From the NCBI RefSeq assembly GCF_016862935.1, contig NZ_BONX01000050.1, positions 1-64,000 on the forward strand: 64,000 nt of DNA, read 5' to 3'. The translations under genes were made by a program, and so were the position numbers. Below are positions 1 through 64,000 of the stretch, one piece after another. Every line of letters begins with the position of its first letter. Within the stretch, counting starts at the first letter, position 1. Origin of the DNA: Plantactinospora mayteni. Lineage in GTDB: Bacteria > Actinomycetota > Actinomycetes > Mycobacteriales > Micromonosporaceae. The notes under the pieces were generated by a model, which was given only the letters and a program-made list of their open reading frames with translations, had not been told where the DNA came from and did not search any database.

Positions 1-71
1 CCCCCGGCAGGATTCGAACCTGCGACACACGGTTTAGGAAACCGTTGCTCTATCCCCTGAGCTACGAGGGC
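1..71 (-). tRNA. tRNA-Arg(CCU), 3' end cut by window edge
   Basis: On the minus strand the sequence folds as a standard cloverleaf: acceptor GCCCTCG, D-stem GCTC/GAGC, anticodon stem ACGGT/ACCGT, seven-base loop TTCCTAA with anticodon CCT, variable loop GTGTC, and T-arm GCAGG-TTCGAAT-CCTGC. The 3' acceptor strand CGGGGG pairs with the 5' strand through one G-U pair. The last acceptor base, the discriminator and CCA lie outside the window. The anticodon reads AGG. Half of the gene (from the anticodon loop to the 5' end) is duplicated at 57648-57686, so this gene is the island attachment site; its 5' half and promoter are probably element-derived. Confidence 0.93.
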
Positions 72-118
72 GTCATGATCCAGGCTAGCTGGCGGCGGCT
101 GTCAGCGTACCGCAGGGA
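34..118. repeat. Left attachment repeat (attL)
   Basis: This 85-bp segment is repeated directly at 57648-57732. The first 39 bases (tRNA anticodon loop to just past the tRNA 5' end) are identical; of the next 46, six differ. A core that keeps the tRNA 5' half is less common than the usual 3'-half core of integrative elements. Confidence 0.75.
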
Positions 119-1048
119 GCCACACGGGTGGTCAGCGCTGGCACCGCCACCAGCGGATCGCACACCGACCGCACGTGATCACGGCTTCGCCGACCGACCG
201 TCACCGGCGAGCATGATCGCTCAACGTTACCCACCGTTGATCGCTGCACAGGAGCACACACTGCGCACACGCGCGAAGATCATCGATACCGAGACGGTGA
301 GCTCGGACCGCCAGCCACAACGCCTGGCGGCTCCGCGCCCGACCATGCATTGGCGGCGAGCCGAAGCAGGTCCACGAGTCAGAGATCTGGATGGCGTCCA
401 GCGCACCGACGCGGCGGTTCTAACGAACGCTCCGGCGCGGCCTCGGCAGATCGCCTTCAAGCAACACGATGAGTTACCCACCAACGTGCCCAGCAATGTG
501 CACAGCGGACGGCATCAGACTCACCACACCAACCATCGGGTCAACCGGAGTGAACCCGTTCTCGACTGCGGGTGGCGGTGGGTTTGGGTACGTCACAGCA
601 GCCTGGTCAATGACACGGCAGGCAACTCGCCACTGCCGCCGTTGTGGCCGCCCTGGGCCGGACCCGCTGTATGACCTGCTGGGCAGGTATGCGGACCGGG
701 CGGGTTCGAGCCGCGCCGGGTCCGCGCTGCCGACGCCACAAGGGATGAGCCGGGCCTGCTGGACTTTCTCAACGAGGAGCCGGCTAAGACTCTCAGGTTC
801 GTCGCTGCGTGCCTGGCGGCAACTACTCAGCTCCTGTACGCCGCTGTCGTCAGAATCTAGATCTAGATCCACGAAAATCCTGGAACCAGCTCCACCCTTG
901 ACTGTGATGTCTCATCCGTCCCCACACGCCGGACGATGCTCGTGTTACTCGGACGCCGTGTCCGCCGAACGTTCGCCTGGCGCTGATAGCGCTTGTTCGG
1001 GAAGCCGCCCGGCCACCATGGCGGCGGGAGCCATCTGGGAGGCGCAAC
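119..1048. other. Gene-free left end of island
   Basis: About 930 bp with open frames but no frame that looks like protein and no recognisable domain. The sequence just inside the attachment repeat is only vaguely similar to that right of 57733. A near-palindromic CTAGATCTAG lies near 857-866. I see no convincing RNA gene or terminator. Confidence 0.5.
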
Positions 1049-2158
1049 GTGGCAGTCCATTCAGCGAAGACCGAAGCTTTGACGGCTCAGGCGCCCAACG
1101 GGGTGGTCTGGACGCGGAAGCCTGGGGGGCGAAGCAGCGCCAGCGACCTGTTGCGGGAGCTGGCCGATCTTGCCAAGGACCACATCGAGCGGGAGTGGGA
1201 CTGGTGGGAGGAAGGCCGACGGGACAAGGAGCACGAGCGCCAGTGGGCGGTGCTCGGCGAGTGGGACAACGGGGCGAAAGATCCTCCCGGATTCGATCCC
1301 GACGCGGCGGCGAAGGCATGCATGGAGGACTTCGACCGCCGGATGGAGGAACAGCGTCGCGAGCGGGAGGCGCTTGCCGCTGTGCGGTACGACAGGGATC
1401 GCGAGAGCATGCGGCTGCGGATGCTGGCCGCCGAGGCCGATGCGGCGTTCTTCGGCCACGTGTTGGAGCGGCCAGCCACCACAGTGCAGCGGGACATGGC
1501 CGAGCAGCGTATGGAGCAACAGCGCGCGGTTGCCGTCACGATGCGCGAGCAGCTCGGCGACCCAGAGGACGTTGTCGACCGCAACGGCTTCTTCCCTGCA
1601 CAGCGCCGCGAGATGAACTTGAGCTCCCACATGAGCGTCTGGCGGCACCCGATGCTGCGCGGGCTGCACGAGAGCAAACAGCGCAAGCGGTACAACGCTC
1701 TGCTGGCGATGCGTCCGGTCGACTGTGCCGCGATGTGCTCGGAGTGCCAGGCGCCCTCACAGTGGCATTCGTACGCGTTGTCGCTGTGCCTGTTCCGGGG
1801 AAAGCCGGAGCCGGGCTCTCAGGCTGAAACGATCGCCAGGATGATGCCTGGATGGTGGGCACGCTGCTACGCCTGCACCGCCTACCAGATTGAACATGTC
1901 TGGGGAGGATCGTTCGCCCTGCCCGACTTCGACGGGGAGCAGTGGGCCGCGATGCTGCCACCGACATTGAAGGCCATCTTCGCCGCAGACCCGCCGAAGC
2001 CGCGCCAGCCCGTCGTCCGCCCCAAGCCGCTGGCGGTCATCAAAGCTGGCGCGATCGACGAGGTCATGGCGAAGCTGGCCGAGGCGAAGGCGCAGTTCCC
2101 GGATGCTGTCGTCCGCAACGGTCGGCATGGTAGCTGGGAACTATGGCCACCCGCCTGA
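1049..2158 (+). CDS. Hypothetical protein with two CxxC motifs
   Basis: 369 aa. The GTG start at 1049 follows a good ribosome site (GGGAGG ending 6 bases upstream). The first 190 residues are charged and helical-looking, rich in Glu and Arg, consistent with a coiled coil. The C-terminal half holds two CxxC pairs (CSEC near residue 231 and CYAC near residue 275), which together could bind one zinc. No signal peptide or membrane segment is visible. I do not recognise the family. It is the first gene inside the island and stands alone, about 400 bp before the regulator gene on the same strand. A zinc-ribbon DNA- or RNA-binding role is possible but unproven. Confidence 0.7.
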   Translation: MAVHSAKTEALTAQAPNGVVWTRKPGGRSSASDLLRELADLAKDHIEREWDWWEEGRRDKEHERQWAVLGEWDNGAKDPPGFDPDAAAKACMEDFDRRMEEQRREREALAAVRYDRDRESMRLRMLAAEADAAFFGHVLERPATTVQRDMAEQRMEQQRAVAVTMREQLGDPEDVVDRNGFFPAQRREMNLSSHMSVWRHPMLRGLHESKQRKRYNALLAMRPVDCAAMCSECQAPSQWHSYALSLCLFRGKPEPGSQAETIARMMPGWWARCYACTAYQIEHVWGGSFALPDFDGEQWAAMLPPTLKAIFAADPPKPRQPVVRPKPLAVIKAGAIDEVMAKLAEAKAQFPDAVVRNGRHGSWELWPPA

Positions 2159-2553
2159 CCGCCGCACACGGTATCGCCGTCGCAATCAATCCTCGTCGAG
2201 TGGCGACGAGATGCGGCGTGCTCACCTGATCGAAGGGAGGTCCAGCGGCTTACTCTCATAGCCGCGAGTCGCGCGCACCGAAACGACAGACGTCGACACA
2301 TGGACATACCGGCCCACAGGAGGGCTACCCGGCCGGACGGAGTCTCATGTCGCGTCCGGCCGGGGCAATATTACGGCGATCGCCCAACTCGGCGGCTCAC
2401 GTCGATGCCGCCCATGCGGACAGTCGTACCGTCCGATGGATCCCGTCAATCGTCGGCGCCACGCGAGCAGGGAGGCGAACATAGGTCCGGATCTTGCCTG
2501 TTGCGGCGATTTCGGCGACAATCAGCACTTGCTCGGTTGCTGTGGGCGATGTC
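2159..2553 (+). promoter_or_regulatory. Regulator upstream region with degenerate ATGCGGAC palindrome
   Basis: This interval precedes the XRE/TPR regulator gene. At 2414-2438 it has ATGCGGAC, nine bases, then GTCCGATG. The same half-site with the same nine-base spacing, but perfect, is at 12451-12475 upstream of the biosynthetic cluster. The right arm here lacks one C. An operator for the regulator itself is a reasonable guess. No small gene is seen. Confidence 0.4.
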
Positions 2554-3837
2554 GTGAGGACGGCCGAACACGTGGGACAGGCTCCGAAATCACTGGTGCC
2601 GGCGCGCTCCGTGCTGGACTACGTCGGCGCCCGGATCCGCCATCTACGTACAGCTTGCGATCTATCGCAAGCTGAACTCGGCGCACGGATCTTCGTCCAC
2701 CGTGACCTCGTCCGCAAGATCGAGACGGCCGAGCGGATCCCGTCACACGAGATCATCGAACGCTGCGACCAGTTACTCAACGGTCGCGGCTCCCTGACCC
2801 GGCTGCTGCCGCTGATCGAGCGTGAACGACTGCTGCGTTCGAACCGAGACGGCGAGGCGCGGTCAACCGTGTTCCGTAGTGCCGCCACTGATCGCCCGGT
2901 CCTGGACTGGCTACTGGCCAAACCGTCGAACGGCCGATGTTCATCCCCCGACGATGACACCGTAACCGGCGCCGCAGCGATGCTGGAGCAGCTGCGCAGC
3001 CAGGACCATGTGCATGGCGCCGGCGTGACCTACCCAACGCTGGCAGCAGCGCTGCACGGCAAGCTGCCAAGCCTCTGCACCGCGGCACCGCAGATCGCCA
3101 CCGGTATGCTCGAACTCGCCGGCTACGAGGCGATCGACCTGGGAGTCGACGGACTCGCACAGCAGCATTACCTGCGCGCCCTCGACCTCACAACCCAGTC
3201 CGGTAACCATCTCTACGGCGGCTACCTCGTCGCGGTCAGCCTGGCCCACCTGGCATTGCATTGCGGCGACCCGGCTCAAGCGCTACGGCTGGCTACGGCC
3301 GGGCTCCACGGTACGGAAAAGCATGCCACCCCCGCTGTCCGGGCCGCACTCCGCACCGTACTCGCCCGCGCTCACGCTCGCTGCGGCGACGAAGCCGCCT
3401 GCACCGCCGCACTACGGCAGGCCGAGGCGGACCTCGGGCGCAGCCGCCCCGCCGACGAACCCGAGTGGATCGGCTACTTCGGTGAGGCCGACCTCGCTGA
3501 CGAGAAGGCCCACTGCTTCTTCGACCTGGGCCTCTACGAACTCGCACACCGCGAAGCCGGCAGTGCCCTGCGACTGCTACCGCCGGACCGGGCACGGCGC
3601 ATCAGCATTGACACCGCGCTACAGGCTGCGGCGCTCGCGCGCGCTGGCCAACTGGATCGGGCATGCGCCACCGCACGCCGCGCCATCGACCACGCCGCCG
3701 GCCTAGCGTCGTTCCGCACCACCCATCGCATCGTGCTCGTGCTCGCCGAACTGCAGCCGCATGCCGACCTGACCGAGGTGCGCGAGGTCGCCGACTACGC
3801 CCACGCGGCCCTGCAGCCGCTGATCATGCCGGCATGA
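2554..3837 (+). CDS. XRE-family regulator with TPR-like C-terminal half
   Basis: About 427 aa from the GTG at 2554; the GTG at 2542 is equally possible, since neither has a clear ribosome site. Residues about 25-75 form an XRE helix-turn-helix (LSQAELGARIFVHRDLVRKIE). The rest is alanine-rich helical repeats typical of TPR-containing actinomycete regulators, which often sit beside secondary-metabolite genes and may sense a peptide or small ligand. It converges on the S9 peptidase gene with a 14-bp overlap at the stops. ATGCGGAC half-sites upstream of it and of the cluster at 12682 suggest both are its targets, which is an inference. Confidence 0.8.
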   Translation: MRTAEHVGQAPKSLVPARSVLDYVGARIRHLRTACDLSQAELGARIFVHRDLVRKIETAERIPSHEIIERCDQLLNGRGSLTRLLPLIERERLLRSNRDGEARSTVFRSAATDRPVLDWLLAKPSNGRCSSPDDDTVTGAAAMLEQLRSQDHVHGAGVTYPTLAAALHGKLPSLCTAAPQIATGMLELAGYEAIDLGVDGLAQQHYLRALDLTTQSGNHLYGGYLVAVSLAHLALHCGDPAQALRLATAGLHGTEKHATPAVRAALRTVLARAHARCGDEAACTAALRQAEADLGRSRPADEPEWIGYFGEADLADEKAHCFFDLGLYELAHREAGSALRLLPPDRARRISIDTALQAAALARAGQLDRACATARRAIDHAAGLASFRTTHRIVLVLAELQPHADLTEVREVADYAHAALQPLIMPA

Positions 3838-5614
3838 CAATCCCCAGATCCAGCAACGCCTTCCGGTAGGTAGCCAGTTCCGCATCGAGGGCGACCTGCT
3901 GCGCGGATCCCGACAGATAGTGGCCCACTCCGTCGAACCGCACCAGGCCGGCGAGCAGCCCGCGTTGTCGCAGGGCCGTCGCCAGCTCATCAGCGTCATC
4001 GACCGGCGCAACCTGGTCGGCAGCCCCATGTACCAGCAGCACTTGCTGCCGCACCGCTGCTGCGACTACCGGCGATGTCGCCGACGCCAGGATCGTCGCA
4101 TGCGGACGCTGGAACCGTGGCGCGGTCGTCCGCCACCGTTCCGGATCGATGATCGCCGAACGGGCGACCGCGAGGGCGAACGGACCGTCTTCGCAAACCG
4201 CTTTCAATGCGGTGTAGCCGCCCGCGCTCGCCCCGGAGATGAACACCGCGTCCGGGCAGACCCGCCCGGACGCGATGAGATGCAGGGCAGCGTTGCGACA
4301 ATCCTCTACATCGAAGCGGCCCCAGTTCCCGTCAAGCGCCTTCCGAAAGGTGCGGCCGTAGCCCGTGCTGCCCCGGTAGTCGACTTCGGCGACCGCAAAA
4401 CCGCGACTGGTAAAAAACTGCACCTCACGATCCAGTCGAAACTCGCTGTGATAGGTCGGGCCGGCATGTGGGCGGACTATCAACGGCGGCAACCTACCCT
4501 CAACGGGCGAGGGAGGATAGAGCAGCACGGTGATCGTCGTACCGCCACCGGTCGAAACGCGGTGCAGCTCGGGAGTCGACGCGGCAGGCTCCTCGACCCG
4601 AGTGGTCGAGCGTCTGATGATCTCGATCTTGTCACTGCCATCCGTCGTGGCTACAGCGATCTCCGGCGCCCGCGTCGGTGACGCGCCGATAAACGCGACC
4701 CTGTTCCCCGTCGCCGCGATATAGGGCTTGGTCGAGGTATAGGGCGTCTGGATGACTCGACTCGCGCCGTCGCGTTCGACGACCAACAGTTGCTGCTCTG
4801 GCCCGGATTGCACCGTCATGACGACTTGTCCGGCCGGGAGTAGGGCGAAGTTGGTATAGCCGGACTCCCAGGGCGCCGTCGCGCACTCGGCCGACATCGG
4901 CGCCACCGCTTCAACGGGGCCGTTACGCCAACGGTACAGATTCCACCAGCCAGAGCGATCCGACATGAAATACAAGGTTCCATCGATCCCCCAGCACGGT
5001 TGGATCGCAGACTCCGTGGGACCGCCGGCCAGGCGCCGTGGCCGGCTCAGGTCCTGGCCAGGGGTGTAGTTGGCGATCCAGATCTCGCAGGAGTCCCAGG
5101 GCATCACGTCGTTGGTCCATCGCGTCCACGCCAGGCGACCCTCATGAAAGCGCGGCGATGCGAGGAAGCCATCTGTGGTTAGTAGCACCCGCAGCTCGCC
5201 TGAGGCCCGATCGAGGGCAACGAGCTGATCGCCACGCTCGTGTTCACGAACGGCGAGCATTTCATCGCCGCAGCCGGCGAGGTCGCCGTATGTGAACCCG
5301 TCGTCGCCGGTATGCCCGAACGGAGTAATCAGTCGGCCGGTGGCAGCGTCGACCGCCACCAACGCGCCCGACGGCGCGAAGAGGTGTGGCATACCGCCGT
5401 ACGCGTGCAGCGAACTGCCCACGCTCCCCCCGGGCACGCTGTAGCCGGTGAGTCCGGTGGAGGCCGAGAGCACCGCAATGGCTCGGCCCGTCGACGGCTG
5501 GGTCTCGACCCAGCTCAGCCTGGCACCGACACTCGTCAACCAGTCGAAGTTGGCGCCGACCTCCGCAGAGCGTGGATCGACAGCTACCGTCTCAACGCCG
5601 ATGCCCTCGAGCAC
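3824..5614 (-). CDS. S9 family (prolyl oligopeptidase-like) peptidase
   Basis: About 596 aa. The N-terminal two thirds is a beta-propeller with WD-like strands; the C-terminal third is the alpha/beta-hydrolase domain. The triad is visible: nucleophile Ser in GASAGGY, Asp in GAADQVAPVDDA and His in VGHYL. The GTG at 5614 is chosen because GAGAGGA sits 8 bases upstream. An ATG at 5653 and a longer frame to 5899 exist, but that extension has no coding character. It lacks the usual first strands of the family (YGxWPSPIT), so it may be slightly N-terminally short. Family members cleave oligopeptides or act as acylaminoacyl peptidases in the cytoplasm. It might process or detoxify a product of the neighbouring cluster. 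Confidence 0.85.
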   Translation of the reverse strand: MLEGIGVETVAVDPRSAEVGANFDWLTSVGARLSWVETQPSTGRAIAVLSASTGLTGYSVPGGSVGSSLHAYGGMPHLFAPSGALVAVDAATGRLITPFGHTGDDGFTYGDLAGCGDEMLAVREHERGDQLVALDRASGELRVLLTTDGFLASPRFHEGRLAWTRWTNDVMPWDSCEIWIANYTPGQDLSRPRRLAGGPTESAIQPCWGIDGTLYFMSDRSGWWNLYRWRNGPVEAVAPMSAECATAPWESGYTNFALLPAGQVVMTVQSGPEQQLLVVERDGASRVIQTPYTSTKPYIAATGNRVAFIGASPTRAPEIAVATTDGSDKIEIIRRSTTRVEEPAASTPELHRVSTGGGTTITVLLYPPSPVEGRLPPLIVRPHAGPTYHSEFRLDREVQFFTSRGFAVAEVDYRGSTGYGRTFRKALDGNWGRFDVEDCRNAALHLIASGRVCPDAVFISGASAGGYTALKAVCEDGPFALAVARSAIIDPERWRTTAPRFQRPHATILASATSPVVAAAVRQQVLLVHGAADQVAPVDDADELATALRQRGLLAGLVRFDGVGHYLSGSAQQVALDAELATYRKALLDLGIVMPA

Positions 5615-6087
5615 CGATTCAGTCCTCTCGCCCACCTCTCGATCACAGCACATCCGGGCCGAAACGGCTGAACCGTCTCGTCGCCGAACATCCCCGGAGT
5701 CCTCTGCCCGGGATGCCCAGTCCACAGGTACCGCCAGCTGCTCTCGCCGGACCAGCGGCCGCAGCAGCCGGCCAATGCTGGCCTGGTGGAGTCGACTGCT
5801 TCCGCTCCGTGAGCACTCGGCCGGTCTGCTGGGTTGGCAGGCAGAGCCGGGAACACGGGCCCAGGGATGGACTCGCCCACGACCGAACGAAGCGCGCACC
5901 GGAGATCGCGACGTGAGTATGTGCGTCGGCGATTTCAGTCGTCATCTCTGGCCCCGGCGATAGCACCTGCCGACCGTTCGCCGGTACGCCCGGCATTTTG
6001 CGGCCAATGGAACTCCGCTCGTCCTCGCCGGATATCCATCGACGTCCGCCACCGCCACACCGCGAAGTCTCCTGAACCGTTTGGTAT
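5615..6087. other. Intergenic stretch, no gene seen
   Basis: About 470 bp between the leftward S9 peptidase gene and the end of the leftward D-amino-acid oxidase gene. Several overlapping open frames exist, but none has a good start or a recognisable product. It presumably holds the promoter of the peptidase gene and the terminator of the operon to its right. Confidence 0.4.
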
Positions 6088-7047
6088 CTACCCTTGGACA
6101 ATTCTCGTGTGCACCTCTGCGGCGCAGCCAGCAGAAAGGGAGAGTCCTGCTCCGCCGTGGCCGTAGTTGTGGATCAGGCGCGTGCCCGCAAGCCGTTGCT
6201 CTTCGAGGCGGACGCACGGCCGGGTGGGACGTAGGCCGACCCGGTGCTCGATGACCCGGGCATCACGGAGGCGCGGTTCGATGTCGGCGCAGCGGGCGAC
6301 GATGATGGCGGCGATGTCCAGATCCGGTTCTCGGCTCCACTCGCCGGGTTGGGCGGTACCGCCGAGGACCAGGGTTTCGCCCTGCGGGTAGAAGTGCAGC
6401 AGGTCCGGCGAGGGGCCGGTGTCTTCAGAGAAGAATTCGGTGATGCCAGGGTTCTCGACCACGACGAGCTGTCCGCGGATCGGCGTCAGGTCGAGGTCGG
6501 GCACGAGGTCGCGGGCCCCCATCCCTGCACAGTTGACGACGACCGAGGCGAAGCCGGCCGCCTCGTTGAACGAGTCGATCCGGCGGATCTCGATCCCACC
6601 GCCTGCCTCCTCCAGCCGCCCTCGCAGGTAGCCGAGGTAGACCGGCATGTCGACCAGTGGAGCTGTGTACCGCCACCCGGTGGCGAATCCGTACGGCAGT
6701 TCACTTGCCTCGCACATCCGGAATCCGTCGAGTTGGTTCCCCCACTCGGGCGGATCAGCGGGTTCGCGAGAGGCTTCGAGTCCGGGGACGAGTCGCACCC
6801 CGGTCTGCGGGTCGGCGGCGAGCTGTCGCAGGACTTCGAGGGTCTGGGCGCTCCAGACGCCTACCCGGTCGACGGGTTCGGCATGGTATGTGCCCCACAT
6901 CGCCCCGGCCGCGTACGAGTTGGTCCGCTCGGGTGGCTCGGCCGCCCAGATCGTGACCCGCAGTCCGGCTTCGGCCAGGCGAACGGCGGTGGTGAGGCCG
7001 GAGACGCCAGCGCCGATGACGAGAGCGTCGAGGCCGCTGCGGCTCAC
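6088..7047 (-). CDS. D-amino-acid oxidase family flavoprotein
   Basis: 319 aa from a GTG start. The N-terminus carries the FAD dinucleotide motif GAGVSGLTTAVRLAEAG; a NSYAAGAMWG segment matches the substrate/flavin region of the DAO family; the C-terminus has NYGHGGAGLSLSAGCA, the conserved FAD-contacting end. The length equals that of bacterial D-amino-acid oxidases. The reaction would be oxidative deamination of a D-amino acid or other amine to an imino acid with H2O2. It is the last gene of a leftward run that also has an amino-acid permease, so uptake and oxidation of an amino acid or amine may be linked. The exact substrate cannot be read from the sequence. Confidence 0.88.
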   Translation of the reverse strand: MSRSGLDALVIGAGVSGLTTAVRLAEAGLRVTIWAAEPPERTNSYAAGAMWGTYHAEPVDRVGVWSAQTLEVLRQLAADPQTGVRLVPGLEASREPADPPEWGNQLDGFRMCEASELPYGFATGWRYTAPLVDMPVYLGYLRGRLEEAGGGIEIRRIDSFNEAAGFASVVVNCAGMGARDLVPDLDLTPIRGQLVVVENPGITEFFSEDTGPSPDLLHFYPQGETLVLGGTAQPGEWSREPDLDIAAIIVARCADIEPRLRDARVIEHRVGLRPTRPCVRLEEQRLAGTRLIHNYGHGGAGLSLSAGCAAEVHTRIVQG

Positions 7048-7062
7048 CCATCGAGCGTAGTG

Positions 7063-7227
7063 TCAGGCCGACTGACGCGCGAGCGTGTTCTCCAGCTCCG
7101 GCGGCAGGTCGACGTCGGCCTGGCTGCGCCTACGTCGCCGTAGTGCTTGGGCGAGGGCGTCAAGTAGCACGGTGTTGCGGGTTTGATGATCAAGATTAAC
7201 CCAACAGGGCTCCGGTGAATTGGCCAT
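7063..7227 (-). CDS. Small hypothetical protein (54 aa)
   Basis: 54 aa from the ATG at 7227. An in-frame extension to 7296 exists but would run into the end of the upstream gene. The protein is charged, with an Arg-rich patch (LRRRRRS) after a short helix (HQTRNTVLLDALAQAL) and an acidic tail. It lies between two genes of the same strand with gaps of 15 and 19 bp, which supports it as an operon member. No family is recognised. Confidence 0.55.
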   Translation of the reverse strand: MANSPEPCWVNLDHQTRNTVLLDALAQALRRRRRSQADVDLPPELENTLARQSA

Positions 7228-7246
7228 GGCGCCGTCGTCCCTTTCG

Positions 7247-7921
7247 CTACAACGATTCGGCGTGAGCCAGGTGTTGGTGGATTTCGGGTGCGGCATCGGT
7301 CAACCACTGTTCGGCGAATACGGCGTGCATTCCCGCCCCGTAGATCCGGCGGTTGGCCTCCGTTTCCGGTTCGGTGGCTGGTGAGAGGGGCAGGACGGCG
7401 CGGAGGCGGGTGGTGAGTTCGACGGTTGCCTGGAAGTGTCGTTCCGCTGCGCGGATGTGGTCTTTGAATCGACCGATGCTGACTGGTGGGTACAGAACGG
7501 TGGGGGTGTACGGCGGCACGGCGGGGATGGCCGCGAGCCGGGCTTCGTGTCGGGCCTCAACGAGTTGCCGGGTGGTGATGACGGTGCCACTGCCGACGGC
7601 GCAGCCGACGATCACCGCGGCGGCGGGTGCCAGGGCGTCGAGGACGCCCGTGAGGCTCGCCGTGAGGACGCCGGCTGCGGCGGGTGCGAGTACGCGCAGG
7701 CGTGCGCGTTGGGGGTGGGTGAGGAGTTCGCGGACGTGGTGGAGGTGTTGGGCGGCGAACCTGAGCATCTCGCACGCGTCCTGGCTGCGTGCGTGGTTGG
7801 GGCTGTAGGCGGTGGCGAGTTGGTTCCATGCGGCTTCCGCTCGTCGTCGGGCGAGTTCGGCGGACAGGGCCGCGTGGCGGATCTCCTGGTTGTCGGGTAG
7901 CGCTCTGGTTGTCGAGGGCAT
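7247..7921 (-). CDS. Hypothetical membrane-hairpin protein
   Basis: 224 aa from the ATG at 7921; the frame stays open to 8074 but the extension is low-complexity. Residues about 15-70 are helical and charged. Residues about 75-115 are two hydrophobic segments split by LDALAPAAA, predicting a membrane hairpin. The rest is a soluble helical domain with a conserved-looking RRIYGAGMHAVFAEQWL. It lies 71 bp downstream of the methyltransferase gene on the same strand. Function unknown; similar soluble-plus-hairpin proteins occur in actinomycetes, but I cannot name the family. Confidence 0.65.
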   Translation of the reverse strand: MPSTTRALPDNQEIRHAALSAELARRRAEAAWNQLATAYSPNHARSQDACEMLRFAAQHLHHVRELLTHPQRARLRVLAPAAAGVLTASLTGVLDALAPAAAVIVGCAVGSGTVITTRQLVEARHEARLAAIPAVPPYTPTVLYPPVSIGRFKDHIRAAERHFQATVELTTRLRAVLPLSPATEPETEANRRIYGAGMHAVFAEQWLTDAAPEIHQHLAHAESL

Positions 7922-7992
7922 GCTGGTGGTCCTTGGGCTGGGAGGGGACGGTTCGGGCGGCAGCTGTCGAGGGGTGTCGGGCCGCCGCTGTG

Positions 7993-8850
7993 TCAGGGCA
8001 GGCGGGCTACGGCGCCGTAGATCGCGGTCTCTTCGGTACTTGTTTCGGGTTTCGGCGCGCGTTGGGGGTGCCACTGAGTGATCGGAACGAGACCAGGGTC
8101 GACGGGTTCCAGGTCGTGCAGGAACGCGGTGATCTCGTCCCGGGTGCGGGGGTGGAAGGAGCCGTGTGCGCCGGTGGCGGTGAGCGCGGCGAGTTGTCCG
8201 GCGGTGTGCACCGGTAGTCGGTCGAGCGAGGCGTGGGAGATCGCCAGGTAGCTGCCGGGCGGCAGGGCTTCGATGAGCTGGGTTACGGCCTCGTGTGGGT
8301 TGTCGTGGTCGTCGAGAAAGTGCAGGACGGCGACGAGGAGCAGACCGACCGGTCGGGTCAGGTCGAGGGTGGCGTGGATGGCGGGGTCGGTCAGGATGGT
8401 TTGGGGGCTGCGCAGGTCGGCGTGGGCGTAGGCGGTGGCGCCTTGTGGGGTGCTGGTCGTCCGTGCGCGGGCGTGGGTGACGACCATCGGATCGTTGTCC
8501 ACGTACACGATTCGGGCGGCGGGGGCGATATTCTGGGCGACCTGGTGGACGTTCGGGCTGGCGGGGAGGCCGGTGCCGATATCAAGAAACTGGTGGATGC
8601 CGGCCTCGGCGGTGAGGAATCCGACCACCCGGTGGAGGAAGCGTCGGTTCTCCCGGACGGCGGTGCGGATCTGGGGGAAAACTTGGGCGATCTGGTCGGC
8701 GGACTGGCGGTCGGCGGCGACGTTGTCCTTGCCGCCGAGCCAGTAGTCGTAGCGTCTGGCGGGGTTGGGTCGGGACGTGTCGACGGGTGGGCGTTCCTGA
8801 TGCATGGCTGGAGCGGGGTTCACGGGGCTGCGGCGGTTCGTGGTGGTCAT
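7993..8850 (-). CDS. SAM-dependent methyltransferase (PF04672 type)
   Basis: 285 aa. The N-terminal RRYDYWLGGKDN and the SAM motif FLDIGTGLP (about residues 88-96), followed by the acidic loop VDNDPMV, are hallmarks of the PF04672 methyltransferase family, which is abundant in actinomycetes and whose substrates are mostly unknown. The ATG at 8850 overlaps the stop of the upstream gene (ATGA), indicating coupling. It belongs to a leftward operon with a GNAT acetyltransferase and an APC permease. Confidence 0.85.
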   Translation of the reverse strand: MTTTNRRSPVNPAPAMHQERPPVDTSRPNPARRYDYWLGGKDNVAADRQSADQIAQVFPQIRTAVRENRRFLHRVVGFLTAEAGIHQFLDIGTGLPASPNVHQVAQNIAPAARIVYVDNDPMVVTHARARTTSTPQGATAYAHADLRSPQTILTDPAIHATLDLTRPVGLLLVAVLHFLDDHDNPHEAVTQLIEALPPGSYLAISHASLDRLPVHTAGQLAALTATGAHGSFHPRTRDEITAFLHDLEPVDPGLVPITQWHPQRAPKPETSTEETAIYGAVARLP

Positions 8851-9437
8851 TCGTGGGTGTCCCGCGTCGGGATTGCCGGGTGACGAGATGCGGTGGCGGG
8901 ACAAGCCGGTCGTCGTGGGCGTTGCTGCCGTCCGCGCTTCCGGGCGGGGCGGGCGTAGTAGGCGATTCCGGAGAGGAACTGGCCCTGGTCGATCGGGTAT
9001 TCGGGAGGGTTGACCTCCGCTGTCGTATGCCGAGTTGGCTGGGTAGTGCTGGCTGGCATTCGTATCGGTGTCCTATTGCCGGTTCGTCTTGGTGTGGCTG
9101 GCGCCGGTTGGGGTTCCGGTATGGACGTGGAGGGTGCAGCTGATGCGCCGGCGTCGAGGCAGAGCACGATCGGGTCGTAGATGACGGCGGTACCCAGAGG
9201 TCCGGTGAACAGCCCGCCGACGTACGGGCGGCCGGTCAGCACGCCGAGGTCCTTCATCGCAGCGTGGAATGGTCGCTTACCGCAGGCGTGCCAGAACTCG
9301 GCCTCGCAGAGCATGATCAGGTCCGGGGTGGGGTCGTCGAGGAACGCGCGGACCAGTGGGGCAAGGTCGTAGGAACCATCGGCCCTGAGTCCGCCGGCCT
9401 CGTAGTTCAACAGCGAGATCGTGAGTGGGACGGTCAC
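8847..9437 (-). CDS. Truncated endonuclease/exonuclease/phosphatase-like protein
   Basis: 196 aa, GTG start overlapping the GNAT stop (GTGA). Residues 1-90 look like the N-terminal part of the EEP (DNase I-like) fold: ISLLNYEAGG, then DPTPDLIMLCEAEFW containing the metal-binding Glu, then YDP. The usual second half, with the GDxN and catalytic His motifs, is missing. The C-terminal 100 residues are Pro/Arg-rich with no family signature, although the stop still overlaps the next ATG. It is either a decayed nuclease or a protein whose C-terminus was replaced. Catalytic activity is unlikely. Confidence 0.6.
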   Translation of the reverse strand: MTVPLTISLLNYEAGGLRADGSYDLAPLVRAFLDDPTPDLIMLCEAEFWHACGKRPFHAAMKDLGVLTGRPYVGGLFTGPLGTAVIYDPIVLCLDAGASAAPSTSIPEPQPAPATPRRTGNRTPIRMPASTTQPTRHTTAEVNPPEYPIDQGQFLSGIAYYARPARKRGRQQRPRRPACPATASRHPAIPTRDTHE

Positions 9438-10090
9438 CGCAACCGATCCTTCGACGGACGCCCGCCCAGCCCGGCGTCCTCAGCAGTGCCGCGGCGGTGG
9501 TGCTCGCCAGCGGGTCGCCACATCGGGTAAAAGGTGCTGCCGTCGGGCAGGCGGAAGCGTTCGCGCTGGTGGTAGCCCTGTCTGGCGTAGAGGTCGCGGC
9601 TTCCGGTGCTGCTCGCCTCGACGTAGGCGGGCACGTCGTCGCGGTCGAGGGTCTCGTGGTGGTGTCGCAAAAGTGCGGTGCCGCGGCCGGTGCACTGCCT
9701 GTCGGGTGTGACGGCGAGGAACGCCAGGTGGTGGTGCGGCTCGGTCGGGTGGTGGATGTCGAACAGCTTGTCGAGGAGGTCGAACCGGTCGGTGTACGGT
9801 TCGCAGGCGGCCGCGAGTCGCCGGGTGTAGTCCACCGGCGGGGGTACCGGTCGGGTTCGGTCGAACCACACCGCGACGGCGCTGCGGTCCTTGAGGATGT
9901 GAACGACGCCGAAGAAGAAGGCGTGTTCGACAAGGATGCGGAAGTTCGCGGTCAGGATCGGCCGGCGCTGGCCGGGGTCGGGCACGAGCCACGCGACGGG
10001 ACCCAGCGGTTGGAACGCATCGGCGATCAGTGCGGCGACGGCGTCCTTGTCGTGGTAGTCAGCCTTCACGACCGGCGGCAGCCGGGTCAC
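9434..10090 (-). CDS. GNAT family N-acetyltransferase
   Basis: 218 aa from the GTG at 10090, which overlaps the permease stop (GTGA). The GNAT core is visible: beta-4 LAFLAVTPDRQCTGRGTALL with the acetyl-CoA pyrophosphate loop Q-x-x-G-x-G, and AYVEASSTGSRDLYARQGY, the conserved end of GNAT domains. The target amine is unknown. A longer frame to 10216 overlaps the permease gene and is rejected. It is the third gene of the leftward operon starting at GPP34. Confidence 0.82.
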   Translation of the reverse strand: MTRLPPVVKADYHDKDAVAALIADAFQPLGPVAWLVPDPGQRRPILTANFRILVEHAFFFGVVHILKDRSAVAVWFDRTRPVPPPVDYTRRLAAACEPYTDRFDLLDKLFDIHHPTEPHHHLAFLAVTPDRQCTGRGTALLRHHHETLDRDDVPAYVEASSTGSRDLYARQGYHQRERFRLPDGSTFYPMWRPAGEHHRRGTAEDAGLGGRPSKDRLR

Positions 10091-11607
10091 CGGGCCGCCT
10101 CCCGACCGGCAGAGACATGTCCGGGCGTGTAGAGAGTGGAGGCGGCGACGCTGCGGGCGCCGAGGCCGATCGTGGCGTACACGTCCGGACGGGTCCGTTT
10201 CAGGATCAGTCCCCAAGCGGTGCCGCCGACGGCGGCGGCGAGGTAGCCGGTGGGAACCGCCCAGGCGATGGGGTGAGCGTCAGAGACGCCGAGAAGTGCG
10301 GCGACATTGCCGACGGCGAGGACGACCACCACGGTCAAGGCGAGGGTCGCGACCGTGGGGGCGATGAGACGCCGCCACACGCTTTCGCCGTGGGGGTAGC
10401 GGCCGAAGAACGCGACGACGGCCACGCTGGTGGCGGCGATCAGGAACAACACGCCGAGGCCGCCGGAGGTGCCGGCCCAGTAGAAGAGATGGATGAGCGG
10501 GTCCCCGTCGCCGACCGCGTAGGCGACAATCACCGTCAGGCCGACGGCGCTCTGCCAGAGCGAAGCGGTCCGGGGCGCGCCACTAACCCGGTCGGCGCGG
10601 CCAAATCCGGCGGGAAGGACGCGCTCCCGGCCGAGGGCGAACATGTAGCGGGCGGTGGTGTTGTGGAACGCGATCATCGCCGCGACGAGGCTCGTGGCGA
10701 ACAGGACGTGCCCGATCTCGACCAACGTGTTGCCGAGGTACGCGCCAGCCTGGTTGAAGACAACCTCCGTCCCCTGCACGCGGGCGACCTCGACGATCCG
10801 GTCGGAACCGGCAGCGACGGTCATCGCCCACCCGGACAGCGCGTACAGGACCGCGATTACCGCTACCGACAGGTACGTGGCGGTGCGGACGGTACGCCGC
10901 GGGTCCCGGGACTCCTCAGAAAAGACGACCGCGGCCTCGAAGCCGACACTGCCGAGCACGGCCAGAATCAGGATCGCGCCGACACCCGGACCGAGCAGAT
11001 TCCCCGGATCGAGAGCCTCGTAGCTGTACCGGCCGTCAGCGGGATGCGCCAGGCTACCGACGTTGTAGACCATGATGACGGCGACCTCGGCAAGCAACAG
11101 CACAGCGAGCACATGACCGTTCAGATCGATCCGCCGCACCCCGAGCGTCGCGGTGACCGCCCACGCCACCAACGCGATGACCCACCAGTACGGGGTGATA
11201 CCGAACCACTGGTACAGCAGGGGTTGAGTCGCCGCACCGATCGCGCCGTACAAACCGACCTGCAACGCGTTGTACGCCAGCAACGCCACCCACGCCGCGC
11301 CGACACCGGCCGGACGGCCAATTCCTTGGGCGATGTAGGAGTAGAACGCCCCGGCGTTGGCCACGTGCCGGGCCATCGACACGTACCCGACCGAGAACAG
11401 GCCAAGCAGCAACCCCACGAGCAAAAAGGCGAAGGGGATGCCCGTCAGGCCGGTCGTGGCGAACCCGGTCGTGATGACCCCCGCCACCACGGTAAACGGG
11501 GTCGCCGCAGACAGCACAAAGAAGAGCACAGCCGGCACACCGAGACGGTTCTCCGCCAGTGTGGCCGTTACCGGGCTCGTACGACCCGGCGGAGCGGATG
11601 GCGACAT
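10087..11607 (-). CDS. APC superfamily amino-acid/amine permease
   Basis: 506 aa with about 12 hydrophobic helices; the first covers about residues 26-48. The APC family signature region (RLGVPAVLFFVLSAATP, GAFYSYIAQGIG) is clear, and a helix with GSVGFEAAVVFSEES matches the sixth-helix region of APC carriers. The ATG at 11607 follows an AGGAGG site. It would import an amino acid or related amine with H+ or Na+ at the plasma membrane. A GPP34 gene lies 46 bp upstream and a GNAT gene is coupled downstream; the D-amino-acid oxidase is the operon's last gene, hinting at amine use. Confidence 0.9.
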   Translation of the reverse strand: MSPSAPPGRTSPVTATLAENRLGVPAVLFFVLSAATPFTVVAGVITTGFATTGLTGIPFAFLLVGLLLGLFSVGYVSMARHVANAGAFYSYIAQGIGRPAGVGAAWVALLAYNALQVGLYGAIGAATQPLLYQWFGITPYWWVIALVAWAVTATLGVRRIDLNGHVLAVLLLAEVAVIMVYNVGSLAHPADGRYSYEALDPGNLLGPGVGAILILAVLGSVGFEAAVVFSEESRDPRRTVRTATYLSVAVIAVLYALSGWAMTVAAGSDRIVEVARVQGTEVVFNQAGAYLGNTLVEIGHVLFATSLVAAMIAFHNTTARYMFALGRERVLPAGFGRADRVSGAPRTASLWQSAVGLTVIVAYAVGDGDPLIHLFYWAGTSGGLGVLFLIAATSVAVVAFFGRYPHGESVWRRLIAPTVATLALTVVVVLAVGNVAALLGVSDAHPIAWAVPTGYLAAAVGGTAWGLILKRTRPDVYATIGLGARSVAASTLYTPGHVSAGREAAR

Positions 11608-11653
11608 GTGGGAGCCTCCTATTCACGGGCGAGGGGTAAGCCACCGGGCTGGA

Positions 11654-12286
11654 TCACGAGCGGTAGGAGAGCACCGACTCCCCGACAGCAGCTTCTGTAC
11701 GAACGAGGAGTTCACGTAGCGGCGGCGCCGCAGTGGCGGTGAGGTAACGCAGGTACTCGCGGCCGGCGGCGGGTGCGTCCTCCAACAAGTCCTCGTCAAA
11801 GCCTGTCGCCGCAGCAAGGCTGGCGAGGAACGCATCGGCGGGTTTCATCGGGGTGCGGTCGCGAAGGTGAATCGAGAGCCGGGCTGTCGGCCAGTGTGCG
11901 GCGTTCCAGTCGACCGGCACCCACCGCACGCCGGCCGGTCGAAGCAGCCGCCACGATGTCTCCTTCCGGAGGTGCCCTGCACGCCACAACCGCTGTGCGA
12001 CCTGTTCGACGGCATCTTTGGCAAGGAAGTCGAGCCAGATCCGTACGGTGGTGTGCTGTGGCTCGGCAAGGAGTTGCTCCAGGACGGTGTGCTCGAGGAC
12101 GTCGGCCGGCGGCCGCTTGTCCACCACCCAGAGCGTCCCGTCGCGTACGTCGATCTTTCCGGCCCACATCAGCTCGGCCAACAACGCTGCCGCCAGCCCG
12201 AGCCCGGCCGCTCGCCCGTTCAAGCGAGGCTTACCCGAAACGTCATGATGGGAAAGGCGCCAGAAATCGTCGGCAAGCCGCATCAT
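11654..12286 (-). CDS. GPP34 (GOLPH3-like) family protein
   Basis: 210 aa from the ATG at 12286, preceded by GGGAGG. The frame is open to 12541 but the extension is not coding-like. The start MRLADDFWRLSHHD, the helix GLAAALLAELMWAGKI, and the DRTPMKPADAFLASL region fit the GPP34 family. Eukaryotic GOLPH3 binds PI4P at the Golgi; actinomycetes carry many paralogues with unknown roles, often beside regulators and transporters. It appears to be the first gene of the leftward run ending at the D-amino-acid oxidase. Confidence 0.85.
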   Translation of the reverse strand: MMRLADDFWRLSHHDVSGKPRLNGRAAGLGLAAALLAELMWAGKIDVRDGTLWVVDKRPPADVLEHTVLEQLLAEPQHTTVRIWLDFLAKDAVEQVAQRLWRAGHLRKETSWRLLRPAGVRWVPVDWNAAHWPTARLSIHLRDRTPMKPADAFLASLAAATGFDEDLLEDAPAAGREYLRYLTATAAPPLRELLVRTEAAVGESVLSYRS

Positions 12287-12681
12287 GTCACCTCCCTTGC
12301 CTGATCTGGCCGTATCAGGAACGACTGCGTCCACCATTCCGCCGCTCAGGAGCGGCGTCGCGGTACGCCGATTCTTCCCGGGGGATTTGTCTATCCGATG
12401 TCGTACATGACAGACGATCGCGGGTGAGGCCGCGTGGGTCGAGACCGCGCATGCGGACCGCCCGCTTGTCCGCATCGCCGCACGCGGTGCCCAGATCAAC
12501 GAGCGAAGACGACGTCTGTGGGAAGGTTCTGCGCCGTCCACAGCATGCGGACAAGACAGCTGTCCGCATGTGGAACGTTGTGCGCGTCGCCGCGCTTCGA
12601 GTGAATTGGTAGACCTGCGTTGCTCGGCAGAACGAGCCGCATCAGACAGCCCGGCTCAAACACGCGGACGAAGGAGAGACC
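12287..12681. promoter_or_regulatory. Divergent promoter region with two ATGCGGAC palindromes
   Basis: A 395-bp region separates the leftward GPP34 operon from the rightward radical SAM cluster. It has two perfect inverted repeats of one motif: ATGCGGAC-N9-GTCCGCAT at 12451-12475 and CATGCGGACA-N7-TGTCCGCATG at 12544-12570. A degenerate version lies upstream of the XRE regulator at 2414-2438. Paired operators for a dimeric regulator are the simplest reading; hairpins in RNA are an alternative. Confidence 0.6.
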
Positions 12682-13803
12682 GTGTCGGTCACCCCCAATC
12701 TCAGGCGGACCGATGGCACACTCATCACCGTTGAGCAGCTCGAACGATCCGCGTTGCGACACTCTGTGCCGGTCGAGGACGTTCTCCTGATTGCCATCAA
12801 TCTGTACGGAATCTCGTCAGACCAGGGCCGGCATCGCGCTCGGCTCTCCGTCCGGCTCGCCAGGCATCCGCAGGTGTCGTGGCAGGTGATCGTGCCGCTC
12901 AACGCCGATGTCTCGCCGTTCACGCTGCACGAGGGGAACCTCACGCTTCAGGGAAAGCTCGTCGCGCACGTCGAGGGGATCGACGCCGACGAGGCCGTGG
13001 GTGGCTACTACCGCGACGATGGGCGTGCCGCGACCCTCAACCCGAATGCCCGTAGCCGCTGCACCGGATGCGCGTTCTGTCCCAACACTCTGGAGGCCGC
13101 AGCCGATCCCCGGCTCGCCGAGGACCGGGCGCTGGACGAACTCCTTGCGGCGTTGGTCGAGCAGCACCCCCGCCGAGACCTCACAGAGTTACGGGAGGTA
13201 ACGGTTTCGACCGGCTGCTTCGAACGTGAGCCTGCTGCGGTACAGCATCTGCTCGGGCTGCGGGCCGCACTCACACGGCACGGAATCACCGCTCGGATCG
13301 GCTTCCTGACCTCCGTCATCCGCAGCCTCGGTGCCTTCCAGCAACTGGCTGCCGGCGTGTCGCCGTTCGTACTTCGGCTGACGGCCGAGTGCTTCACCCG
13401 ACGTGACCTGCTACTTAAGGCGAGCAAGGCGGAACTGCCCTCGGCGGAGATGCCCAACCTGCTCGCCCAAGCACGCCGCGCCGGCCTGGATACGTCGTAC
13501 ACCTACATCGTCGGCCTCGATCCGTTGACCGACCTGGTCACCGGGGTTACGGATCTTACGAGGCACATCACAGACTTTCCGAACTTCCAGGTCTACCAGG
13601 CACACAACTCGATCATGGCCGGACTGCGATCACCAGGGGCGGCAGACCTGGAGTTCTACCTGAGGGCGCGCCGAGCTATAGAGGCAGTTATCGGGCCGAC
13701 AGGTCTCCGCCCAGCGGCGTGGGAATGCTATCGGCCGTTGTGGTACTTCACCTTCGACCGCGAAACGCTGGTCGACACCAGGATACCGAGGACCGCCCGA
13801 TGA
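12682..13803 (+). CDS. Radical SAM enzyme with CX2CX2C cluster motif
   Basis: 373 aa. The GTG start at 12682 follows AAGGAGAG. Cys127, Cys130 and Cys133 (CTGCAFC) follow a basic segment, where radical SAM enzymes place their 4Fe-4S ligands. The usual spacing is CX3CX2C, so this one is a base codon shorter. Downstream, VTVSTGCFE, LRLTAECF and YTYIVGLDPLTD resemble the strands of a TIM barrel. The first 110 residues are a separate N-terminal region. It opens the cluster; its stop overlaps the phosphoketolase-like start (ATGA). It probably performs a radical rearrangement or C-C bond step in an unknown pathway. A non-radical FeS enzyme cannot be excluded. Confidence 0.75.
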   Translation: MSVTPNLRRTDGTLITVEQLERSALRHSVPVEDVLLIAINLYGISSDQGRHRARLSVRLARHPQVSWQVIVPLNADVSPFTLHEGNLTLQGKLVAHVEGIDADEAVGGYYRDDGRAATLNPNARSRCTGCAFCPNTLEAAADPRLAEDRALDELLAALVEQHPRRDLTELREVTVSTGCFEREPAAVQHLLGLRAALTRHGITARIGFLTSVIRSLGAFQQLAAGVSPFVLRLTAECFTRRDLLLKASKAELPSAEMPNLLAQARRAGLDTSYTYIVGLDPLTDLVTGVTDLTRHITDFPNFQVYQAHNSIMAGLRSPGAADLEFYLRARRAIEAVIGPTGLRPAAWECYRPLWYFTFDRETLVDTRIPRTAR

Positions 13804-15947
13804 ACGACCTCGTACGGCGGGCGGATGCCCTGTGGCGCGCTGTCACATACGTGAGCGTGGCGCAACTCCACCTGAAGTCGAATCCGCTGCTGACCGGACC
13901 GCTGGTTCCGGAGCAGGTCAAAAAGCACCCGTCCGGACACTGGGGCACGGTGCCGGGCGCGGCGTTCGTGCTGAGCCACGTAGCGCTGGCGGGCACAGGC
14001 GGCGACACAGACCTCGTGCCCGTCATCGGTGCCGGCCACGCCGGCGTCGCCCAGGTCGCGATGGCGTGGCTCACCGGGGACCTCGCCGCAGTCCGGCCCC
14101 GCTTCAGCACGGACGTCGACGGCCTCTCCCGGCTCGTCGCCGCGTTTCCCGATCTCGACGGGCTCGGTGCCGAGGTGTCGCCCTCCCTCCCGGGCGGCTG
14201 GTACCTCGGCGGACAGATCGGCGGCGCGTTCGCCTTCGCGCAGGGCGCGGCGCTCGACGCCCCGGACCGGATCGTGGTTCCCCTGCTCGGTGATGGTGAG
14301 TGTGAGACGCCCGCAACGGCCGCGGCGTGGCTGGCCGGCCGCGCACTGGCCGACCGTACCCAGGTGTTGCCCGTCATCCACGTCAACGGCTTCCGCATGG
14401 GGAACCGGTCCCTGCTCGGAGCCATGGACGATGACGCGCTGCAGGCGTACGCGACCGGGCTGGGCTGGCGGTCCAACGTCGTCCACGTCAACGCGGCCGA
14501 GGCAGGGGAACACCTGAGCTTTCACACGACGCTCGTCTCGGCGGTCAACGCGACCAGGAAGCAGCTTCCCACGGTGATCTTCCTCAGATGCCCCAAGGGA
14601 TGGAGCGGACCGATGAAGCTGGCGGGACATCAACTCTTGGGCACTCCACGCACCCACAAGACGCCTCTTGTCGATCCCCGACGGCACCCGGACCAGTTGG
14701 CCGCGCTTCGGTGCTGGCTCGCCTCGTACCGCCCGGCCGAGCTCTTCACCAGCGGCGGAGCCGCGACGGGCGCGCTGGCCGAAGCCGTCCAGGTCGTAAG
14801 CCGGCGTGGGCAGGCACGACGGACGGCGTCACATCACGCAACCGGCGGCCGTCCACCCGCTCGCCGGTACGGCAGCTTCGCCGACGCGGTGGCCCCGGTG
14901 CTCCGAAAGCACGCCAGGGACGGGGATTTCCATCTGTTCAGTCCCGACGAGCTGGCATCGAATCGGCTCGGGGATCTTGCCGAAGAACCCTGGGCCACCG
15001 AGGTTCTCGCGGAAGAGGTGCTGCTGGGCTGGCTCGGCGGCTGGACCGCCACGGGCCGGCGCGGGCTGCTCATCTCGTACGAGGCCTTCGCGCCGCTTCT
15101 GCTGACCGGCCTTGTCCAGTTCCTCAAGCAACGTCGACTCGTAGTCCCGTCGGAGCGAGTGCCCAGCCTGAACCTGCTCCTCACCTCGTACGGCTGGCAC
15201 AACACGTACACTCACGGCGATCCGTCGCTGGTCACGGCCCTGCTCGCGATCCGAGATCCGTCGGTCCGGGTGCTGACTCCGGCGGATCCGAGCCGGCTCG
15301 CGATAGCCCTCGACCGCGTGCTCGGCTCGACCGGTCAGCTCAACGTGATTCTCGCGGGCAAGCATCCGACTGACCAGCAGCCATTGGACACCCTCGAACA
15401 GGAGTGCAGTCGCGGCCTGGCGGTCTGGCCACACGCCAGCGACGAGGGCGAGCCAGAAATCGTTCTCCTGGCCGCAGGGGACCTGCCGGCAACGACCGCC
15501 TGCACCACGGCGCTGTCCCTCAGACTGCGCCACGGCCTCCGGGTCCGAGTTGTTGCCGTGCAGGATCTGACCGTCCTCGGGAACCCGGCGACCTGGCCGT
15601 CGGGTCTGTCGGACGCCGAGTTGCAGCGGTACTTCGGACCTACCGCGCCACTGGTCATCGCAACGCTCGGCCACCCTGCGGCTGTCTGGGGTCTGATCGA
15701 GGATCGGCTGCACCGCCCGGTGGAAGTGATCGGGTGGTGCGAACCGGACGGCCCGATGCCACAGCACCGGCTGGCGGAAGCGGCTGGGATGAACGTCGCC
15801 GGGCTATGCGCGGCGGCGGAACGCCTGCTGGCGACAAACCGGGCCGCCGGAGCCGGCCAACTCGCGTCGGCGGCGGGCGGACAAGCCGGTGGCGCGCCTA
15901 TGCCCCTGTCCACCCCGCGCCGACCTGTGGACGGAGTCCCGGCGTGA
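13800..15947 (+). CDS. Phosphoketolase-like TPP enzyme
   Basis: 715 aa, ATG overlapping the upstream stop. Phosphoketolase-type signatures run in order: GHWGTVPG (about residues 47-54), GAGHAG (about 77-82), GGQIGGAFAFAQGAA, the TPP motif GDGECETP (164-171), and KGWSGP (about 267-272). In the family these enzymes split xylulose-5-P or fructose-6-P to acetyl phosphate. At 715 aa it is shorter than the usual ~790, and its place in a biosynthetic-type cluster suggests a specialised keto-sugar or keto-acid substrate. The C-terminal third has transketolase-like strands. It is translationally coupled on both sides. Confidence 0.82.
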   Translation: MNDLVRRADALWRAVTYVSVAQLHLKSNPLLTGPLVPEQVKKHPSGHWGTVPGAAFVLSHVALAGTGGDTDLVPVIGAGHAGVAQVAMAWLTGDLAAVRPRFSTDVDGLSRLVAAFPDLDGLGAEVSPSLPGGWYLGGQIGGAFAFAQGAALDAPDRIVVPLLGDGECETPATAAAWLAGRALADRTQVLPVIHVNGFRMGNRSLLGAMDDDALQAYATGLGWRSNVVHVNAAEAGEHLSFHTTLVSAVNATRKQLPTVIFLRCPKGWSGPMKLAGHQLLGTPRTHKTPLVDPRRHPDQLAALRCWLASYRPAELFTSGGAATGALAEAVQVVSRRGQARRTASHHATGGRPPARRYGSFADAVAPVLRKHARDGDFHLFSPDELASNRLGDLAEEPWATEVLAEEVLLGWLGGWTATGRRGLLISYEAFAPLLLTGLVQFLKQRRLVVPSERVPSLNLLLTSYGWHNTYTHGDPSLVTALLAIRDPSVRVLTPADPSRLAIALDRVLGSTGQLNVILAGKHPTDQQPLDTLEQECSRGLAVWPHASDEGEPEIVLLAAGDLPATTACTTALSLRLRHGLRVRVVAVQDLTVLGNPATWPSGLSDAELQRYFGPTAPLVIATLGHPAAVWGLIEDRLHRPVEVIGWCEPDGPMPQHRLAEAAGMNVAGLCAAAERLLATNRAAGAGQLASAAGGQAGGAPMPLSTPRRPVDGVPA

Positions 15948-16996
15948 GTCGGCCACGGATAGAGAGCATCGAGACCGTCGATTGCTCGGATCTGGTGATG
16001 CCCGGCGACGACGCCTACCTCATTGCCGTACGCGCTGCCGGTCACACCGGCTGGTATGGGCCAGTGAGCGGCCCGGTCGCGATTCTGCTCGACACCTGCG
16101 TCGCGCCATTCGCGATCGGTGTGCCCGTCGTCGACCACGACAATCTGCTGATTCGGCTACACCGTGCTCTGGGCGCGCCGCTCGGGACGCTGGCCTCATG
16201 GGCTATCGGTGCTCTCGACTGCGCGGTCTGGGATCTTCATGGCCGGATGGAAGAAAGGCCGGTTTCCGTACTTCTCGGATCGTCTGGTGACCAATCTGCT
16301 GTTCCGGCATACGCCTCGTGGCTGCGCCTCGACCTCGGCGCCGGCTTCAGTGCGCGGATGGTTCGGCGCGTCGCCGGCCAGGGATGGTGGTTCACCAAAT
16401 GGAGCTTGCGACCTGACCCGCAACTGGATGTCGAGGCCGACGCGAAACGGCTGGCGCTGATCGTCCGACAGGTCAGCGAAACCGTGGGCGCGCCAGCTGC
16501 CTTCGATGCCCTGTGGTCGTGGGATGACGCGCTGATGCTGCGTTTCGGCGAGTTGGTGGACCCCGCCGGGCTGGTCTGGCTGGAGGAACCGCTGAACGCG
16601 TACGACATGGCGCGATACGGAGCGCTGGCCACGCCACGCCCGCCCTTGGCACTCGGAGAGCGTCTGCATCTGGGCGACGATCCCATGCCGTTGTTGGGCC
16701 TGCCGGCGCTGAGGGCGTTCACTCCCGACGTGGTCGGCTGTGGTGGTCTCACCGCCGCGTTGTCCATGGTGAGGCAAGCGATGGCCATCGGCGTACCGGT
16801 GTACCCGCACGGACGGTCTCTCGTCCCTGCTGTGCACCTGGCCGCCGCGTTCCCCGACGCTGTCGCCGCGGTTGAGTACCAGGTGCAGTGGGAACCGCGG
16901 CGGCAAACCCTGTTCGTCGACCCAATCCAGTGCGACGCCGGTCGAGCGCTCGTGCCCGAGGCACCAGGCCTTGGCCTCACGCCCAGGAGGCGCTGA
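15944..16996 (+). CDS. Enolase-superfamily (mandelate racemase/MLE-like) enzyme
   Basis: 350 aa, GTG start overlapping the upstream stop (GTGA). The capping region is followed by barrel residues of the family: Lys in FTKW (about 152), Asp in FDALWSWD (about 187), Glu in WLEEPL (about 215), Glu in LGERLH (about 239) and His in VYPHGRS (about 288), with AVHLAAAFP after. These support abstraction of a proton next to a carboxylate, as in dehydratases, racemases and cycloisomerases. The usual D-x-N at strand three reads D-A-L, so one metal-side residue differs. The substrate is unknown. Confidence 0.82.
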   Translation: MSRPRIESIETVDCSDLVMPGDDAYLIAVRAAGHTGWYGPVSGPVAILLDTCVAPFAIGVPVVDHDNLLIRLHRALGAPLGTLASWAIGALDCAVWDLHGRMEERPVSVLLGSSGDQSAVPAYASWLRLDLGAGFSARMVRRVAGQGWWFTKWSLRPDPQLDVEADAKRLALIVRQVSETVGAPAAFDALWSWDDALMLRFGELVDPAGLVWLEEPLNAYDMARYGALATPRPPLALGERLHLGDDPMPLLGLPALRAFTPDVVGCGGLTAALSMVRQAMAIGVPVYPHGRSLVPAVHLAAAFPDAVAAVEYQVQWEPRRQTLFVDPIQCDAGRALVPEAPGLGLTPRRR

Positions 16997-17493
16997 TGCC
17001 CGCCACCGCAGGGAGCGTGGCGGTGGCCGGATCGGTCAGCCACGCCGAGGGCACTTCACAGTTCGTACTCGCCGAGCGGCTCAGCGGCCACGACACGTTC
17101 CTCACCGGTGTGCTTCAACTCGGCGACCGGCGAATCGCCGTTCGGATCATCACGCTGGACGACGTGACGGTACTGCGCCCTGTTGCCCCGGGGACGTTCA
17201 CCGACCTTAAAGCCACCTGGGCTGGGCTGCTGCATCTACCGCACGGCGTCCGACGGCGTGCGATACCCGCCGACCTGACGGCCGCAGCGCACCGACACCA
17301 GCGGGTGCTCGACCATCTCGACGACGCCGAACTGCGCTACGCGCTGACCTTCTTGGAAGAGGCAACCACGAACGACATTCGGCAGGTCCGCATCGCCGCG
17401 ATTGTTGCCGCACTGCCCCCGGTGGCCGAACGTGCAGCGCGGCGGGCCGGCGGAACGGCGCGACCAAGGAATGAGCGTCCGGATGGCTGCTGA
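16996..17493 (+). CDS. Hypothetical protein in biosynthetic cluster
   Basis: 165 aa; ATG overlaps the preceding stop as TGATG. The N-terminal half looks like beta strands (FVLAERLSGHDTFLTGVLQL, RRIAVRIITLDDVTVLRP). The C-terminal half is helical (LDHLDDAELRYALTFLEEATTNDIRQVRIAAIVAAL), and the tail is basic. No signal peptide, membrane segment or known motif is seen. The 3' end overlaps the HAD gene by 23 bp. It could be a small carrier, binding or chaperone-like protein for the pathway, but nothing proves this. Confidence 0.7.
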   Translation: MPATAGSVAVAGSVSHAEGTSQFVLAERLSGHDTFLTGVLQLGDRRIAVRIITLDDVTVLRPVAPGTFTDLKATWAGLLHLPHGVRRRAIPADLTAAAHRHQRVLDHLDDAELRYALTFLEEATTNDIRQVRIAAIVAALPPVAERAARRAGGTARPRNERPDGC

Positions 17494-18148
17494 CTCACCA
17501 GCGCTCGTCACGGTGGACGTGGGCGGCACACTGGGCATAGCCGACCGTCCCGGGATCACCGCCGCGCTCGTGGCCGCTTCTCCCCTGGACGCCCGCGACG
17601 CCGTGCGGGTGCTTCGGCACCGGTTGCACACCGCGCCGTCGATCACCGATCAACTCGTCGCCGAGGTGTGCGCGGCCCTGCGAATACCGATGGCGGAGTT
17701 TCCCCGCGACACGACCGCCGCACCGCTACGGCTGTTCACCGGAGCGACCCAAGCGCTTGAGCAGATCAGCGCGTTGCTCCCGGTGGTGACCCTGTCGAAC
17801 GTCGCCTGCGTCGAAGCGGACCTCGACGGCTTGAGATCAATGTTGGGCCCTTGGGTGGTGGACCACTTTCCGTCCTGCCGGATCGGGTACGCCAAGCCTG
17901 ACCGTCGTGCGTTCGAGACGGTGGCCTCGCAGCGGGGCGTGAAGAGCCGCGAGATTGTGCATATTGGGGATCACTGGGAGTGTGACATCATCGGGGCTGT
18001 CCGTGCCGGGGCACGCGCTGTCTGGATTTCCGGCGGTCGCACGATGCCCGATACAGACCGGCTCGTTAGGTCGAACGTGCTGACGGCACCTGATCTCGGA
18101 GCTGCCGTCGAACATGTTCACAACCTGTGCATGAGGAGACCCCAATGA
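17471..18148 (+). CDS. HAD-superfamily hydrolase
   Basis: 225 aa; the ATG at 17471 follows a purine-rich AAGGA and lies inside the end of the previous gene. HAD motifs in order: nucleophile Asp in VTVDVGGT (about residue 16; the second Asp is replaced by Gly, as in some family members), Ser in TLSN (about 110), Lys in YAKPD (about 143), and acidic motif IV GDHWECD (about 166-172). A phosphatase acting on a small phosphorylated intermediate is likely. The stop overlaps the next ATG. Confidence 0.83.
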   Translation: MSVRMAADSPALVTVDVGGTLGIADRPGITAALVAASPLDARDAVRVLRHRLHTAPSITDQLVAEVCAALRIPMAEFPRDTTAAPLRLFTGATQALEQISALLPVVTLSNVACVEADLDGLRSMLGPWVVDHFPSCRIGYAKPDRRAFETVASQRGVKSREIVHIGDHWECDIIGAVRAGARAVWISGGRTMPDTDRLVRSNVLTAPDLGAAVEHVHNLCMRRPQ

Positions 18149-18936
18149 GTACGTTCGCCGGAACGGTTAACCATTACCGCCGGTACCGCCCGGGGATTCC
18201 TGCCGAGGTCGCAGAAATCCTGGCAGGGGCAACGCCCGAGCGCCAGGCAAGGCGCCTGCTCGATGTGGGAACCGGCACCGGCCTGGTGGTCGAGGCGTTG
18301 CTGACGCAGTTTGACTACATCATCGCCATCGACACCGACGCCGACATGTTGGCCGCAGCGGAGGCGGCTATCAGACCACAGGTCCCGGCCGGAACCCGGA
18401 TGGTGTTGCAGAGTTGCGCGGCCGAGGACTTCACTCCGCCGAGTGGCTGGCAGGCCGACCTTGTGACCATCTGTCGCGCGTTCCACTGGCTCGACCAGGC
18501 TGGAGTGCTACATCGCCTGGACAACCAGGTCGCTCCCGACGGCGCTGTCGCGATCTTCGGGGACAGCAGCTTCTGGGCGGCAGGCAGCCCCTGGAAGTCC
18601 GCCGTCCGCAGCGTCATCCAGGACTTCCTGGGTGAAGAACGCCGTGCTGGCGGCGGTGTATTCCGCCATCACGACCGCCCGTACAGCGAGATCATGCACG
18701 AGTCCACCTTCAACGACGTCGAAGAACTGCGGGTGCCAGTACATCGAACCTGGTCGACCGAAAGCATCCTCGGATATCTCTACTCCACCTCGTTCGCCGC
18801 GCCCCAGCTGTTCGGCGACCGACTGAAGGAGTTCGAGACAGCCATCCAGCGAACCCTTGCCAGGTTCAGTGACAACGACATCTTCGAAGAAGACAACGAG
18901 TTCCTCATCCGCATCGGCCGCCGGAGCCGGTCATGA
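18145..18936 (+). CDS. Class I SAM-dependent methyltransferase
   Basis: 263 aa, ATG overlapping the HAD stop. FAGTVNHYRRYRPG is a typical start of ubiquinone/menaquinone-type methyltransferases. SAM motif I LLDVGTGTGLV covers residues 38-48, motif II AIDTDADML follows, then AEDFTPP and ICRAFHWLD at the acceptor site. It probably O-, N- or C-methylates an intermediate of the cluster. The stop overlaps the creatininase-like start. Confidence 0.85.
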   Translation: MSTFAGTVNHYRRYRPGIPAEVAEILAGATPERQARRLLDVGTGTGLVVEALLTQFDYIIAIDTDADMLAAAEAAIRPQVPAGTRMVLQSCAAEDFTPPSGWQADLVTICRAFHWLDQAGVLHRLDNQVAPDGAVAIFGDSSFWAAGSPWKSAVRSVIQDFLGEERRAGGGVFRHHDRPYSEIMHESTFNDVEELRVPVHRTWSTESILGYLYSTSFAAPQLFGDRLKEFETAIQRTLARFSDNDIFEEDNEFLIRIGRRSRS

Positions 18937-19730
18937 CCCGGTCCGGCCGGCAACTCGGTCAGCTGGCCACCGACGAGATCCGCACCGCGATCACAGAGAC
19001 ATCGGTACTCTGCCTGCCCATCGGCTCATACGAGCAGCACGGGCCACACCTGCCGCTGTCGACAGACACCGTGATCGCGGAGCGGTTCACCAACCGCCTG
19101 ATCCAACGCTACGGCGACAGCCATGACCTATGGGCGTTGCCAGCGATTCCGTACGGGCTATCGCCCGAGCACGCCTGGGCGCCCGGCACGATCACTCTGC
19201 CTCTCTCGGTCTTGACGAACCTCCTGGACGCCGTGTCCGGCGAGTACATTCGCGCCACCGCGGCCCGCAACCTGCTCATCGTGAACGGGCATGGCGGAAA
19301 CCGCGGCATCCTCGAAGCCGTCGTCTACGAGTTGCGTCAACGACATCGGGTCAACGTCTGCGTCCTGCACCCCAGCTCCATGGCGACCTTCCGACCTGAC
19401 AGTGAATTGCCGGATATCCACGCGGGGCTCCGGGAAACCTCGATGATGCTGACCCTGTCCTCACAGGACGTACGGCTGGACCGGCTACCCGACGACCACG
19501 CCCCCGACCCGGCCCAAGCCGATAACATTCACCGGTTCATTCTCGACCGAGGCACCGCCTGGCCCTGGGACTCGTACGACCCGTCCATAAGCCGGCTCGG
19601 GATCATCGGCGGAGACCCCCGTCGCGCAACCGCCGAACTCGGCGAGCAGATCGTCTCCAGTGCCCTCGACCAGTGCCCCGATGTCATCATGCGCCTGACC
19701 AAGGCAAAGCCGCTACCGTCCGGACTGTGA
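18933..19730 (+). CDS. Creatininase-family amidohydrolase
   Basis: 265 aa, ATG overlapping the upstream stop. Metal-ligand motifs of the family are present: GSYEQHGPHLPLSTD (about residues 31-45) supplies Glu, His and Asp, and IVNGHGGNRG (about 116-125) supplies His. RETSMMLTL is the conserved Glu/Ser helix. The family includes creatininase, the mycofactocin peptidase MftE and formamide hydrolases in flavin/F420 synthesis, so a cyclic or N-formyl amide, or a peptide, is a plausible substrate. Next to a radical SAM gene it resembles a cofactor or RiPP-like tailoring pair, but no precursor peptide is seen. Confidence 0.85.
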   Translation: MTRSGRQLGQLATDEIRTAITETSVLCLPIGSYEQHGPHLPLSTDTVIAERFTNRLIQRYGDSHDLWALPAIPYGLSPEHAWAPGTITLPLSVLTNLLDAVSGEYIRATAARNLLIVNGHGGNRGILEAVVYELRQRHRVNVCVLHPSSMATFRPDSELPDIHAGLRETSMMLTLSSQDVRLDRLPDDHAPDPAQADNIHRFILDRGTAWPWDSYDPSISRLGIIGGDPRRATAELGEQIVSSALDQCPDVIMRLTKAKPLPSGL

Positions 19731-19746
19731 CCCCTCGGAGGCTTAT

Positions 19747-20499
19747 ATGCCCGCTATGACGCAACAGGAAATGGCCGAGTTTGTCCGGGAGGGCGCCATA
19801 ATCCGGCGCAATTTCGTACCCTCTGATCTCGTTAACCGGGCGCGCTCGTTGATTGATGACTGGTACCGCCGGGAGCTTCAGCCAGACCTTATCGAGTCAT
19901 ACACGCAGCGAACATTCGCACCCGGACTGGGAACGCACCCGGATGTGCTTGCCCTGTTCCACCGATCCGGCGTCGCAGACCTTGTCGAATCCCTGGTTCC
20001 CGACACGCAGCCGGTCTCGACGACCCAGATTCAGATTCGCGTACCCGACGCGGTCACCGGTGTGACCCAGTCGGCGAAGGCCATGCATGTAGACGGAGTG
20101 TCCTGCCCTCATCTCGATCCGGCCGAGCTGCGGACGTTCACACTCCTGGTCGGGATCGTGCTGTCCGAGGTCAACGAGCGCGACAGCGGCGCGCTGCGCT
20201 ACGTGCCTGGCGGGCACCTACGCATGGCGGAGTGGTTCAGCACTGAGTGGTCGGTAGGCATGACCGATCAGGTTCCACCGCACATCGACGGCGAAGAGGG
20301 CACACCGTTGCTCGGACAACCAGGAGATGTGCTGCTGATGCACCACCTCGTACCGCACGCCGTTGGCCAAAACTCGTCAACGGCACCCCGCGTGATGGCG
20401 TACTTCAGGGTCGCGCACACCCGCCATGCCCACCAGCGGCTCCAGGCGCTGCGCGACCCTTGGCTGGAGTATGCGCCGCTGCGGTCATTTGCAGTCTGA
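19747..20499 (+). CDS. Phytanoyl-CoA dioxygenase (PhyH)-like oxygenase
   Basis: 250 aa; the ATG at 19747 is preceded by GGAGG. The Fe(II) facial triad is visible as HVD (about residue 114) and the distal His in VPHAVGQNSS (about 205). SGALRYVPGGHL and the 2-oxoglutarate-side Arg in APRVMAYFR agree with the family. These enzymes hydroxylate or halogenate unactivated carbons. The gene is 16 bp after the creatininase-like gene, thus in the same operon. The substrate is unknown. Confidence 0.85.
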   Translation: MPAMTQQEMAEFVREGAIIRRNFVPSDLVNRARSLIDDWYRRELQPDLIESYTQRTFAPGLGTHPDVLALFHRSGVADLVESLVPDTQPVSTTQIQIRVPDAVTGVTQSAKAMHVDGVSCPHLDPAELRTFTLLVGIVLSEVNERDSGALRYVPGGHLRMAEWFSTEWSVGMTDQVPPHIDGEEGTPLLGQPGDVLLMHHLVPHAVGQNSSTAPRVMAYFRVAHTRHAHQRLQALRDPWLEYAPLRSFAV

Positions 20500-20786
20500 C
20501 CTGGACAAGAAAGAACGCGCCAGGGCGACCATGACGTCGTGCCCGTAGCCCTGCTGAAGAACAATCGCTACGCCTCTGCTCGTCGTCCGGCCCCTCGACC
20601 GGATGGCCGCTGTACCGCATGCCCTGAGTAACCATGCCTCAGTTGTGAGCCGACGAGCATCGTGCCCGGAGGGATGGCCGCGATCGGACAGGCGAGCTCA
20701 CCGCTGGACCGGCTGCGGCGCGTCCGGACACGCCCCGCCACTGGCGCAGCCTCTTCCATGGAAAAACTCAGCCAACCGGAGATCAC

Positions 20787-21422
20787 ATGCGCGTCGTAGC
20801 CCCATCCGAGGTCGACCTCGCAATGCAGGCCGTGGAGGCCGGCAATCTCGTCGTCATCCCAACGAGTCGGTGGTACATGATCTGCTGTGATGCGGGCAAT
20901 GTAGATGCCTGCGCCCGGATTTTCGCAGCCAAGCAGCGGCCAATCGAGAAGTCCATGGTTCTGGTGGCGCGTTCCATGGACGCCGTGCGGCAGCGCTTCC
21001 GCCTGAGTACGGACGCGGAGCGGCTGGCTGACTCGTTTTGGCCAGGGGAGCTGGCGTTGCTTCTCCCGTGGCGTGAGCCGGCAGACGAAACGCGGTACCA
21101 CATGGTGGGCAGCCCGGAGGCTCTCGTCACCTATGCCTCCGGCGTCTTGGGCGACCTGGCGGCGCGAGCGTCGTGTCTGGTTGCCGCCACGACGGCCAAC
21201 CTCTCGCTCCCGAACGCCCCCGGACCCTCCATCAACCTCGCCGAGGTCCGGGAGTTCGTCGCGAAGTCCGGAGCCGACGTGTCGGTCGTGATCGACGGCG
21301 GCGTTTGCCCCACCGCCAACCATCTAACGATCGTGCGCTGCGCGGACGACCGAACGGAACTGGTCCGCGAAGGCGCGGTGCACATCCGCGCGATCATGGC
21401 GACACTGCCGACGGTTGAATGA
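20787..21422 (+). CDS. Sua5/YciO/YrdC-domain protein
   Basis: 211 aa; the ATG at 20787 is preceded by CCGGAG. The YrdC fold is recognisable by LVVIPTSRWYMICCDA (normally PTDTVYGL), a lysine-containing KQRPIEKSMVLVA, WPGELALLLP and ATTANLSLPNAP. The family binds ATP and makes threonyl-carbamoyl-AMP or transfers carbamoyl groups. The altered signature (Ser-Arg-Trp-Tyr in place of the usual Thr-Asp-Thr-Val-Tyr) suggests it is not the housekeeping TsaC. Carbamoylation of a cluster product is an attractive guess. It lies 287 bp after the PhyH gene, so it may have its own promoter. Confidence 0.78.
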   Translation: MRVVAPSEVDLAMQAVEAGNLVVIPTSRWYMICCDAGNVDACARIFAAKQRPIEKSMVLVARSMDAVRQRFRLSTDAERLADSFWPGELALLLPWREPADETRYHMVGSPEALVTYASGVLGDLAARASCLVAATTANLSLPNAPGPSINLAEVREFVAKSGADVSVVIDGGVCPTANHLTIVRCADDRTELVREGAVHIRAIMATLPTVE

Positions 21423-21734
21423 CACCCGGGCTACCTAATCCATCGCTGTCGCTAAGCAGATGGCGGAGACGGCGGACCGAACGCGAGCAGCGGAACGTCG
21501 TACGGGTCGGGCTTGCGGTTCCGGGTGACTGGCGGGTCGAGAATGTCTACCAGGAGCATCTTGGTCAGAACTGGACCCGTGCGACCAACAACCGTTGTCC
21601 CGTCGGTGTTGCTCCCGAGACATCAGCTTAGGTGGGGGTAGGGAACACGGCTGGTCCCCCGCCCCGCACCTCGTCGGGTTATCCCTGGCTGGTGAAGCCG
21701 GTGAACGCCCGTAGTCGTAGTCGTGCTGCGATTG

Positions 21735-22320
21735 TGTCGGGGAACGCGTTCTCTGGATCCGCTACGGCACCAGCCTCGACGGCCTCTGCCGCCGCCACCG
21801 CCCATGCCCGCCCCGAGACGCCACTGACCATGCGTGGGGTCATCGAGTTTGTCACCACAGGCCGCCGGCTGCTCGACTGGAACATCAGCCAGAGGTGGTC
21901 CTCGCCAGCCCTCTCCCGCAGGCGACGATGAGCGCCCGCATCCTGGCCGAAATCCTTGGCGCGCCGATCGCACCGCCAGATCCGCTTTACGCGGAGTGGC
22001 TCGCCCCGGACTGCGTACTCGGCGTAGGCCCAGACGACTATCCGAGCGAGCACCAGGCGTGGCGCAGCGAGCGTCTCCGTCGTCCGGAGTCGGCTCTACC
22101 ACGCGGGGAGAGTCTGACCGAGCTCCGGCGAGGCGCGATGAAAGCTGCATCGCGCGGCCGAGACGAGGCTGCCCGGGACGGCATGACTCTCATCGGTCTT
22201 CATTGCCGCCGTGGCCGCATGCCTACAAGGCGCTCGCAGCCCTCAAGAAACATTCCAGGCAACCCGAGACTTCACACTCGGCCGGCAATGATCTGGCCAG
22301 CCTGCCCTACACCGAAAGCA
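21735..22320 (+). pseudogene. Decayed histidine phosphatase gene
   Basis: Fragments of one histidine phosphatase are read in order but in different frames. They are RVLWIRYGTSLDGL (the catalytic RHG reads RYG), then HARPETPLT..GRRLLDW in the next frame. Back in frame come VVLASPLPQATMSARILAEILGAP and PRGESLTELRR, and finally KALAALKKHSRQPET in another frame near 22230. At least three frameshifts and loss of the catalytic His argue for a pseudogene rather than a functional gene. It lies between the YrdC and Nudix genes, so the cluster has probably lost a phosphatase step. Confidence 0.65.
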
Positions 22321-22747
22321 GCGCCTCCTCGTTGGAGATGATGAACTCCTTCAGCACGTCCGGCTTGAGATCCACTGCGGGCAGCTTGTCGATCCCCACC
22401 CGGTCAAGCTGGTAGTCACCACGCGATGGATCGACGAACTCTTCCCCGGTACGCGCGTCTTCGTTCATCTGGAGTAGCCGGCAAGCGAAGAAGTGCTGGA
22501 CGGAAACACCCCCACCATCAGGGGCGGTGAACAGAAACACCTGGGCAAACCGGTCTGCCTCGGCACCGAGCTCTTCGCGTAGCTCTCGGCGCAGTGCTGC
22601 TTCCAGCGACGCGTCCGTCGACTCCAGCCCACCACCCGGCGTTGTCCAGTACGGAGCCTGGCCGGGCTTGGTCCGCTTGATCAACACAAGTCGGTCGTCC
22701 TCATCCAGAAGGATGGCCCGCACCGACCTACGCATGATTTGACGCAC
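22307..22747 (-). CDS. Nudix hydrolase
   Basis: About 146 aa. The Nudix box is complete: GGGLESTDASLEAALRRELREE-L-G at about residues 38-61, with the metal-binding REL-x-EE core. The start is placed at the GTG at 22747 behind GGGGGCAGG; an earlier GTG at 22765 and an ATG at 22735 are also possible. Such proteins cleave nucleoside diphosphates linked to another moiety. It reads toward the decayed phosphatase gene, with its stop just inside that remnant. Confidence 0.85.
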   Translation of the reverse strand: MRQIMRRSVRAILLDEDDRLVLIKRTKPGQAPYWTTPGGGLESTDASLEAALRRELREELGAEADRFAQVFLFTAPDGGGVSVQHFFACRLLQMNEDARTGEEFVDPSRGDYQLDRVGIDKLPAVDLKPDVLKEFIISNEEALLSV

Positions 22748-22929
22748 GACCTGCCCCCTATCCACGCACGGGACGATTCACTGACAGCAGGGTGAAGGTA
22801 CCTGGTCACAACTGAGCAGCACAACGAGACGTACCACCGAAAGCGTCTTGGTCGCGGGGAAAGGAAGATGATTGACGGGAGATTCCGTGCTTTCGCGACC
22901 GGAGCAGAACTGAAGCGTTTACCTCCAGC

Positions 22930-23165
22930 GAGTTCTTCCTCGAGCCGGACCCGTAGCATCGTCGATGCCGTCGAAGGTGATTTCGCCGAGGTCGGACAGG
23001 TGGGCCACGCGGTGGCGCCGAAGCTCATCGCGTCGTCACTGAGTTCGCGCTCGTGCCGCTCCGCAGCGCGCCGGTGACCCTGCCGGATCAACCCGCCACC
23101 GATTCAAGCACTCCCGCTCGTCCAGCACCGTAACCCCGTCGTCCAGCAGACCAATGCCGAAACGT
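22930..23165 (-). pseudogene. Frameshifted coding remnant
   Basis: On the minus strand two adjoining frames read like protein: first LRDRLRFGIGLLDDGVTVLD..ECLNRWR and then, after a shift near 23050, DELRRHRVAHLSDLGEITFDGIDD ending in a stop near 22940. Neither has a good start. The pattern suggests a small gene that has been frameshifted. I do not recognise the family. The surrounding 22748-23194 interval holds nothing else. Confidence 0.35.
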
Positions 23166-23194
23166 AGCCGGTCCCGCAGTTGATGTTGTGGAGA

Positions 23195-23665
23195 TCAACC
23201 GGTCGACAGGCCGCGGATGGGAACGGGATCTGTCGTCACGAGTACGGTCAACGGCGCGTGAACGGAGAGCGGCACGGACGGCCGCCCCCTCATCCGCTGC
23301 GAGTTGATCATGGAGCGGGTGGCGGCGTACCAGTCGGCGAACCTGCGGCGTGCCGAGTGCTCGGCCGGTCGACCGTACACCCGCACCTGACGTGCCGCCT
23401 GCACCTCGGGTCTCGCCGTTGCCGCCGCTACGCGGCGGCTGACCTGCTGCGCGCGGTGGGCGGCGCGTACCGGCTGGCATGGGTAGCGCTGTCCAGTGCA
23501 GAGTAGGCTCACGCATCGGGTCGGCTGTCCCGGCTGGGGCTGGTGGACGGCGATGACTCTGGCGGCCATACGCCAGAGCAGTACGTCCACGACGTCCTGC
23601 GGGACGCTCTGGCCCAAGTCGTGGGTGGTGCTCCCGAGGTCCAGGGCGGTGTTCCCGGTGGCCAT
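23195..23665 (-). CDS. Hypothetical protein of the mobility module
   Basis: 156 aa. The ATG at 23665 has an excellent ribosome site (GAGGAG, 8 bases upstream). The N-terminal part is moderately hydrophobic and acidic (DVVDVLLWRMAARVIAVHQ). A central segment has spaced cysteines (RCVSLLCTGQRYPC), which could bind metal. The rest is Ala/Arg-rich and helical. It reads away from the inverted-repeat region. No family name can be given; small cysteine-containing proteins of this kind are common in actinomycete integrative elements. Confidence 0.6.
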   Translation of the reverse strand: MATGNTALDLGSTTHDLGQSVPQDVVDVLLWRMAARVIAVHQPQPGQPTRCVSLLCTGQRYPCQPVRAAHRAQQVSRRVAAATARPEVQAARQVRVYGRPAEHSARRRFADWYAATRSMINSQRMRGRPSVPLSVHAPLTVLVTTDPVPIRGLSTG

Positions 23666-23814
23666 GTTCGATCTCCTCGCGTCGACGACATCAACGTGGC
23701 CGTCGTCGAGGCCGCATCGGCGGGACTGCGGCCGGGCTTCGACGTCGGCCAGGACGATCCACGCTCACCTCTTGCCGGGGATCAAGTCGTCCGGAGCGTT
23801 CGGCCCGATGTCGT

Positions 23815-23873
23815 CTCCCGCATCTACCAATCGGGCTTTGTCAGACGTAGCGAACACTCGGCGATCTGACACG
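23815..23873. repeat. Left arm of 59-bp inverted repeat
   Basis: This segment matches the reverse complement of 24291-24349 at 56 of 59 positions. It contains TTTGTCAGACG and ATCTGACACG, which share the TGTCA/TGACA core repeated throughout 23.8-25.2 kb. Confidence 0.9.
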
Positions 23874-24290
23874 GGTCTCACAGCGGCAACCGCCCGCAAG
23901 GCCCGTACCACACCACCCCTCACAGGAGTTGATCTTTTAGATCGACTATTGCGGATAAATTGTTATGTCTGAGCTGTTCCGTCAGAGATCACAGCGGCTA
24001 CATAGGGCCTACACCTGCGGGCGGGCCGGCGGCTTCTGACAGGGCGCTCACAGCGTTCTCACAAGGTGGCGGGCCCGACGCCGGCAGCACGAAAGAACCC
24101 GGCAGACCGGTGTGACCGGTGGCGCCTGCGGGCAGGCGCCAGGAGAATCACTCTTGGTAGCCGATGTGACGGGCGGCGGCGTCCGAGTCGGGCACCTGAC
24201 CTGGCCTGACAGACCGTATACGCCGACGGCGGTTACGCTACGCGTCTGTCAGTGGCGGCCTGAGCGGATGAGTCCTCAGCGTTGTCAGAT
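23874..24290. other. Candidate origin core between inverted-repeat arms
   Basis: This 417-bp spacer includes an AT-rich patch at 23927-23970. It starts with an imperfect palindrome (GATC-TTTTA-GATC), followed by ATAAATTGTTATG, which stands out from the surrounding GC-rich DNA. Several TCTGACAG/CTGTCAG copies are present. No gene is seen. AT-rich DNA between repeat arms, next to replication-relaxation genes, is what an origin or transfer locus would look like. Confidence 0.45.
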
Positions 24291-24349
24291 CGTGTCAGAT
24301 CGGCAAGTGTTCGCTACGTCTGACAAAGCCCGATTGGTAGATGTGGGAG
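24291..24349. repeat. Right arm of 59-bp inverted repeat
   Basis: This is the reverse complement of 23815-23873 with three mismatches. A degenerate third relative (GAGATCGGCATGTGTTCGCCAGAG) occurs near 25482-25506, in the same orientation as this arm. Confidence 0.9.
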
Positions 24350-24519
24350 ACGCGGAGCAGCGCGGTCGGATGCCGGTCGCCGCGGACCTCGGCCGGGGCC
24401 CGCCGAGGCGCCGAGGCAGGCGCGGGGCACGCAAGGTCGGTGACATCGGGGTGGCGGGCCGCGACGGCCGTCGCGACGCCGGTCATTCGGCATCCCGGGG
24501 GCGTCCGCCCCTCCGGACG

Positions 24520-25180
24520 CCTTTGACAGCACCCTCATGTCAACGATCTACGTCGATGTCACGGGACTCGCGACCTACCGGCTGTCAATAGATATTGACC
24601 GATGTCAAAACTGTCGGCGGCACTCGGGCGTCCACGACATCGATGACTGTCACGGGTCGGGCGATGACAGTTGTCAGCGGCCCTGAGACGTCACGAAGGC
24701 CGCGGTGCGCCCTTGGCCACGCATCCGCCGAGGCGTACGACGGCGCGCCGAAGGCGCCCACCTCGCCTAAAGCCTGCGTTGACGGGGACGACCGTGAGCT
24801 GGACCGACGGTGCATCCTCCGGCTCGCCGCCGCTCCCGCCAGGCCAGGGGACGCAGCTTGGCGGACCCCTCGGAGACCGGCGCTCGGTACCGGCGGTCAA
24901 CGCGTCCGGGCAGACCGACATCGGCGACCACCGCGTCGTCGGGGCCACCTCGGTCGAGCATCGATGTCATCTCCGTTGACAAGCGCCAGGGGATCCGATG
25001 TCGGGAGACAGACGTCGATGACACGACCTCCCTCGGACAACCCGTGACACCGACGTCAATCAATGTCACGGACATCGACGCCATGCGATGTCATGGACAT
25101 CGGTGCCATGTCATGTCCAGACACGATCCTCGATGTCAGAAAGTGGTTGTCCTCAGCGCCGGACAGACGACGGACATCGC
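24520..25180. repeat. Iteron-like array of GATGTCA/TGACATC motifs
   Basis: About twenty short motifs built on TGTCA, TGACA, GATGTC or GACATC occur on both strands, mainly at 24535-24680 and 24960-25180. Examples are CGATGTCACGG, CGATGTCAAAA, TCGATGTCATC, GCGATGTCATGG and CTCGATGTCAGAA. Spacing is irregular. The interval has no convincing gene. Iterons for a replication initiator, or binding sites for a transfer or partition protein, are the likely explanations. Confidence 0.65.
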
Positions 25181-26013
25181 CGTGTCCGCCATCCTCGCAC
25201 CGCAGGTGCCCCTTTCGATCGACAGCGTTGTTCGAGGTGACGGGTAACGGCCCCGATGCGGAGCACAGATGGTGGCAGGGGCAGCCGGCCGGACCGGTTG
25301 GGGATGGACGCGGAGCGGCATCCACCGTGTCGGCCGCCCGGTCGATCAGCATCGCATCCGTACCCCTGCCCCGCTCACAGTCCAGCGGCGGATAACCTGA
25401 CCGACACGGAGGGTGATTCTCCCAGCAAGCCGCCGCGCGGACGGCGTTCGCCCTGTAAGCGGCTGTGAGCGCCTGTGAGATCGGCATGTGTTCGCCAGAG
25501 CACACAAACACCGGTTTGGGTACGAGGGCGTGGCGGCGACGCCGGAACCAGCCAAGCGCCCCACGGCGGCGGGCGGCCACAAGGTGCACGGTCAGGCAGG
25601 CACGGGGCCCGTCCAGCCCTGTGCGCGAGAGCCGATTCGGCCGCCGTCATCCCGGGATTCATCCACCGCGCCGCCGTCACCGCCGGGCAGGCGACGTCAT
25701 GGCGACCGTCGGCGGATCTCCAATGCTGGCCAGGGCCGATCGGGTCGCTCGGGCCGCAGCGTCTCACTGTGCCGGCACCCCAGCGATACCTGCTCGCCCT
25801 GGCCCTGCTGCAGGTCGGGCGGTGCCGGGACGGTTCCGCGGTCGGTGTTTCCGTCGGTGTCTGCCCACGTTCCTGGGTCGCTCTTGAACCTGACCCCGAC
25901 ACGGACTGCGGCTGTGCCTGTCGTCCCAGCACGCCGCGCCGTTGACAGATCCCGCCTCGACTCAGAGAGACCTTCCGGTCTCTCCTCCCCTATCCATGCA
26001 GAAAGAGAAAACA

Positions 26014-26925
26014 GTGTCTGACCAGGTTCTACGTGTGCAGTCCACGCTGATCGCCCGCGACTACCTACTCCTGGACTGGCTGGCCGACCACGGCGTACTG
26101 ACCACGCCCCAGATCGCCCACGCCCTGTTCCCGTCGCTGGACTTCGCCCAACGCCGGCTCCGCCGGCTACGAAACGTCGGCGTCGTCGACCGGTTCCGCC
26201 CGCTCAAGACCGACGGCGGCACCTACCCGTACCACTACGTCCTCGACCAGCTCGGCGCCGAGATCGTCGCCGCCCAACGAGACCAGCCGCCGCCCCGCCC
26301 CAGCCAGACGAAGGCCCGACGCCGCCGCTGGACCGTCGCCCGCGTCCTGGCCCACCAGCTCGGGGTCAACGAGTTCTTCACCGACCTCGCCGGCCACGCC
26401 CGCACCCATCCCGACCACGAACTGCAACGGTGGTGGTCGGAAACGCGGTGCCGCGAACCCGGCGCCCTCGCCGGCCCCGACGCCCTGATCGAACTAGGCG
26501 GCCACCCCGCGCCCATCCACCCCGACGGGCACGCCGTCTGGCGCGCCGACAACCACCGGGTGCCGTTCTTCCTCGAGTACGACACCGGCACCGAGCCACT
26601 GACCGAACTCGTACGCAAACTCGCCGGCTACCACCTGATGGCCAAACACCGTGGCCCCCGCTGGCCCGTGCTGTTCTGGCTCCACTCCGCCGAGCGCGCC
26701 CACCACCTCCACCAGCGCCTGGCCGGCGAGGCCCTGCTCGTTCCGGTCGCGACCGCGAGCCGTGACCACGCCGACCGTGCGGGCAGCAGCCCCGCCGGCC
26801 CGTTGTGGTGGCTCCACCGCCACCACGGCCTGGTCACCCTGGCCGGCCTCGCCGACGCGCTCCCTTACCTCGAAGAGCCCGAGCACGGGCCCGACTCGAT
26901 CGTGTCCCCATCGAGCTCAATCTGA
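26014..26925 (+). CDS. Replication-relaxation family protein (first copy)
   Basis: 303 aa from the GTG at 26014, behind the purine-rich AGAAAGAG; an ATG at 25996 has no ribosome site. Residues about 10-65 form a winged-helix (DYLLLDWLADHGVLTTPQIAHALF, then RRLRRLRNVGVVDRF). A central segment (HQLGVNEFFTDLA) and FFLEYDTGTEPL match the replication-relaxation family (PF13814), found on actinomycete plasmids and integrative elements and implicated in plasmid replication or DNA relaxation. It reads away from the iteron array, which may contain its promoter and binding sites. Confidence 0.82.
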   Translation: MSDQVLRVQSTLIARDYLLLDWLADHGVLTTPQIAHALFPSLDFAQRRLRRLRNVGVVDRFRPLKTDGGTYPYHYVLDQLGAEIVAAQRDQPPPRPSQTKARRRRWTVARVLAHQLGVNEFFTDLAGHARTHPDHELQRWWSETRCREPGALAGPDALIELGGHPAPIHPDGHAVWRADNHRVPFFLEYDTGTEPLTELVRKLAGYHLMAKHRGPRWPVLFWLHSAERAHHLHQRLAGEALLVPVATASRDHADRAGSSPAGPLWWLHRHHGLVTLAGLADALPYLEEPEHGPDSIVSPSSSI

Positions 26926-27054
26926 CCGGTCAACATCGCCGACGCACGGTTCCGTCGCGTGGCCGATGACCGTCACCGCCCCGGACGGAGGGAGGCGCCA
27001 CGGCATACGACCTCGAGCACACCCCCGCTCACCCCTTCTCCATAGGAGCTACCT

Positions 27055-27345
27055 GTGACCACCCGACGAACAAGCCGTACCCGCCCTTCCACCGGAACTG
27101 ATGACGCCAGCCCGGTCTGGGACGCCGAAACGATCCACGCCCTCGGCGTCAGCACCGACCTGACAACCGCCGCCCAGATCTTCAACCTCTCCATCGCCAC
27201 CGCCTACCGGCTGGTCAAACGCAACGCGTTCCCCGTACCCGTCATCCGCGCCGGCGCCCACTACCGGGTACCCGTCGCCCCGATCCTCACCGCCCTCGGC
27301 CTCACGCCGACAGCACCAAGGCGGGCCGACGGCCCGCCACCGTAG
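27055..27345 (+). CDS. Small helix-turn-helix protein
   Basis: 96 aa; the GTG at 27055 follows AGGAGC. TDLTTAAQIFNLSIATAYRLVKRNAFPVPVIRAG is an excisionase/AlpA-like helix-turn-helix that ends with a basic wing, HYRVPVAPIL. It lies between the two replication-relaxation genes and upstream of the integrase. It could act as an excisionase or as repressor of the module. The end of the gene overlaps a perfect 8-bp hairpin (27320-27338). Confidence 0.75.
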   Translation: MTTRRTSRTRPSTGTDDASPVWDAETIHALGVSTDLTTAAQIFNLSIATAYRLVKRNAFPVPVIRAGAHYRVPVAPILTALGLTPTAPRRADGPPP

Positions 27346-27412
27346 TACGCAACCCGCGCCCGTCCGGCGGTGTCGACACCGACACCGGCCGACGGCCCAG
27401 CCCTCTCAGCCT

Positions 27413-27449
27413 CCGCCGCCCGCGCACCGCGCCGGGCGGCGGACCCATT
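27413..27449 (+). terminator. Hairpin followed by T-run
   Basis: CCGCCGCCCG and CGGGCGGCGG (27413-27422 and 27433-27442) form a perfect 10-bp stem with a 10-base loop, followed by ACCCATTTT. This looks like a terminator or attenuator between the HTH gene and the second replication-relaxation gene. Confidence 0.45.
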
Positions 27450-27538
27450 TTCACCCGCCGAACGGCAACGACGCCCCCGGCGGGATCCCTGTCCCAACCC
27501 CGCCGCGAACCGCGGCACACCTACCGGAGGCACAGGTC

Positions 27539-28510
27539 GTGAAGACCCCACACCATCCTCAGTTCACCGTCCCGTCCACCAGGCCGATCCCGGCGGAACT
27601 GTTCATCGCCGAACTCGGCCGCCTCTACCCCCGTGACCGGTGGTCCGTCCAGATGCTCGCCGAACACCGGACCCTGACCACCACCCAACTCACCGACCTC
27701 GGCTTCGCCGACACCCCGGCGTCGGCCGCCCGACGGCTCATGATCCTGGCCCGCCGCGGCTGGATCGACCGCCTCCCCACCAACATCCACCTCAACGCCC
27801 TCGACACCTGGTGGTGCCTCGGCCCGCTCGGCGCCGAGATCACCCAACCGGACGGCGCCGGCCGGGTCACCCCGGCCCGGGTGTACCGCGCCCGCGACCA
27901 ACTGTGGGTCCACCCGAGCCTGCTCAGCCTGCTCCACACCAACCAGTTCTTCGTCGACCTCGCCACACGCGCCCGCACCCAGCCCGGCACCGACCTGCGT
28001 ACCTGGTGGTCACCGCGCACCTGCGCCATGGTCACCCGGCCTGAGCGGCGTGCCACCTGGCACGGCGAGTACATCCACAACCGCGGCCGGCACGGCTTCT
28101 GGTTCGAACCCGACCCCGGCGGGATCGGCACCGCCGCCCTCGCCGACCGGGTCCACGCCTACCCGCCGCTGGCGAAACGCACCGGCCTGACGACCCTGCT
28201 GTTCCAGGCTGCCGACCCGCAACGCGAAGACGAACTGCGATGGCACCTAAACCGCCACAACCTGCGGCAGCTCACCATCGCCACCAGCAACCCCGAACAG
28301 GGCCACCCTGCTGACCCGGTGTGGCAGCCGACCGGCGAACGCCACCGGCTCGCCCTGACCGAACTCCCACACACCCGGCAGCTGTGGCCGCCCGACGACC
28401 CGATCCGCGGCGACGTCGAGCCACTCGCCCCACACCCCATCCACGACCCCGAGCGGCCCGGCGACGAAGCCATCGCCGACGGCGACTACAGCTACCAGCC
28501 GCACCGCTGA
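27539..28510 (+). CDS. Replication-relaxation family protein (second copy)
   Basis: 323 aa; the GTG at 27539 follows GGAGG. It has the same layout as the first copy: winged-helix (DRWSVQMLAEHRTLTTTQLTDLGF, then RRLMILARRGWIDRL), the segment LLHTNQFFVDLATRA, and a C-terminal nuclease-like region with WFEPDPGGIG. The two copies are clearly diverged, so this is an old duplication or a functional pair. The family is tied to replication of actinomycete plasmids and integrative elements. A 16-bp perfect hairpin follows the stop. Confidence 0.8.
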   Translation: MKTPHHPQFTVPSTRPIPAELFIAELGRLYPRDRWSVQMLAEHRTLTTTQLTDLGFADTPASAARRLMILARRGWIDRLPTNIHLNALDTWWCLGPLGAEITQPDGAGRVTPARVYRARDQLWVHPSLLSLLHTNQFFVDLATRARTQPGTDLRTWWSPRTCAMVTRPERRATWHGEYIHNRGRHGFWFEPDPGGIGTAALADRVHAYPPLAKRTGLTTLLFQAADPQREDELRWHLNRHNLRQLTIATSNPEQGHPADPVWQPTGERHRLALTELPHTRQLWPPDDPIRGDVEPLAPHPIHDPERPGDEAIADGDYSYQPHR

Positions 28511-28520
28511 CAACCAGACC

Positions 28521-28567
28521 CGCCTCCCTGACCGCCCCGGCCCATCGCCGAGGCGGTCAGGGAGGCG
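28521..28567 (+). terminator. Perfect 16-bp hairpin
   Basis: CGCCTCCCTGACCGCC (28521-28536) pairs perfectly with GGCGGTCAGGGAGGCG (28552-28567) around a 15-base loop. It begins 10 bases after the stop of the second replication-relaxation gene and ends 142 bases before the integrase start. There is no T-run. It may stop, or partly attenuate, transcription into the integrase. Confidence 0.6.
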
Positions 28568-28708
28568 CCAGCGGACACCAGCCACGACCGCGCCGTGGGT
28601 GACGACTTGATCCCACCCGCAAGGCACGCGTCCATGTCAGTCAACGAATCCGCTGCTCACCCGAGCACCACAACCAGCAAACCCCTCACCAAGGAGCTTT
28701 CCGATCCC

Positions 28709-30172
28709 ATGCCTGACGGATCAATCTTCAAACGATGCAGCTGCCGCGACACCAACACCGGCAAGCTGATCGGCATCCATTGCCCCAAACTCCGCCGCGC
28801 CAACGGCTCGTGGAGTTCCGACCACGGCCACTGGCACTACCAACTCGAACTCCCTAAAACCACCGACGGCCGCCGCCGCCCACTCCGCCGAGGAGGCTTC
28901 AACGCCCGCACCGAAGCCGCCGACGAACTCGACCAGGCCCGCTCCCTGCTCGCCCTCGCCCGACGCGACCGCGCCCGCGGCGTCGAGATCGGCGACATGC
29001 TCCAACACGTCGCCCACACCCGCGGCCCCCTACCCGACCCCGATGAGATCCGCCGACGGCTACGCACCGGCGGCACGCTCGCCGACGCCCCCACCGTCGC
29101 TGAACACCTGACGACCTGGCTCACCGGCCTCCAGATCGACGAGAACACGATCCTCAGCTACGAATCCCACGTCCGTAACTACCTGATCCCCCACCTCGGG
29201 ACCATCCCCCTCGACAAACTCCGCCCCCACCACATCAAGAACATGTTCGCCGCCATCGAACAACGCACAGCCGAGGTCCACGCCGCCAAGACAAGCCCCG
29301 ACCCGAAGGTCCGGGCCACCGTCAAGGGCATCCGGCCCTGCGGCCCGTCCACCCGCCGACTCATCCGCGCCACGCTACGAAAGGCCATCAACGACGCCCT
29401 CGCCGAAGAGATCATCGTCGGCGTCACCAACCCCGCCACCCTCGTGAAAACCCGAGGCGACCGCCCGCACCCCATCGTCTGGGAACCCGAACGCGTCGAA
29501 CACTGGAGAACCACCGGCAAGGTCCCCGGCCCGGTCATGGTCTGGACCGACGAACTCCTCGCCCAGTTCCTCGACCACGCCGCCGAGCACGACCCCGACC
29601 TACACCCGCTGTTCCACTTCATGGCCTACCGCGGCCCCCGCCGCGGCGAAGCCTGCGGCCTACGAGACTCCGAAGTCCGCCTCGACAAACGAGAGGTCAC
29701 CATCAACAACCAAATCGCCACCCACGGCCACCGGACGCGACAGAAACCACCCAAGAGCAGAGCCGGCAACCGCGACCTCACCATCGACGCCGACACCGCA
29801 ACCGTCCTCACCGCCTACCGCGCACGCCGCGCCGCCCAACGCCTCAAAGCCGGCCCCGCCTGGCCCGACACCGGACTCTTCTTCGTCCGGCCCAACGGAC
29901 ACCCCTGGCACCCCAACCTCGTCACCCAACGCTTCAACAAACTCGTCCGACGAGCCGGACTACCACCCATCCGCCTCCACGACCTCCGCCACGGCGCCGC
30001 CACCATCGCCCTCGACGCCGGCATCGACATCAAAGTCGTCTCCGAACAACTCGGCCACACCACGACCACACTGACCCGCGACACCTATCAGAGCGTCACC
30101 AAAGAACTCCACCACAACGCCGCCGACGCAGTCGCCGAAAGAATCAAAAAGAAGCGCCGTAGAAGCGCCTGA
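28709..30172 (+). CDS. int: Tyrosine-type site-specific integrase
   Basis: 487 aa from the ATG at 28709 (MPDGSIFKRCSC is the usual start of actinomycete integrases; AAGGAG lies 11 bases upstream, and earlier in-frame starts exist at 28595 and 28634). There is a zinc-like N-terminal segment (CSCRD..GIHCPKL). The core-binding domain lies at about residues 130-260, and the catalytic domain has Arg in YRGPRRGEACGL (about 311), His-x-x-Arg in LHDLRHG (about 422-427), His in LGHTTTT (about 451) and the nucleophile Tyr in RDTYQSV (about 459). All catalytic residues are present, so it should be active. It presumably recombines the tRNA-Arg site, although it is far from either end of the island. Confidence 0.9.
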   Translation: MPDGSIFKRCSCRDTNTGKLIGIHCPKLRRANGSWSSDHGHWHYQLELPKTTDGRRRPLRRGGFNARTEAADELDQARSLLALARRDRARGVEIGDMLQHVAHTRGPLPDPDEIRRRLRTGGTLADAPTVAEHLTTWLTGLQIDENTILSYESHVRNYLIPHLGTIPLDKLRPHHIKNMFAAIEQRTAEVHAAKTSPDPKVRATVKGIRPCGPSTRRLIRATLRKAINDALAEEIIVGVTNPATLVKTRGDRPHPIVWEPERVEHWRTTGKVPGPVMVWTDELLAQFLDHAAEHDPDLHPLFHFMAYRGPRRGEACGLRDSEVRLDKREVTINNQIATHGHRTRQKPPKSRAGNRDLTIDADTATVLTAYRARRAAQRLKAGPAWPDTGLFFVRPNGHPWHPNLVTQRFNKLVRRAGLPPIRLHDLRHGAATIALDAGIDIKVVSEQLGHTTTTLTRDTYQSVTKELHHNAADAVAERIKKKRRRSA

Positions 30173-30176
30173 TACT

Positions 30177-30196
30177 CCAAAGCAACCAAGCTTTGG
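30177..30196 (+). terminator. Short hairpin after integrase
   Basis: CCAAAGC and GCTTTGG form a perfect 7-bp stem with a 6-base loop, starting 4 bases after the integrase stop. It lacks a T-run, so terminator activity is plausible but weakly supported. Confidence 0.4.
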
Positions 30197-30894
30197 CGTG
30201 GGCGCATCAATGGTGGCAGCCCGACCACAATCAGCCCACGGGGGGCACCAGATGGAGTGCGATTTTGTGCGACGATTCGCCGTCTGGCGGCGGTCACGAT
30301 TCGGGAGTGAGTTACATCATCGCGGGCAGCCGCGAGGTGGGCCGGTGCGCAACGCCGGCCCCCTCCGCCGGCTGTTCGCCACCCGAGGACATCGGGGGTG
30401 TTTGGTGTGCACCGTCGACTCGCGTTGGTGAACTCCCAACCTCGTCCGCTGAGCGGCAAGATCGCAGAGGCCCCTACCGCGACGCCCCGGAGCCCACGGC
30501 CACAATGAGGCAGTCGATGTCCAACCCGTCGCTGACCATGGCGGCCAGCCGCTGCGCCACTGGGTGGCGGGCTCACCTGCCGGCCGACCACTCAACGACG
30601 GCGAGCTAACGAAGGTCTCGGTGAGCTTCCGGCGGTGGCCGTCATCGACGGGGGGTGCCCGCGCCGACGAAGGATTGAGCCCTTCATCGTGATGGGCCTG
30701 GTCACGTGGGCCGGAATGCCAACATCAACAAAGGATGAGGCACACGGTAGGACAGCGGTCAGCGCGTCCGCCAAAGGCTGGGTGGCGTCCTCCTCCAGAA
30801 CGGCCATCTGCCATCGCCCTTGCCGCCCATGACGCGTGCGTCCCACCCAGGGATTCCTCGCCTCACAGGGTCCGGCGCATCACTCTCATGCGAG
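30197..30894. other. Gene-free stretch between integrase and HNH gene
   Basis: About 700 bp. Open frames are present on both strands, but none has a good start or a recognisable product. The integrase and the HNH gene converge here. No attachment-core copy of the tRNA repeat is visible. Confidence 0.45.
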
Positions 30895-31923
30895 TCAGTC
30901 CGGGCCATCCCCGCAGGTCTCGGTCGACGGAATCATCTCGCCGAAGACGTGCTGGTGGTGCCATCGCAGATACCTCTCCCGGGGCGGCGAGGCGGCGGCG
31001 GGCAGCAGAAGCCGTTCCGCCAACGGCGGACGACCAAACGCGGCCCGCGCGGCCGGGTCGGCCTGGACAGCCGCCGCGAGCGCGGGTTTGAGATGAATCC
31101 GCAAACCGCCGTTGACGGTCATCAGCCCGGTGTCGAATGCAACATCATGGGTCGGGCAGGCGGCCAGCCCGTTGCGCGCGTCGAGTCGTTCGGCGTGCGT
31201 GCTCACTCGCCACGGCTTGATGTGGCTGGCGACCAGCATCCGCGCTGCGCGTCTGCCCGATAGGTCGACGGACAACCCACAAAACACGCATCGGTGCGCG
31301 TGGTTGCGGAGCACCTCCCCTGCGAACCGATGCTGACCGATCCGCACTGCGGCGATGAGGAGACGCTCGGTCACCCGTTCCTCAAGGTCAGTCCGCTCCC
31401 GCGACCACCCCGCCGCCGCCGGCCGCACGGCGGCGGCGACATCCACCTCGTCCAACTCACGCTGGCCGATTAGGACCAATTCCCTGTCATCGTCAGCGAG
31501 CCCGAGGAAATCAGGCAACGCCTCCGGCGTGATACCAACGCCACGCGCGGCCCTCAGGACGAGCCGATAGACTGCGCCGAGCCGCCCCGGCTCGCACAGG
31601 AGCTGAGCCGCGACCTCGACCTCGTGTTTCGCGCCGTTGCGTCGACTCCCGTCGAGGTTGGCCATCTTTGCTAGGACACTGCTGTTCGGCCGTCGGATCA
31701 GGCGCGCCAGAGTCGGCACAGGTTCGGCCGCCCGATGCGCAGTTGATCCCCCGTACCGGCGATGGTTAACCAACAGACTCGCCGCGAGGCAGGTGAGCGT
31801 CTCGACCGGGAGGAACGCGACCTGTCTCCCCGCGACGACGGGCGAACGCGCCCCAACCGAGCGCCACTGCTCACGCGCCGCGCTGGGCTGGATCTCGACG
31901 TAGTCGCGAAAATCAAAGACCAA
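30895..31923 (-). CDS. HNH endonuclease family protein
   Basis: About 342 aa from a TTG codon at 31923. The C-terminal HNH nuclease has all parts: CVFCGL, the catalytic LVASHIKPW, RNGLAACPTHDVAFDTGL with the second metal-binding Cys/His pair, and GGLRIHLKP. The N-terminal 200 residues are a separate helical domain (RQVAFLPVETLTCLAASLLVNHRRYGGSTAHRA) seen in actinomycete HNH proteins annotated as restriction endonucleases. It lies 151 bp after the RelE-UvrD gene on the same strand, so it may be the last gene of the defence operon. It might supply the nuclease activity that DISARM usually gets from DrmC; that is an inference. Confidence 0.8.
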   Translation of the reverse strand: MVFDFRDYVEIQPSAAREQWRSVGARSPVVAGRQVAFLPVETLTCLAASLLVNHRRYGGSTAHRAAEPVPTLARLIRRPNSSVLAKMANLDGSRRNGAKHEVEVAAQLLCEPGRLGAVYRLVLRAARGVGITPEALPDFLGLADDDRELVLIGQRELDEVDVAAAVRPAAAGWSRERTDLEERVTERLLIAAVRIGQHRFAGEVLRNHAHRCVFCGLSVDLSGRRAARMLVASHIKPWRVSTHAERLDARNGLAACPTHDVAFDTGLMTVNGGLRIHLKPALAAAVQADPAARAAFGRPPLAERLLLPAAASPPRERYLRWHHQHVFGEMIPSTETCGDGPD

Positions 31924-32074
31924 GGTCCGACACCCTTAGTACGCCGTGAATCAACTGTCAGTGTCCAACGGGAGTGTGCCCGAATCAGACGATTCCACCA
32001 CTCCCGCCGCAAACTCGCGAGGACCTGCGGTGAGGCGGGCATCGCCATCAGACGCCGGGGTCGAAGCGAGGCCA

Positions 32075-34210
32075 TCAGTTGCGCTGCACCACCACAAGCT
32101 GGTCGCGTGCCCGGGTCGCCGCGACGTATCTCAGCGACCGGCCCCTAAGCTCTGCGTCTGCGCGCTCGGCGGGGTCGAGCATGGCGAGGCGCTCGAGTTC
32201 GGCTGGCGATGGTTTGCCCGCCGCCAGTACGACTTTGGAAAACTCGGTGCCCTTCGCTCGATGCATCGTCAGGACCGGCACCCGGCCGGGCGAGGGACGA
32301 TCGCGGTCGACGGCCCGTGCGTCCACTCCTTGCTCGGTGAGAGCAGTGACCACCCGGTCGCGGTGGAACCGGTCGTGCACCAGGACCGCCACCGTCTCGT
32401 GAGCGTCTCCGGCTCCTAGCCACGAGCGAACGTGGTGGACGATGGCTTGGAGTTCGTCCGAGAGCGAGTCAACGATCACTTCGGTGGGCGCTGGACCGCT
32501 TCGGGCGGATCGGTAGCCGGTGCTTTCCGGTTCGTCCTGCAGGTCGACGTACTGGCCATTGTCCAAGACCGACATGGCGTAGCGCAGGTTCTGTGCCGTG
32601 GTGCGGTAGTTGAGCGTCAACCTCTGGGACCGGCCCACGATGGCTATGCCGTAGCGCCCGAGAACAACGCGGCTGCCGTAGATGCGCTGGTGCGAGTCCT
32701 CGGCGATGAACAGGTCGTCAGGACGTTCCTCGACGGCGGCCCGGAGCAGGAGCCAGTGCGTGGGAGAGAGGTCCTGCCCTTCGTCAACCAGCACATGATC
32801 GGCAGGGCGGTCCTCGCCTGCGGCCAGGTGTGACGCGGCGACCGCAGCGGCTTCGGTGAAGTCGAGGCTGCCGTCAATCCGGCATCGTGCCCGGTAGGAA
32901 TCGATCAATGCCCAGACGGCACGGCGTCTGGCGCGGTCCAGGGCGACACCTCTTCCCGGCCGCCGCACCCTCAGATAGCCGGTCTCGTCGTGCACCTTGT
33001 TGGGAAGGACGACATGCGCGTACTCGGTGGCCAGGAACGTCTCGTTGGCGATCTCTGGCGGGAGCGACGTACCGGTCGATTCGACGACCTCACGCCACAG
33101 GTTCGGTGCAGTACGCGACAGCGGCGCCGCGCGCTCCTCGCCGAGGACGTCGCGCATGGCCGGCGCGAGACCGTTTCCCGCGGTCCGCAACACGGCTGCG
33201 GCGAGCGCGTCCACGCCGATCACGTACACGCCCGGCTGTCCGAGCGTCTTGGTCTGGGGTACCCGTGGGTCGAGCTGGGTGAGGCTGTCGCCGAGTGCGT
33301 CGGCGAGGTTGGTGGTGAAGGTGGTGAGGACGATTCGGGCCGCTGGGTCGCGTTGGGCGAGGGCACGCGCCCGGTGGACGAGGACGACGGTCTTGCCGGT
33401 GCCGGCGCCGCCAGCGAGCCGGAACGGCCCGTTGTACGGCCGGTCGATGTACCGACGCTGCTCGGGGTGCAGGAAGATGCGCCAGGCGCCGAAGTCTCCG
33501 CCTTCGATGACGCGGCGGAGTTCTTCCTGGCCGTCGATGAACGCGAATTGCAGCGCAGCCGCCGGTCGTTTGAGGGACTGCAGCACGTCGGCGTCGTCGT
33601 CGGACGAGGAGGTCTTCTCCAGCTGCATCCGCTGGACGATCGCGTCGATGTCGTCGCCGGCTGCCAAGTCGACCAGGATGGTGCCGATCCAACCGTCGTG
33701 ACGTTCGGCGAGCGTGAGGATGGCGTCCTCGTCTGCGGCTGCCGCTGCCTGAGTGGCGACGTCCTCGGGAAGTCCGAGCTTGTCGACGAGGTCGGCGTGT
33801 TCGTGGCCGAGGCGAGCGAACAGCGGCTTCGCCGACTCCGGGTCGGTGGTTGCGGGGGGCGGCGTCATGGCGACGAACGCCGGTTCGATCTCCTCCACCT
33901 GGGGCAGACCGTTGATCGGATTGACCTTCAGGCGTACGCGTTGCGCTGTGGTGATGGCGTCATCGTGTGGCCAGATGCCGTGAATGACGTAGTGGGTGTC
34001 GCCGTCCCCGTCGAGGCGGAACATGACGGCCCGCCAGAACTCGTCGACCCGTCCGGTACGAACCCGCGGGTCGGCGCTGTGCTGGATGGGTTCGATGTGC
34101 AGGCCGGGGGCGGTGTCGTCGGCCCCGAGTTTCTGCAGGAAGCTCATCGCCTTGCCGCGGACCGACCCATCGATCTTGCTGGCGAGTTTTCCCATGATGA
34201 TGGTCGGCAT
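32075..34210 (-). CDS. UvrD-family helicase with N-terminal RelE-like domain
   Basis: 711 aa. The ATG at 34210 overlaps the helicase stop as TGATG. Residues about 1-85 (SVRGKAMSFLQKL, then RVRTGRVDEFWRAVMFRL, then HYVIHGIWPHDDA) match the strand order of RelE/ParE-type toxins. The SF1A helicase follows: Walker A AGGAGTGKTVVL (about 264-274), Walker B LVDEGQDLSP (about 467-476), and motif VI-side TMHRAKGTEFSKVVLA (about 648-663). It probably unwinds DNA 3'-5'. The RelE-like domain could cleave RNA or act as a binding module. It is coupled to the DUF1998 helicase and belongs to the defence operon. Confidence 0.85.
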   Translation of the reverse strand: MPTIIMGKLASKIDGSVRGKAMSFLQKLGADDTAPGLHIEPIQHSADPRVRTGRVDEFWRAVMFRLDGDGDTHYVIHGIWPHDDAITTAQRVRLKVNPINGLPQVEEIEPAFVAMTPPPATTDPESAKPLFARLGHEHADLVDKLGLPEDVATQAAAAADEDAILTLAERHDGWIGTILVDLAAGDDIDAIVQRMQLEKTSSSDDDADVLQSLKRPAAALQFAFIDGQEELRRVIEGGDFGAWRIFLHPEQRRYIDRPYNGPFRLAGGAGTGKTVVLVHRARALAQRDPAARIVLTTFTTNLADALGDSLTQLDPRVPQTKTLGQPGVYVIGVDALAAAVLRTAGNGLAPAMRDVLGEERAAPLSRTAPNLWREVVESTGTSLPPEIANETFLATEYAHVVLPNKVHDETGYLRVRRPGRGVALDRARRRAVWALIDSYRARCRIDGSLDFTEAAAVAASHLAAGEDRPADHVLVDEGQDLSPTHWLLLRAAVEERPDDLFIAEDSHQRIYGSRVVLGRYGIAIVGRSQRLTLNYRTTAQNLRYAMSVLDNGQYVDLQDEPESTGYRSARSGPAPTEVIVDSLSDELQAIVHHVRSWLGAGDAHETVAVLVHDRFHRDRVVTALTEQGVDARAVDRDRPSPGRVPVLTMHRAKGTEFSKVVLAAGKPSPAELERLAMLDPAERADAELRGRSLRYVAATRARDQLVVVQRN

Positions 34211-37200
34211 CAGTCTCCTTCGTCCGTCTCGGTGGCGGCGTGGGTCAGGGCGGTGACGACCTTGGCAGGGTCGGGTTCCACCAGGTGCCATCCGTGCTGG
34301 GCCAGGTCGCTTCGGTCCTGTTGCGACATGTGGGCGAAGGCGACAGCCACCCGGAGAGCGGGCCAGCAGACGTCGAGCGGAATGCCATCGGGCCCTTCCG
34401 CGCCGATGGTGGGCGGTGCGACGTTCTCGCCGGCGAGCGCGCTGATCAGTTCCTTCTCGTTCTCGGTCAACGCCGCGTCGTAGGCGTCGGCCCAGGCTCC
34501 GACCGGTCGGCCTGGTCCGGCCTGGTCCGGCTGCGCGGTCACCGGCTCGACCAGACTGGTCGTCGTCACAGTCGTCGGCCAGTCGCGCAGGCCGAGCGCG
34601 TTGGCGAGCCGCAGCCAGGCCCGCCAGGAGTCGGCGTGGTTGTCGCCGAGCATCTCGCTGCGATCGTCGAGCACCACAGCGACTTCGACACCGCCGCCCA
34701 TCATCTCGATGACCGCCGCGAGGGATCCGAAGCGGCGCAGGTGGACCCGGCGTTCACCAGCGGGTAGGTCCTCCCCGAGCAGCGCTGCTCGACCAATCTG
34801 GGGAAGGGCGACCGTGGTGGAGGTCTGGATCGGCTGGGCGCCGGCCGACAGGAACATGGGCACGGCTCGGGCGGTGGCCTGAACCGCAGCCGGGTTGGGA
34901 TCGCGAACCCAGCCGACGAGCCAGTCGACCATGCCGTGTCCCAGGGCCTTGTAGGTTTCCGGCGGGGCCTGGAAGCCGGGGACGTTCACCAGGCTGCCGG
35001 CCAGGGTCGGATTCCACCATGGCGGTGCGACGTTCGTGGCGGTCTCGGCGGCGGCGACGTCGGCGCTGGTCAGTGTGATGACCAGGATGCCCAGCTCGCG
35101 CAGATGGGCCCGCTTGACGGCGTCGTCGGCGAGGCGGTTGACCGCGGCGGTCGCGTGGTAGGCCCGCCCGTCCGTAAAGATCGCGATGTCGGGCACGTTC
35201 ATGTCGCCGGTCTTCAACAGGTAGTCCGGCCGGGAGTCCGCGACGTTGACCTGCGGGCTGAGGGTCCATTGGCGGTGCGTGCCGGGCAGGGTGAACCGGG
35301 CTGTGTTGCCGACCGGCGACGGGGTCTCGGTGACGGCGGCGCCGATGCGGCGTAGCCGACCGAGGAACACCCGGTGGAAGGAGCGTTCCAGATGTGACTC
35401 GGGTTCTTCGCGTGGAGCCAGCTTGGTCACCGTCCAGGTCGTGTCCTCGGCCGTCTGAACGTCGGCAGGCAACCCGAGCAGGGTACGGAGGTGACGCTCG
35501 GCCGATGCCCGCGAAACTCGCCGGGTCACTCCCGGTGCGGTGAACGGTAGCAGGCAGCGATGGCAGGCGAGGCGCTCCTCGTGGCGGCAGGGGCAGTCCC
35601 GCACCCGGTCCCAGGCAAGGACCAGCAACTCGCGCAGGTGGTCCGGCTCGGCGACACCCGCCAGGTAACCGGTGCCACCGGGAACGGTGTCGTGCAGCAG
35701 GATCGCATCGTGGTTGTCGCTGCCGTCGGACAGCGTCGGGTCGACGACCTGCTCGACCCGGATGTGGTCGGGGTGACCGCCCATCTGTTCCCGCAGTCCG
35801 AGCAGCAGCGCCGCGGACAGGCTCGGCACCGCGAAGTCGTCGCCGAGGCTGACCGTGTGCGGCAGCCGGATCAACAACCCTTGGGTACGCAGGGTTCGGG
35901 ACAACGCGACGGTGCTGGTCACCTCGTTCGGCGCGGTCCGGTAGGGACACCATGGACGGTGTTCGTGGGCGCGGTTGCGTCCGCTCTCGGTGTCGCGCTT
36001 TCCACAGCCAAAGCAGACGCGGAACAAGGTTCCCTGCCGCTCGGCTCCGGCGATGGTTCGGGCCGTGCCGTGACCGGTCGGCCCGAGATTGAGCCATCGG
36101 ATGTCGACCGACCGCAGGTGGACCCAGCCCAGCCCGGTTCCTTCGACGAATCTCCGGTCATCCATGTGCTCGGGGGAGACATCCGCAGCGGTCACGATCT
36201 GGAACGCGACGCGACCGCGTTCGTCGTGCCGGTCGGAGATGGCGACCTCGTCCCGGCGAACCTCGGCCGACACCCGGGTGAGTTCGACGACGTCGAGGCG
36301 CTGGCCGGTGTCGTGAATGCCCCGGCTGCCACAGCGCGGACAGACGACGGGAACAGCTTCGCGGCCGGTCGCGGCGATGTCGCACGCGTGACCACAGGCT
36401 GGGCAGAACACCCAGGCACGGATCGACGCGCCGTCCAGGCCCAGATCCACCGCGTCGATCTCGATTTCCCAGCCGCGAGCGTAGAAGGTGGCCCCGGGGG
36501 CGAACTCACGCAGGGCCTGTGCCGAACCTCGCTGGAACTGGGCGCTGTCGTAGCGGTACTTGCCGTCGTCCGGGTCGATCCAGGACAGGCCGACGTCCAG
36601 GGTGACGCTGTCGTCGAGGAGGGTGTAGTTGGGCAGCAGTCCGTATTCCTCCAGGACACCGATCCAGTAGCTGCTCCGCAGATGAGCGAGCTGCCCTCTG
36701 GTCAACTGCCGGGTCGCCTGTGCCGACCGCAGTGCCTGCTTGTCGTCGTCGGTCGCCGCCTGCGACTGCACCCGGGCCTCCAGCTCGGGTAGCAGCTCGG
36801 TGATCGCCGCTTGCCGCTCTTCGAGCAGCGTCACGGTCTGCCGCCAGCGGTCACTGGCGTCGCGAACGCGGTGGGCGAAGCCGCTGCTGCGCGGACCGGC
36901 GACCGGTTTCAGCCAGTCGCGAAGCCGGTCCACCACCTCGACGGGAAGCGCGTCGAACATTGCCGCGAACCGGTCCAGATCCGTTTCCCACGACTGCTCG
37001 GCGTGCGACACCAGGTCGCCGAGGAAGGTTCCTGGCGCGTACGAACCGATCGCTCCGCTGGCCTTGCGCGGACGACGCCGCCCGGGTTCCCGCGCGAACG
37101 CGTCGATCAGGTACGCCGTGTACTGCCGGCGCAGGATCTCCTCGGCGGTTAGGTAGGTGGCCGGCGGTCGCACCTCGCCGTCGATCACCGACAACGGGTC

Positions 37201-40200
37201 GCCGATCTTCGGCAAGTGCTCCCCACGGCCGGTGACGAAGGCCAGATCGAAAGCGTTGCCGGTGAGCCGGCCCGCCCGCCCGACCCGCTGCAGGTAGGAG
37301 GCGACGGTACGGGGCAGCGAGGCGAGGATGACCGCCGACAGATCGCCGATGTCGATGCCCATCTCCAGGGTGGGCGTGGCGACCAAGACGTTCGGCGACT
37401 GAGGGCTGGTCGCCGCGTCCCGGAAACCATCCTCGTACGCCAGCCGGGTCGCGTCGTCGAGCAGGCTGGTGTGTTCCCGGGCGACGACCCGGCGCATGTC
37501 CGGCGACGCGTACAGACTTCGGTAGAAGTTGCGCGGCGACATCGGTTGTTGGCGCAGCCGTCCGCGACAACGCACGTTCAGGCAGGGCGCGTCCGTCAAC
37601 TGGTCGACGGTGACGAGGCTGCCCGGGGTACCGGCTCGACAGGTGTCGCAGACCAGCAGGTGCCGTCCGGCGGCGAGGTCGCTCTCCTGCGTGGGGGCCA
37701 CCACCACTCCGGAGACGGGCAGGGCGTAGACGGTCGCGCCGGACTGGCTGGTCGTCGTGGTGAGCACACCGTCGCGGGCGAGCCGGTCGAACAACACCCG
37801 GGCGAGTCGACCGCCATCGAGCGGGGAGACGTCGAGCACCCGCGAGGTCCAGCGGGCGTACCAGGACTGGGGCGAGGTCACCGGGTCGAGACCGCCGAAA
37901 TCTGCGGGGCCGCCGACCTTCGGGTAGGCGGGGGCGGGGCGGTCGCGGGGGAATGCCGGCATGCCGTCGCTCCGGGGCCGGCCACCCCAGATCGACCAGC
38001 GGCGGCCGTCCTCCGCCCGATAGCGCTCGAACCATGGATGGTCAATCGCGCCCTGGACCCGCATCCGGTCCAGGACACCGCGTACCCACTGCACCAGCGC
38101 GGCGTCGCCGACGCTCGCCTCGCCCAGACGTTCCTGCCACGAGGTGCCGCTCAGCGCGGCCCGGGCCAGGCCGGCGACGCGCGCCGGCAGCCCGGCCTCG
38201 ACCTCGACGGTGACGGATCCGGTCAGTTCTAGGGTGCGGCCGGTACGCGAGTTCAAGCCGAACTCGAGAGCCGCGTCGAGGGCCAACCGTTTACGCACCC
38301 GCGACTGCACCGACGGCTTGACCGCCCGTTGCCGGGGCTCCTGCCAGAACGGTGTGAAGGATTCCCGGTCGGCGCACTCCGGGGCCAGCAGTCGGTACCG
38401 TCGGATCGGATCGTCGCCGGCCTGCGCCAGGACCTCCTCGACCAGCCGGTCGAGAGTCAGTGCTCCGTCCACGACCGCTTCGCGCAGCACCGAACGGAGC
38501 GTCAAGATGTGCGACCGAGCCTGCACGAACCCGGCCCGGTGCGCCGCGTCCTGCACCGAGTCGGTGAAGACCAGGGCCTTCTTCTCCTCGGGCGCCAGCT
38601 TCGGCGCCCCGAACAGGGTCGACAGCGACACCGACAACAGCGTGGCGATGGCACTGCCGAGGAACCGGATGCCGTCCTCCTGCCCACACGACGGGCAGGT
38701 GTCCTTGCGGCTGAGTTCGTCGGCGGCGGCACCCACGTTGGTGAGCACCGGCAGGATCCAGCCGTCGCGAAGATCAGGGTCGTCCTCGGCGACCCGGTGC
38801 AGCAGCTCCCGGCTGCGGATCGCGAACCACACCAGTCCGTCTGGCGGCTCCTCGCCGTCGCACCGGACGATCGCCTCGGCAGGCGCGTACAGCAGGGGCC
38901 GGAACCGTCCCTCCCGAGCGGCGTGCTGCCGGCGAATGCCCTCGTCGTCTGAGGCGAGGCTGTCGCCCACCGGTGCGAGACCGATACCCCAGCCGGATCG
39001 CCCGCAATGCCGACAGTAGATCGCGGGGAAGGACGGCCGGGCCTCCTCGGCCTCGTCTGCAGCGACCGGCGGACCGTCGTCGCTCCACCGGAACCGGGCC
39101 GCCGCCGCCGCGGACCGGTCGATGCGGGTCAGCTCCCGCACCCACAGGTGCGCCTCGACCGAGAGAGCATCCCGGCCGACGACCTTGCGTACGTGCCCCA
39201 GCATCGCCAACACCTGCGACAACAGCGCCTCGGCGGGCTCCGGCTCGTCTTGCGGACCGAACACCCGCAGGGCCAGGTCGCTGAGGGCGACGGCCTGACC
39301 GGCCGTGCGGGCCAGCTCGACCACGAGCGGATGCGCACGGCACAACGCCGACAACAGCGCCGGTGTCGCACCAGCCAGCTTGTCGGCGGTCACCCCATAG
39401 AGCAGACCGAGTACGGCGTACGCGGCCTCCTCGCCGGAGGCGTCCGTGCTCACCTCCGGCAGTCGCCGGAGCCCGGCGGCGCGTAGCTCGCCCACGGCGA
39501 CCGGGGCGAACCCAGCTGCCCCCACCGTCTCGGTCGCACTGTCGGTCCACTCCGCCAGGCTGAGCCGGGTCTCGGTGACCACCGACGTCGAGTCGAACCG
39601 TTCCCCGAAGACGGTGGCGGCGAACCCACGCATCACCGACGGGTCGCCCTTGTCGCCGAGCGTCGCGGACGTGGCGACCGGCGTCATCAGACCCAGCGGA
39701 CGGCTACGGGCCGCCTCGTCGATCAACGGGTCGTCGTCGCGCCAGTGACTCTGTAAAGCCAGGCCGAGCCGGCGTAGCAGCATCGCCACGTCGGTGCCCT
39801 GCGCACCGTCGTAGGTATGGAACTCGTCCAGCACCAGGTAACGCAGACTGGTCGCGGACTGCCGCCACAGCTCCTGATCCTCGGCGCGCAACAGCAACTG
39901 GTCGAGCATCTTGTAGTTGGTGAGCAGCAAGTCCGGAGCGGTCTCCCGGATGACCGCACGATCGTTGATGAGCCCATCGGGGGTGACCGCCATTCGGGTG
40001 GCGGTCACCTGCCCGGTGTAGAGCGCCGCCGTCACCCCGGCTAGCGCCGGCTCAGTGCTGAGCAGCTTGGTCAGCCGCGCCGCCTGGTCGTTGGCGAGCG
40101 CGTTCATCGGATACAGGATCAGCGCCTTGGTGCCGGTCACCCCGGCACGCCGGGCCCGCAGCACATGGTCGAGGATCGGATGCAGGAACGCCTCGGTCTT

Positions 40201-40536
40201 ACCGGAACCGGTGCCCGTGGTGACCAGCGTCGGCAACGGCCGACGCGGCTGACCGTCCACCGCTGACGCCAACCGGGCGAACGCCGCCGCCTGATGTCCG
40301 TAGGGCGGGAACCCCTCGTACCACTCCAGGCTGGACCGCCATCCCTCGTCGGCCGGTCGGAACGGCAACCGCAGCCGCACGTACGGGCCCTTGAACATGC
40401 CGCTGTCGGGGTCGGAGAGGAACCGGTCCAGTCCGTCCCGCGCGTCCCCGTCGGTCAGCCCGAACGTCGTCGTCAGGTAGTCGACCAAGGCATGCTGGAT
40501 CCGGGCCGCCTGGAAGGTGGGGAGCAGCTCGGTCAC
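34210..40536 (-). CDS. Giant DEAD/DEAH helicase with DUF1998 (DruE-like)
   Basis: 2108 aa; the GTG start overlaps the methylase stop (GTGA). The N-terminus has a short helical region, a Q-motif-like PPYGHQ and Walker A TTGTGSGKTEAF (about residue 107), then DEFHTYDG (about 238). The second RecA domain has LVATPTLEMGIDIGDL and RVGRAGRL. Zinc-binding cysteine clusters occur near 510, 612, 965, 1378 and 1646; the last, CPCRHEERLACHRC, sits in a DUF1998 (MZB) region with LLHDTVPGGTGYL. Size and layout resemble DruE of the Druantia system and MrfA-type helicases. It is coupled in the operon with DISARM genes and would translocate on DNA. Confidence 0.83.
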   Translation of the reverse strand: MTELLPTFQAARIQHALVDYLTTTFGLTDGDARDGLDRFLSDPDSGMFKGPYVRLRLPFRPADEGWRSSLEWYEGFPPYGHQAAAFARLASAVDGQPRRPLPTLVTTGTGSGKTEAFLHPILDHVLRARRAGVTGTKALILYPMNALANDQAARLTKLLSTEPALAGVTAALYTGQVTATRMAVTPDGLINDRAVIRETAPDLLLTNYKMLDQLLLRAEDQELWRQSATSLRYLVLDEFHTYDGAQGTDVAMLLRRLGLALQSHWRDDDPLIDEAARSRPLGLMTPVATSATLGDKGDPSVMRGFAATVFGERFDSTSVVTETRLSLAEWTDSATETVGAAGFAPVAVGELRAAGLRRLPEVSTDASGEEAAYAVLGLLYGVTADKLAGATPALLSALCRAHPLVVELARTAGQAVALSDLALRVFGPQDEPEPAEALLSQVLAMLGHVRKVVGRDALSVEAHLWVRELTRIDRSAAAAARFRWSDDGPPVAADEAEEARPSFPAIYCRHCGRSGWGIGLAPVGDSLASDDEGIRRQHAAREGRFRPLLYAPAEAIVRCDGEEPPDGLVWFAIRSRELLHRVAEDDPDLRDGWILPVLTNVGAAADELSRKDTCPSCGQEDGIRFLGSAIATLLSVSLSTLFGAPKLAPEEKKALVFTDSVQDAAHRAGFVQARSHILTLRSVLREAVVDGALTLDRLVEEVLAQAGDDPIRRYRLLAPECADRESFTPFWQEPRQRAVKPSVQSRVRKRLALDAALEFGLNSRTGRTLELTGSVTVEVEAGLPARVAGLARAALSGTSWQERLGEASVGDAALVQWVRGVLDRMRVQGAIDHPWFERYRAEDGRRWSIWGGRPRSDGMPAFPRDRPAPAYPKVGGPADFGGLDPVTSPQSWYARWTSRVLDVSPLDGGRLARVLFDRLARDGVLTTTTSQSGATVYALPVSGVVVAPTQESDLAAGRHLLVCDTCRAGTPGSLVTVDQLTDAPCLNVRCRGRLRQQPMSPRNFYRSLYASPDMRRVVAREHTSLLDDATRLAYEDGFRDAATSPQSPNVLVATPTLEMGIDIGDLSAVILASLPRTVASYLQRVGRAGRLTGNAFDLAFVTGRGEHLPKIGDPLSVIDGEVRPPATYLTAEEILRRQYTAYLIDAFAREPGRRRPRKASGAIGSYAPGTFLGDLVSHAEQSWETDLDRFAAMFDALPVEVVDRLRDWLKPVAGPRSSGFAHRVRDASDRWRQTVTLLEERQAAITELLPELEARVQSQAATDDDKQALRSAQATRQLTRGQLAHLRSSYWIGVLEEYGLLPNYTLLDDSVTLDVGLSWIDPDDGKYRYDSAQFQRGSAQALREFAPGATFYARGWEIEIDAVDLGLDGASIRAWVFCPACGHACDIAATGREAVPVVCPRCGSRGIHDTGQRLDVVELTRVSAEVRRDEVAISDRHDERGRVAFQIVTAADVSPEHMDDRRFVEGTGLGWVHLRSVDIRWLNLGPTGHGTARTIAGAERQGTLFRVCFGCGKRDTESGRNRAHEHRPWCPYRTAPNEVTSTVALSRTLRTQGLLIRLPHTVSLGDDFAVPSLSAALLLGLREQMGGHPDHIRVEQVVDPTLSDGSDNHDAILLHDTVPGGTGYLAGVAEPDHLRELLVLAWDRVRDCPCRHEERLACHRCLLPFTAPGVTRRVSRASAERHLRTLLGLPADVQTAEDTTWTVTKLAPREEPESHLERSFHRVFLGRLRRIGAAVTETPSPVGNTARFTLPGTHRQWTLSPQVNVADSRPDYLLKTGDMNVPDIAIFTDGRAYHATAAVNRLADDAVKRAHLRELGILVITLTSADVAAAETATNVAPPWWNPTLAGSLVNVPGFQAPPETYKALGHGMVDWLVGWVRDPNPAAVQATARAVPMFLSAGAQPIQTSTTVALPQIGRAALLGEDLPAGERRVHLRRFGSLAAVIEMMGGGVEVAVVLDDRSEMLGDNHADSWRAWLRLANALGLRDWPTTVTTTSLVEPVTAQPDQAGPGRPVGAWADAYDAALTENEKELISALAGENVAPPTIGAEGPDGIPLDVCWPALRVAVAFAHMSQQDRSDLAQHGWHLVEPDPAKVVTALTHAATETDEGD

Positions 40537-43500
40537 TGCCGCTCCCGTAACCGCTGCTCGAAGACCGCGTGCGCCTGCCGCATGTCCGCCTCCCGGTCCA
40601 GGGTGACGAACGGCAGCTCGTAGGTGTAGGTGTAGCCGGCCTGGTTCGTCGCGGTCCGCTCATCCGCAGTGATCCGATCGCCCTTCTTCCGCCACACGCT
40701 GAGCACCGAGTTCGGCACCAGCCGCCCGTTGACGTCGTAGTAGTAGACGTTGCGGTCGTAGCCGCGTAGCACGGCGAACTGGGTGCGGTAGATCGAACAG
40801 AGCTCGTCGGCGGTCAACCCGAGCATCAACGCGACCAGTGCATCGATCTCGATCAAAGCCTGCCGTCGATCGGCCGCGATCCGCAACGGCGTCTCCGGCG
40901 TCCACTCCGGCCCGACGTCTCCGAGCGGCACCCGTCGTCGGTGCTCAAGCCCGCCAGCCCAGGTGTCCCTGACGAACTCGTCCAGGTAACACAACTGCCA
41001 GAAATCAGCGTATGCAGTGGTGGCGCAATTAAGGCGAAGTGTACGAATAGTGAGATCAGGACTTAGAGGTGAATCTGTGAAGGCGAGGCGATTCGCGGTT
41101 CCCGGCGAGATGGTCGACTTCGGGGCAACACGCACGGAGAAGTCGTGACTCAGCGATGTGAAGAATCCAAGCACCTGAGCCAAGCGTTGCGGCGCCGAAG
41201 GGAGAGCCGCTGACCTAACGGTATGAACGTGTGCCGGACCCGGCGGGATAAGCGCCGGAATGAATGTGCGCTCACCCTGATTTGCCGCCATATCGCGCCA
41301 GGCGATGCGGTAATGATCGCGGGCGGGGTTGGGGTGGTCCTCGTCGCCCCAGTCGGTGTACGCGCAGTCGTAGTCGTAACGGTCGCCGATGGGCTGATAT
41401 GCGGTGGCCGGTATGGCATCGGCCGGCAACTGCTCGAAGTCGGTCGCAGACCAGTCCTGCTTGTTTCGTATGGTCGGGTTCGGGTTCTTGTAGAGCGGGG
41501 TGGCGACGAAGAGGTGCGGCCCTTGTAGGATTACGTCGTCCCAAGAAGCTGGCACCGCCCACTCCGACTCGAAATAGCCCTTCGTTCGGTCGTTCTTTTC
41601 GTGCCAGCCAGCGGAGAACCGCAGTCCAAGATCTCCGATACGCGATGCCCGGGAGAGCTTTTCCAGCACGGCCGCGCTGGACCGGTTGACGGCGTAGACC
41701 ATCCGGGTCTGCCGGAACGGCAACTCGGCGGTCTCCATCGTGGCGTGCCAGGCGCGTAGCGTCTCATCGGTGACAAGTGTGATTCGCGAAACGTGTGGGC
41801 GCACGTCAAAGTTTCCGTCATCGTCCTTGAGGCCGGGTTCCAACCCGGAACCGTCGTGGGCCAAGGATCGCACCACAGTTTCAGGGTGGTACAGCCAACT
41901 AGCGTGCAGAAATCTGGGCGCGGACTGCTGGCTGCCGTGGACGGATACGCCAAAATGCTTCTGGTGTCCGATTTCGAAGAGGCTCAACTCGTTAATGAAA
42001 TGCCAGTTCCGGCGGAGCCGTAGGTATAGCTCGGAACGGAGTGGACCAGCACCCTCATCCACGAAGTGCGAGTTCAGGTGGATCATCCCGATTTTGCCGC
42101 GCGCAGACCCATGCCGCCACATCACCTCAATGAAGCAGCGGTAGAGATCGGGTTGCAGCCCCACGAGGTGCGGGTACTGCGCGGGAGCGCCCACGAACGC
42201 GGCTGTCGACAACACGTCCGTCGTGCCGTCAATGACGAATTCCGTCATGCCTGGCAGAGCGAGGGTGGTGGCTCGTTTGGCGGCGACCTGAGCCTGAGTC
42301 GGCTTGAGGGCGAGCTGCCACCACGGGTCACCCTCGGCGAGCAGAGCGTCAACGTCGGAGCGGGGCCGTACCCACGGCGGGTTACCGACTTGCAGGTCGA
42401 AGCCGCCTCGGGCGAAGACCGTGACGAAGTCCAGGTTCCAGTGGAAGAAGCCCTGCCGCGCGGCCACTCGCTCGCAGACAGTCATCCACGGGTGGTTGCG
42501 TAGCACGTCTGAGACAAGCCCTGCGTGTGCGAAACCCAGGTCGATCTGCTCCGCCTGGTTCAGCTCTTCCCAGTCGGTCGTGGAACTGAGTTGCGCGGTC
42601 GATGCCTTGACTTTCGTCTTCTCCGGGCGAAGGTCGTGGGCGCGACCGAGAAGCGCCTGGAGCCCGGCGATCCAATCGGAGAGAGAGGGCGGCTGGACGC
42701 GCACCCCGTCGACTGTGGTGAGTTCGGCCGTGAGCGGCCAGAACCAGAGCGCGGTCCAGGCATCCATGGCTCGGCGCAGCCGCCGGTAGGCGCCATTGGG
42801 ATCGGCGAGTGCCTGCTCGATTTGCTCCCGTTGCACAGCGCCGCCGACGGGGATGTCCTTCGCGCCCCACACGGGGATGGCGCGGCGGATCTCTCGCTCG
42901 GCGATGGTCAGGCGGCGGTGGGCGATCTGCCACAGCGTCTCGACCCTATGAGCCAGCTCGACCAGGGCGTCGACCTGCTGCTTGGTTGGCTTGGCCTTCA
43001 CGGTGCGTCGCCAGTCCTTGAGGCGCTTCCCTGCCTCGGGTGCCAGGGCGGCGGCCTCTTTCGCGTCGGCGGCCGAACCCCAGCCGTCGGCGGGTAGCAG
43101 GAAGTGGTGGATGCCGTCGGTGGCGGTCCGCCCGGCTTCGATGTCCTCTACCAGCCGGGTCAGGGGCACTTCCTGCGGCACCTCGCCCAGCCACGATTTG
43201 TCGGTGACCTGGCTGCGGCGGTAGACGGCGCGGCGGGCGCCGATCAGTGAGTTGCCGCGGCGTAGGTGCAGGCCGAACCACGGTGCGGAAAGGCCCTCGA
43301 CCATGGTGTCCAGCCAGAGGGAGATCTCGGCGAGTTCGATCGCGGTTTCGTTGAGGTCGACGCCGTAGACGTTGTGCAGGGCCAGATATGCCTTGACCTC
43401 CTGCAAACGTTTCGGGTACTCGTCCGGGTCGATGCGCTGTTCAAGCTCCTTTTGGCGGCGCTTGAGGTATTCGTCGGCGAGTTGCCGGACCGCTTCGATG

Positions 43501-45236
43501 GCGAATGCTCCCGAGCCGAGTGCCGGCTCGCAGATCGTCATCGTGAGGATCTGCTCGGCCGGTGTGTCGTCGGTGAGCCGCTCCTCCAGGGCTTGTCCGA
43601 CGGTGAAGCGGGTCAGCACCTCGGGGGTGTAGTAGGAAGCCGACTGCTGGCGTTCCCGGCCGGCCAGGCGGAACACGAACGTTCCCTGGCGATGCAGCAC
43701 CGGCCGCCGCTCGCCGGTTGCCGGGTCGATGGTCGTCACGAAGTCGGTGGCGGCGATGCCGTCGGCTCGATCGACCGGCACCACCCAGGAGCCCTTCGAC
43801 CCGTCCCCGTTCTTCGCCACCTCGTACAGGTCGGTGTCGGCGAAGAAACCGGTGTAGGACATCAGGCCCTCGTAGACCGCGCCGAGCTGGTTGATGCCCA
43901 GTTCGGCGTACGAGATGAAGCCCCGATCCCTACCGCGTTGTTCCTTGCTGAGCAGCAGGTGCGCCAGCACCTGCTGGACGGCGACGTTGCCCAGGCCCAC
44001 CTCGTCGATGTGGGCGGTGGCCTCGGGTCGGAACAGGTCGGCGCGCAGCGGGTTGAAGATCAGCCCGGCGGCGGACGTGTCGCTCTCCTCGGCGACGGCC
44101 GGGGTGTGGCCCTTGTCGACCAGGCGGAACAGTACGCCGAGCGACTCGTAGAGGTGGGTGCCGGCGCGGGCCCGGGGTGTGGCCAGCTCGACCTGCACCA
44201 GCTCACGCAGCCGGTCGAGGCTGTATCCCTGGTCGTACTCGGGTGCGCCGACCGGGAGGACGCCCAGCTCCGGCGACGCCTCGGCGTAGAGCAGGAACAG
44301 GATCCGGTAGAGGAAGCGCAGCGACTGCCGGGCCAGTGGTTGCGCCTCGGATTTCGGCAGCGGCGGCAACCCTTGGGCGCGGCGGCGGGTGACGACCTCG
44401 TTGGCGACGATCTCGATGGAGAGACGTACGCCGTCGCGTAAGTCCTGGGAGACGCCGACGGTGTGCTTGACCGACGCCTCCAGCACGCCGTGCCACCACA
44501 GCTTGCCGTCCGCGTCCGGGGCGATCGACTCGGCGCAGAGGCAGGCCAGCGCCCGGTCGATCTCTCCGCCCTTCCTGGTGTCGTTGCGTTCGCAGACCGA
44601 TTGCAGATCGACGGCGAGGTAGCGGCCCTCGGCCCAGCGTTCACGTTCGGCGAGCAGCGCCCACCGGCCGGCCAGCACCAGCGCCAGCTCGGGTGCGTCG
44701 TCGGCGACGAAGAGCGCGGAGAGCAGTCGGGCCGCGCTCTTGATCTCCTCGCCATCTTCGGTGAGCTGAACCGCCTCCCCGAGCGTGACCGCGTCCCGGG
44801 CGAGTAGTTCCTCGATCGCGGCCACCGGAAGGGCGGCGAGCACGACCAGCGGTGCCGGGCCCGATGCGCCGACTGAGGAAACCCGGCTGAGCGGCCCGGA
44901 TTCGGAGACGATCAGGCCCGGCGCGTCGAGACCGAGGACATCGCGTACCACGCGGAGCACCTGTCCCGGCACCTCGTGTGCGGTTCGGCTTCCGGCCTGC
45001 TCGGTGGCCGACGCCGGGTCGAACAGTTCGGAGAGGGTGGCCAGGTCGATTTCCAACTTCCGGCGGGCCGCCAGGAATCGGGATCGCGGTGTCGACCGTC
45101 CGGCGTCCTCCTCGGCATCCCATCCGGCGCGGCGTTCCAGGATCTTCGCCCGGAACGACTCCTTGGTGGCGTCGGTGGTGAAGTAGTGCTCGGAGATCCA
45201 GCCTTCGCCGACGAGGATCGCGTCCGACCTGCTCAC
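40533..45236 (-). CDS. drmMI: DrmMI-type N6-adenine DNA methyltransferase
   Basis: 1567 aa; the GTG at 45236 overlaps the DrmD stop (GTGA). A longer frame to 45395 only overlaps drmD. N-terminal ~500 residues are helical; the methylase core has SASYYTPEVL, SAM motif I ICEPALGSGAFAIEA (about 566) and catalytic motif IV VGNPPWVRP (about 950). The C-terminal ~500 residues should hold target recognition. In class 1 DISARM, DrmMI methylates host DNA so that self is spared. The C-terminal third at about 41000-42130 has visibly lower GC and more A/T-ending codons than the rest, which suggests a swapped recognition region. PglX-like function is the main alternative. Confidence 0.82.
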   Translation of the reverse strand: MSRSDAILVGEGWISEHYFTTDATKESFRAKILERRAGWDAEEDAGRSTPRSRFLAARRKLEIDLATLSELFDPASATEQAGSRTAHEVPGQVLRVVRDVLGLDAPGLIVSESGPLSRVSSVGASGPAPLVVLAALPVAAIEELLARDAVTLGEAVQLTEDGEEIKSAARLLSALFVADDAPELALVLAGRWALLAERERWAEGRYLAVDLQSVCERNDTRKGGEIDRALACLCAESIAPDADGKLWWHGVLEASVKHTVGVSQDLRDGVRLSIEIVANEVVTRRRAQGLPPLPKSEAQPLARQSLRFLYRILFLLYAEASPELGVLPVGAPEYDQGYSLDRLRELVQVELATPRARAGTHLYESLGVLFRLVDKGHTPAVAEESDTSAAGLIFNPLRADLFRPEATAHIDEVGLGNVAVQQVLAHLLLSKEQRGRDRGFISYAELGINQLGAVYEGLMSYTGFFADTDLYEVAKNGDGSKGSWVVPVDRADGIAATDFVTTIDPATGERRPVLHRQGTFVFRLAGRERQQSASYYTPEVLTRFTVGQALEERLTDDTPAEQILTMTICEPALGSGAFAIEAVRQLADEYLKRRQKELEQRIDPDEYPKRLQEVKAYLALHNVYGVDLNETAIELAEISLWLDTMVEGLSAPWFGLHLRRGNSLIGARRAVYRRSQVTDKSWLGEVPQEVPLTRLVEDIEAGRTATDGIHHFLLPADGWGSAADAKEAAALAPEAGKRLKDWRRTVKAKPTKQQVDALVELAHRVETLWQIAHRRLTIAEREIRRAIPVWGAKDIPVGGAVQREQIEQALADPNGAYRRLRRAMDAWTALWFWPLTAELTTVDGVRVQPPSLSDWIAGLQALLGRAHDLRPEKTKVKASTAQLSSTTDWEELNQAEQIDLGFAHAGLVSDVLRNHPWMTVCERVAARQGFFHWNLDFVTVFARGGFDLQVGNPPWVRPRSDVDALLAEGDPWWQLALKPTQAQVAAKRATTLALPGMTEFVIDGTTDVLSTAAFVGAPAQYPHLVGLQPDLYRCFIEVMWRHGSARGKIGMIHLNSHFVDEGAGPLRSELYLRLRRNWHFINELSLFEIGHQKHFGVSVHGSQQSAPRFLHASWLYHPETVVRSLAHDGSGLEPGLKDDDGNFDVRPHVSRITLVTDETLRAWHATMETAELPFRQTRMVYAVNRSSAAVLEKLSRASRIGDLGLRFSAGWHEKNDRTKGYFESEWAVPASWDDVILQGPHLFVATPLYKNPNPTIRNKQDWSATDFEQLPADAIPATAYQPIGDRYDYDCAYTDWGDEDHPNPARDHYRIAWRDMAANQGERTFIPALIPPGPAHVHTVRSAALPSAPQRLAQVLGFFTSLSHDFSVRVAPKSTISPGTANRLAFTDSPLSPDLTIRTLRLNCATTAYADFWQLCYLDEFVRDTWAGGLEHRRRVPLGDVGPEWTPETPLRIAADRRQALIEIDALVALMLGLTADELCSIYRTQFAVLRGYDRNVYYYDVNGRLVPNSVLSVWRKKGDRITADERTATNQAGYTYTYELPFVTLDREADMRQAHAVFEQRLRERQ

Positions 45237-48127
45237 TGGAGTTCCCCCTCGGTGTCGGGCACGACCACCAGTAGCGGGCGCACCAGTTGCCGGGCCGGTG
45301 CCATCGACTCGGTCAGTTTCCGTTCCTCGGCGATGCGTTCCCGACTTGCTGCGGCGTCGCTGCGCCGGATCAGGACCGCCGTCTCTCCGTCCCATGCGTC
45401 GAGCTTGCGGCGCCAGGCGTCGACGCGTTGCTGGGCGTCCCGTCTCGCCGCCTCGAAGACGGTCTTCTCCAGGTAGGCGGCAGCCTCATGGACCGCTGGC
45501 CGGATCAAGGGCTGAAGGTGATCGGTCGTGGCGAGGGCACCCGGGTTGGCCCGGGGCGTGGTCCAGCCGAGCGCCTGCAGCGCGTCGCGGATGGAGTCGT
45601 GCGGGGTCACCAGCGCGAACGACGGGTCGTCGGGAATGGGGAACTGAGCGGTCAGCCATGCGGTGGAGACCACTTGTCCGCGCTTGTTGGTCAAGGTGCC
45701 GAGCAGCAGCACCGTCGACGACTCCACCTCGCCGCAGACCGCGAACACCTCGTTGCGGCCGAGCGCCGCCAACGCTCGGTCGGCGGCCCAGTCGAGCACC
45801 GGGTGCAGCGGGCTCAGGTAGTGTGCGTCTGGCCAACTCGTACCCTTGTCGTCGCGCAGCGCGGCGGCCAACCTGTCCTTGCCCCGGGCGGCGGTGGTGG
45901 CGAGCACCAGACGCTCGGTCACCTTGCGGTCAGCGAGATAGCTCTGCGGCAGTACCTCCAGCCGTTGCACCAGATCGGGCGGCGGGGTCAGCTCGACGGT
46001 GCCGAACGCCTCGTCCCGGCGCCACCCGACTCCGCCGCGAGCCGGTGTCGCCGTCGGATCGATGAAGGCTTCCCGCAGCGCCTCCTCGAGGTAGGAGACT
46101 TCGTCGTCGTACAGGCCGGCTCCGGCCTCCGGTACGACCTCCGGGGCCGCAGCCGGCTCGTCGACCTGCCCTGGCGTGTCGAAGAGTTGTGCGAAGATCG
46201 CGGCGACGTCGTTACCGGCGGCGACCTCGGTGACCGGCCGCAGGACGTCGTCGAGCTGTTTGACGCCGGCGAGCACCGCCCGGATCTCCTCCTCTTCGCC
46301 CTTGACGTCGTAGCGGCCCATCAGCGATGCCACGTCGCCGAGGGCGGCATGGGCCTCGTCCTCTTTCTCGATCAGCTTGGCCAGCACCCGGACGTCGCCG
46401 GCGAATCGTTCGCTGGCCGGGTCGAGCAGCAGGGCGGTGATCTGCGGCGGGTGTTTCTGGCCGTAGCGGTCGATGCGGCCGTTGCGTTGTTCGATGCGGA
46501 TCAGGCTCCACGGGATGTCGTAATGGATCAGCTCGTGGCACTGGGCGTGCAGGTTGACACCCTCGGAGGCCACGTCACCGGTGACCAGCACGCGTACCGC
46601 CGACTGCTCCTGCTTGAAGCGCTCGACGAGTTCCTGCTGCTCGGGGTCGGTGAGGCCGCCGTGCATCAGCTCGACCGCGTCGGCCGGCAGGCCGAGGTCG
46701 CCCGGCAGGCTGCGGTGCAGCCAGTACAGCGTTTCAAGGCGCTCGGCGAAGATGACTGCCCGGGTGGCGGAGCCCGCCCCGACGCCGATCTCCTTCAGGT
46801 ACGCCACCAGCCGGGTGTATTTGGCCGCCTGCGTACGCATGGTGCGCTCGTTGAGGATGGCGAGGTGGCGCAGTGCCCTCAGCTCTGCCTCGGCCCGATC
46901 GAAGGGCACCTTGGTGTCCTTGGCGACCCGTTCGATGCGTCCGTCGATCGTCTCCTGCAACGCCGCCGGTGACGACAGGAACGCCTTCGCCAAGGTCCAG
47001 GGGAAGAACGTCCCGCGTGCGCCCGAGTACGGACTCCCGCCGGTGCCCGGCCACAGCCAGGTGTGCTCCAGTTCGCTGGCGACCGCGTTTTCTTCTGGGG
47101 TGGCCGGTATCAGGATGTTGTTCGGTTCGCGTCGTTCGGCCCAGTCGGCGCCGACGGCGCTCGCGACCTCCGGGCTGTGCCGGTGGCGTCGCACGACGAG
47201 CCGCCGGATCTCGTCCCGGTCCAGTTCACCGCTCGGCGGGACGGCGACCGGGTCGAGCATACGGATCAACTCGGCGAAGGAGTCGGCCTTGCCGTTGTGC
47301 GGGGTGGCGGAGGCCAGGATCAGCGCTTCCGTGGTGCGGGCCAGCAGCCGCGCGAGGCGGTTGTTGAGCGTCTCGGCGTTCGACAGGTTGTGCGACTCGT
47401 CGATGACAACCGCGTCCCAGCGCTGTTTGCGCAGGCTGGCCACGTAGCGATCCGATTTCAGGGTGTCGATCGAGATGATCGCCCGGCGGTAGTAGGTGAA
47501 CGGGTTGCGGGTGGCAGGCAGTTTTTGCCGGACTCGCTGGATACCGGCGGTGTCCAGGCGTACGAACGGCAGGGCGAACCGCGTCCACAGCTCCTGCTGC
47601 ATCTGCTCCAGTACGTGGCGTGGGGTCACCACGAGGATGCGGTCACCTCGCCCGCGGCGGACCAGCTCGGACAGGATCATGCCGATTTCCAGGGTCTTGC
47701 CGAGGCCGACCGCATCGGCGAGGAGAATGCGCGGTCGTAAGTTCTGTGGATCCAGGGCCTTGCGGACCGCCACCTGCTGATAGCCGAGCGCATCGGCGAG
47801 GCCGCGAGTGGCCACCGACAGCGACTGATCGGCGAGCGGAACGGCGGTCTTGCGCAGGGTGGACTCCAGCCAGAGTCGGGCGGTGCGGTATCGGGGACTG
47901 GCGTCCGCGACGACCCGGGCCTCAGCCGGGTCCAGTGGAGTGACGTCGTCGAGGGTGTCGTAGAACGTCGCCGTCGTGTCACGTACCAGCTCGCCGAGAC
48001 CTTGCACATGCACCGCGACACCATCGGTGGTGTCCTCGGTCGCTCGGACCAGCCACTCCTCGTCGCGGATCACCACCATTGCACCGGGGGCGAGCCAACG
48101 GCGGACGTCAGGCTTGGATGTCGTCAC
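45233..48127 (-). CDS. drmD: DISARM SNF2-like helicase DrmD
   Basis: 964 aa. The start is the GTG at 48127, preceded by GGAG 9 bases upstream; the frame is open to 48385 but that part overlaps the vsr gene. Residues about 10-60 form a small beta domain (MVVIRDEEWLVRATEDT). The SNF2 helicase has Walker A LLADAVGLGKTLEIG (about 135-145), DESHNL (about 243), ASATPHNGK, and in the second lobe VTGDVASEGVNLHAQ and RIEQRNGRIDRYGQKHPP. This is the usual architecture of DrmD in class 1 DISARM. It is coupled to drmMI downstream and divergent from vsr. Confidence 0.85.
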   Translation of the reverse strand: MTTSKPDVRRWLAPGAMVVIRDEEWLVRATEDTTDGVAVHVQGLGELVRDTTATFYDTLDDVTPLDPAEARVVADASPRYRTARLWLESTLRKTAVPLADQSLSVATRGLADALGYQQVAVRKALDPQNLRPRILLADAVGLGKTLEIGMILSELVRRGRGDRILVVTPRHVLEQMQQELWTRFALPFVRLDTAGIQRVRQKLPATRNPFTYYRRAIISIDTLKSDRYVASLRKQRWDAVVIDESHNLSNAETLNNRLARLLARTTEALILASATPHNGKADSFAELIRMLDPVAVPPSGELDRDEIRRLVVRRHRHSPEVASAVGADWAERREPNNILIPATPEENAVASELEHTWLWPGTGGSPYSGARGTFFPWTLAKAFLSSPAALQETIDGRIERVAKDTKVPFDRAEAELRALRHLAILNERTMRTQAAKYTRLVAYLKEIGVGAGSATRAVIFAERLETLYWLHRSLPGDLGLPADAVELMHGGLTDPEQQELVERFKQEQSAVRVLVTGDVASEGVNLHAQCHELIHYDIPWSLIRIEQRNGRIDRYGQKHPPQITALLLDPASERFAGDVRVLAKLIEKEDEAHAALGDVASLMGRYDVKGEEEEIRAVLAGVKQLDDVLRPVTEVAAGNDVAAIFAQLFDTPGQVDEPAAAPEVVPEAGAGLYDDEVSYLEEALREAFIDPTATPARGGVGWRRDEAFGTVELTPPPDLVQRLEVLPQSYLADRKVTERLVLATTAARGKDRLAAALRDDKGTSWPDAHYLSPLHPVLDWAADRALAALGRNEVFAVCGEVESSTVLLLGTLTNKRGQVVSTAWLTAQFPIPDDPSFALVTPHDSIRDALQALGWTTPRANPGALATTDHLQPLIRPAVHEAAAYLEKTVFEAARRDAQQRVDAWRRKLDAWDGETAVLIRRSDAAASRERIAEERKLTESMAPARQLVRPLLVVVPDTEGELQ

Positions 48128-48241
48128 AGACCTGATCTCCAATATTTCGACAAAAAGAACACCAAGCAATAAGTCGGTTGTTCTGTCCGGGCAGCCTAAC
48201 CTCTGGACCGCCTCACGGATCTCCCCAGATAGGTTGGAGAG
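48128..48241. promoter_or_regulatory. Divergent promoter between drmD and vsr
   Basis: 114 bp, more AT-rich than its flanks. It carries AGAACA (48156-48161) and TGTTCT (48179-48184), an inverted pair of the half-sites that make up the LexA-type box at 55146-55159, but separated by 17 bases instead of two. The wide spacing does not fit LexA; chance is possible. A separate promoter for drmD-drmMI-helicase is likely here. Confidence 0.45.
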
Positions 48242-48721
48242 ATGGGCCGAAAGTCCACCCCGCCAACACCCCTGAACACCGCAACCTCGGCTCGCCTGAG
48301 TCGGCAGGCCCGCGCCTCGACCAAACCGGAGTTGGCGTTGCGCCGCGAGTTGCATCGGCGCGGGGTACGGTATCGGATCAACCATCCAGGGCTACCCGGA
48401 CGTCCGGACATCGCGCTGACCAGGGCGAAAGTGGCGGTGTTCGTGGATGGCTGTTTCTGGCACCGCTGTCCTGAGCACGGCACGACGCCCCGCAACAACC
48501 GCGACTGGTGGGACGCCAAGCTCGATCGCAACGTCGTCCGGGACCGGGCCAAGGACGCCGCGCTGGCCGAACTGGGGTGGATCGCCGTCCATGTGTGGGA
48601 ACACGAGACGGTGACCGACGCTGCGGAACGCGTGGAGTCGATTTGGCGACAGCGGATCATGTCGAGATCCGGAGGTAGCCGTTTCGCCCGAACAACACGC
48701 CACGGTCCAGGAACCGATTGA
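48242..48721 (+). CDS. vsr: Very short patch repair endonuclease (Vsr)
   Basis: 159 aa. The ATG at 48242 follows GGAGAG closely. Vsr motifs: SRQARASTKPELALRRELH, the catalytic Asp in PGRPDIAL, FVDGCFWHRCPEHGTTP with zinc-binding Cys/His, and NNRDWWDAKLDRN. Vsr nicks 5' of T in T-G mismatches that arise when 5-methylcytosine deaminates, so it normally accompanies a C5-methylase; one lies at 55393. It is the only plus-strand gene within the leftward defence operon, and its last 65 bp overlap the end of drmB. Confidence 0.9.
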   Translation: MGRKSTPPTPLNTATSARLSRQARASTKPELALRRELHRRGVRYRINHPGLPGRPDIALTRAKVAVFVDGCFWHRCPEHGTTPRNNRDWWDAKLDRNVVRDRAKDAALAELGWIAVHVWEHETVTDAAERVESIWRQRIMSRSGGSRFARTTRHGPGTD

Positions 48722-50393
48722 AGAATCGACACGACGGCTCACCCAGGTGCACGCAGGCCGCACAAGCCCCACTTCCGATCCCGCAACCCGGATCCAAGGG
48801 ACAACGGTGCTCCGCGTCGACGAACGCGGTCAACAGGTCGTCGAGGTTCGACTCGAACACCGCCTGCATGCCACCGAGCACGAAGTCACCGCGGGCGGCG
48901 GCGTACAGGAAAAAACCGAGATGATGAGGCACGAGATACTCGCTGAGCGCGTCGCGTTCGATGCCGGAGAAGACGGCGGACTGCCGGATGAGCCGGTGGG
49001 CGTAGGTGTGAATCAGCTTGAGCACGTCGGCGCCGACCGACTCCACCTGTGGGTCGTCGCGTTTGCCGGGAACCGGGGCCGACTCCAGGATGGCGACTCG
49101 CGCTACGACCGGGTCGGTGCACTCCGGCGTCCATCCCGGCAGCCGGTGACCGCGACCGGCCAGCCACGTCGCGACGCGGATCGGGTCGAGCCGGATCAGG
49201 AACGCTTCGGTCTCGGCGAGGTTGCCGTAGAGCCGGTAGCCGCCCCGCTTGCGCCGGAACGGCACCAGCCGGCACTTCGACGGATCGTCCTCGCCCCGCG
49301 TGTAGCCGTACATGGCGTTGAGGATCGGGAACCTGTCGACCAAGTCGAGCCCGTCGATGCCGGCCCGCCGCAGGGCCGGCGGGTACTTCTCCCGGTAGCG
49401 TTTCTCGAGCGGGTCGTCGGGATCCGGCAGGCGCAACGCCGTCGTCGGTGTCCGACTCTCCGCCAACGCCATCGCGATGTCGACGGCCTCCCGTTCGGCC
49501 ACCTCCCGTCGAGCCGCAGGGAGCCGGTCGGCCGGATGATCGCCGGCCTTGGCCAATTGGCCGGCCTGTTCGGCGACCGTCGCCATCTGCTCCGCGATCT
49601 CCACCGGCATCTTGCTGGCGACCAGTTGGGCGACCAGTTCCTCGCGGGTCTGCTTCGCCGTCACGTCGGCGGGCTTGGCCGCTGCCAACCCCTCGACCAC
49701 CCAGATCAGCGCCTTACGCGGGCCCCCAGCGAGTTTCAGGTTCTCCCGGTGCTCGGGCCGCGGTGGGTTGATCAGCACCATGCCGCGCGGCACGTAGACC
49801 ATGCGGGCCTTGTGCACGTTCCACCGCACGGCACCGTCACCGCACACGCACTTCTTGTTGAAACCCAGCCCCTGCATGGTCGGCGTGTCACAGATCGGGC
49901 AAATGAAGCTGATATCCGCGGCCTTGGCGCTCTTCGGCACGACCACCCGCACGTCGTCGTGCTGCGGGCAGCGCCGAATCCACGGCTCGGTGATCGCACC
50001 GCACTCGTGCACGCCGACGAAATGGAGCTGACCCCAGGCCCGCTTGCCACACTTGCAGCGGGCATCCTCGGACTTGCCGATACGCTTGCAGACCCGGCAC
50101 AGCCAGACTCGGGGGTATCGCTCCACCGTCACGCCACGGCGGTCGTCGAGCTCGACGACCTCCACCGGCACCTTGCGCAGCAGATCGCCGGCCATCCCGC
50201 CATCCTTGTCGTTGGCGGTCCACGCACCGATCTCGGTCAACAGACTCCACCGCACCACGTCGGAGTCGATCTCGATCGGGCTCGGGGCCGACCACTCGTC
50301 GACCCGGTAGATGTCACCACGCAGGTCGACCGTCTGCTCCGGCAGGAAGGTACGCAGGATCTGGCTGCCGCTGCGAGAACCCAGCTTCGTCAT
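48657..50393 (-). CDS. drmB: DISARM protein DrmB (DUF1998)
   Basis: 578 aa, ATG start 11 bp after the drmA stop. Two zinc-ribbon-like cysteine sets occur at about residues 93-115 (CRVCKRIGKSEDARCKCG) and 166-187 (CPICDT, then KKCVCG). The C-terminus is a DUF1998 domain: THTYAHRL-type helix KLIHTYAHRLIRQ, LVPHHLGFFLYA, GGMQAVFES and the Cys-rich HRCPLDPGCGIGSGACAAC. DrmB works with DrmA in the core complex that blocks incoming phage DNA. The stop lies inside the 3' end of vsr, in convergent overlap. Confidence 0.85.
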   Translation of the reverse strand: MTKLGSRSGSQILRTFLPEQTVDLRGDIYRVDEWSAPSPIEIDSDVVRWSLLTEIGAWTANDKDGGMAGDLLRKVPVEVVELDDRRGVTVERYPRVWLCRVCKRIGKSEDARCKCGKRAWGQLHFVGVHECGAITEPWIRRCPQHDDVRVVVPKSAKAADISFICPICDTPTMQGLGFNKKCVCGDGAVRWNVHKARMVYVPRGMVLINPPRPEHRENLKLAGGPRKALIWVVEGLAAAKPADVTAKQTREELVAQLVASKMPVEIAEQMATVAEQAGQLAKAGDHPADRLPAARREVAEREAVDIAMALAESRTPTTALRLPDPDDPLEKRYREKYPPALRRAGIDGLDLVDRFPILNAMYGYTRGEDDPSKCRLVPFRRKRGGYRLYGNLAETEAFLIRLDPIRVATWLAGRGHRLPGWTPECTDPVVARVAILESAPVPGKRDDPQVESVGADVLKLIHTYAHRLIRQSAVFSGIERDALSEYLVPHHLGFFLYAAARGDFVLGGMQAVFESNLDDLLTAFVDAEHRCPLDPGCGIGSGACAACVHLGEPSCRFFNRFLDRGVLFGRNGYLRIST

Positions 50394-50404
50394 CTCGTCC
50401 GCCT

Positions 50405-53400
50405 TCAGTCATGAATGGGAGCTTGGGCCTCGACGTCGCGGAGGCTTCTCATGGGGGAGGGGTGGCCGATCTGACTGATGAACTGGGCCTTGGTGGCCGG
50501 GTCCTCAAGGTCGGCGAACCAGTCACGGACCCACTCGACGATCTGCTGCCGGTGCAGGGTGTCCTCCGGCCCGACGAGGCCGAGAATCTCAGCCACGGCC
50601 GACGCCTCGTCATCGGGCGTCAGTTTCGCGTCGCGGACATACTGGCGCAGCTTCGCCGGTGTGCTCAATCGCTGCTTGCTGGCCGGTTCGTGCACCATCA
50701 GAGTGCGGGCCGCGACCATCCCGGGCAGCGTGAGGGCCAGCACCCGCCGGCTGCGGCGCGTGATCGGGATGGCGTCGACGAACCGGTCGCCCTGGCTCAC
50801 GTATTTGTCGAAGTGCCGGAAAGTCTGGGCGTCGCGTTCCCGGCCGATCTTGTGTAGTACGTACACCAGTCCCGGGTGCCGGCGGCCGACGCGGGCGGTG
50901 GTCTGGATGAACTCGGCCGTGGTCAACGGCAGACCCAGCATGACCATCGTGTTGAGCCGGTCGATGTCCACCCCGTGCGACAACATCGAGCTGGCCGCGA
51001 TCACGTGGATGCGATCCTCGAACTTCGCCTCGGGCTTCTCCAGCCGTTCCAGGATGTCGCGAACCTCGTCGAAGTCGGTCTGCCCGGTGAGCTGCTCGAC
51101 GTTGATGCCGTCGACGGTGTTGTTGCTGCCGAGGCTTCGACCGGCGGCCTCGACGTCGTACAGGGTGGAGCCGTACACCACGTTCGTGCCGTAGAGGCTG
51201 AGCAGCTCGTCGACATGTTTCGGATCGATGCCGGCTTCCGTGCAGACGGCCGACGGCTCGTCGATCAGCCTGCGGACGCAGCGCTGCAAGGCATCCAGGG
51301 TCCGGTCGCTGACGTGCTCCAGCGTCACCCCGCGCGGCGCGACCGCGACAAAGCGCCGCAGCTTCTCTGCCTTCCGCACCGTCCAGAAGGACTCGCCGGA
51401 GCGGGGGCCTTGCTGTGGGAAGACCCGGCCTTCGCGCTGGTAGAGGACCTTGACCTGGTGGGAGTAGCCGGTGAGGGTCGCGCTGCTGGCGACGATCTTG
51501 GCGTGGCTACCGGTCAGCTCGTTCTGCAGGTAGTCGAGCAGGCTTTCGTAGTGCGAGTCGACGGCACCCAGACTGTCGCGGAGCAGATGCAACTCGTCCT
51601 GCAACCGCAGCGACGGCGCGAACCGCTCCGCCGGCATCGGCAGAGGGTTGAGGGTGCCCTGGCAGTCGGGCACCAGGCAGCCGTTGGGCGTCTTCGACCT
51701 GGTCGCGTAGGTGAAACCGTGCCACTCGACCGAGCACAGCTTCTGCGGCGGCCCGACGAGACCGCGCATCGCTTGCTGCAGGCCGATCGACGCGGCCTTG
51801 TCCAGCGTCCCCACTACGACGGTCGGGAGGAAGCGGAAGATCTCCTGGTCGACGATGTACACCGGCAACGCACCCCGCTTCCAGGGGCATTGCTTGTTGG
51901 CGCAGTGATGCTCCAGCTTCCACCGCTGCCGGTCGAACTTCATCCGCAGGTTCTCGTCGCGGCAGAACGGGCAATGCAGCAGCACCCGGTACTTGTCAGG
52001 CATGCCCGGGCTGTCCGGGTCGATCTCGTTCTCTTCCGGCTTGGGCACGATCTTGTTGGGCGTACCAGCCTTGCCGACCAGGAAACCGAGGCTGAACGGA
52101 GCACCCTTGACGTTCGCCTCCTGACGGACCAGCTCAGCGCCGGCGAGCGCATCGGCGAAACGCTGCGTCTGCTGCAAGCTCAGCAGCCGGAGGGGAAACC
52201 GGGACCAGGCCGTCACGCCGGTACGCTTGCCTGTCAGCCGATCGAAGAAGGCCGTCGTCAACAACAGCCCCAGGTAGGTTTCCGTCTTGCCGCCACCGGT
52301 GGCGAACCAGACGGTGTCGACGATCTTCGCATCATCGGCGGGGTCGGCGAGGAAGCGGATGGCGGACAGCAAGAAGCCAACCTGGAACGGTCGCCAGGCG
52401 TCATAGCCGCGTCCCTTCGCGCTCAGCCCGATCGCCCGGTTCATCAGCTGGAACGACAGGCGGATCTCCCCATTGGTCTGCAGAAGCTCCAGCCCGGTCC
52501 GCAGCCGGCCGAGTTCGGCGAACACCTCGGCTGCCGCCTTGTCCGCCTCGGCACGCATCCCCGATGTCCAGCCCTCGGCCACCTCCCTGGCCGCCAACGC
52601 CGGCTCCGACCAGTGGGTGTGGTCGTACTCTTCGAGCGCCTTGACCAGCGCGGCGAGTTCCGGCATCGGGTCGGCGGCGAGCCGCTCGAACGACAGCGTC
52701 GGCTCCGGCCGGCTGCTGTTCCAATATCCGGGGCGGACGGTCTGCACCGTGATGGTGTCGGAGCTGCGGAACACCCCGGGTGCTGGCACCTCGACACCGA
52801 CGTTGATGCCATACGCCGGAACGTCGCGGTCGTAGCGGAAGCTGTCCGGCAGGGCCTCCAACTGAAACGGGGTGGTGGCGAGCCCCGAGACCTCCAGCTG
52901 CGTTTCGTAGAGGTGCGAGTCGGTCACACCGCCGCGCGACTTCTCCGGGCTGGTGTTTACCAGCTGTACGACAAGCTCGGTGTCCCGGTGCCAATCCTCC
53001 ACGTCGACCCGAACCTCAGCGGTCAGGCCCGGCGCACCGACCGCGGCGAGGGCATCTCGTAGCTGCTTCGCGCCGAAGATTCCACCATCGGCGCCGACCA
53101 CGACGGAGATCTTTTCCTCGACGAGACCGGTACGCCACCAGCGCCGGTCCGGGTCCGGACCATCCTTGGGGTCCTTGACCCAGGCGCGGGCCCGCACCGT
53201 CACCGTCATCGACCACGGCGGGGCCTGGGCCGGACGGAACCGGATGCCGATTGCGCACGGGTCGAGCCGCTCCGCGCGGTCGTCGCTGGTGCCCTTCCGC
53301 ACCTCGTCCTCGCAGGCGAGCCGCCCCAGCCAAAAGGTCCCCGAGGGATCCACTTCCAGTCGATCCAGGCCGTCGCCTCGACCTGCTGCGACCACCCGCC

Positions 53401-53464
53401 CATCGAGCCAGGTGACGAAGGCCTCGCACGCCTCCTCCAGCGACTGGACCGCTTTGCCGCTCAT
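50405..53464 (-). CDS. drmA: DISARM helicase DrmA
   Basis: 1019 aa; the ATG overlaps the sigma-factor stop (ATGA). The N-terminal 330 residues form a beta-rich region typical of DrmA. Walker A is TGGGKTETYLG (about 386-396). A zinc-like insertion CPFCRDEN..HHCANKQCPW lies at about 500-530, and the second helicase lobe has SSMLSHGVDIDRLNTM (about 830-845) and TARVGRRHPG. DrmA is the DNA-loading helicase of the DISARM core. It lies in order sigma-drmA-drmB, so the three are one transcription unit. Confidence 0.86.
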   Translation of the reverse strand: MSGKAVQSLEEACEAFVTWLDGRVVAAGRGDGLDRLEVDPSGTFWLGRLACEDEVRKGTSDDRAERLDPCAIGIRFRPAQAPPWSMTVTVRARAWVKDPKDGPDPDRRWWRTGLVEEKISVVVGADGGIFGAKQLRDALAAVGAPGLTAEVRVDVEDWHRDTELVVQLVNTSPEKSRGGVTDSHLYETQLEVSGLATTPFQLEALPDSFRYDRDVPAYGINVGVEVPAPGVFRSSDTITVQTVRPGYWNSSRPEPTLSFERLAADPMPELAALVKALEEYDHTHWSEPALAAREVAEGWTSGMRAEADKAAAEVFAELGRLRTGLELLQTNGEIRLSFQLMNRAIGLSAKGRGYDAWRPFQVGFLLSAIRFLADPADDAKIVDTVWFATGGGKTETYLGLLLTTAFFDRLTGKRTGVTAWSRFPLRLLSLQQTQRFADALAGAELVRQEANVKGAPFSLGFLVGKAGTPNKIVPKPEENEIDPDSPGMPDKYRVLLHCPFCRDENLRMKFDRQRWKLEHHCANKQCPWKRGALPVYIVDQEIFRFLPTVVVGTLDKAASIGLQQAMRGLVGPPQKLCSVEWHGFTYATRSKTPNGCLVPDCQGTLNPLPMPAERFAPSLRLQDELHLLRDSLGAVDSHYESLLDYLQNELTGSHAKIVASSATLTGYSHQVKVLYQREGRVFPQQGPRSGESFWTVRKAEKLRRFVAVAPRGVTLEHVSDRTLDALQRCVRRLIDEPSAVCTEAGIDPKHVDELLSLYGTNVVYGSTLYDVEAAGRSLGSNNTVDGINVEQLTGQTDFDEVRDILERLEKPEAKFEDRIHVIAASSMLSHGVDIDRLNTMVMLGLPLTTAEFIQTTARVGRRHPGLVYVLHKIGRERDAQTFRHFDKYVSQGDRFVDAIPITRRSRRVLALTLPGMVAARTLMVHEPASKQRLSTPAKLRQYVRDAKLTPDDEASAVAEILGLVGPEDTLHRQQIVEWVRDWFADLEDPATKAQFISQIGHPSPMRSLRDVEAQAPIHD

Positions 53465-55083
53465 CGAGTCTTCCCTTCCGCTGTACCGCCGCTCCCCGGC
53501 TCGTTGATCAAGTACACGCGCAGCGCCAACGTCTCGGGTGACAATTGAAGCTTGCTCATGGCTTTCCCCTGGATCTGGCGGATCCGTTCGCGGGTGATGC
53601 CGTAGTCCGCACCGATGTCGTCCAGAGTCTCCTGCTCACCGGTACCGAGACCGAATCTGCGTCGGATCACGTCGGCAGCTCGGTCCGGGAGCACCTCGCG
53701 AAGAACGTGATCGATGTCGTCGTGCAGCATCGCGTGTTCGACGATCGACGCCGGGTCGGTACGCCCATCGCGCTCCTCGTCATGGACCAGAACGTCCGAG
53801 AGGCGAAGGTCACCCTCCTCACCGAGAAGGATGTCGATGCTGCGCACCGGTTGGCCGAGTTCCAGCATCGCCTGTACCTTGCCGGCTTCCATGCTGGTGG
53901 CGTCGGCCAGTTCCTCGAGCGTCGGTTCTCGGTCGAAACGGTCGGTGAGTTTCCGGGCCGTTTTCCGAATCTTCTGAACCTGCTCGTGCACATGGACCGG
54001 TATGCGGATCGTCCGGCCGCGATCGGCGATGCCCCGTTCGATGTGCTGCCTGATCCACCAGGTTGCGTAGGTGGAGAACTTGTAGCCCTTGGACCCGTCG
54101 AAGAGATGGGCAGCGTGCATTAGGCCCATGTTGCCGTCCTGGATGCGGTCGGCGAACTCGACGCCGGTCTGGTTGTAACGCCCGGCTTTGGCGATCGACA
54201 CGACGAGCCGTAGATTCGCACAGACCAACGCGGCGTGCGCCTTGCGACCCTCCTCGACGCGGTCACGCAACGACCGTCGGTCCTTGCGTGAGAGTTCGCC
54301 CCACCCAGCGTCGAGAGCGCGCCTTGCCGCATCGCCCTCCCTCATCAGCGACCAGAGTTCCACCTCACGACCGGCGCTGATCAGCGGGTATCGGCTGATC
54401 TCCCGCAAGTACTGGCGGACCGTGTCCCCGTGCAGCTCATAGCCCTTGACGGCAGACCGCGACGGACGCGTGTCAACGGATGGGGGCAGGTCTACGCCAG
54501 CTTCCTCCAGCAGGCTCAGCAGCTCACCATGCTGCATGGCGGAAAGGCCCCGCCGCGTGACGAGAAGGGCGACCTCGGCGCGCGTCAGCCTCCCGCCCGT
54601 ACGGGTCCAGTCACCGAGCAGATCCTCGAACGACTTCTCCACAGCTTCGTCTGACGCCAATGAGACGGGCTGCTCGGGGGCCTCGCCGAACATCCAGTCG
54701 AGGCCGTCGTCCGTGGTCTCCTCGTCCCGAGTTCCACCGGTGTCCATCCCGCCAGCGGTCGAGGCTTCGAGTGGATTGCTCTCCGCTACGCGACCTTCGG
54801 CTACCGATGAACTGGCTGAATTGTCCGTCTCGAGCAGGGCATGTGTCTGACTTGCGGAACGTTTGGGCGGAACCACCGGGCGGTTCGGGGCTCGCTGGCG
54901 AGTCAGCATCACCAGCAGGGCGTCAACGTCGTTGTGGGTAAGCTGGTGACGGAGAACGAAGTCTGCCACCAAGGACTGTGCCCGGCCCTGCTCGTGGCGA
55001 TCGAGAATCGTCCGCAATTCGTTGACCAGAGCTGCAGAAACGCTTGCGGCTGGTAGTACCGAAGACCTTGTGGCTGCGGTCAT
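53461..55083 (-). CDS. Sigma-70 family RNA polymerase sigma factor
   Basis: 540 aa from the ATG at 55083 behind GGAGGGGGAGGG; a longer frame to 55143 is rejected. Two region-1.1-like segments (VADFVLRHQLTHNDVDALLVML and LTRAEVALLVTRRGLSAMQHGELLSLLEEAG) come first, then region 1.2 DTVRQYLREISRYPLI, region 2 RIQDGNMGLMHA..FSTYATWWIRQHIERGI, region 3, and region 4.2 LDDIGADYGITRERIRQIQGKAM. All core regions of an RpoD-like factor are present, so it should bind RNA polymerase. Its stop overlaps drmA, tying it to the defence genes. It may drive a dedicated promoter set. Confidence 0.9.
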   Translation of the reverse strand: MTAATRSSVLPAASVSAALVNELRTILDRHEQGRAQSLVADFVLRHQLTHNDVDALLVMLTRQRAPNRPVVPPKRSASQTHALLETDNSASSSVAEGRVAESNPLEASTAGGMDTGGTRDEETTDDGLDWMFGEAPEQPVSLASDEAVEKSFEDLLGDWTRTGGRLTRAEVALLVTRRGLSAMQHGELLSLLEEAGVDLPPSVDTRPSRSAVKGYELHGDTVRQYLREISRYPLISAGREVELWSLMREGDAARRALDAGWGELSRKDRRSLRDRVEEGRKAHAALVCANLRLVVSIAKAGRYNQTGVEFADRIQDGNMGLMHAAHLFDGSKGYKFSTYATWWIRQHIERGIADRGRTIRIPVHVHEQVQKIRKTARKLTDRFDREPTLEELADATSMEAGKVQAMLELGQPVRSIDILLGEEGDLRLSDVLVHDEERDGRTDPASIVEHAMLHDDIDHVLREVLPDRAADVIRRRFGLGTGEQETLDDIGADYGITRERIRQIQGKAMSKLQLSPETLALRVYLINEPGSGGTAEGKTR

Positions 55084-55392
55084 TGGTCCCTCCCCCTCCA
55101 TGGCGATCCGAGCGTAGAGCTGGGGTACGACAAGAAGGGACATTTAGAACAAATGTTCTGGCCGTGGTGGTGGTGGTGGTGCGCCAACCTCGCCCGAGGT
55201 GGCACGCAACGCTCGAGCGCCAGGCCGAGAGTCACTGTGGGCACGCTAGCCTTCCTGTCGGCCATTGATCGAGCCGAGGCTGCGTCGCATAGCAGTCAAA
55301 GATTCCGACCGTACGTCGCTGGCGCGGGGGCCGAAGGTGCAAGCGTCGACGCCGGTCGGCGTCGACGCCCGTCGACCAACTACAGTCCCAGC
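55084..55392. promoter_or_regulatory. Divergent regulatory region of sigma operon and methylase
   Basis: 309 bp between the leftward sigma-drmAB operon and the rightward C5-methylase. It contains a perfect GAAC-N4-GTTC box at 55147-55158, a six-copy GTG tract at 55164-55181, and an 11-bp perfect inverted repeat (GCGTCGACGCC-GGTC-GGCGTCGACGC) at 55343-55368 just before the methylase start. GTCGAC occurs three times in 55345-55376. Confidence 0.6.
55146..55159. promoter_or_regulatory. LexA (SOS) box, Cheo type
   Basis: AGAACAAATGTTCT is a perfect palindrome whose core GAAC-AAAT-GTTC is the Cheo-box consensus bound by LexA in Gram-positive bacteria and actinomycetes. It lies 64-75 bases upstream of the sigma-factor ATG, a normal position for a repressor site over a promoter. 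Damage induction of the sigma-drmAB operon is inferred. Confidence 0.6.
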
Positions 55393-56535
55393 ATGGCCCC
55401 GCGAACCATCAAGATCTCGGCAGTCGACCTCTTCTGCGGGGTTGGGGGTCTCTCATACGGTCTGCAAGCGGCGGGTGTCAAGGTCGCCGCAGGTGTCGAC
55501 ATCGATCCGGCGTGCGCGTACCCCTACCAGGCCAATGTCCACGCCCCCTTCCACAAGAAGGACGTGTGCGAGCTGGACGCTGAGGAACTTGCCGCCATGT
55601 GGCCGAGGGGGTCGGTTCGCGTGCTGGCAGGCTGTGCCCCGTGTCAGCCATTCTCCTCGTACCGCCGTGGCGCCGACACCTCCCAGGAAGCCCAGTGGCC
55701 ACTGCTCGACGAGGTCAGCCGTCTGATTGAGGGCACCATGCCCGAGATCGTCACCATGGAGAACGTTCCTCGCATCGGAAGCACTCCGATCTTCAAGGCA
55801 TTCGTCGCCAAGCTCAAAGAACTCGGCTACTCAGTGCAGTACGAATCCTGTCACTGCCCGGCTTACGGGGTCCCCCAACGTCGGCGGCGCTTGGTCCTCG
55901 TCGCCTCACTCCTCGGCGAGATCCGCGTCCCCAGAGGCACGGTTGCACCGACCGACTACGTCACCGTCGAGCAGGCCATTCGCGGGCTACCCGCACTCGG
56001 CCACGGGGAAGTCGACTCTGCCGATCGCCTCCATAAGAGCCGCACACTGACGCCAGTCAACCTGGCGAGGATCAGAAGCTCGAAACCGGGCGGCACCTGG
56101 GAGGACTGGCGTGAAGAGCTTCGCGCTCCGTGCCACCGCAAGTCGTCCGGCTCCACCTTTCGCAACGTCTACGCCCGCATGGTCTGGGACGAACCATCAC
56201 CCACCATCACGACGTTGTCCTACAACTACGGTGCCGGCCGTTTCGGCCATCCGGAACAGGACCGGGCAATCTCTTTGCGCGAAGCTGCGGTCCTTCAAAG
56301 CTTCCCGCGGAACTACGAGTTCGTCGCGCCCAAGGAACCGGTGCAGTTCGCGCCTCTCGGGCGGCTCATCGGCAACGCCGTGCCGCCGAAGCTCGCTCAA
56401 GCGGTGGGCGAAGCGATCGTGGAGCATGTAGCGACCGTCAGAGTACCAGTCAGTCGAGTCCGTCGGCGTGTGACGATTCCACCTTCATCTGCGAAGACGC
56501 CATGCCCAGTTCCGTCGCCCACAGCGGTCGCATGA
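55393..56535 (+). CDS. C5-cytosine DNA methyltransferase
   Basis: 380 aa from the ATG at 55393; the frame runs back to 55153 but that part is a Trp-rich translation of the GTG tract. Motifs in order: I DLFCGVGGLSYGL, IV GCAPCQPFSSY with the catalytic Cys, VI TMENVP, VIII PQRRRRLVLVAS, a recognition region of about 90 residues, IX-side REAAVLQSFP, and X GRLIGNAVPPKLAQAVG. No clear ribosome site precedes the ATG, so it may be leaderless. DrmMII-like C5-methylases mark class 2 DISARM, and Vsr usually accompanies this type. The target is unknown; GTCGAC in its own promoter is a candidate. Confidence 0.9.
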   Translation: MAPRTIKISAVDLFCGVGGLSYGLQAAGVKVAAGVDIDPACAYPYQANVHAPFHKKDVCELDAEELAAMWPRGSVRVLAGCAPCQPFSSYRRGADTSQEAQWPLLDEVSRLIEGTMPEIVTMENVPRIGSTPIFKAFVAKLKELGYSVQYESCHCPAYGVPQRRRRLVLVASLLGEIRVPRGTVAPTDYVTVEQAIRGLPALGHGEVDSADRLHKSRTLTPVNLARIRSSKPGGTWEDWREELRAPCHRKSSGSTFRNVYARMVWDEPSPTITTLSYNYGAGRFGHPEQDRAISLREAAVLQSFPRNYEFVAPKEPVQFAPLGRLIGNAVPPKLAQAVGEAIVEHVATVRVPVSRVRRRVTIPPSSAKTPCPVPSPTAVA

Positions 56536-57647
56536 ATTGGTGCCGGCCGGGCCACGCAAGGCACCTTCAGATCGTCAGTCCAGGTGGAAACCGGGACGGC
56601 GATCCCCCTGGACCGAGCGCCACACCTCGTCCCCGTTAGCTGGTCCACGGCGCACCAATATGGCGTCCGTCGGGAATCCGTCCGCTGTCACAGCCTTCGG
56701 TCTAGCTGCAGTCGGCGTGCTGCTGACGCGGTTGCAACGCCTACTCCGTCGTGGGCGTTGATGCGAGGCTGCCGGATCCGTCGGCGGGGAGGCGCCGGAC
56801 ATGACGTTGTGACACGCCAGCGGCAGGACGCGCGTAAAAGCGCCGCTGAGCGCATCCGGATCGCCCGGGAGGCCCCGGCCCAGGCGCAGACGAGGTTGCC
56901 GATCAACAGGTCGACCACACGTTCCAGTGCGACGACAATGTGGACAGCGGCTCCGCGATGAGGCGGGCGGTCTGGCCCAGGGTGCTCAGCTGCCGGACTC
57001 GGCTCCGCTCGTGATAAGGACGGGGTAGCGTTTCCCATGCGGTAACCACCGTGTTCACCGCGATCCTCGATGACTGGGCAGCGTAGCAGGGGTACGCGGA
57101 GACCAGCGTCCGAACAGTCACACCTCCGTGCCTCAGGAGTGATGCTTTCGCCAAGGTCGTCGGTGCTGCTGACCGCTGTCCGCACCGGGCCTGCGTTGTT
57201 TCCGCCGATCGCGACTGAACCTGGTCCGGCGGCGTGGACAGCTGACATTCCGTCCGTGGCCGAAGTCTGCTCATATCGACGGCGGCGTTATCACCCAAGG
57301 CCGGTACGAGCTGTGGCTGCCGCCGAATCTACCCGCCTCGAGCCGTCTCCGACGCCAATCATCATGTCGGCTCAACCGACCCAACCGATGCTCGGATACA
57401 GCGGGCCGACCAGCCGCCTGGTCCGATCGCCGGCCCGGACGACGTGCGGCCGGCCGCCTTGCCCTCAACGGCCTGAAGATGCCCGACCTCTTCTGCTTCT
57501 CGATAAATGGAGGGCGGAGTAACAGCCAGCGCATTTCTCAGCCCCGCTGATTCAGGGAGCACGCAACGAGCGGCGTAGCACAAAAATACAGAACGCTAGT
57601 AACGGAAGTTGCAGGTTGTCGACCTGCGCCAATGTGTACGACCACGA
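56536..57647. other. Gene-free right end of island
   Basis: About 1.1 kb with overlapping open frames, none of which looks like a protein. At 57612-57628 a GCAGG..CCTGC stem is still recognisable as a degenerate tRNA T-arm, preceding the tRNA 5' half. A relict attachment site is the only feature I can name. Confidence 0.45.
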
Positions 57648-57732
57648 TTAGGAAACCGTTGCTCTATCCCCTGAGCTACGAGGGCGCGGTGATCCACGCT
57701 ACCTGGCGGCGGGTGTCAGCGTACCGCAGGGA
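57648..57732. repeat. Right attachment repeat (attR) with tRNA-Arg 5' half
   Basis: Copy of 34-118, with identity over 39 bases and six differences in the following 46. It contains the D-arm and 5' anticodon-stem half of tRNA-Arg, but the 3' anticodon strand is altered. A T-arm-like stem (GCAGG/CCTGC) sits about 20 bases further left than in a real tRNA. It is therefore a tRNA remnant, not a functional gene. Confidence 0.75.
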
Positions 57733-58035
57733 CCTCAGGACCTATCGGCGCTGGCAGCCCACGGACCAACGTGCCGATCGCACATGATCGACGTGAAACC
57801 GGTCCGTCGCCTTCCTCGCGTCTGGCGGCTCGGGGGCACTCACCCGGCCCGCAGCGACACCAAACGCGCCTCGGCCGCCCCACCCGCCGATCCAGTGGGA
57901 CCTGACGGGTGGGACGCGACGAGGCACCTGGCAGCCGGTCTGGGGCGGCCGGGTTCGGGGATTCGGGACGCCGCCGTCTCACCCGAAGGGCTTACAGAAG
58001 CCGGAAACAGCGCCGACGCCGGCGATCGGCGGCGG
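57733..58035. other. Flanking intergenic DNA
   Basis: About 300 bp between the right attachment repeat and the stop of the leftward hydrolase gene. No gene, RNA or clear terminator is seen. If the island boundary is right this is original chromosomal DNA upstream of the tRNA. Confidence 0.4.
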
Positions 58036-59007
58036 TCAGCGTACGGTGAGGAGGTCCTCGAAGATCTTCACCAGTTCGGGCCGGTCGAACGGACCGACGT
58101 GCGGCGCCGCGACTGTCCGTACGTCTGTCGGGTTGCCGGGCGTCAGCCGGTCGGCCTCGGCGATGAACCGGTCCTGTAGCGCCAACGGAATCAACCGGTC
58201 CCGGCTGAACCGCACATAGGTACGGGGAATCGATCCCCAACTGTGCGCCTTCCCCCGTCCGTCCGCCATCGGGATGCTGGCGGTCTCGTCCGGCTGGAAC
58301 ATGTTCAACAGCCGGCTCACGGCAGCGTCGGAGAAGCCGCCGGCCAGGCACTCCCGGACACCGTCGAATACCGACGGGTCGGCCGAGCGCCAGTTGATCC
58401 GGGTCACGCCGAGCACCGCAGGATCACCGACCGTCATCGCCGGCATCAGGTGTACCAGGCTTTCGCTGTTCTCCGGCGTCTCGAGGTAGGCGACCATGTT
58501 CGGCAGGTCCACGCAGCAGTACGCCGAGACGTAGACGACCCGGTCGAGTAGCTCGGGGATGGCGTTACCGACTCTGCTCACGGTGACACCGCCCTGGCTG
58601 GCGCCGGCCAGGATCACCGGACCACGACGGCGGGCCCGGCGTACCACGTCCACCACTCGTTCGACGTAGTCGTCGATGGTGAATCCGGCGAGCGGGGAGG
58701 GTTCGACCGCGAGTGTGGCAAGGTCCTGCGGTGCCTGGTAGGAGCGGGGAAAGAATGCTTCGTCGCCGTGCCCCGGCAGGTCGACACCGATCGCGCGGTG
58801 CCCGCGCAACGTCAGTTCGGTGAACAGTCCGGTGGCGAAGGACATCGAGGAGTGGGTGCCGTGTACGAACACCAGGGTCGGCGCTCGTCGATCCCTCCGG
58901 TCGTCGACACCAGCCATCGCGGCGCTCTGGCCCGCCCACGCACCGGCCAGCCCTCCGCTGACCGCAGCGGCGCCACGGAGGACATCTCGTCGGCTCTTCT
59001 GAATCAT
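58036..59007 (-). CDS. Tat-exported alpha/beta hydrolase
   Basis: 323 aa, ATG start. The N-terminus has a twin-arginine signal (SRRDVLRGAAAVSGG followed by a hydrophobic Ala/Gly stretch and AMA), so the enzyme is exported folded. The hydrolase core has LVFVHGTHSSM (oxyanion region), the nucleophile GASQGG (about residue 137), an Asp in FSRDRLIP and His in AAPHVGPF near the C-terminus. An esterase or lactonase type activity is expected outside the cytoplasm. It lies outside the proposed island. Confidence 0.85.
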   Translation of the reverse strand: MIQKSRRDVLRGAAAVSGGLAGAWAGQSAAMAGVDDRRDRRAPTLVFVHGTHSSMSFATGLFTELTLRGHRAIGVDLPGHGDEAFFPRSYQAPQDLATLAVEPSPLAGFTIDDYVERVVDVVRRARRRGPVILAGASQGGVTVSRVGNAIPELLDRVVYVSAYCCVDLPNMVAYLETPENSESLVHLMPAMTVGDPAVLGVTRINWRSADPSVFDGVRECLAGGFSDAAVSRLLNMFQPDETASIPMADGRGKAHSWGSIPRTYVRFSRDRLIPLALQDRFIAEADRLTPGNPTDVRTVAAPHVGPFDRPELVKIFEDLLTVR

Positions 59008-59215
59008 GATGCCACGCTATCGGCGCAGCTCAGGACCCAGATAGCCAGCAAACTCCCCAAAGGTCGGTAGACCTAACACCACTCCTTCGAGTCCAAACAG
59101 GACGCCGTCGACGCACTCTCCCCGCCGGTCCAGGGCCCGCCACGGGTACGCCGGGCGACGACACCGGCCACCCGGGTCGACCGGCGTTGTCGCCCCGTTC
59201 CTTTAGCATCGCCCG

Positions 59216-60466
59216 GTGCCGCACGAGGACGTCACCCTGACCGATCCCGGCTCGCCGAAGCCGAGACACTGCCGGCTCCAGCTCGCCGGCAGCCGATTGA
59301 CCCGGACGAGCTGGACGGGCGGGAGCAAGCCGCGCGAGACGGTACTCGACTTCGACGACGACCACGCGGCGGAACGGGCCTTCGGCCAGGAGAAGGACAA
59401 GCGGCTGCGCGGCGGTTTCGTCCTGCTCCGCGTACCGGCCACCGCCGTCCCCGGCGACGTCGTCCTGGAGACCATCGCGCCGAACCGCTCCACGTCCACC
59501 GCCTTCGACCTGCACCCGGACGGCGGCACCCTCGCCGTCGGCACGATGCTGAAGGAGGGGTACGGAGCCGAGATCCATCTGGTCGACGTCGGGACGGGCC
59601 AGCGGCGGCTGGTACAGAGCGAGCCGGCCGGTGACCGCCAGACGTTCCTGCACGCCGTACTCTTCGACGCCGACGGCACCAGCCTGGTATTCGCGCTGAA
59701 CGAGCAGACCTGGCGGCTGGACCTGCGTACCGGCGAGAAGCGGCTGCTCGCGGACTACACCCGGCAGAGCTGGTCGGATCGGACACTCAACCCGTTCTGC
59801 GTCCGGCCGGCCTGGGACGCGGCCCGTCGCCGCCTACTCCTCTTCGACTCGGCGGACCGGGCGCGGGTGCTCGACGCGGACGGCGCTGAACTGTTCGAGT
59901 TGTCGACCACGGCACGGAGTACGGAGTGCCGGGCCGGCGCCCTCTCGCCATCCGGGCGGCTGCTGGCGCTGTACCGGCCGAGTCGGGGGATCGTCTACGG
60001 CCATGCCGACGCGGCACACGACCAGACCAACGAGATCGAGGTCTGGGACGTCGACGAGCAACGGCTGCGTACCCGGATCCCGGTCCCGCCGTCGCTCCAG
60101 TTCACCGTCGTGGGCTTCGACCCGACCGAGACGCTGCTGGTCGGAAACGTCAACCACGCGGAGGGGCCGTGCGGCGTCTCCATCGAGACCGGCCGCCTGT
60201 GCTGGGCGTTTCCGGACCCCACCGGCCGGACGGACCGCTGGCAGACCTGCTTCGGCTGGAGCTACTCGCCGGATGGCCAACTCCTGGCTGTCGGCGACCG
60301 GGGGCACGGCGCCCTGCGCCTGTACCGGGCCGACACGCGGGACCCGGCCGAGGTCGTACCGCAGGGCCAGGACTGGCAGCGGGTCTACCGGATCGTCTTC
60401 TCCCGCGACGGCGGGCTGATGGCGACGGGCGGGGACACCGGCCGACTCGTCGTCCGCAGGCTCTGA
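59216..60466 (+). CDS. Beta-propeller protein with WGR-like N-terminus
   Basis: 416 aa from a GTG start with no strong ribosome site. Residues about 15-70 resemble a WGR-type domain (RLTRTSWTGGSKPRETVLDF, then RAFGQEKDKRLRGGFVLL). The rest is WD40-like blades: DLHPDGGTLAVG, VLFDADGTSLVFAL, ALSPSGRLLALYRP, GWSYSPDGQLLAVGD and IVFSRDGGLMATGG. Such proteins are usually scaffolds in signalling or conflict systems. A hairpin follows the stop. It lies 177 bp before the STAND gene on the same strand. Confidence 0.65.
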   Translation: MPHEDVTLTDPGSPKPRHCRLQLAGSRLTRTSWTGGSKPRETVLDFDDDHAAERAFGQEKDKRLRGGFVLLRVPATAVPGDVVLETIAPNRSTSTAFDLHPDGGTLAVGTMLKEGYGAEIHLVDVGTGQRRLVQSEPAGDRQTFLHAVLFDADGTSLVFALNEQTWRLDLRTGEKRLLADYTRQSWSDRTLNPFCVRPAWDAARRRLLLFDSADRARVLDADGAELFELSTTARSTECRAGALSPSGRLLALYRPSRGIVYGHADAAHDQTNEIEVWDVDEQRLRTRIPVPPSLQFTVVGFDPTETLLVGNVNHAEGPCGVSIETGRLCWAFPDPTGRTDRWQTCFGWSYSPDGQLLAVGDRGHGALRLYRADTRDPAEVVPQGQDWQRVYRIVFSRDGGLMATGGDTGRLVVRRL

Positions 60467-60473
60467 ACAGTCG

Positions 60474-60490
60474 CCGACCCGACAGGTCGG
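60474..60490 (+). terminator. Hairpin after propeller gene
   Basis: CCGACC-CGACA-GGTCGG is a perfect 6-bp stem with a 5-base loop, starting 8 bases past the stop. Without a T-run it is only a weak terminator candidate. Confidence 0.35.
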
Positions 60491-60642
60491 TGACGACCCC
60501 ATCACCCAGACGGCTGATTGTCATTGCTTGATTGGCCAAGCGTCAAACCACACCCTGGCCTATTCAGGGGCTAAAGGGATCCGATGACTGGCTTACATTT
60601 GCCGGCAGCCCCCATCATGGAGCCACCAAGAGGGGAGCTCCG

Positions 60643-63213
60643 ATGCGAACAGGGCCGCGATTCCTCCTTACCCTGGCCGGAATTCTGATCTTAGCGATAT
60701 TGCCCACCCTGCTCGGCTCCTGGCCGGCAGTGGTCAAGATTGTCGCGGCGGCCGGCGTCGGGGCATTCCTGATGTTCCTGGTCCTCGCGCTCAGCCGGCG
60801 CCAGCGTGCCGCCACCCCACCGGTCGCGGTCGTGCCGGGTGGCCTCGAACGCATCGCCGACCGGGACCGGCAGCACCCGGTCGTCCCGGCCGAGCTTCCA
60901 CCTCCTGGCCTGCTGATCGGGCGGGACGAAGCACTGGACCGGATGCGCGACCACCTGGCCAGGCCGACCGACGACACACCCGGCCCGCAGTTGATCGTGC
61001 TGCACGGCAAGCCGGGGGTCGGCAAGACCGCTCTTGCCGTACACCTGGCTCATCGGGTTGCGGCGGAATATCCGGACGGTCAACTGCTGTTCCGATTCGA
61101 TCCCTCGGACGGCAGAACGGTGGAGGAACAGCTCGACGGATTCGTCTGGGCGTTACTGAATGGTCCGAAGGACGTCAAACCGGAACCGGCGGACTACCAG
61201 CGCTGGTACCACGAACGGACCCTCCGTCGACAGGTCCTGGTGATCCTCGACGATGTCGAAAACGCCGACCAGATTCTCCCGCTCCTGCCGGCCGGGCGTC
61301 AGTGCCTGACCATCGTCACGGCCGAACACGACCTTCCCGAGCTGCGCGATCGCTTTCCACACCTGCTCAGCCTGCCGGTGGCCCCGCTGGACACCGAGGC
61401 CGCCACCCAACTGCTGCACCAACTGGTCGGCGGCGACCGGGTGTCGCACGATTCCGAACCGGCCCGGCTGATCGTGGCCGCGTCCGGCGGCTACCCGGTC
61501 GCACTCTCCATCGCCGGCGCCGTCCTCGCCGGCCGTCGCAACTGGACGCTGGACATCGCCGTACGCCGGATGCGCGAGTCCGCCCCGGACCGGGTGGCAA
61601 AGTCCGACCTCCCGTTCCGGGGCATCCTCGACCTGGCGTACGCGCTGCTCACCCGCGCCGAGCAGAACGCCCTCCTGCTGCTCGGGCTGGCCGGGCGGCG
61701 TCAGGTCCAGCCGTGGCTGCTCGCCGCCATGCTGCGTGGGCAGCAGTCAGCCGGACAGCAGCCAGTCGGGCAGCAGGCGGCCGGACAGCAGCTAGCCGGA
61801 CAGCAGGCGGCCGGGCAGGCTGACCGGCCGAGCGAGCCCGGGACCGAGCAGCAGCAGCCGGGTCTGGCCGCGCGACTGCTCGACCGGCTGGCCCTGGCCC
61901 GCTTCGCCGACCGGCAGGTGGACGACGAGTCGGGGGTCTCGACGTACACGCTGCCGCACTACACCCGGGTGTACGCGGCCGAGCGGATGCGTACGGCGCT
62001 GCCGGCGACGACCCGGGCGAGCGTGCTGCGTGCGCTACAGGCCGAGCGGGTCGGGCGGCACGCCCGGGACGTGCAGAGACTGCTCGGCCAGACCGTCTAC
62101 CAGCAGTTCGACGAGGGGCGGCTCAACGAGGCCCTGGAGAGCGCCCGGGAACTGCTGGCGTGGTGCCGGGAGGACACCACCGGCACGGTCTCGGCGGCCG
62201 ACGAGAACGCGGCCCGGGTCCGGGAGGGACTGGTGCACGTCGCCCTCGGCGAGGTGGTGGCCGAGTTCGGCTGGATCGACGCCGCCGCGGCGTACGCCGC
62301 GAACGCCAGCGAGCTGAGCAGCTATCCCCTGGTCCGGGCGCGTGCGCTCCGGCTCTCCGGGCATCTGCGCCTGACCCAGCGGCAGTTCGCCGAGGCCGGC
62401 GCGGACCTCGACGGCGCCCTCGCGGCGGTCCGGCAGACCGACGACGACGGGGAACGACTCCGGGTACTGCGCGAGCAGATCATGTCGCAGGCGTTGCAGG
62501 GCAACTGCGCCCAGGGCCGGGCGTACGCGAAACAGGCGGGCGAGCTCTGCGACCGACGCGGCGGCGCCGCGCTGCGTGAGCGGCCGGGCATCCTGCTCGC
62601 CGAGGCGATGGTGGAGCAGCTGTGCGGTGACCCGGAGAAGGCTCGGAGCCTGCTCACCGAGGCGGAGCAACTGACCGCCGATCCCGAGGCGCACCAGCAA
62701 CTCCGCTGCTGCTGGATCCGCCTGCAACACGCCATGCTCCTGCTCCAGATCGAGAAGTTCGACCAGAGCCGGGAGTTCAGCCTGACCGCGTTGGCCGGGT
62801 TCACGAGCCTGCGGCACCGGTACGGCGCCGGGCACGCCCGGCTGGCGCTCGGTCGGGCGTACCTGGCCGAGCAGAACCTGCTGCGGGCGATTCCGCTGCT
62901 GGAGGAGTCCCACGGCACGTTACGGCGCTGTGGTGACCGGTGGATCATGACCGAGTCCGCGACGACGCTGGCCGAGGCGTACCACCTGGACGGGCGGGTG
63001 CAGGAGGCGAGTTCGCTGCTCAGGGCGGCCCGGCAGGCGTACACGAAGGTCGGGGACACCTACGGTCAGTGGCTGACCGCACGGCTGCTCTGGGAGGTGG
63101 AGTCCAAGGAGCGGACGGGCGGCGAGGGCCAGGGCAGCCGGGTGGGTGCCGTCATACGCCGCCGACCGGCGCGTACCGTCCGCCCCGCCGTGCTGACCGT
63201 CGGCACAAGATGA
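60643..63213 (+). CDS. Membrane-anchored STAND NTPase with TPRs
   Basis: 856 aa from the ATG at 60643 behind GAGGGGAG. Two N-terminal membrane helices (FLLTLAGILILAILPTLL and IVAAAGVGAFLMFLVLAL) precede an NB-ARC-like NTPase: Walker A LHGKPGVGKTALAV (about 124-134), Walker B VLVILDDVENADQ, and a winged helix. A low-complexity linker of five GQQ-containing pentapeptides (61744-61818) separates it from C-terminal TPR repeats. STAND proteins are signal-gated switches, in some cases antiphage. Its stop overlaps the start of a second STAND gene. Confidence 0.85.
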   Translation: MRTGPRFLLTLAGILILAILPTLLGSWPAVVKIVAAAGVGAFLMFLVLALSRRQRAATPPVAVVPGGLERIADRDRQHPVVPAELPPPGLLIGRDEALDRMRDHLARPTDDTPGPQLIVLHGKPGVGKTALAVHLAHRVAAEYPDGQLLFRFDPSDGRTVEEQLDGFVWALLNGPKDVKPEPADYQRWYHERTLRRQVLVILDDVENADQILPLLPAGRQCLTIVTAEHDLPELRDRFPHLLSLPVAPLDTEAATQLLHQLVGGDRVSHDSEPARLIVAASGGYPVALSIAGAVLAGRRNWTLDIAVRRMRESAPDRVAKSDLPFRGILDLAYALLTRAEQNALLLLGLAGRRQVQPWLLAAMLRGQQSAGQQPVGQQAAGQQLAGQQAAGQADRPSEPGTEQQQPGLAARLLDRLALARFADRQVDDESGVSTYTLPHYTRVYAAERMRTALPATTRASVLRALQAERVGRHARDVQRLLGQTVYQQFDEGRLNEALESARELLAWCREDTTGTVSAADENAARVREGLVHVALGEVVAEFGWIDAAAAYAANASELSSYPLVRARALRLSGHLRLTQRQFAEAGADLDGALAAVRQTDDDGERLRVLREQIMSQALQGNCAQGRAYAKQAGELCDRRGGAALRERPGILLAEAMVEQLCGDPEKARSLLTEAEQLTADPEAHQQLRCCWIRLQHAMLLLQIEKFDQSREFSLTALAGFTSLRHRYGAGHARLALGRAYLAEQNLLRAIPLLEESHGTLRRCGDRWIMTESATTLAEAYHLDGRVQEASSLLRAARQAYTKVGDTYGQWLTARLLWEVESKERTGGEGQGSRVGAVIRRRPARTVRPAVLTVGTR
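61744..61818 (+). repeat. Five 15-bp in-frame tandem repeats
   Basis: Five units of 15 bases (such as CAGGCGGCCGGACAG) encode a Gln/Gly/Ala pentapeptide repeat within the STAND gene, at about residues 368-392. Being a multiple of three, changes in copy number would keep the frame. Confidence 0.8.
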
Positions 63214-64000
63214 TCATCGGTGACGGCGCCCGGTCGACCGGGCGGGCGCCGCTGCGCCTGCGGCTCCAGCGGTTTCGTCGCCGAGCGGCCCGGTTCCGCC
63301 TCTGGGCCGGTGCCTCCTTCACGGGCCTGTCGGTCATCCTGAGCACGGTCTACGAGAACATCCCGATCCGGCTCCAGTATGTCGCCCTGGGCCTGCTCAG
63401 CGCCTCCGGAGCCGTCGCCGTCCTGCTACTGGAGCCGCCGGAGGCGCGCGAGTCCAGCAAGCCGGGCACGCCCCGGGCCGGCGCCGGCCCGACCCGCGGC
63501 GCCGGCCGGATCCCGCTGCCGACCCGCCCGGCGCGGCCCGGCGGGCCGTCCGGGCCGGGTGCCCCGGAGCGGACCCTCGAACCGGTACGCCGGCGGCTGC
63601 GCTGGCGGGTCGGACGGCGTCGGGTCGAGGCGGTACCCACGTTGCCGCCCCGGGACGTGCTGTTCCGGGGACGCGGCCGGGAGCTTGCCGAACTGCGTGA
63701 ACAGCACGACCGGCAGCGCGCCGCACGGCCGTGGTCGACCCGGCGGCCCAGGTTCTGGCGGAACGGCTCGGCCGACCGGCAGGCCGACACCGGCCCGGTC
63801 GTACTGCGGGTGCACGGCATGCCCGGCGTCGGCAAGAGCGCGCTCGTCGACGAGCTGGCCCGGGACCTGGCCGCCCAGTATCCGCACGGCCAGGTGTACG
63901 TGAGCATGGGCACCGGCTCCGCCGCCCGTCCCCCGCACGAGATCCTCCAGGAGCTGCTGCTCGCGCTCGGCTGGCGCAACCGCGAGATCCCCCCGACCAC
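63210..64000 (+). CDS. Second STAND NTPase, cut by window end
   Basis: At least 263 aa, open at the right edge. The ATG at 63210 overlaps the upstream stop (ATGA). A membrane pair (LWAGASFTGLSVILSTVY and YVALGLLSASGAVAVLLL) is followed by a Pro/Gly/Arg-rich linker and an NTPase Walker A, VHGMPGVGKSALVDEL (about residues 203-218). Architecture matches the upstream gene, so these are a diverged tandem pair that probably form a complex or act in series. Confidence 0.8.
   Translation, partial: MIIGDGARSTGRAPLRLRLQRFRRRAARFRLWAGASFTGLSVILSTVYENIPIRLQYVALGLLSASGAVAVLLLEPPEARESSKPGTPRAGAGPTRGAGRIPLPTRPARPGGPSGPGAPERTLEPVRRRLRWRVGRRRVEAVPTLPPRDVLFRGRGRELAELREQHDRQRAARPWSTRRPRFWRNGSADRQADTGPVVLRVHGMPGVGKSALVDELARDLAAQYPHGQVYVSMGTGSAARPPHEILQELLLALGWRNREIPPT

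Follow-up and report, generated by a model that had tools for sequence, protein, structure and literature searches.

A probable composite of a sigma-headed drmA-drmB pair and ARMADA type II genes in Plantactinospora mayteni

How phage DNA is destroyed by DISARM without DrmC is an open question, raised in part of PMC9142583, where DISARM is described as able to act without this nuclease and the biochemistry of DrmAB is treated. A locus that bears on this question lies in the window analyzed here, a stretch of 64,000 nucleotides from the soil actinobacterium Plantactinospora mayteni (contig NZ_BONX01000050.1). A first-pass annotation had named the region an expanded class 1 DISARM, a name that we have found to be wrong; its DrmD-like, DrmMI-like, DruE-like and RelE-UvrD proteins together constitute ARMADA type II. 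We hold with moderate confidence that the whole region is a conserved composite locus, in which armABCD lies behind a sigma-headed drmA-drmB pair, this pair being bordered by a C5-methylase of the DrmMII type and by vsr (Table 1). The gene cluster probably serves its host against phages.

Table 1. Features of the locus, with positions in the window
Feature	Position	Strand	Evidence or remark
C5-cytosine DNA methyltransferase, DrmMII-like, divergent from sigma gene	55393..56535	+	Pfam, PADLOC
LexA/SOS-type box GAACATTTGTTC (candidate)	55147..55158	.	64 bp before sigma start
Sigma-70 factor, primary (HrdB/SigA)-like, 540 aa	53461..55083	-	Pfam regions 1.2-4
DrmA, SF2 (YprA-type) helicase	50405..53464	-	Profiles, motifs, match to solved structure
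DrmB, partner of DrmA	48657..50393	-	PADLOC, NCBIfam
Vsr endonuclease, antisense, between drmB and armA	48242..48721	+	PF03852
ArmA, BrxHII/RapA-like SNF2 helicase (DrmD-like)	45233..48127	-	Profiles, E. coli plasmid ArmA
ArmB, PglX-like / type IIG-like DNA methyltransferase	40533..45236	-	Profiles, NPPW, E. coli plasmid ArmB
ArmC, DruE-like YprA helicase, MZB region, C-terminal Vsr-type domain and second degenerate one	34210..40536	-	
ArmD, N-terminal RelE-like domain fused to GajB-like UvrD helicase	32075..34210	-	Pfam, predicted fold
HNH endonuclease (HNH_2), accessory	30895..31923	-	PF13391, E 6e-9
Tyrosine integrase, context only, outside the system	28595..30172	+	PF00589, E 3e-16

All named genes have intact reading frames, each with a single stop at its end, and the starts of sigma (55083), armA (48127), armB (45236), armD (34210) and the C5-methylase (55393) lie inside longer ORFs. 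The genes had been described as mostly joined by stop-start overlaps. This held for sigma/drmA, armA/armB and armB/armC (4 nt each) and for armC/armD (1 nt), but not for drmB and armA, which are 529 bp apart, nor for armD and the HNH gene, spaced by 151 bp; the gap from drmA to drmB is 11 nt. Lying antisense between drmB and armA, vsr divides the locus into two transcription units, which speaks against a single system.

Judged from their sequences, the minus-strand genes from 32075 to 48127 form an ARMADA type II operon in the order ArmA-B-C-D. The ARMADA family comes from a 2025 preprint (Bell et al., bioRxiv Sept 2025, PMC12458937), and the identification is based upon the gene order and four proteins described there, the match to an E. 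coli plasmid, the RelE fold and the Vsr domains. Shared with that description are a BrxHII-like helicase, a PglX-like methylase, a YprA-like helicase with Vsr and degenerate Vsr domains, and a RelE-UvrD (GajB-like) fusion. The DrmD-like and DrmMI-like genes of the first-pass annotation were recovered with PADLOC profiles (E 1.5e-89 and E 7.5e-52, respectively), and are better explained as ArmA and ArmB. ArmA is 35% identical to ArmA of the E. coli plasmid (residues 89-915 of the long ORF). ArmB, which is 34% identical to its plasmid counterpart and carries the NPPW motif, is far better fitted by the type IIG enzyme-methylase model PDLC03611 (1485 bits, nearly the whole model length). ArmC gave a DruE-like match (E 7e-86) and aligned with Vsr in hhalign at 94% probability for residues 1690-1900 and weakly, at 47%, for residues 1980-2108, consistent with a C-terminal Vsr-type nuclease domain accompanied by a weakly matched, degenerate one. 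ArmD matches a UvrD/GajB-like profile, and its predicted structure (pLDDT 75.5) supports the proposed fusion to an N-terminal RelE-like domain. For that region, 14 of the 16 best Foldseek entries from the PDB are named YoeB, YafQ, ParE or RelJK, and the best match has E 0.012 and probability 1.00, with none reaching E 0.001. In E. coli, where the locus tested was that of strain ATCC 8739, all four ARMADA II genes were required and the cell was not killed (PMC12458937). The host genome of the window also has a second ARMADA-like set (C23), which was compared with the window set.

The drmA-drmB pair common to DISARM of any class is present upstream. DrmA was identified by PADLOC and NCBIfam (E 2e-102), matches the solved DrmA structure 7s9v (E 7e-53) and conserves the helicase motifs TGGGKT, DELH, SAT and QTTARVGR; the NCBIfam DrmAS model also matches (E 1.6e-107), yet under its cut-off. 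DrmB was found with PADLOC (E 2e-33), its NCBIfam model remaining below its own cut-off (55 v. 240 bits). The sigma factor has Pfam regions r1.2, r2, r3 and r4, with SigA/HrdB as best match (E 1e-67). PADLOC, Pfam and NCBIfam likewise bore out the DruE-like helicase, HNH, C5-methylase, Vsr and sigma-70 genes of the first-pass annotation, and a profile search found no PLD-type DrmC in the unit, in agreement with that annotation, and none in the 10 flanking ORFs scanned. DrmE, looked for together with DrmC as a mark of class 2 DISARM, was not found in these proteins either. The C5-methylase (PF00145, E 2e-52) has DrmMII of class 2 as its best PADLOC model (E 4e-98), with DruM-like matches as well. 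Since this DrmMII-type methylase stands beside DrmA and DrmB, the DISARM part is nearer to class 2 in composition, yet without DrmE or DrmC, and resembles class 1 only in the names DrmD and DrmMI. The suggested hybrid of both DISARM classes with Druantia thus stands as a hybrid, its class 1 parts being ARMADA II. Its Druantia component comes down to the YprA branch that ArmC shares with DruE and to the DruM-like matches, with no other Druantia model among the matches listed.

The whole gene order was found in all 10 G-numbered relatives read (DrmA identity at least 65%), nine being genomes of the same family and one, G362, from another family, and, at the same level of DrmA identity, in 13 of 18 L-numbered loci, of which at least four are the same contigs as G-numbered ones; the remaining five lack Arm genes within 10 kb. 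The extra genes therefore co-occur with drmAB elsewhere, where their absence would have spoken against the first-pass annotation; the combination is conserved, and no description of it as a sigma-DrmAB or DrmAB-ARMADA unit was found in literature searches. ArmC was set against other armABCD loci by pairwise identity. Across the loci of this unit, the distances of ArmC parallel those of DrmA (r 0.98), the C5-methylase (r 0.84) and sigma (r 0.80), whereas sigma and ArmB give only r 0.42 (p 0.05; 10-11 loci throughout). Against a composite locus, armA and armB are shortened and run together in G121/L106. Counting the window, 10 of the 11 loci have a divergent C5-methylase, and the contig of the eleventh stops before that position. 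The vsr gene (PF03852, E 4e-19; motif FVDGCFWH) was detected by tblastn in nine of the 10 relatives, or 10 of 11 with the window, the exception being G023. The HNH gene is present in the window, G121, G030 and G060 and begins at the contig end of G033 (5/11); its predicted structure is poor (pLDDT 37). In G302, G487 and a plasmid of Tsukamurella, armA directly follows a distant DrmAB (DrmA 29% identical), there accompanied by a UvrD gene; the spacing of drmB and armA in Tsukamurella is 35 bp. These junctions make it probable that DrmAB joined ARMADA II on more than one occasion.

For a wider comparison, five of 80 loci (L174 and L177-L180; DrmA 32-36%) were set apart, leaving 75 DrmA relatives. 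A sigma gene occurs in 63 of these, across five phyla, and directly upstream of drmA in 52; in other clades the sigma-DrmAB relatives have other partners. A C5-methylase profile match was obtained in 58/75, and an ArmA or ArmB match above 90 bits is absent from 61/75 within the flanks covered. PLD DrmC was found in 10/75, one of them with sigma. Sigma and DrmC tend to exclude each other (Fisher p 1.7e-8), but this was dropped as statistical evidence because the DrmC rows form one clade and independent pairs gave no support; sigma changes four times on the tree and DrmC twice.

In the window's clade, 14 of the 23 loci with a sigma gene have an exact GAAC-N4-GTTC core upstream of it; none was found in the 37 other loci whose sigma lies on the plus strand. 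L-numbered loci were scanned from -2300 to -1000 relative to drmA, and the loci that the two sets share, recognized by contigs of equal length (G121/L106, G030/L108, G033/L109 and G362/L111), were counted once each. The same core occurs twice before the host's own lexA, and LexA would be expected to bind the box before sigma. The exact box is missing from the host recA, from all six loci outside Micromonosporaceae and from L116. L107, L113 and L131 also have exact cores some 210 bp ahead of drmA, within the sigma gene; these were left out of the box count. Salinispora oceanensis (L115, outside the 23) has lost the sigma gene, and the promoter with the box lies directly before drmA. By eye, TTGTC-N11-TACGCT is conserved before sigma, with TTAGGCT before armA, TAGGTT before vsr and TACAGT before the methylase; no motif beyond TAnnnT was common to the four. 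No sigma regulon is claimed, since there is no shared -35 element or spacing.

The window differs from ARMADA II in adding the upstream sigma-70 gene, drmA and drmB, a C5-methylase, an antisense Vsr and sometimes HNH. 'Sigma factor', DrmD and DrmMI have no mention in the main text of PMC12458937, nor has a joining of DrmAB to ARMADA in the Results and legends consulted. With DISARM it shares DrmA, DrmB and a DrmMII-like C5-methylase, and differs from it in the sigma factor that heads the operon and in the lack of DrmC and DrmE. To our knowledge, MzaA is the one precedent for a self-encoded sigma factor in a defence operon. The window sigma matches models of this sigma-70 protein of MZA (PMC9523054) at 257 bits, versus 279 bits for a generic sigma model; MzaB-E have no match among the window proteins scanned, among the matches listed. 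Relatives of the window module share with MORC/paraMORC restriction systems (Iyer et al. 2008, PMC2292703) an Mrr-helicase, a GHKL ATPase, a C5-methylase and Vsr. 'Sigma' has no match in the text consulted of that paper, and no GHKL Pfam match was obtained among the window proteins scanned.

Could two independent systems, a DISARM-like sigma-DrmAB-C5-methylase-Vsr set and ARMADA II, simply travel together, uncoupled, on a mobile element? Each is known alone: four Salinispora that branch within the Arm-bearing clade, and L159, have sigma-DrmAB but no Arm genes inside 10 kb, and no DrmAB accompanies armABCD in the sequence examined around it on the E. coli plasmid (1.2 kb upstream) and in G550, G322, G395, G330 and G309. 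The antisense vsr parts drmB from armA, and tRNA-linked repeats and the integrase, 87% identical to one on the sigma-DrmAB contig of G104, suggest a mobile element. We consider this explanation rather unlikely, given an order fixed across 61-96% identity, 11 loci and two families, the parallel DrmA and ArmC distances, and the separate junction in Tsukamurella.

It is less likely still that sigma and the C5-methylase, Vsr and HNH genes serve the mobile element as a cassette for type II restriction-modification and regulation, standing outside the helicase defence. Pairs of Vsr and methylase are a typical feature of type II systems, HNH adjoins the C5-methylase in G060, and sigma has been lost from L115, which keeps Arm and DrmAB. 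This cassette does not fit well with the sigma/drmA overlap and the sigma genes directly upstream of drmA in several phyla, the sigma distances that parallel those of DrmA, or the presence of HNH in only five of 11 loci. As for an expanded class 1 DISARM, with DrmD and DrmMI as DISARM parts and the rest as add-ons, the PADLOC matches and the sub-threshold DrmAS match speak for it, but exactly these two homologues are common to ARMADA and class 1 DISARM (PMC12458937). In the window, DruE-like ArmC and RelE-UvrD ArmD come after them in ARMADA II order, they lack a match within the flanks covered of most DrmA relatives, where a C5-methylase is frequent, and DrmC is missing; we regard this reading as very improbable.

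The composite locus may act as a modular, SOS-gated, sigma-amplified, DNA-targeting defence. ArmB (presumably on adenine) and the C5-methylase (on cytosine) would mark self DNA, while the DrmAB translocase and the ArmA and ArmC helicases would engage phage DNA that bears no such mark and presents free ends or replication intermediates. The Vsr-type domain of ArmC could then cut phage DNA in place of DrmC, with Vsr and HNH as possible helpers, and ArmD, through its UvrD and RelE-like parts, might process DNA or act on RNA. In Micromonosporaceae, LexA at the box would repress sigma until infection-caused DNA damage lifts the repression, and the sigma factor, once made, would boost its own operon and perhaps armABCD too.

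Nuclease function in the window is probably supplied by partner modules instead of DrmC, and the layout of the locus points to DrmAB as a module whose nuclease partners can be exchanged. More tentatively, and with slightly less than even confidence, we propose a widespread 'sigma-DISARM' class, with a primary-like sigma, encoded by a gene that overlaps drmA, in place of DrmC/DrmE beside DrmAB, in which a cassette with C5-methylase and Vsr, LexA-switched in Micromonosporaceae, plugs into ARMADA II in the window's clade and elsewhere into Mrr-helicase with GHKL, NERD-UvrD or SRA-HNH modules. A stable joint of DrmAB and ARMADA II, with ArmC's own Vsr-type nuclease domain, would offer a direct and testable answer to the question of DISARM without DrmC. 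If correct, a sigma gene at the operon head behind a likely LexA box would make expression control part of the defence mechanism, in an operon with its own RNA polymerase specificity factor, responsive to phage-caused DNA damage.

The window locus belongs to a host genome of 9.84 Mb, and all of its reading frames are intact, with gene starts placed by alignment with relatives (table below). Its sigma factor is nearest to SigA/HrdB; its DrmA matches the solved DrmA structure, with helicase motifs intact in 12 of 12 aligned sequences, the window's counted. The first-pass annotation had described DISARM- and Druantia-type parts (DrmMI, DrmD, a DruE-like helicase and a RelE-UvrD fusion). These genes are present, but their assignment is not upheld: by set and order they are ARMADA type II of Bell et al., as defined in PMC12458937.

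Genes of the composite locus, in reading order, followed by the plus-strand genes
Gene	Position	Strand	Arrangement
sigma-70	55083-53461	minus	1st
drmA	53464-50405	minus	2nd
drmB	50393-48657	minus	3rd
armA	48127-45233	minus	4th
armB	45236-40533	minus	5th
armC	40536-34210	minus	6th
armD	34210-32075	minus	7th
HNH gene	31923-30895	minus	8th, last
C5-methylase	55393-56535	plus	divergent from sigma
vsr	48242-48721	plus	antisense, between drmB and armA

The armABCD genes of an E. coli plasmid are 29.6-35.4% identical to the window's per gene, over most of each protein. At its C-terminus ArmC aligned to the Vsr proteins of these loci (hhalign 94%); a degenerate region after this Vsr-type domain did so weakly (47%). 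This agrees with the account of ARMADA type II, where ArmC bears a Vsr domain and a degenerate second one (PMC12458937). A model of the first 270 ArmD residues, built from 10 sequences (pLDDT 75.5), had no PDB match at E 0.001 or better; among its 16 best matches (E 0.012-0.08), 14 were YoeB, YafQ, ParE or RelJK, and the others were a S. pneumoniae toxin-antitoxin complex and the uncharacterised HP0894. A 3 kb armC stretch occurs at 95% identity or more in 518 of 5426 E. coli genomes. The host carries a second ARMADA II-like set (G000:C23:318000-352000; L082, L083), in which ArmB is 36-44%, ArmC 35% and ArmD 30% identical and ~11 kb separates armB from armC.

DrmA-like matches at E 1e-20 or better were found in 57 of 200 genomes of the family, the window's own counted. 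Leaving the window aside, DrmA is 65-96% identical in nine genomes, all of which carry sigma-drmA-drmB then armABCD in the window's order. The C5-methylase is divergent in eight; the contig of the ninth ends. In G121 armA and armB are shortened and run together, and in G031 sigma, drmA and drmB were each matched as two pieces. Two genomes with DrmA at 53-54% (G017, G104) have sigma-drmAB with vsr, another C5-methylase, and a Mrr-type helicase and GHKL ATPase in place of the Arm genes. A class-wide ArmD search, which matched 87 of 394 genomes at E 1e-40, yielded a tenth complete locus outside the window, in G362 of another family. The armABCD genes lack the sigma-DrmAB module in G550 and G322, and lack it within the 1.5-2.5 kb before armA in G395, G330 and G309; in G316 and G478 a distant DrmB or DrmAB lies farther away. 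Across 11 loci (the window, the nine and G362), distances correlated with those of ArmC at r 0.98 for DrmA, 0.84 for C5-methylase, 0.80 for sigma and 0.64 for ArmB; sigma against ArmB gave 0.42.

A search with the DrmA alignment returned at least 80 loci; among the 80 listed, 75 have DrmA at 47% identity or more. Each partner family below takes its name from a scan of one or two of its proteins. Among these 75 listed relatives, sigma is present in 63 (directly upstream of drmA on the same strand in 52, best match on the other strand in 11), C5-methylase in 58, Vsr in 46, a NERD-UvrD helicase in 29, Arm genes in 14, DrmC in 10 and Mrr plus GHKL in five. In four loci drmB is followed by an SRA-HNH family. 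In L117 the Arm genes are limited to a distant ArmA and ArmD encoded on the opposite strand, so the window layout holds within 10 kb in 13 of the 14 listed Arm-bearing loci; one of the 13, in Salinispora oceanensis (L115), has this layout but no sigma. Hosts of the listed sigma-bearing loci span Actinomycetota, Pseudomonadota, Acidobacteriota, Myxococcota and Planctomycetota.

On a quick DrmA tree the window clade comprises 18 entries (SH-aLRT 100). Four Salinispora without Arm genes within 10 kb are nested in it, and its sister, L159, has sigma and no Arm genes. Sigma and DrmC occur together in one listed locus; the DrmC entries form one clade, so this near exclusion represents few events and is no test. 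More distant DrmA loci, in contrast, have sigma in one of eight (G069) and none of five (L174, L177-L180); G498 also has it. In G069 (L042) and G498 (L081), sigma-drmA-drmB lies near a UvrD gene, with DrmA ~27-31% identical to the window's, and one of the two also carries a type I-like methylase. TnsB-like and TnsC/TniB-like families (one member each scanned) adjoin the proteobacterial sigma-DrmAB loci L140, L136, L144 and L172.

A distant DrmAB, its DrmA 29% identical to the window's, directly precedes armA together with a UvrD gene in G302 (L054), G487 (L057) and a Tsukamurella plasmid (L184), in the order UvrD-DrmA-DrmB then armABCD, which suggests that DrmAB and ARMADA II were coupled on more than one occasion. 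The plasmid's armC is annotated as two pieces, and in G302 a 1559-residue protein with TmtA-like matches precedes UvrD-DrmA-DrmB.

An exact GAAC-N4-GTTC, whose core we take to be the actinobacterial SOS box, lies between C5-methylase and sigma in 14 of 23 window-clade loci (14/17 in Micromonosporaceae, 0/6 in other hosts), with near-exact boxes in two more (L105, G060) and none in the 37 other loci with plus-strand sigma. The motif's rate was 0.033 per kb over the 41 stretches scanned. In S. oceanensis, where the sigma gene is absent, the box lies 95 bp upstream of drmA. Two boxes of this kind, TCGAACATGAGTTCGA and CAGAACAGGCGTTCGA, occur in the promoter of the host's lexA; host recA has no exact one. 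We infer that LexA binds the box upstream of sigma. The host recA (G000:C22:41524-43575; L181, L182) lies in a single open frame of 732 residues, its two matched halves set ~1 kb apart, the pattern expected of an intein.

A tRNA-Arg(CCT) lies at the very start of the window, and an 85-base direct repeat (39 exact) comprising its 5' half plus flank spans 34-118 and recurs as a half copy at 57648-57732; the locus is therefore probably carried on a 57.6 kb integrated element bounded by these repeats. The integrase (28595-30172) adjoins neither repeat and sits mid-element; G104, a genome from the same genus, carries one 87% identical to it on its sigma-DrmAB contig. Among six other genomes of the genus, four show a single 84-110-base match to the repeat stretch, G113 has one of 41 bases and G104 two of ~110 bases. 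Just beyond the probable element end, a WD40-like gene and then an NB-ARC/NACHT-TPR gene (59216-63213) form a possible STAND-type pair.

According to PMC9142583, DNA bearing 5' overhangs activates DrmAB, methylated DNA lowers its ATPase activity, and DrmC is dispensable in DISARM. E. coli ARMADA II requires all four genes and protects without cell death (PMC12458937). Our proposed model of the composite locus joins these two sets of properties. A sigma factor within a defence system has a precedent in MzaA (PMC9523054). In the literature covered, which includes PMC12458937, PMC2292703, PMC8011034, PMC9523054, PMC9142583 and PMC13192584 and few subscription journals, we found no description that pairs a sigma factor with either DISARM or ARMADA, or that links DrmAB to ARMADA; the sigma-DrmAB-ARMADA locus is therefore possibly a distinct class.
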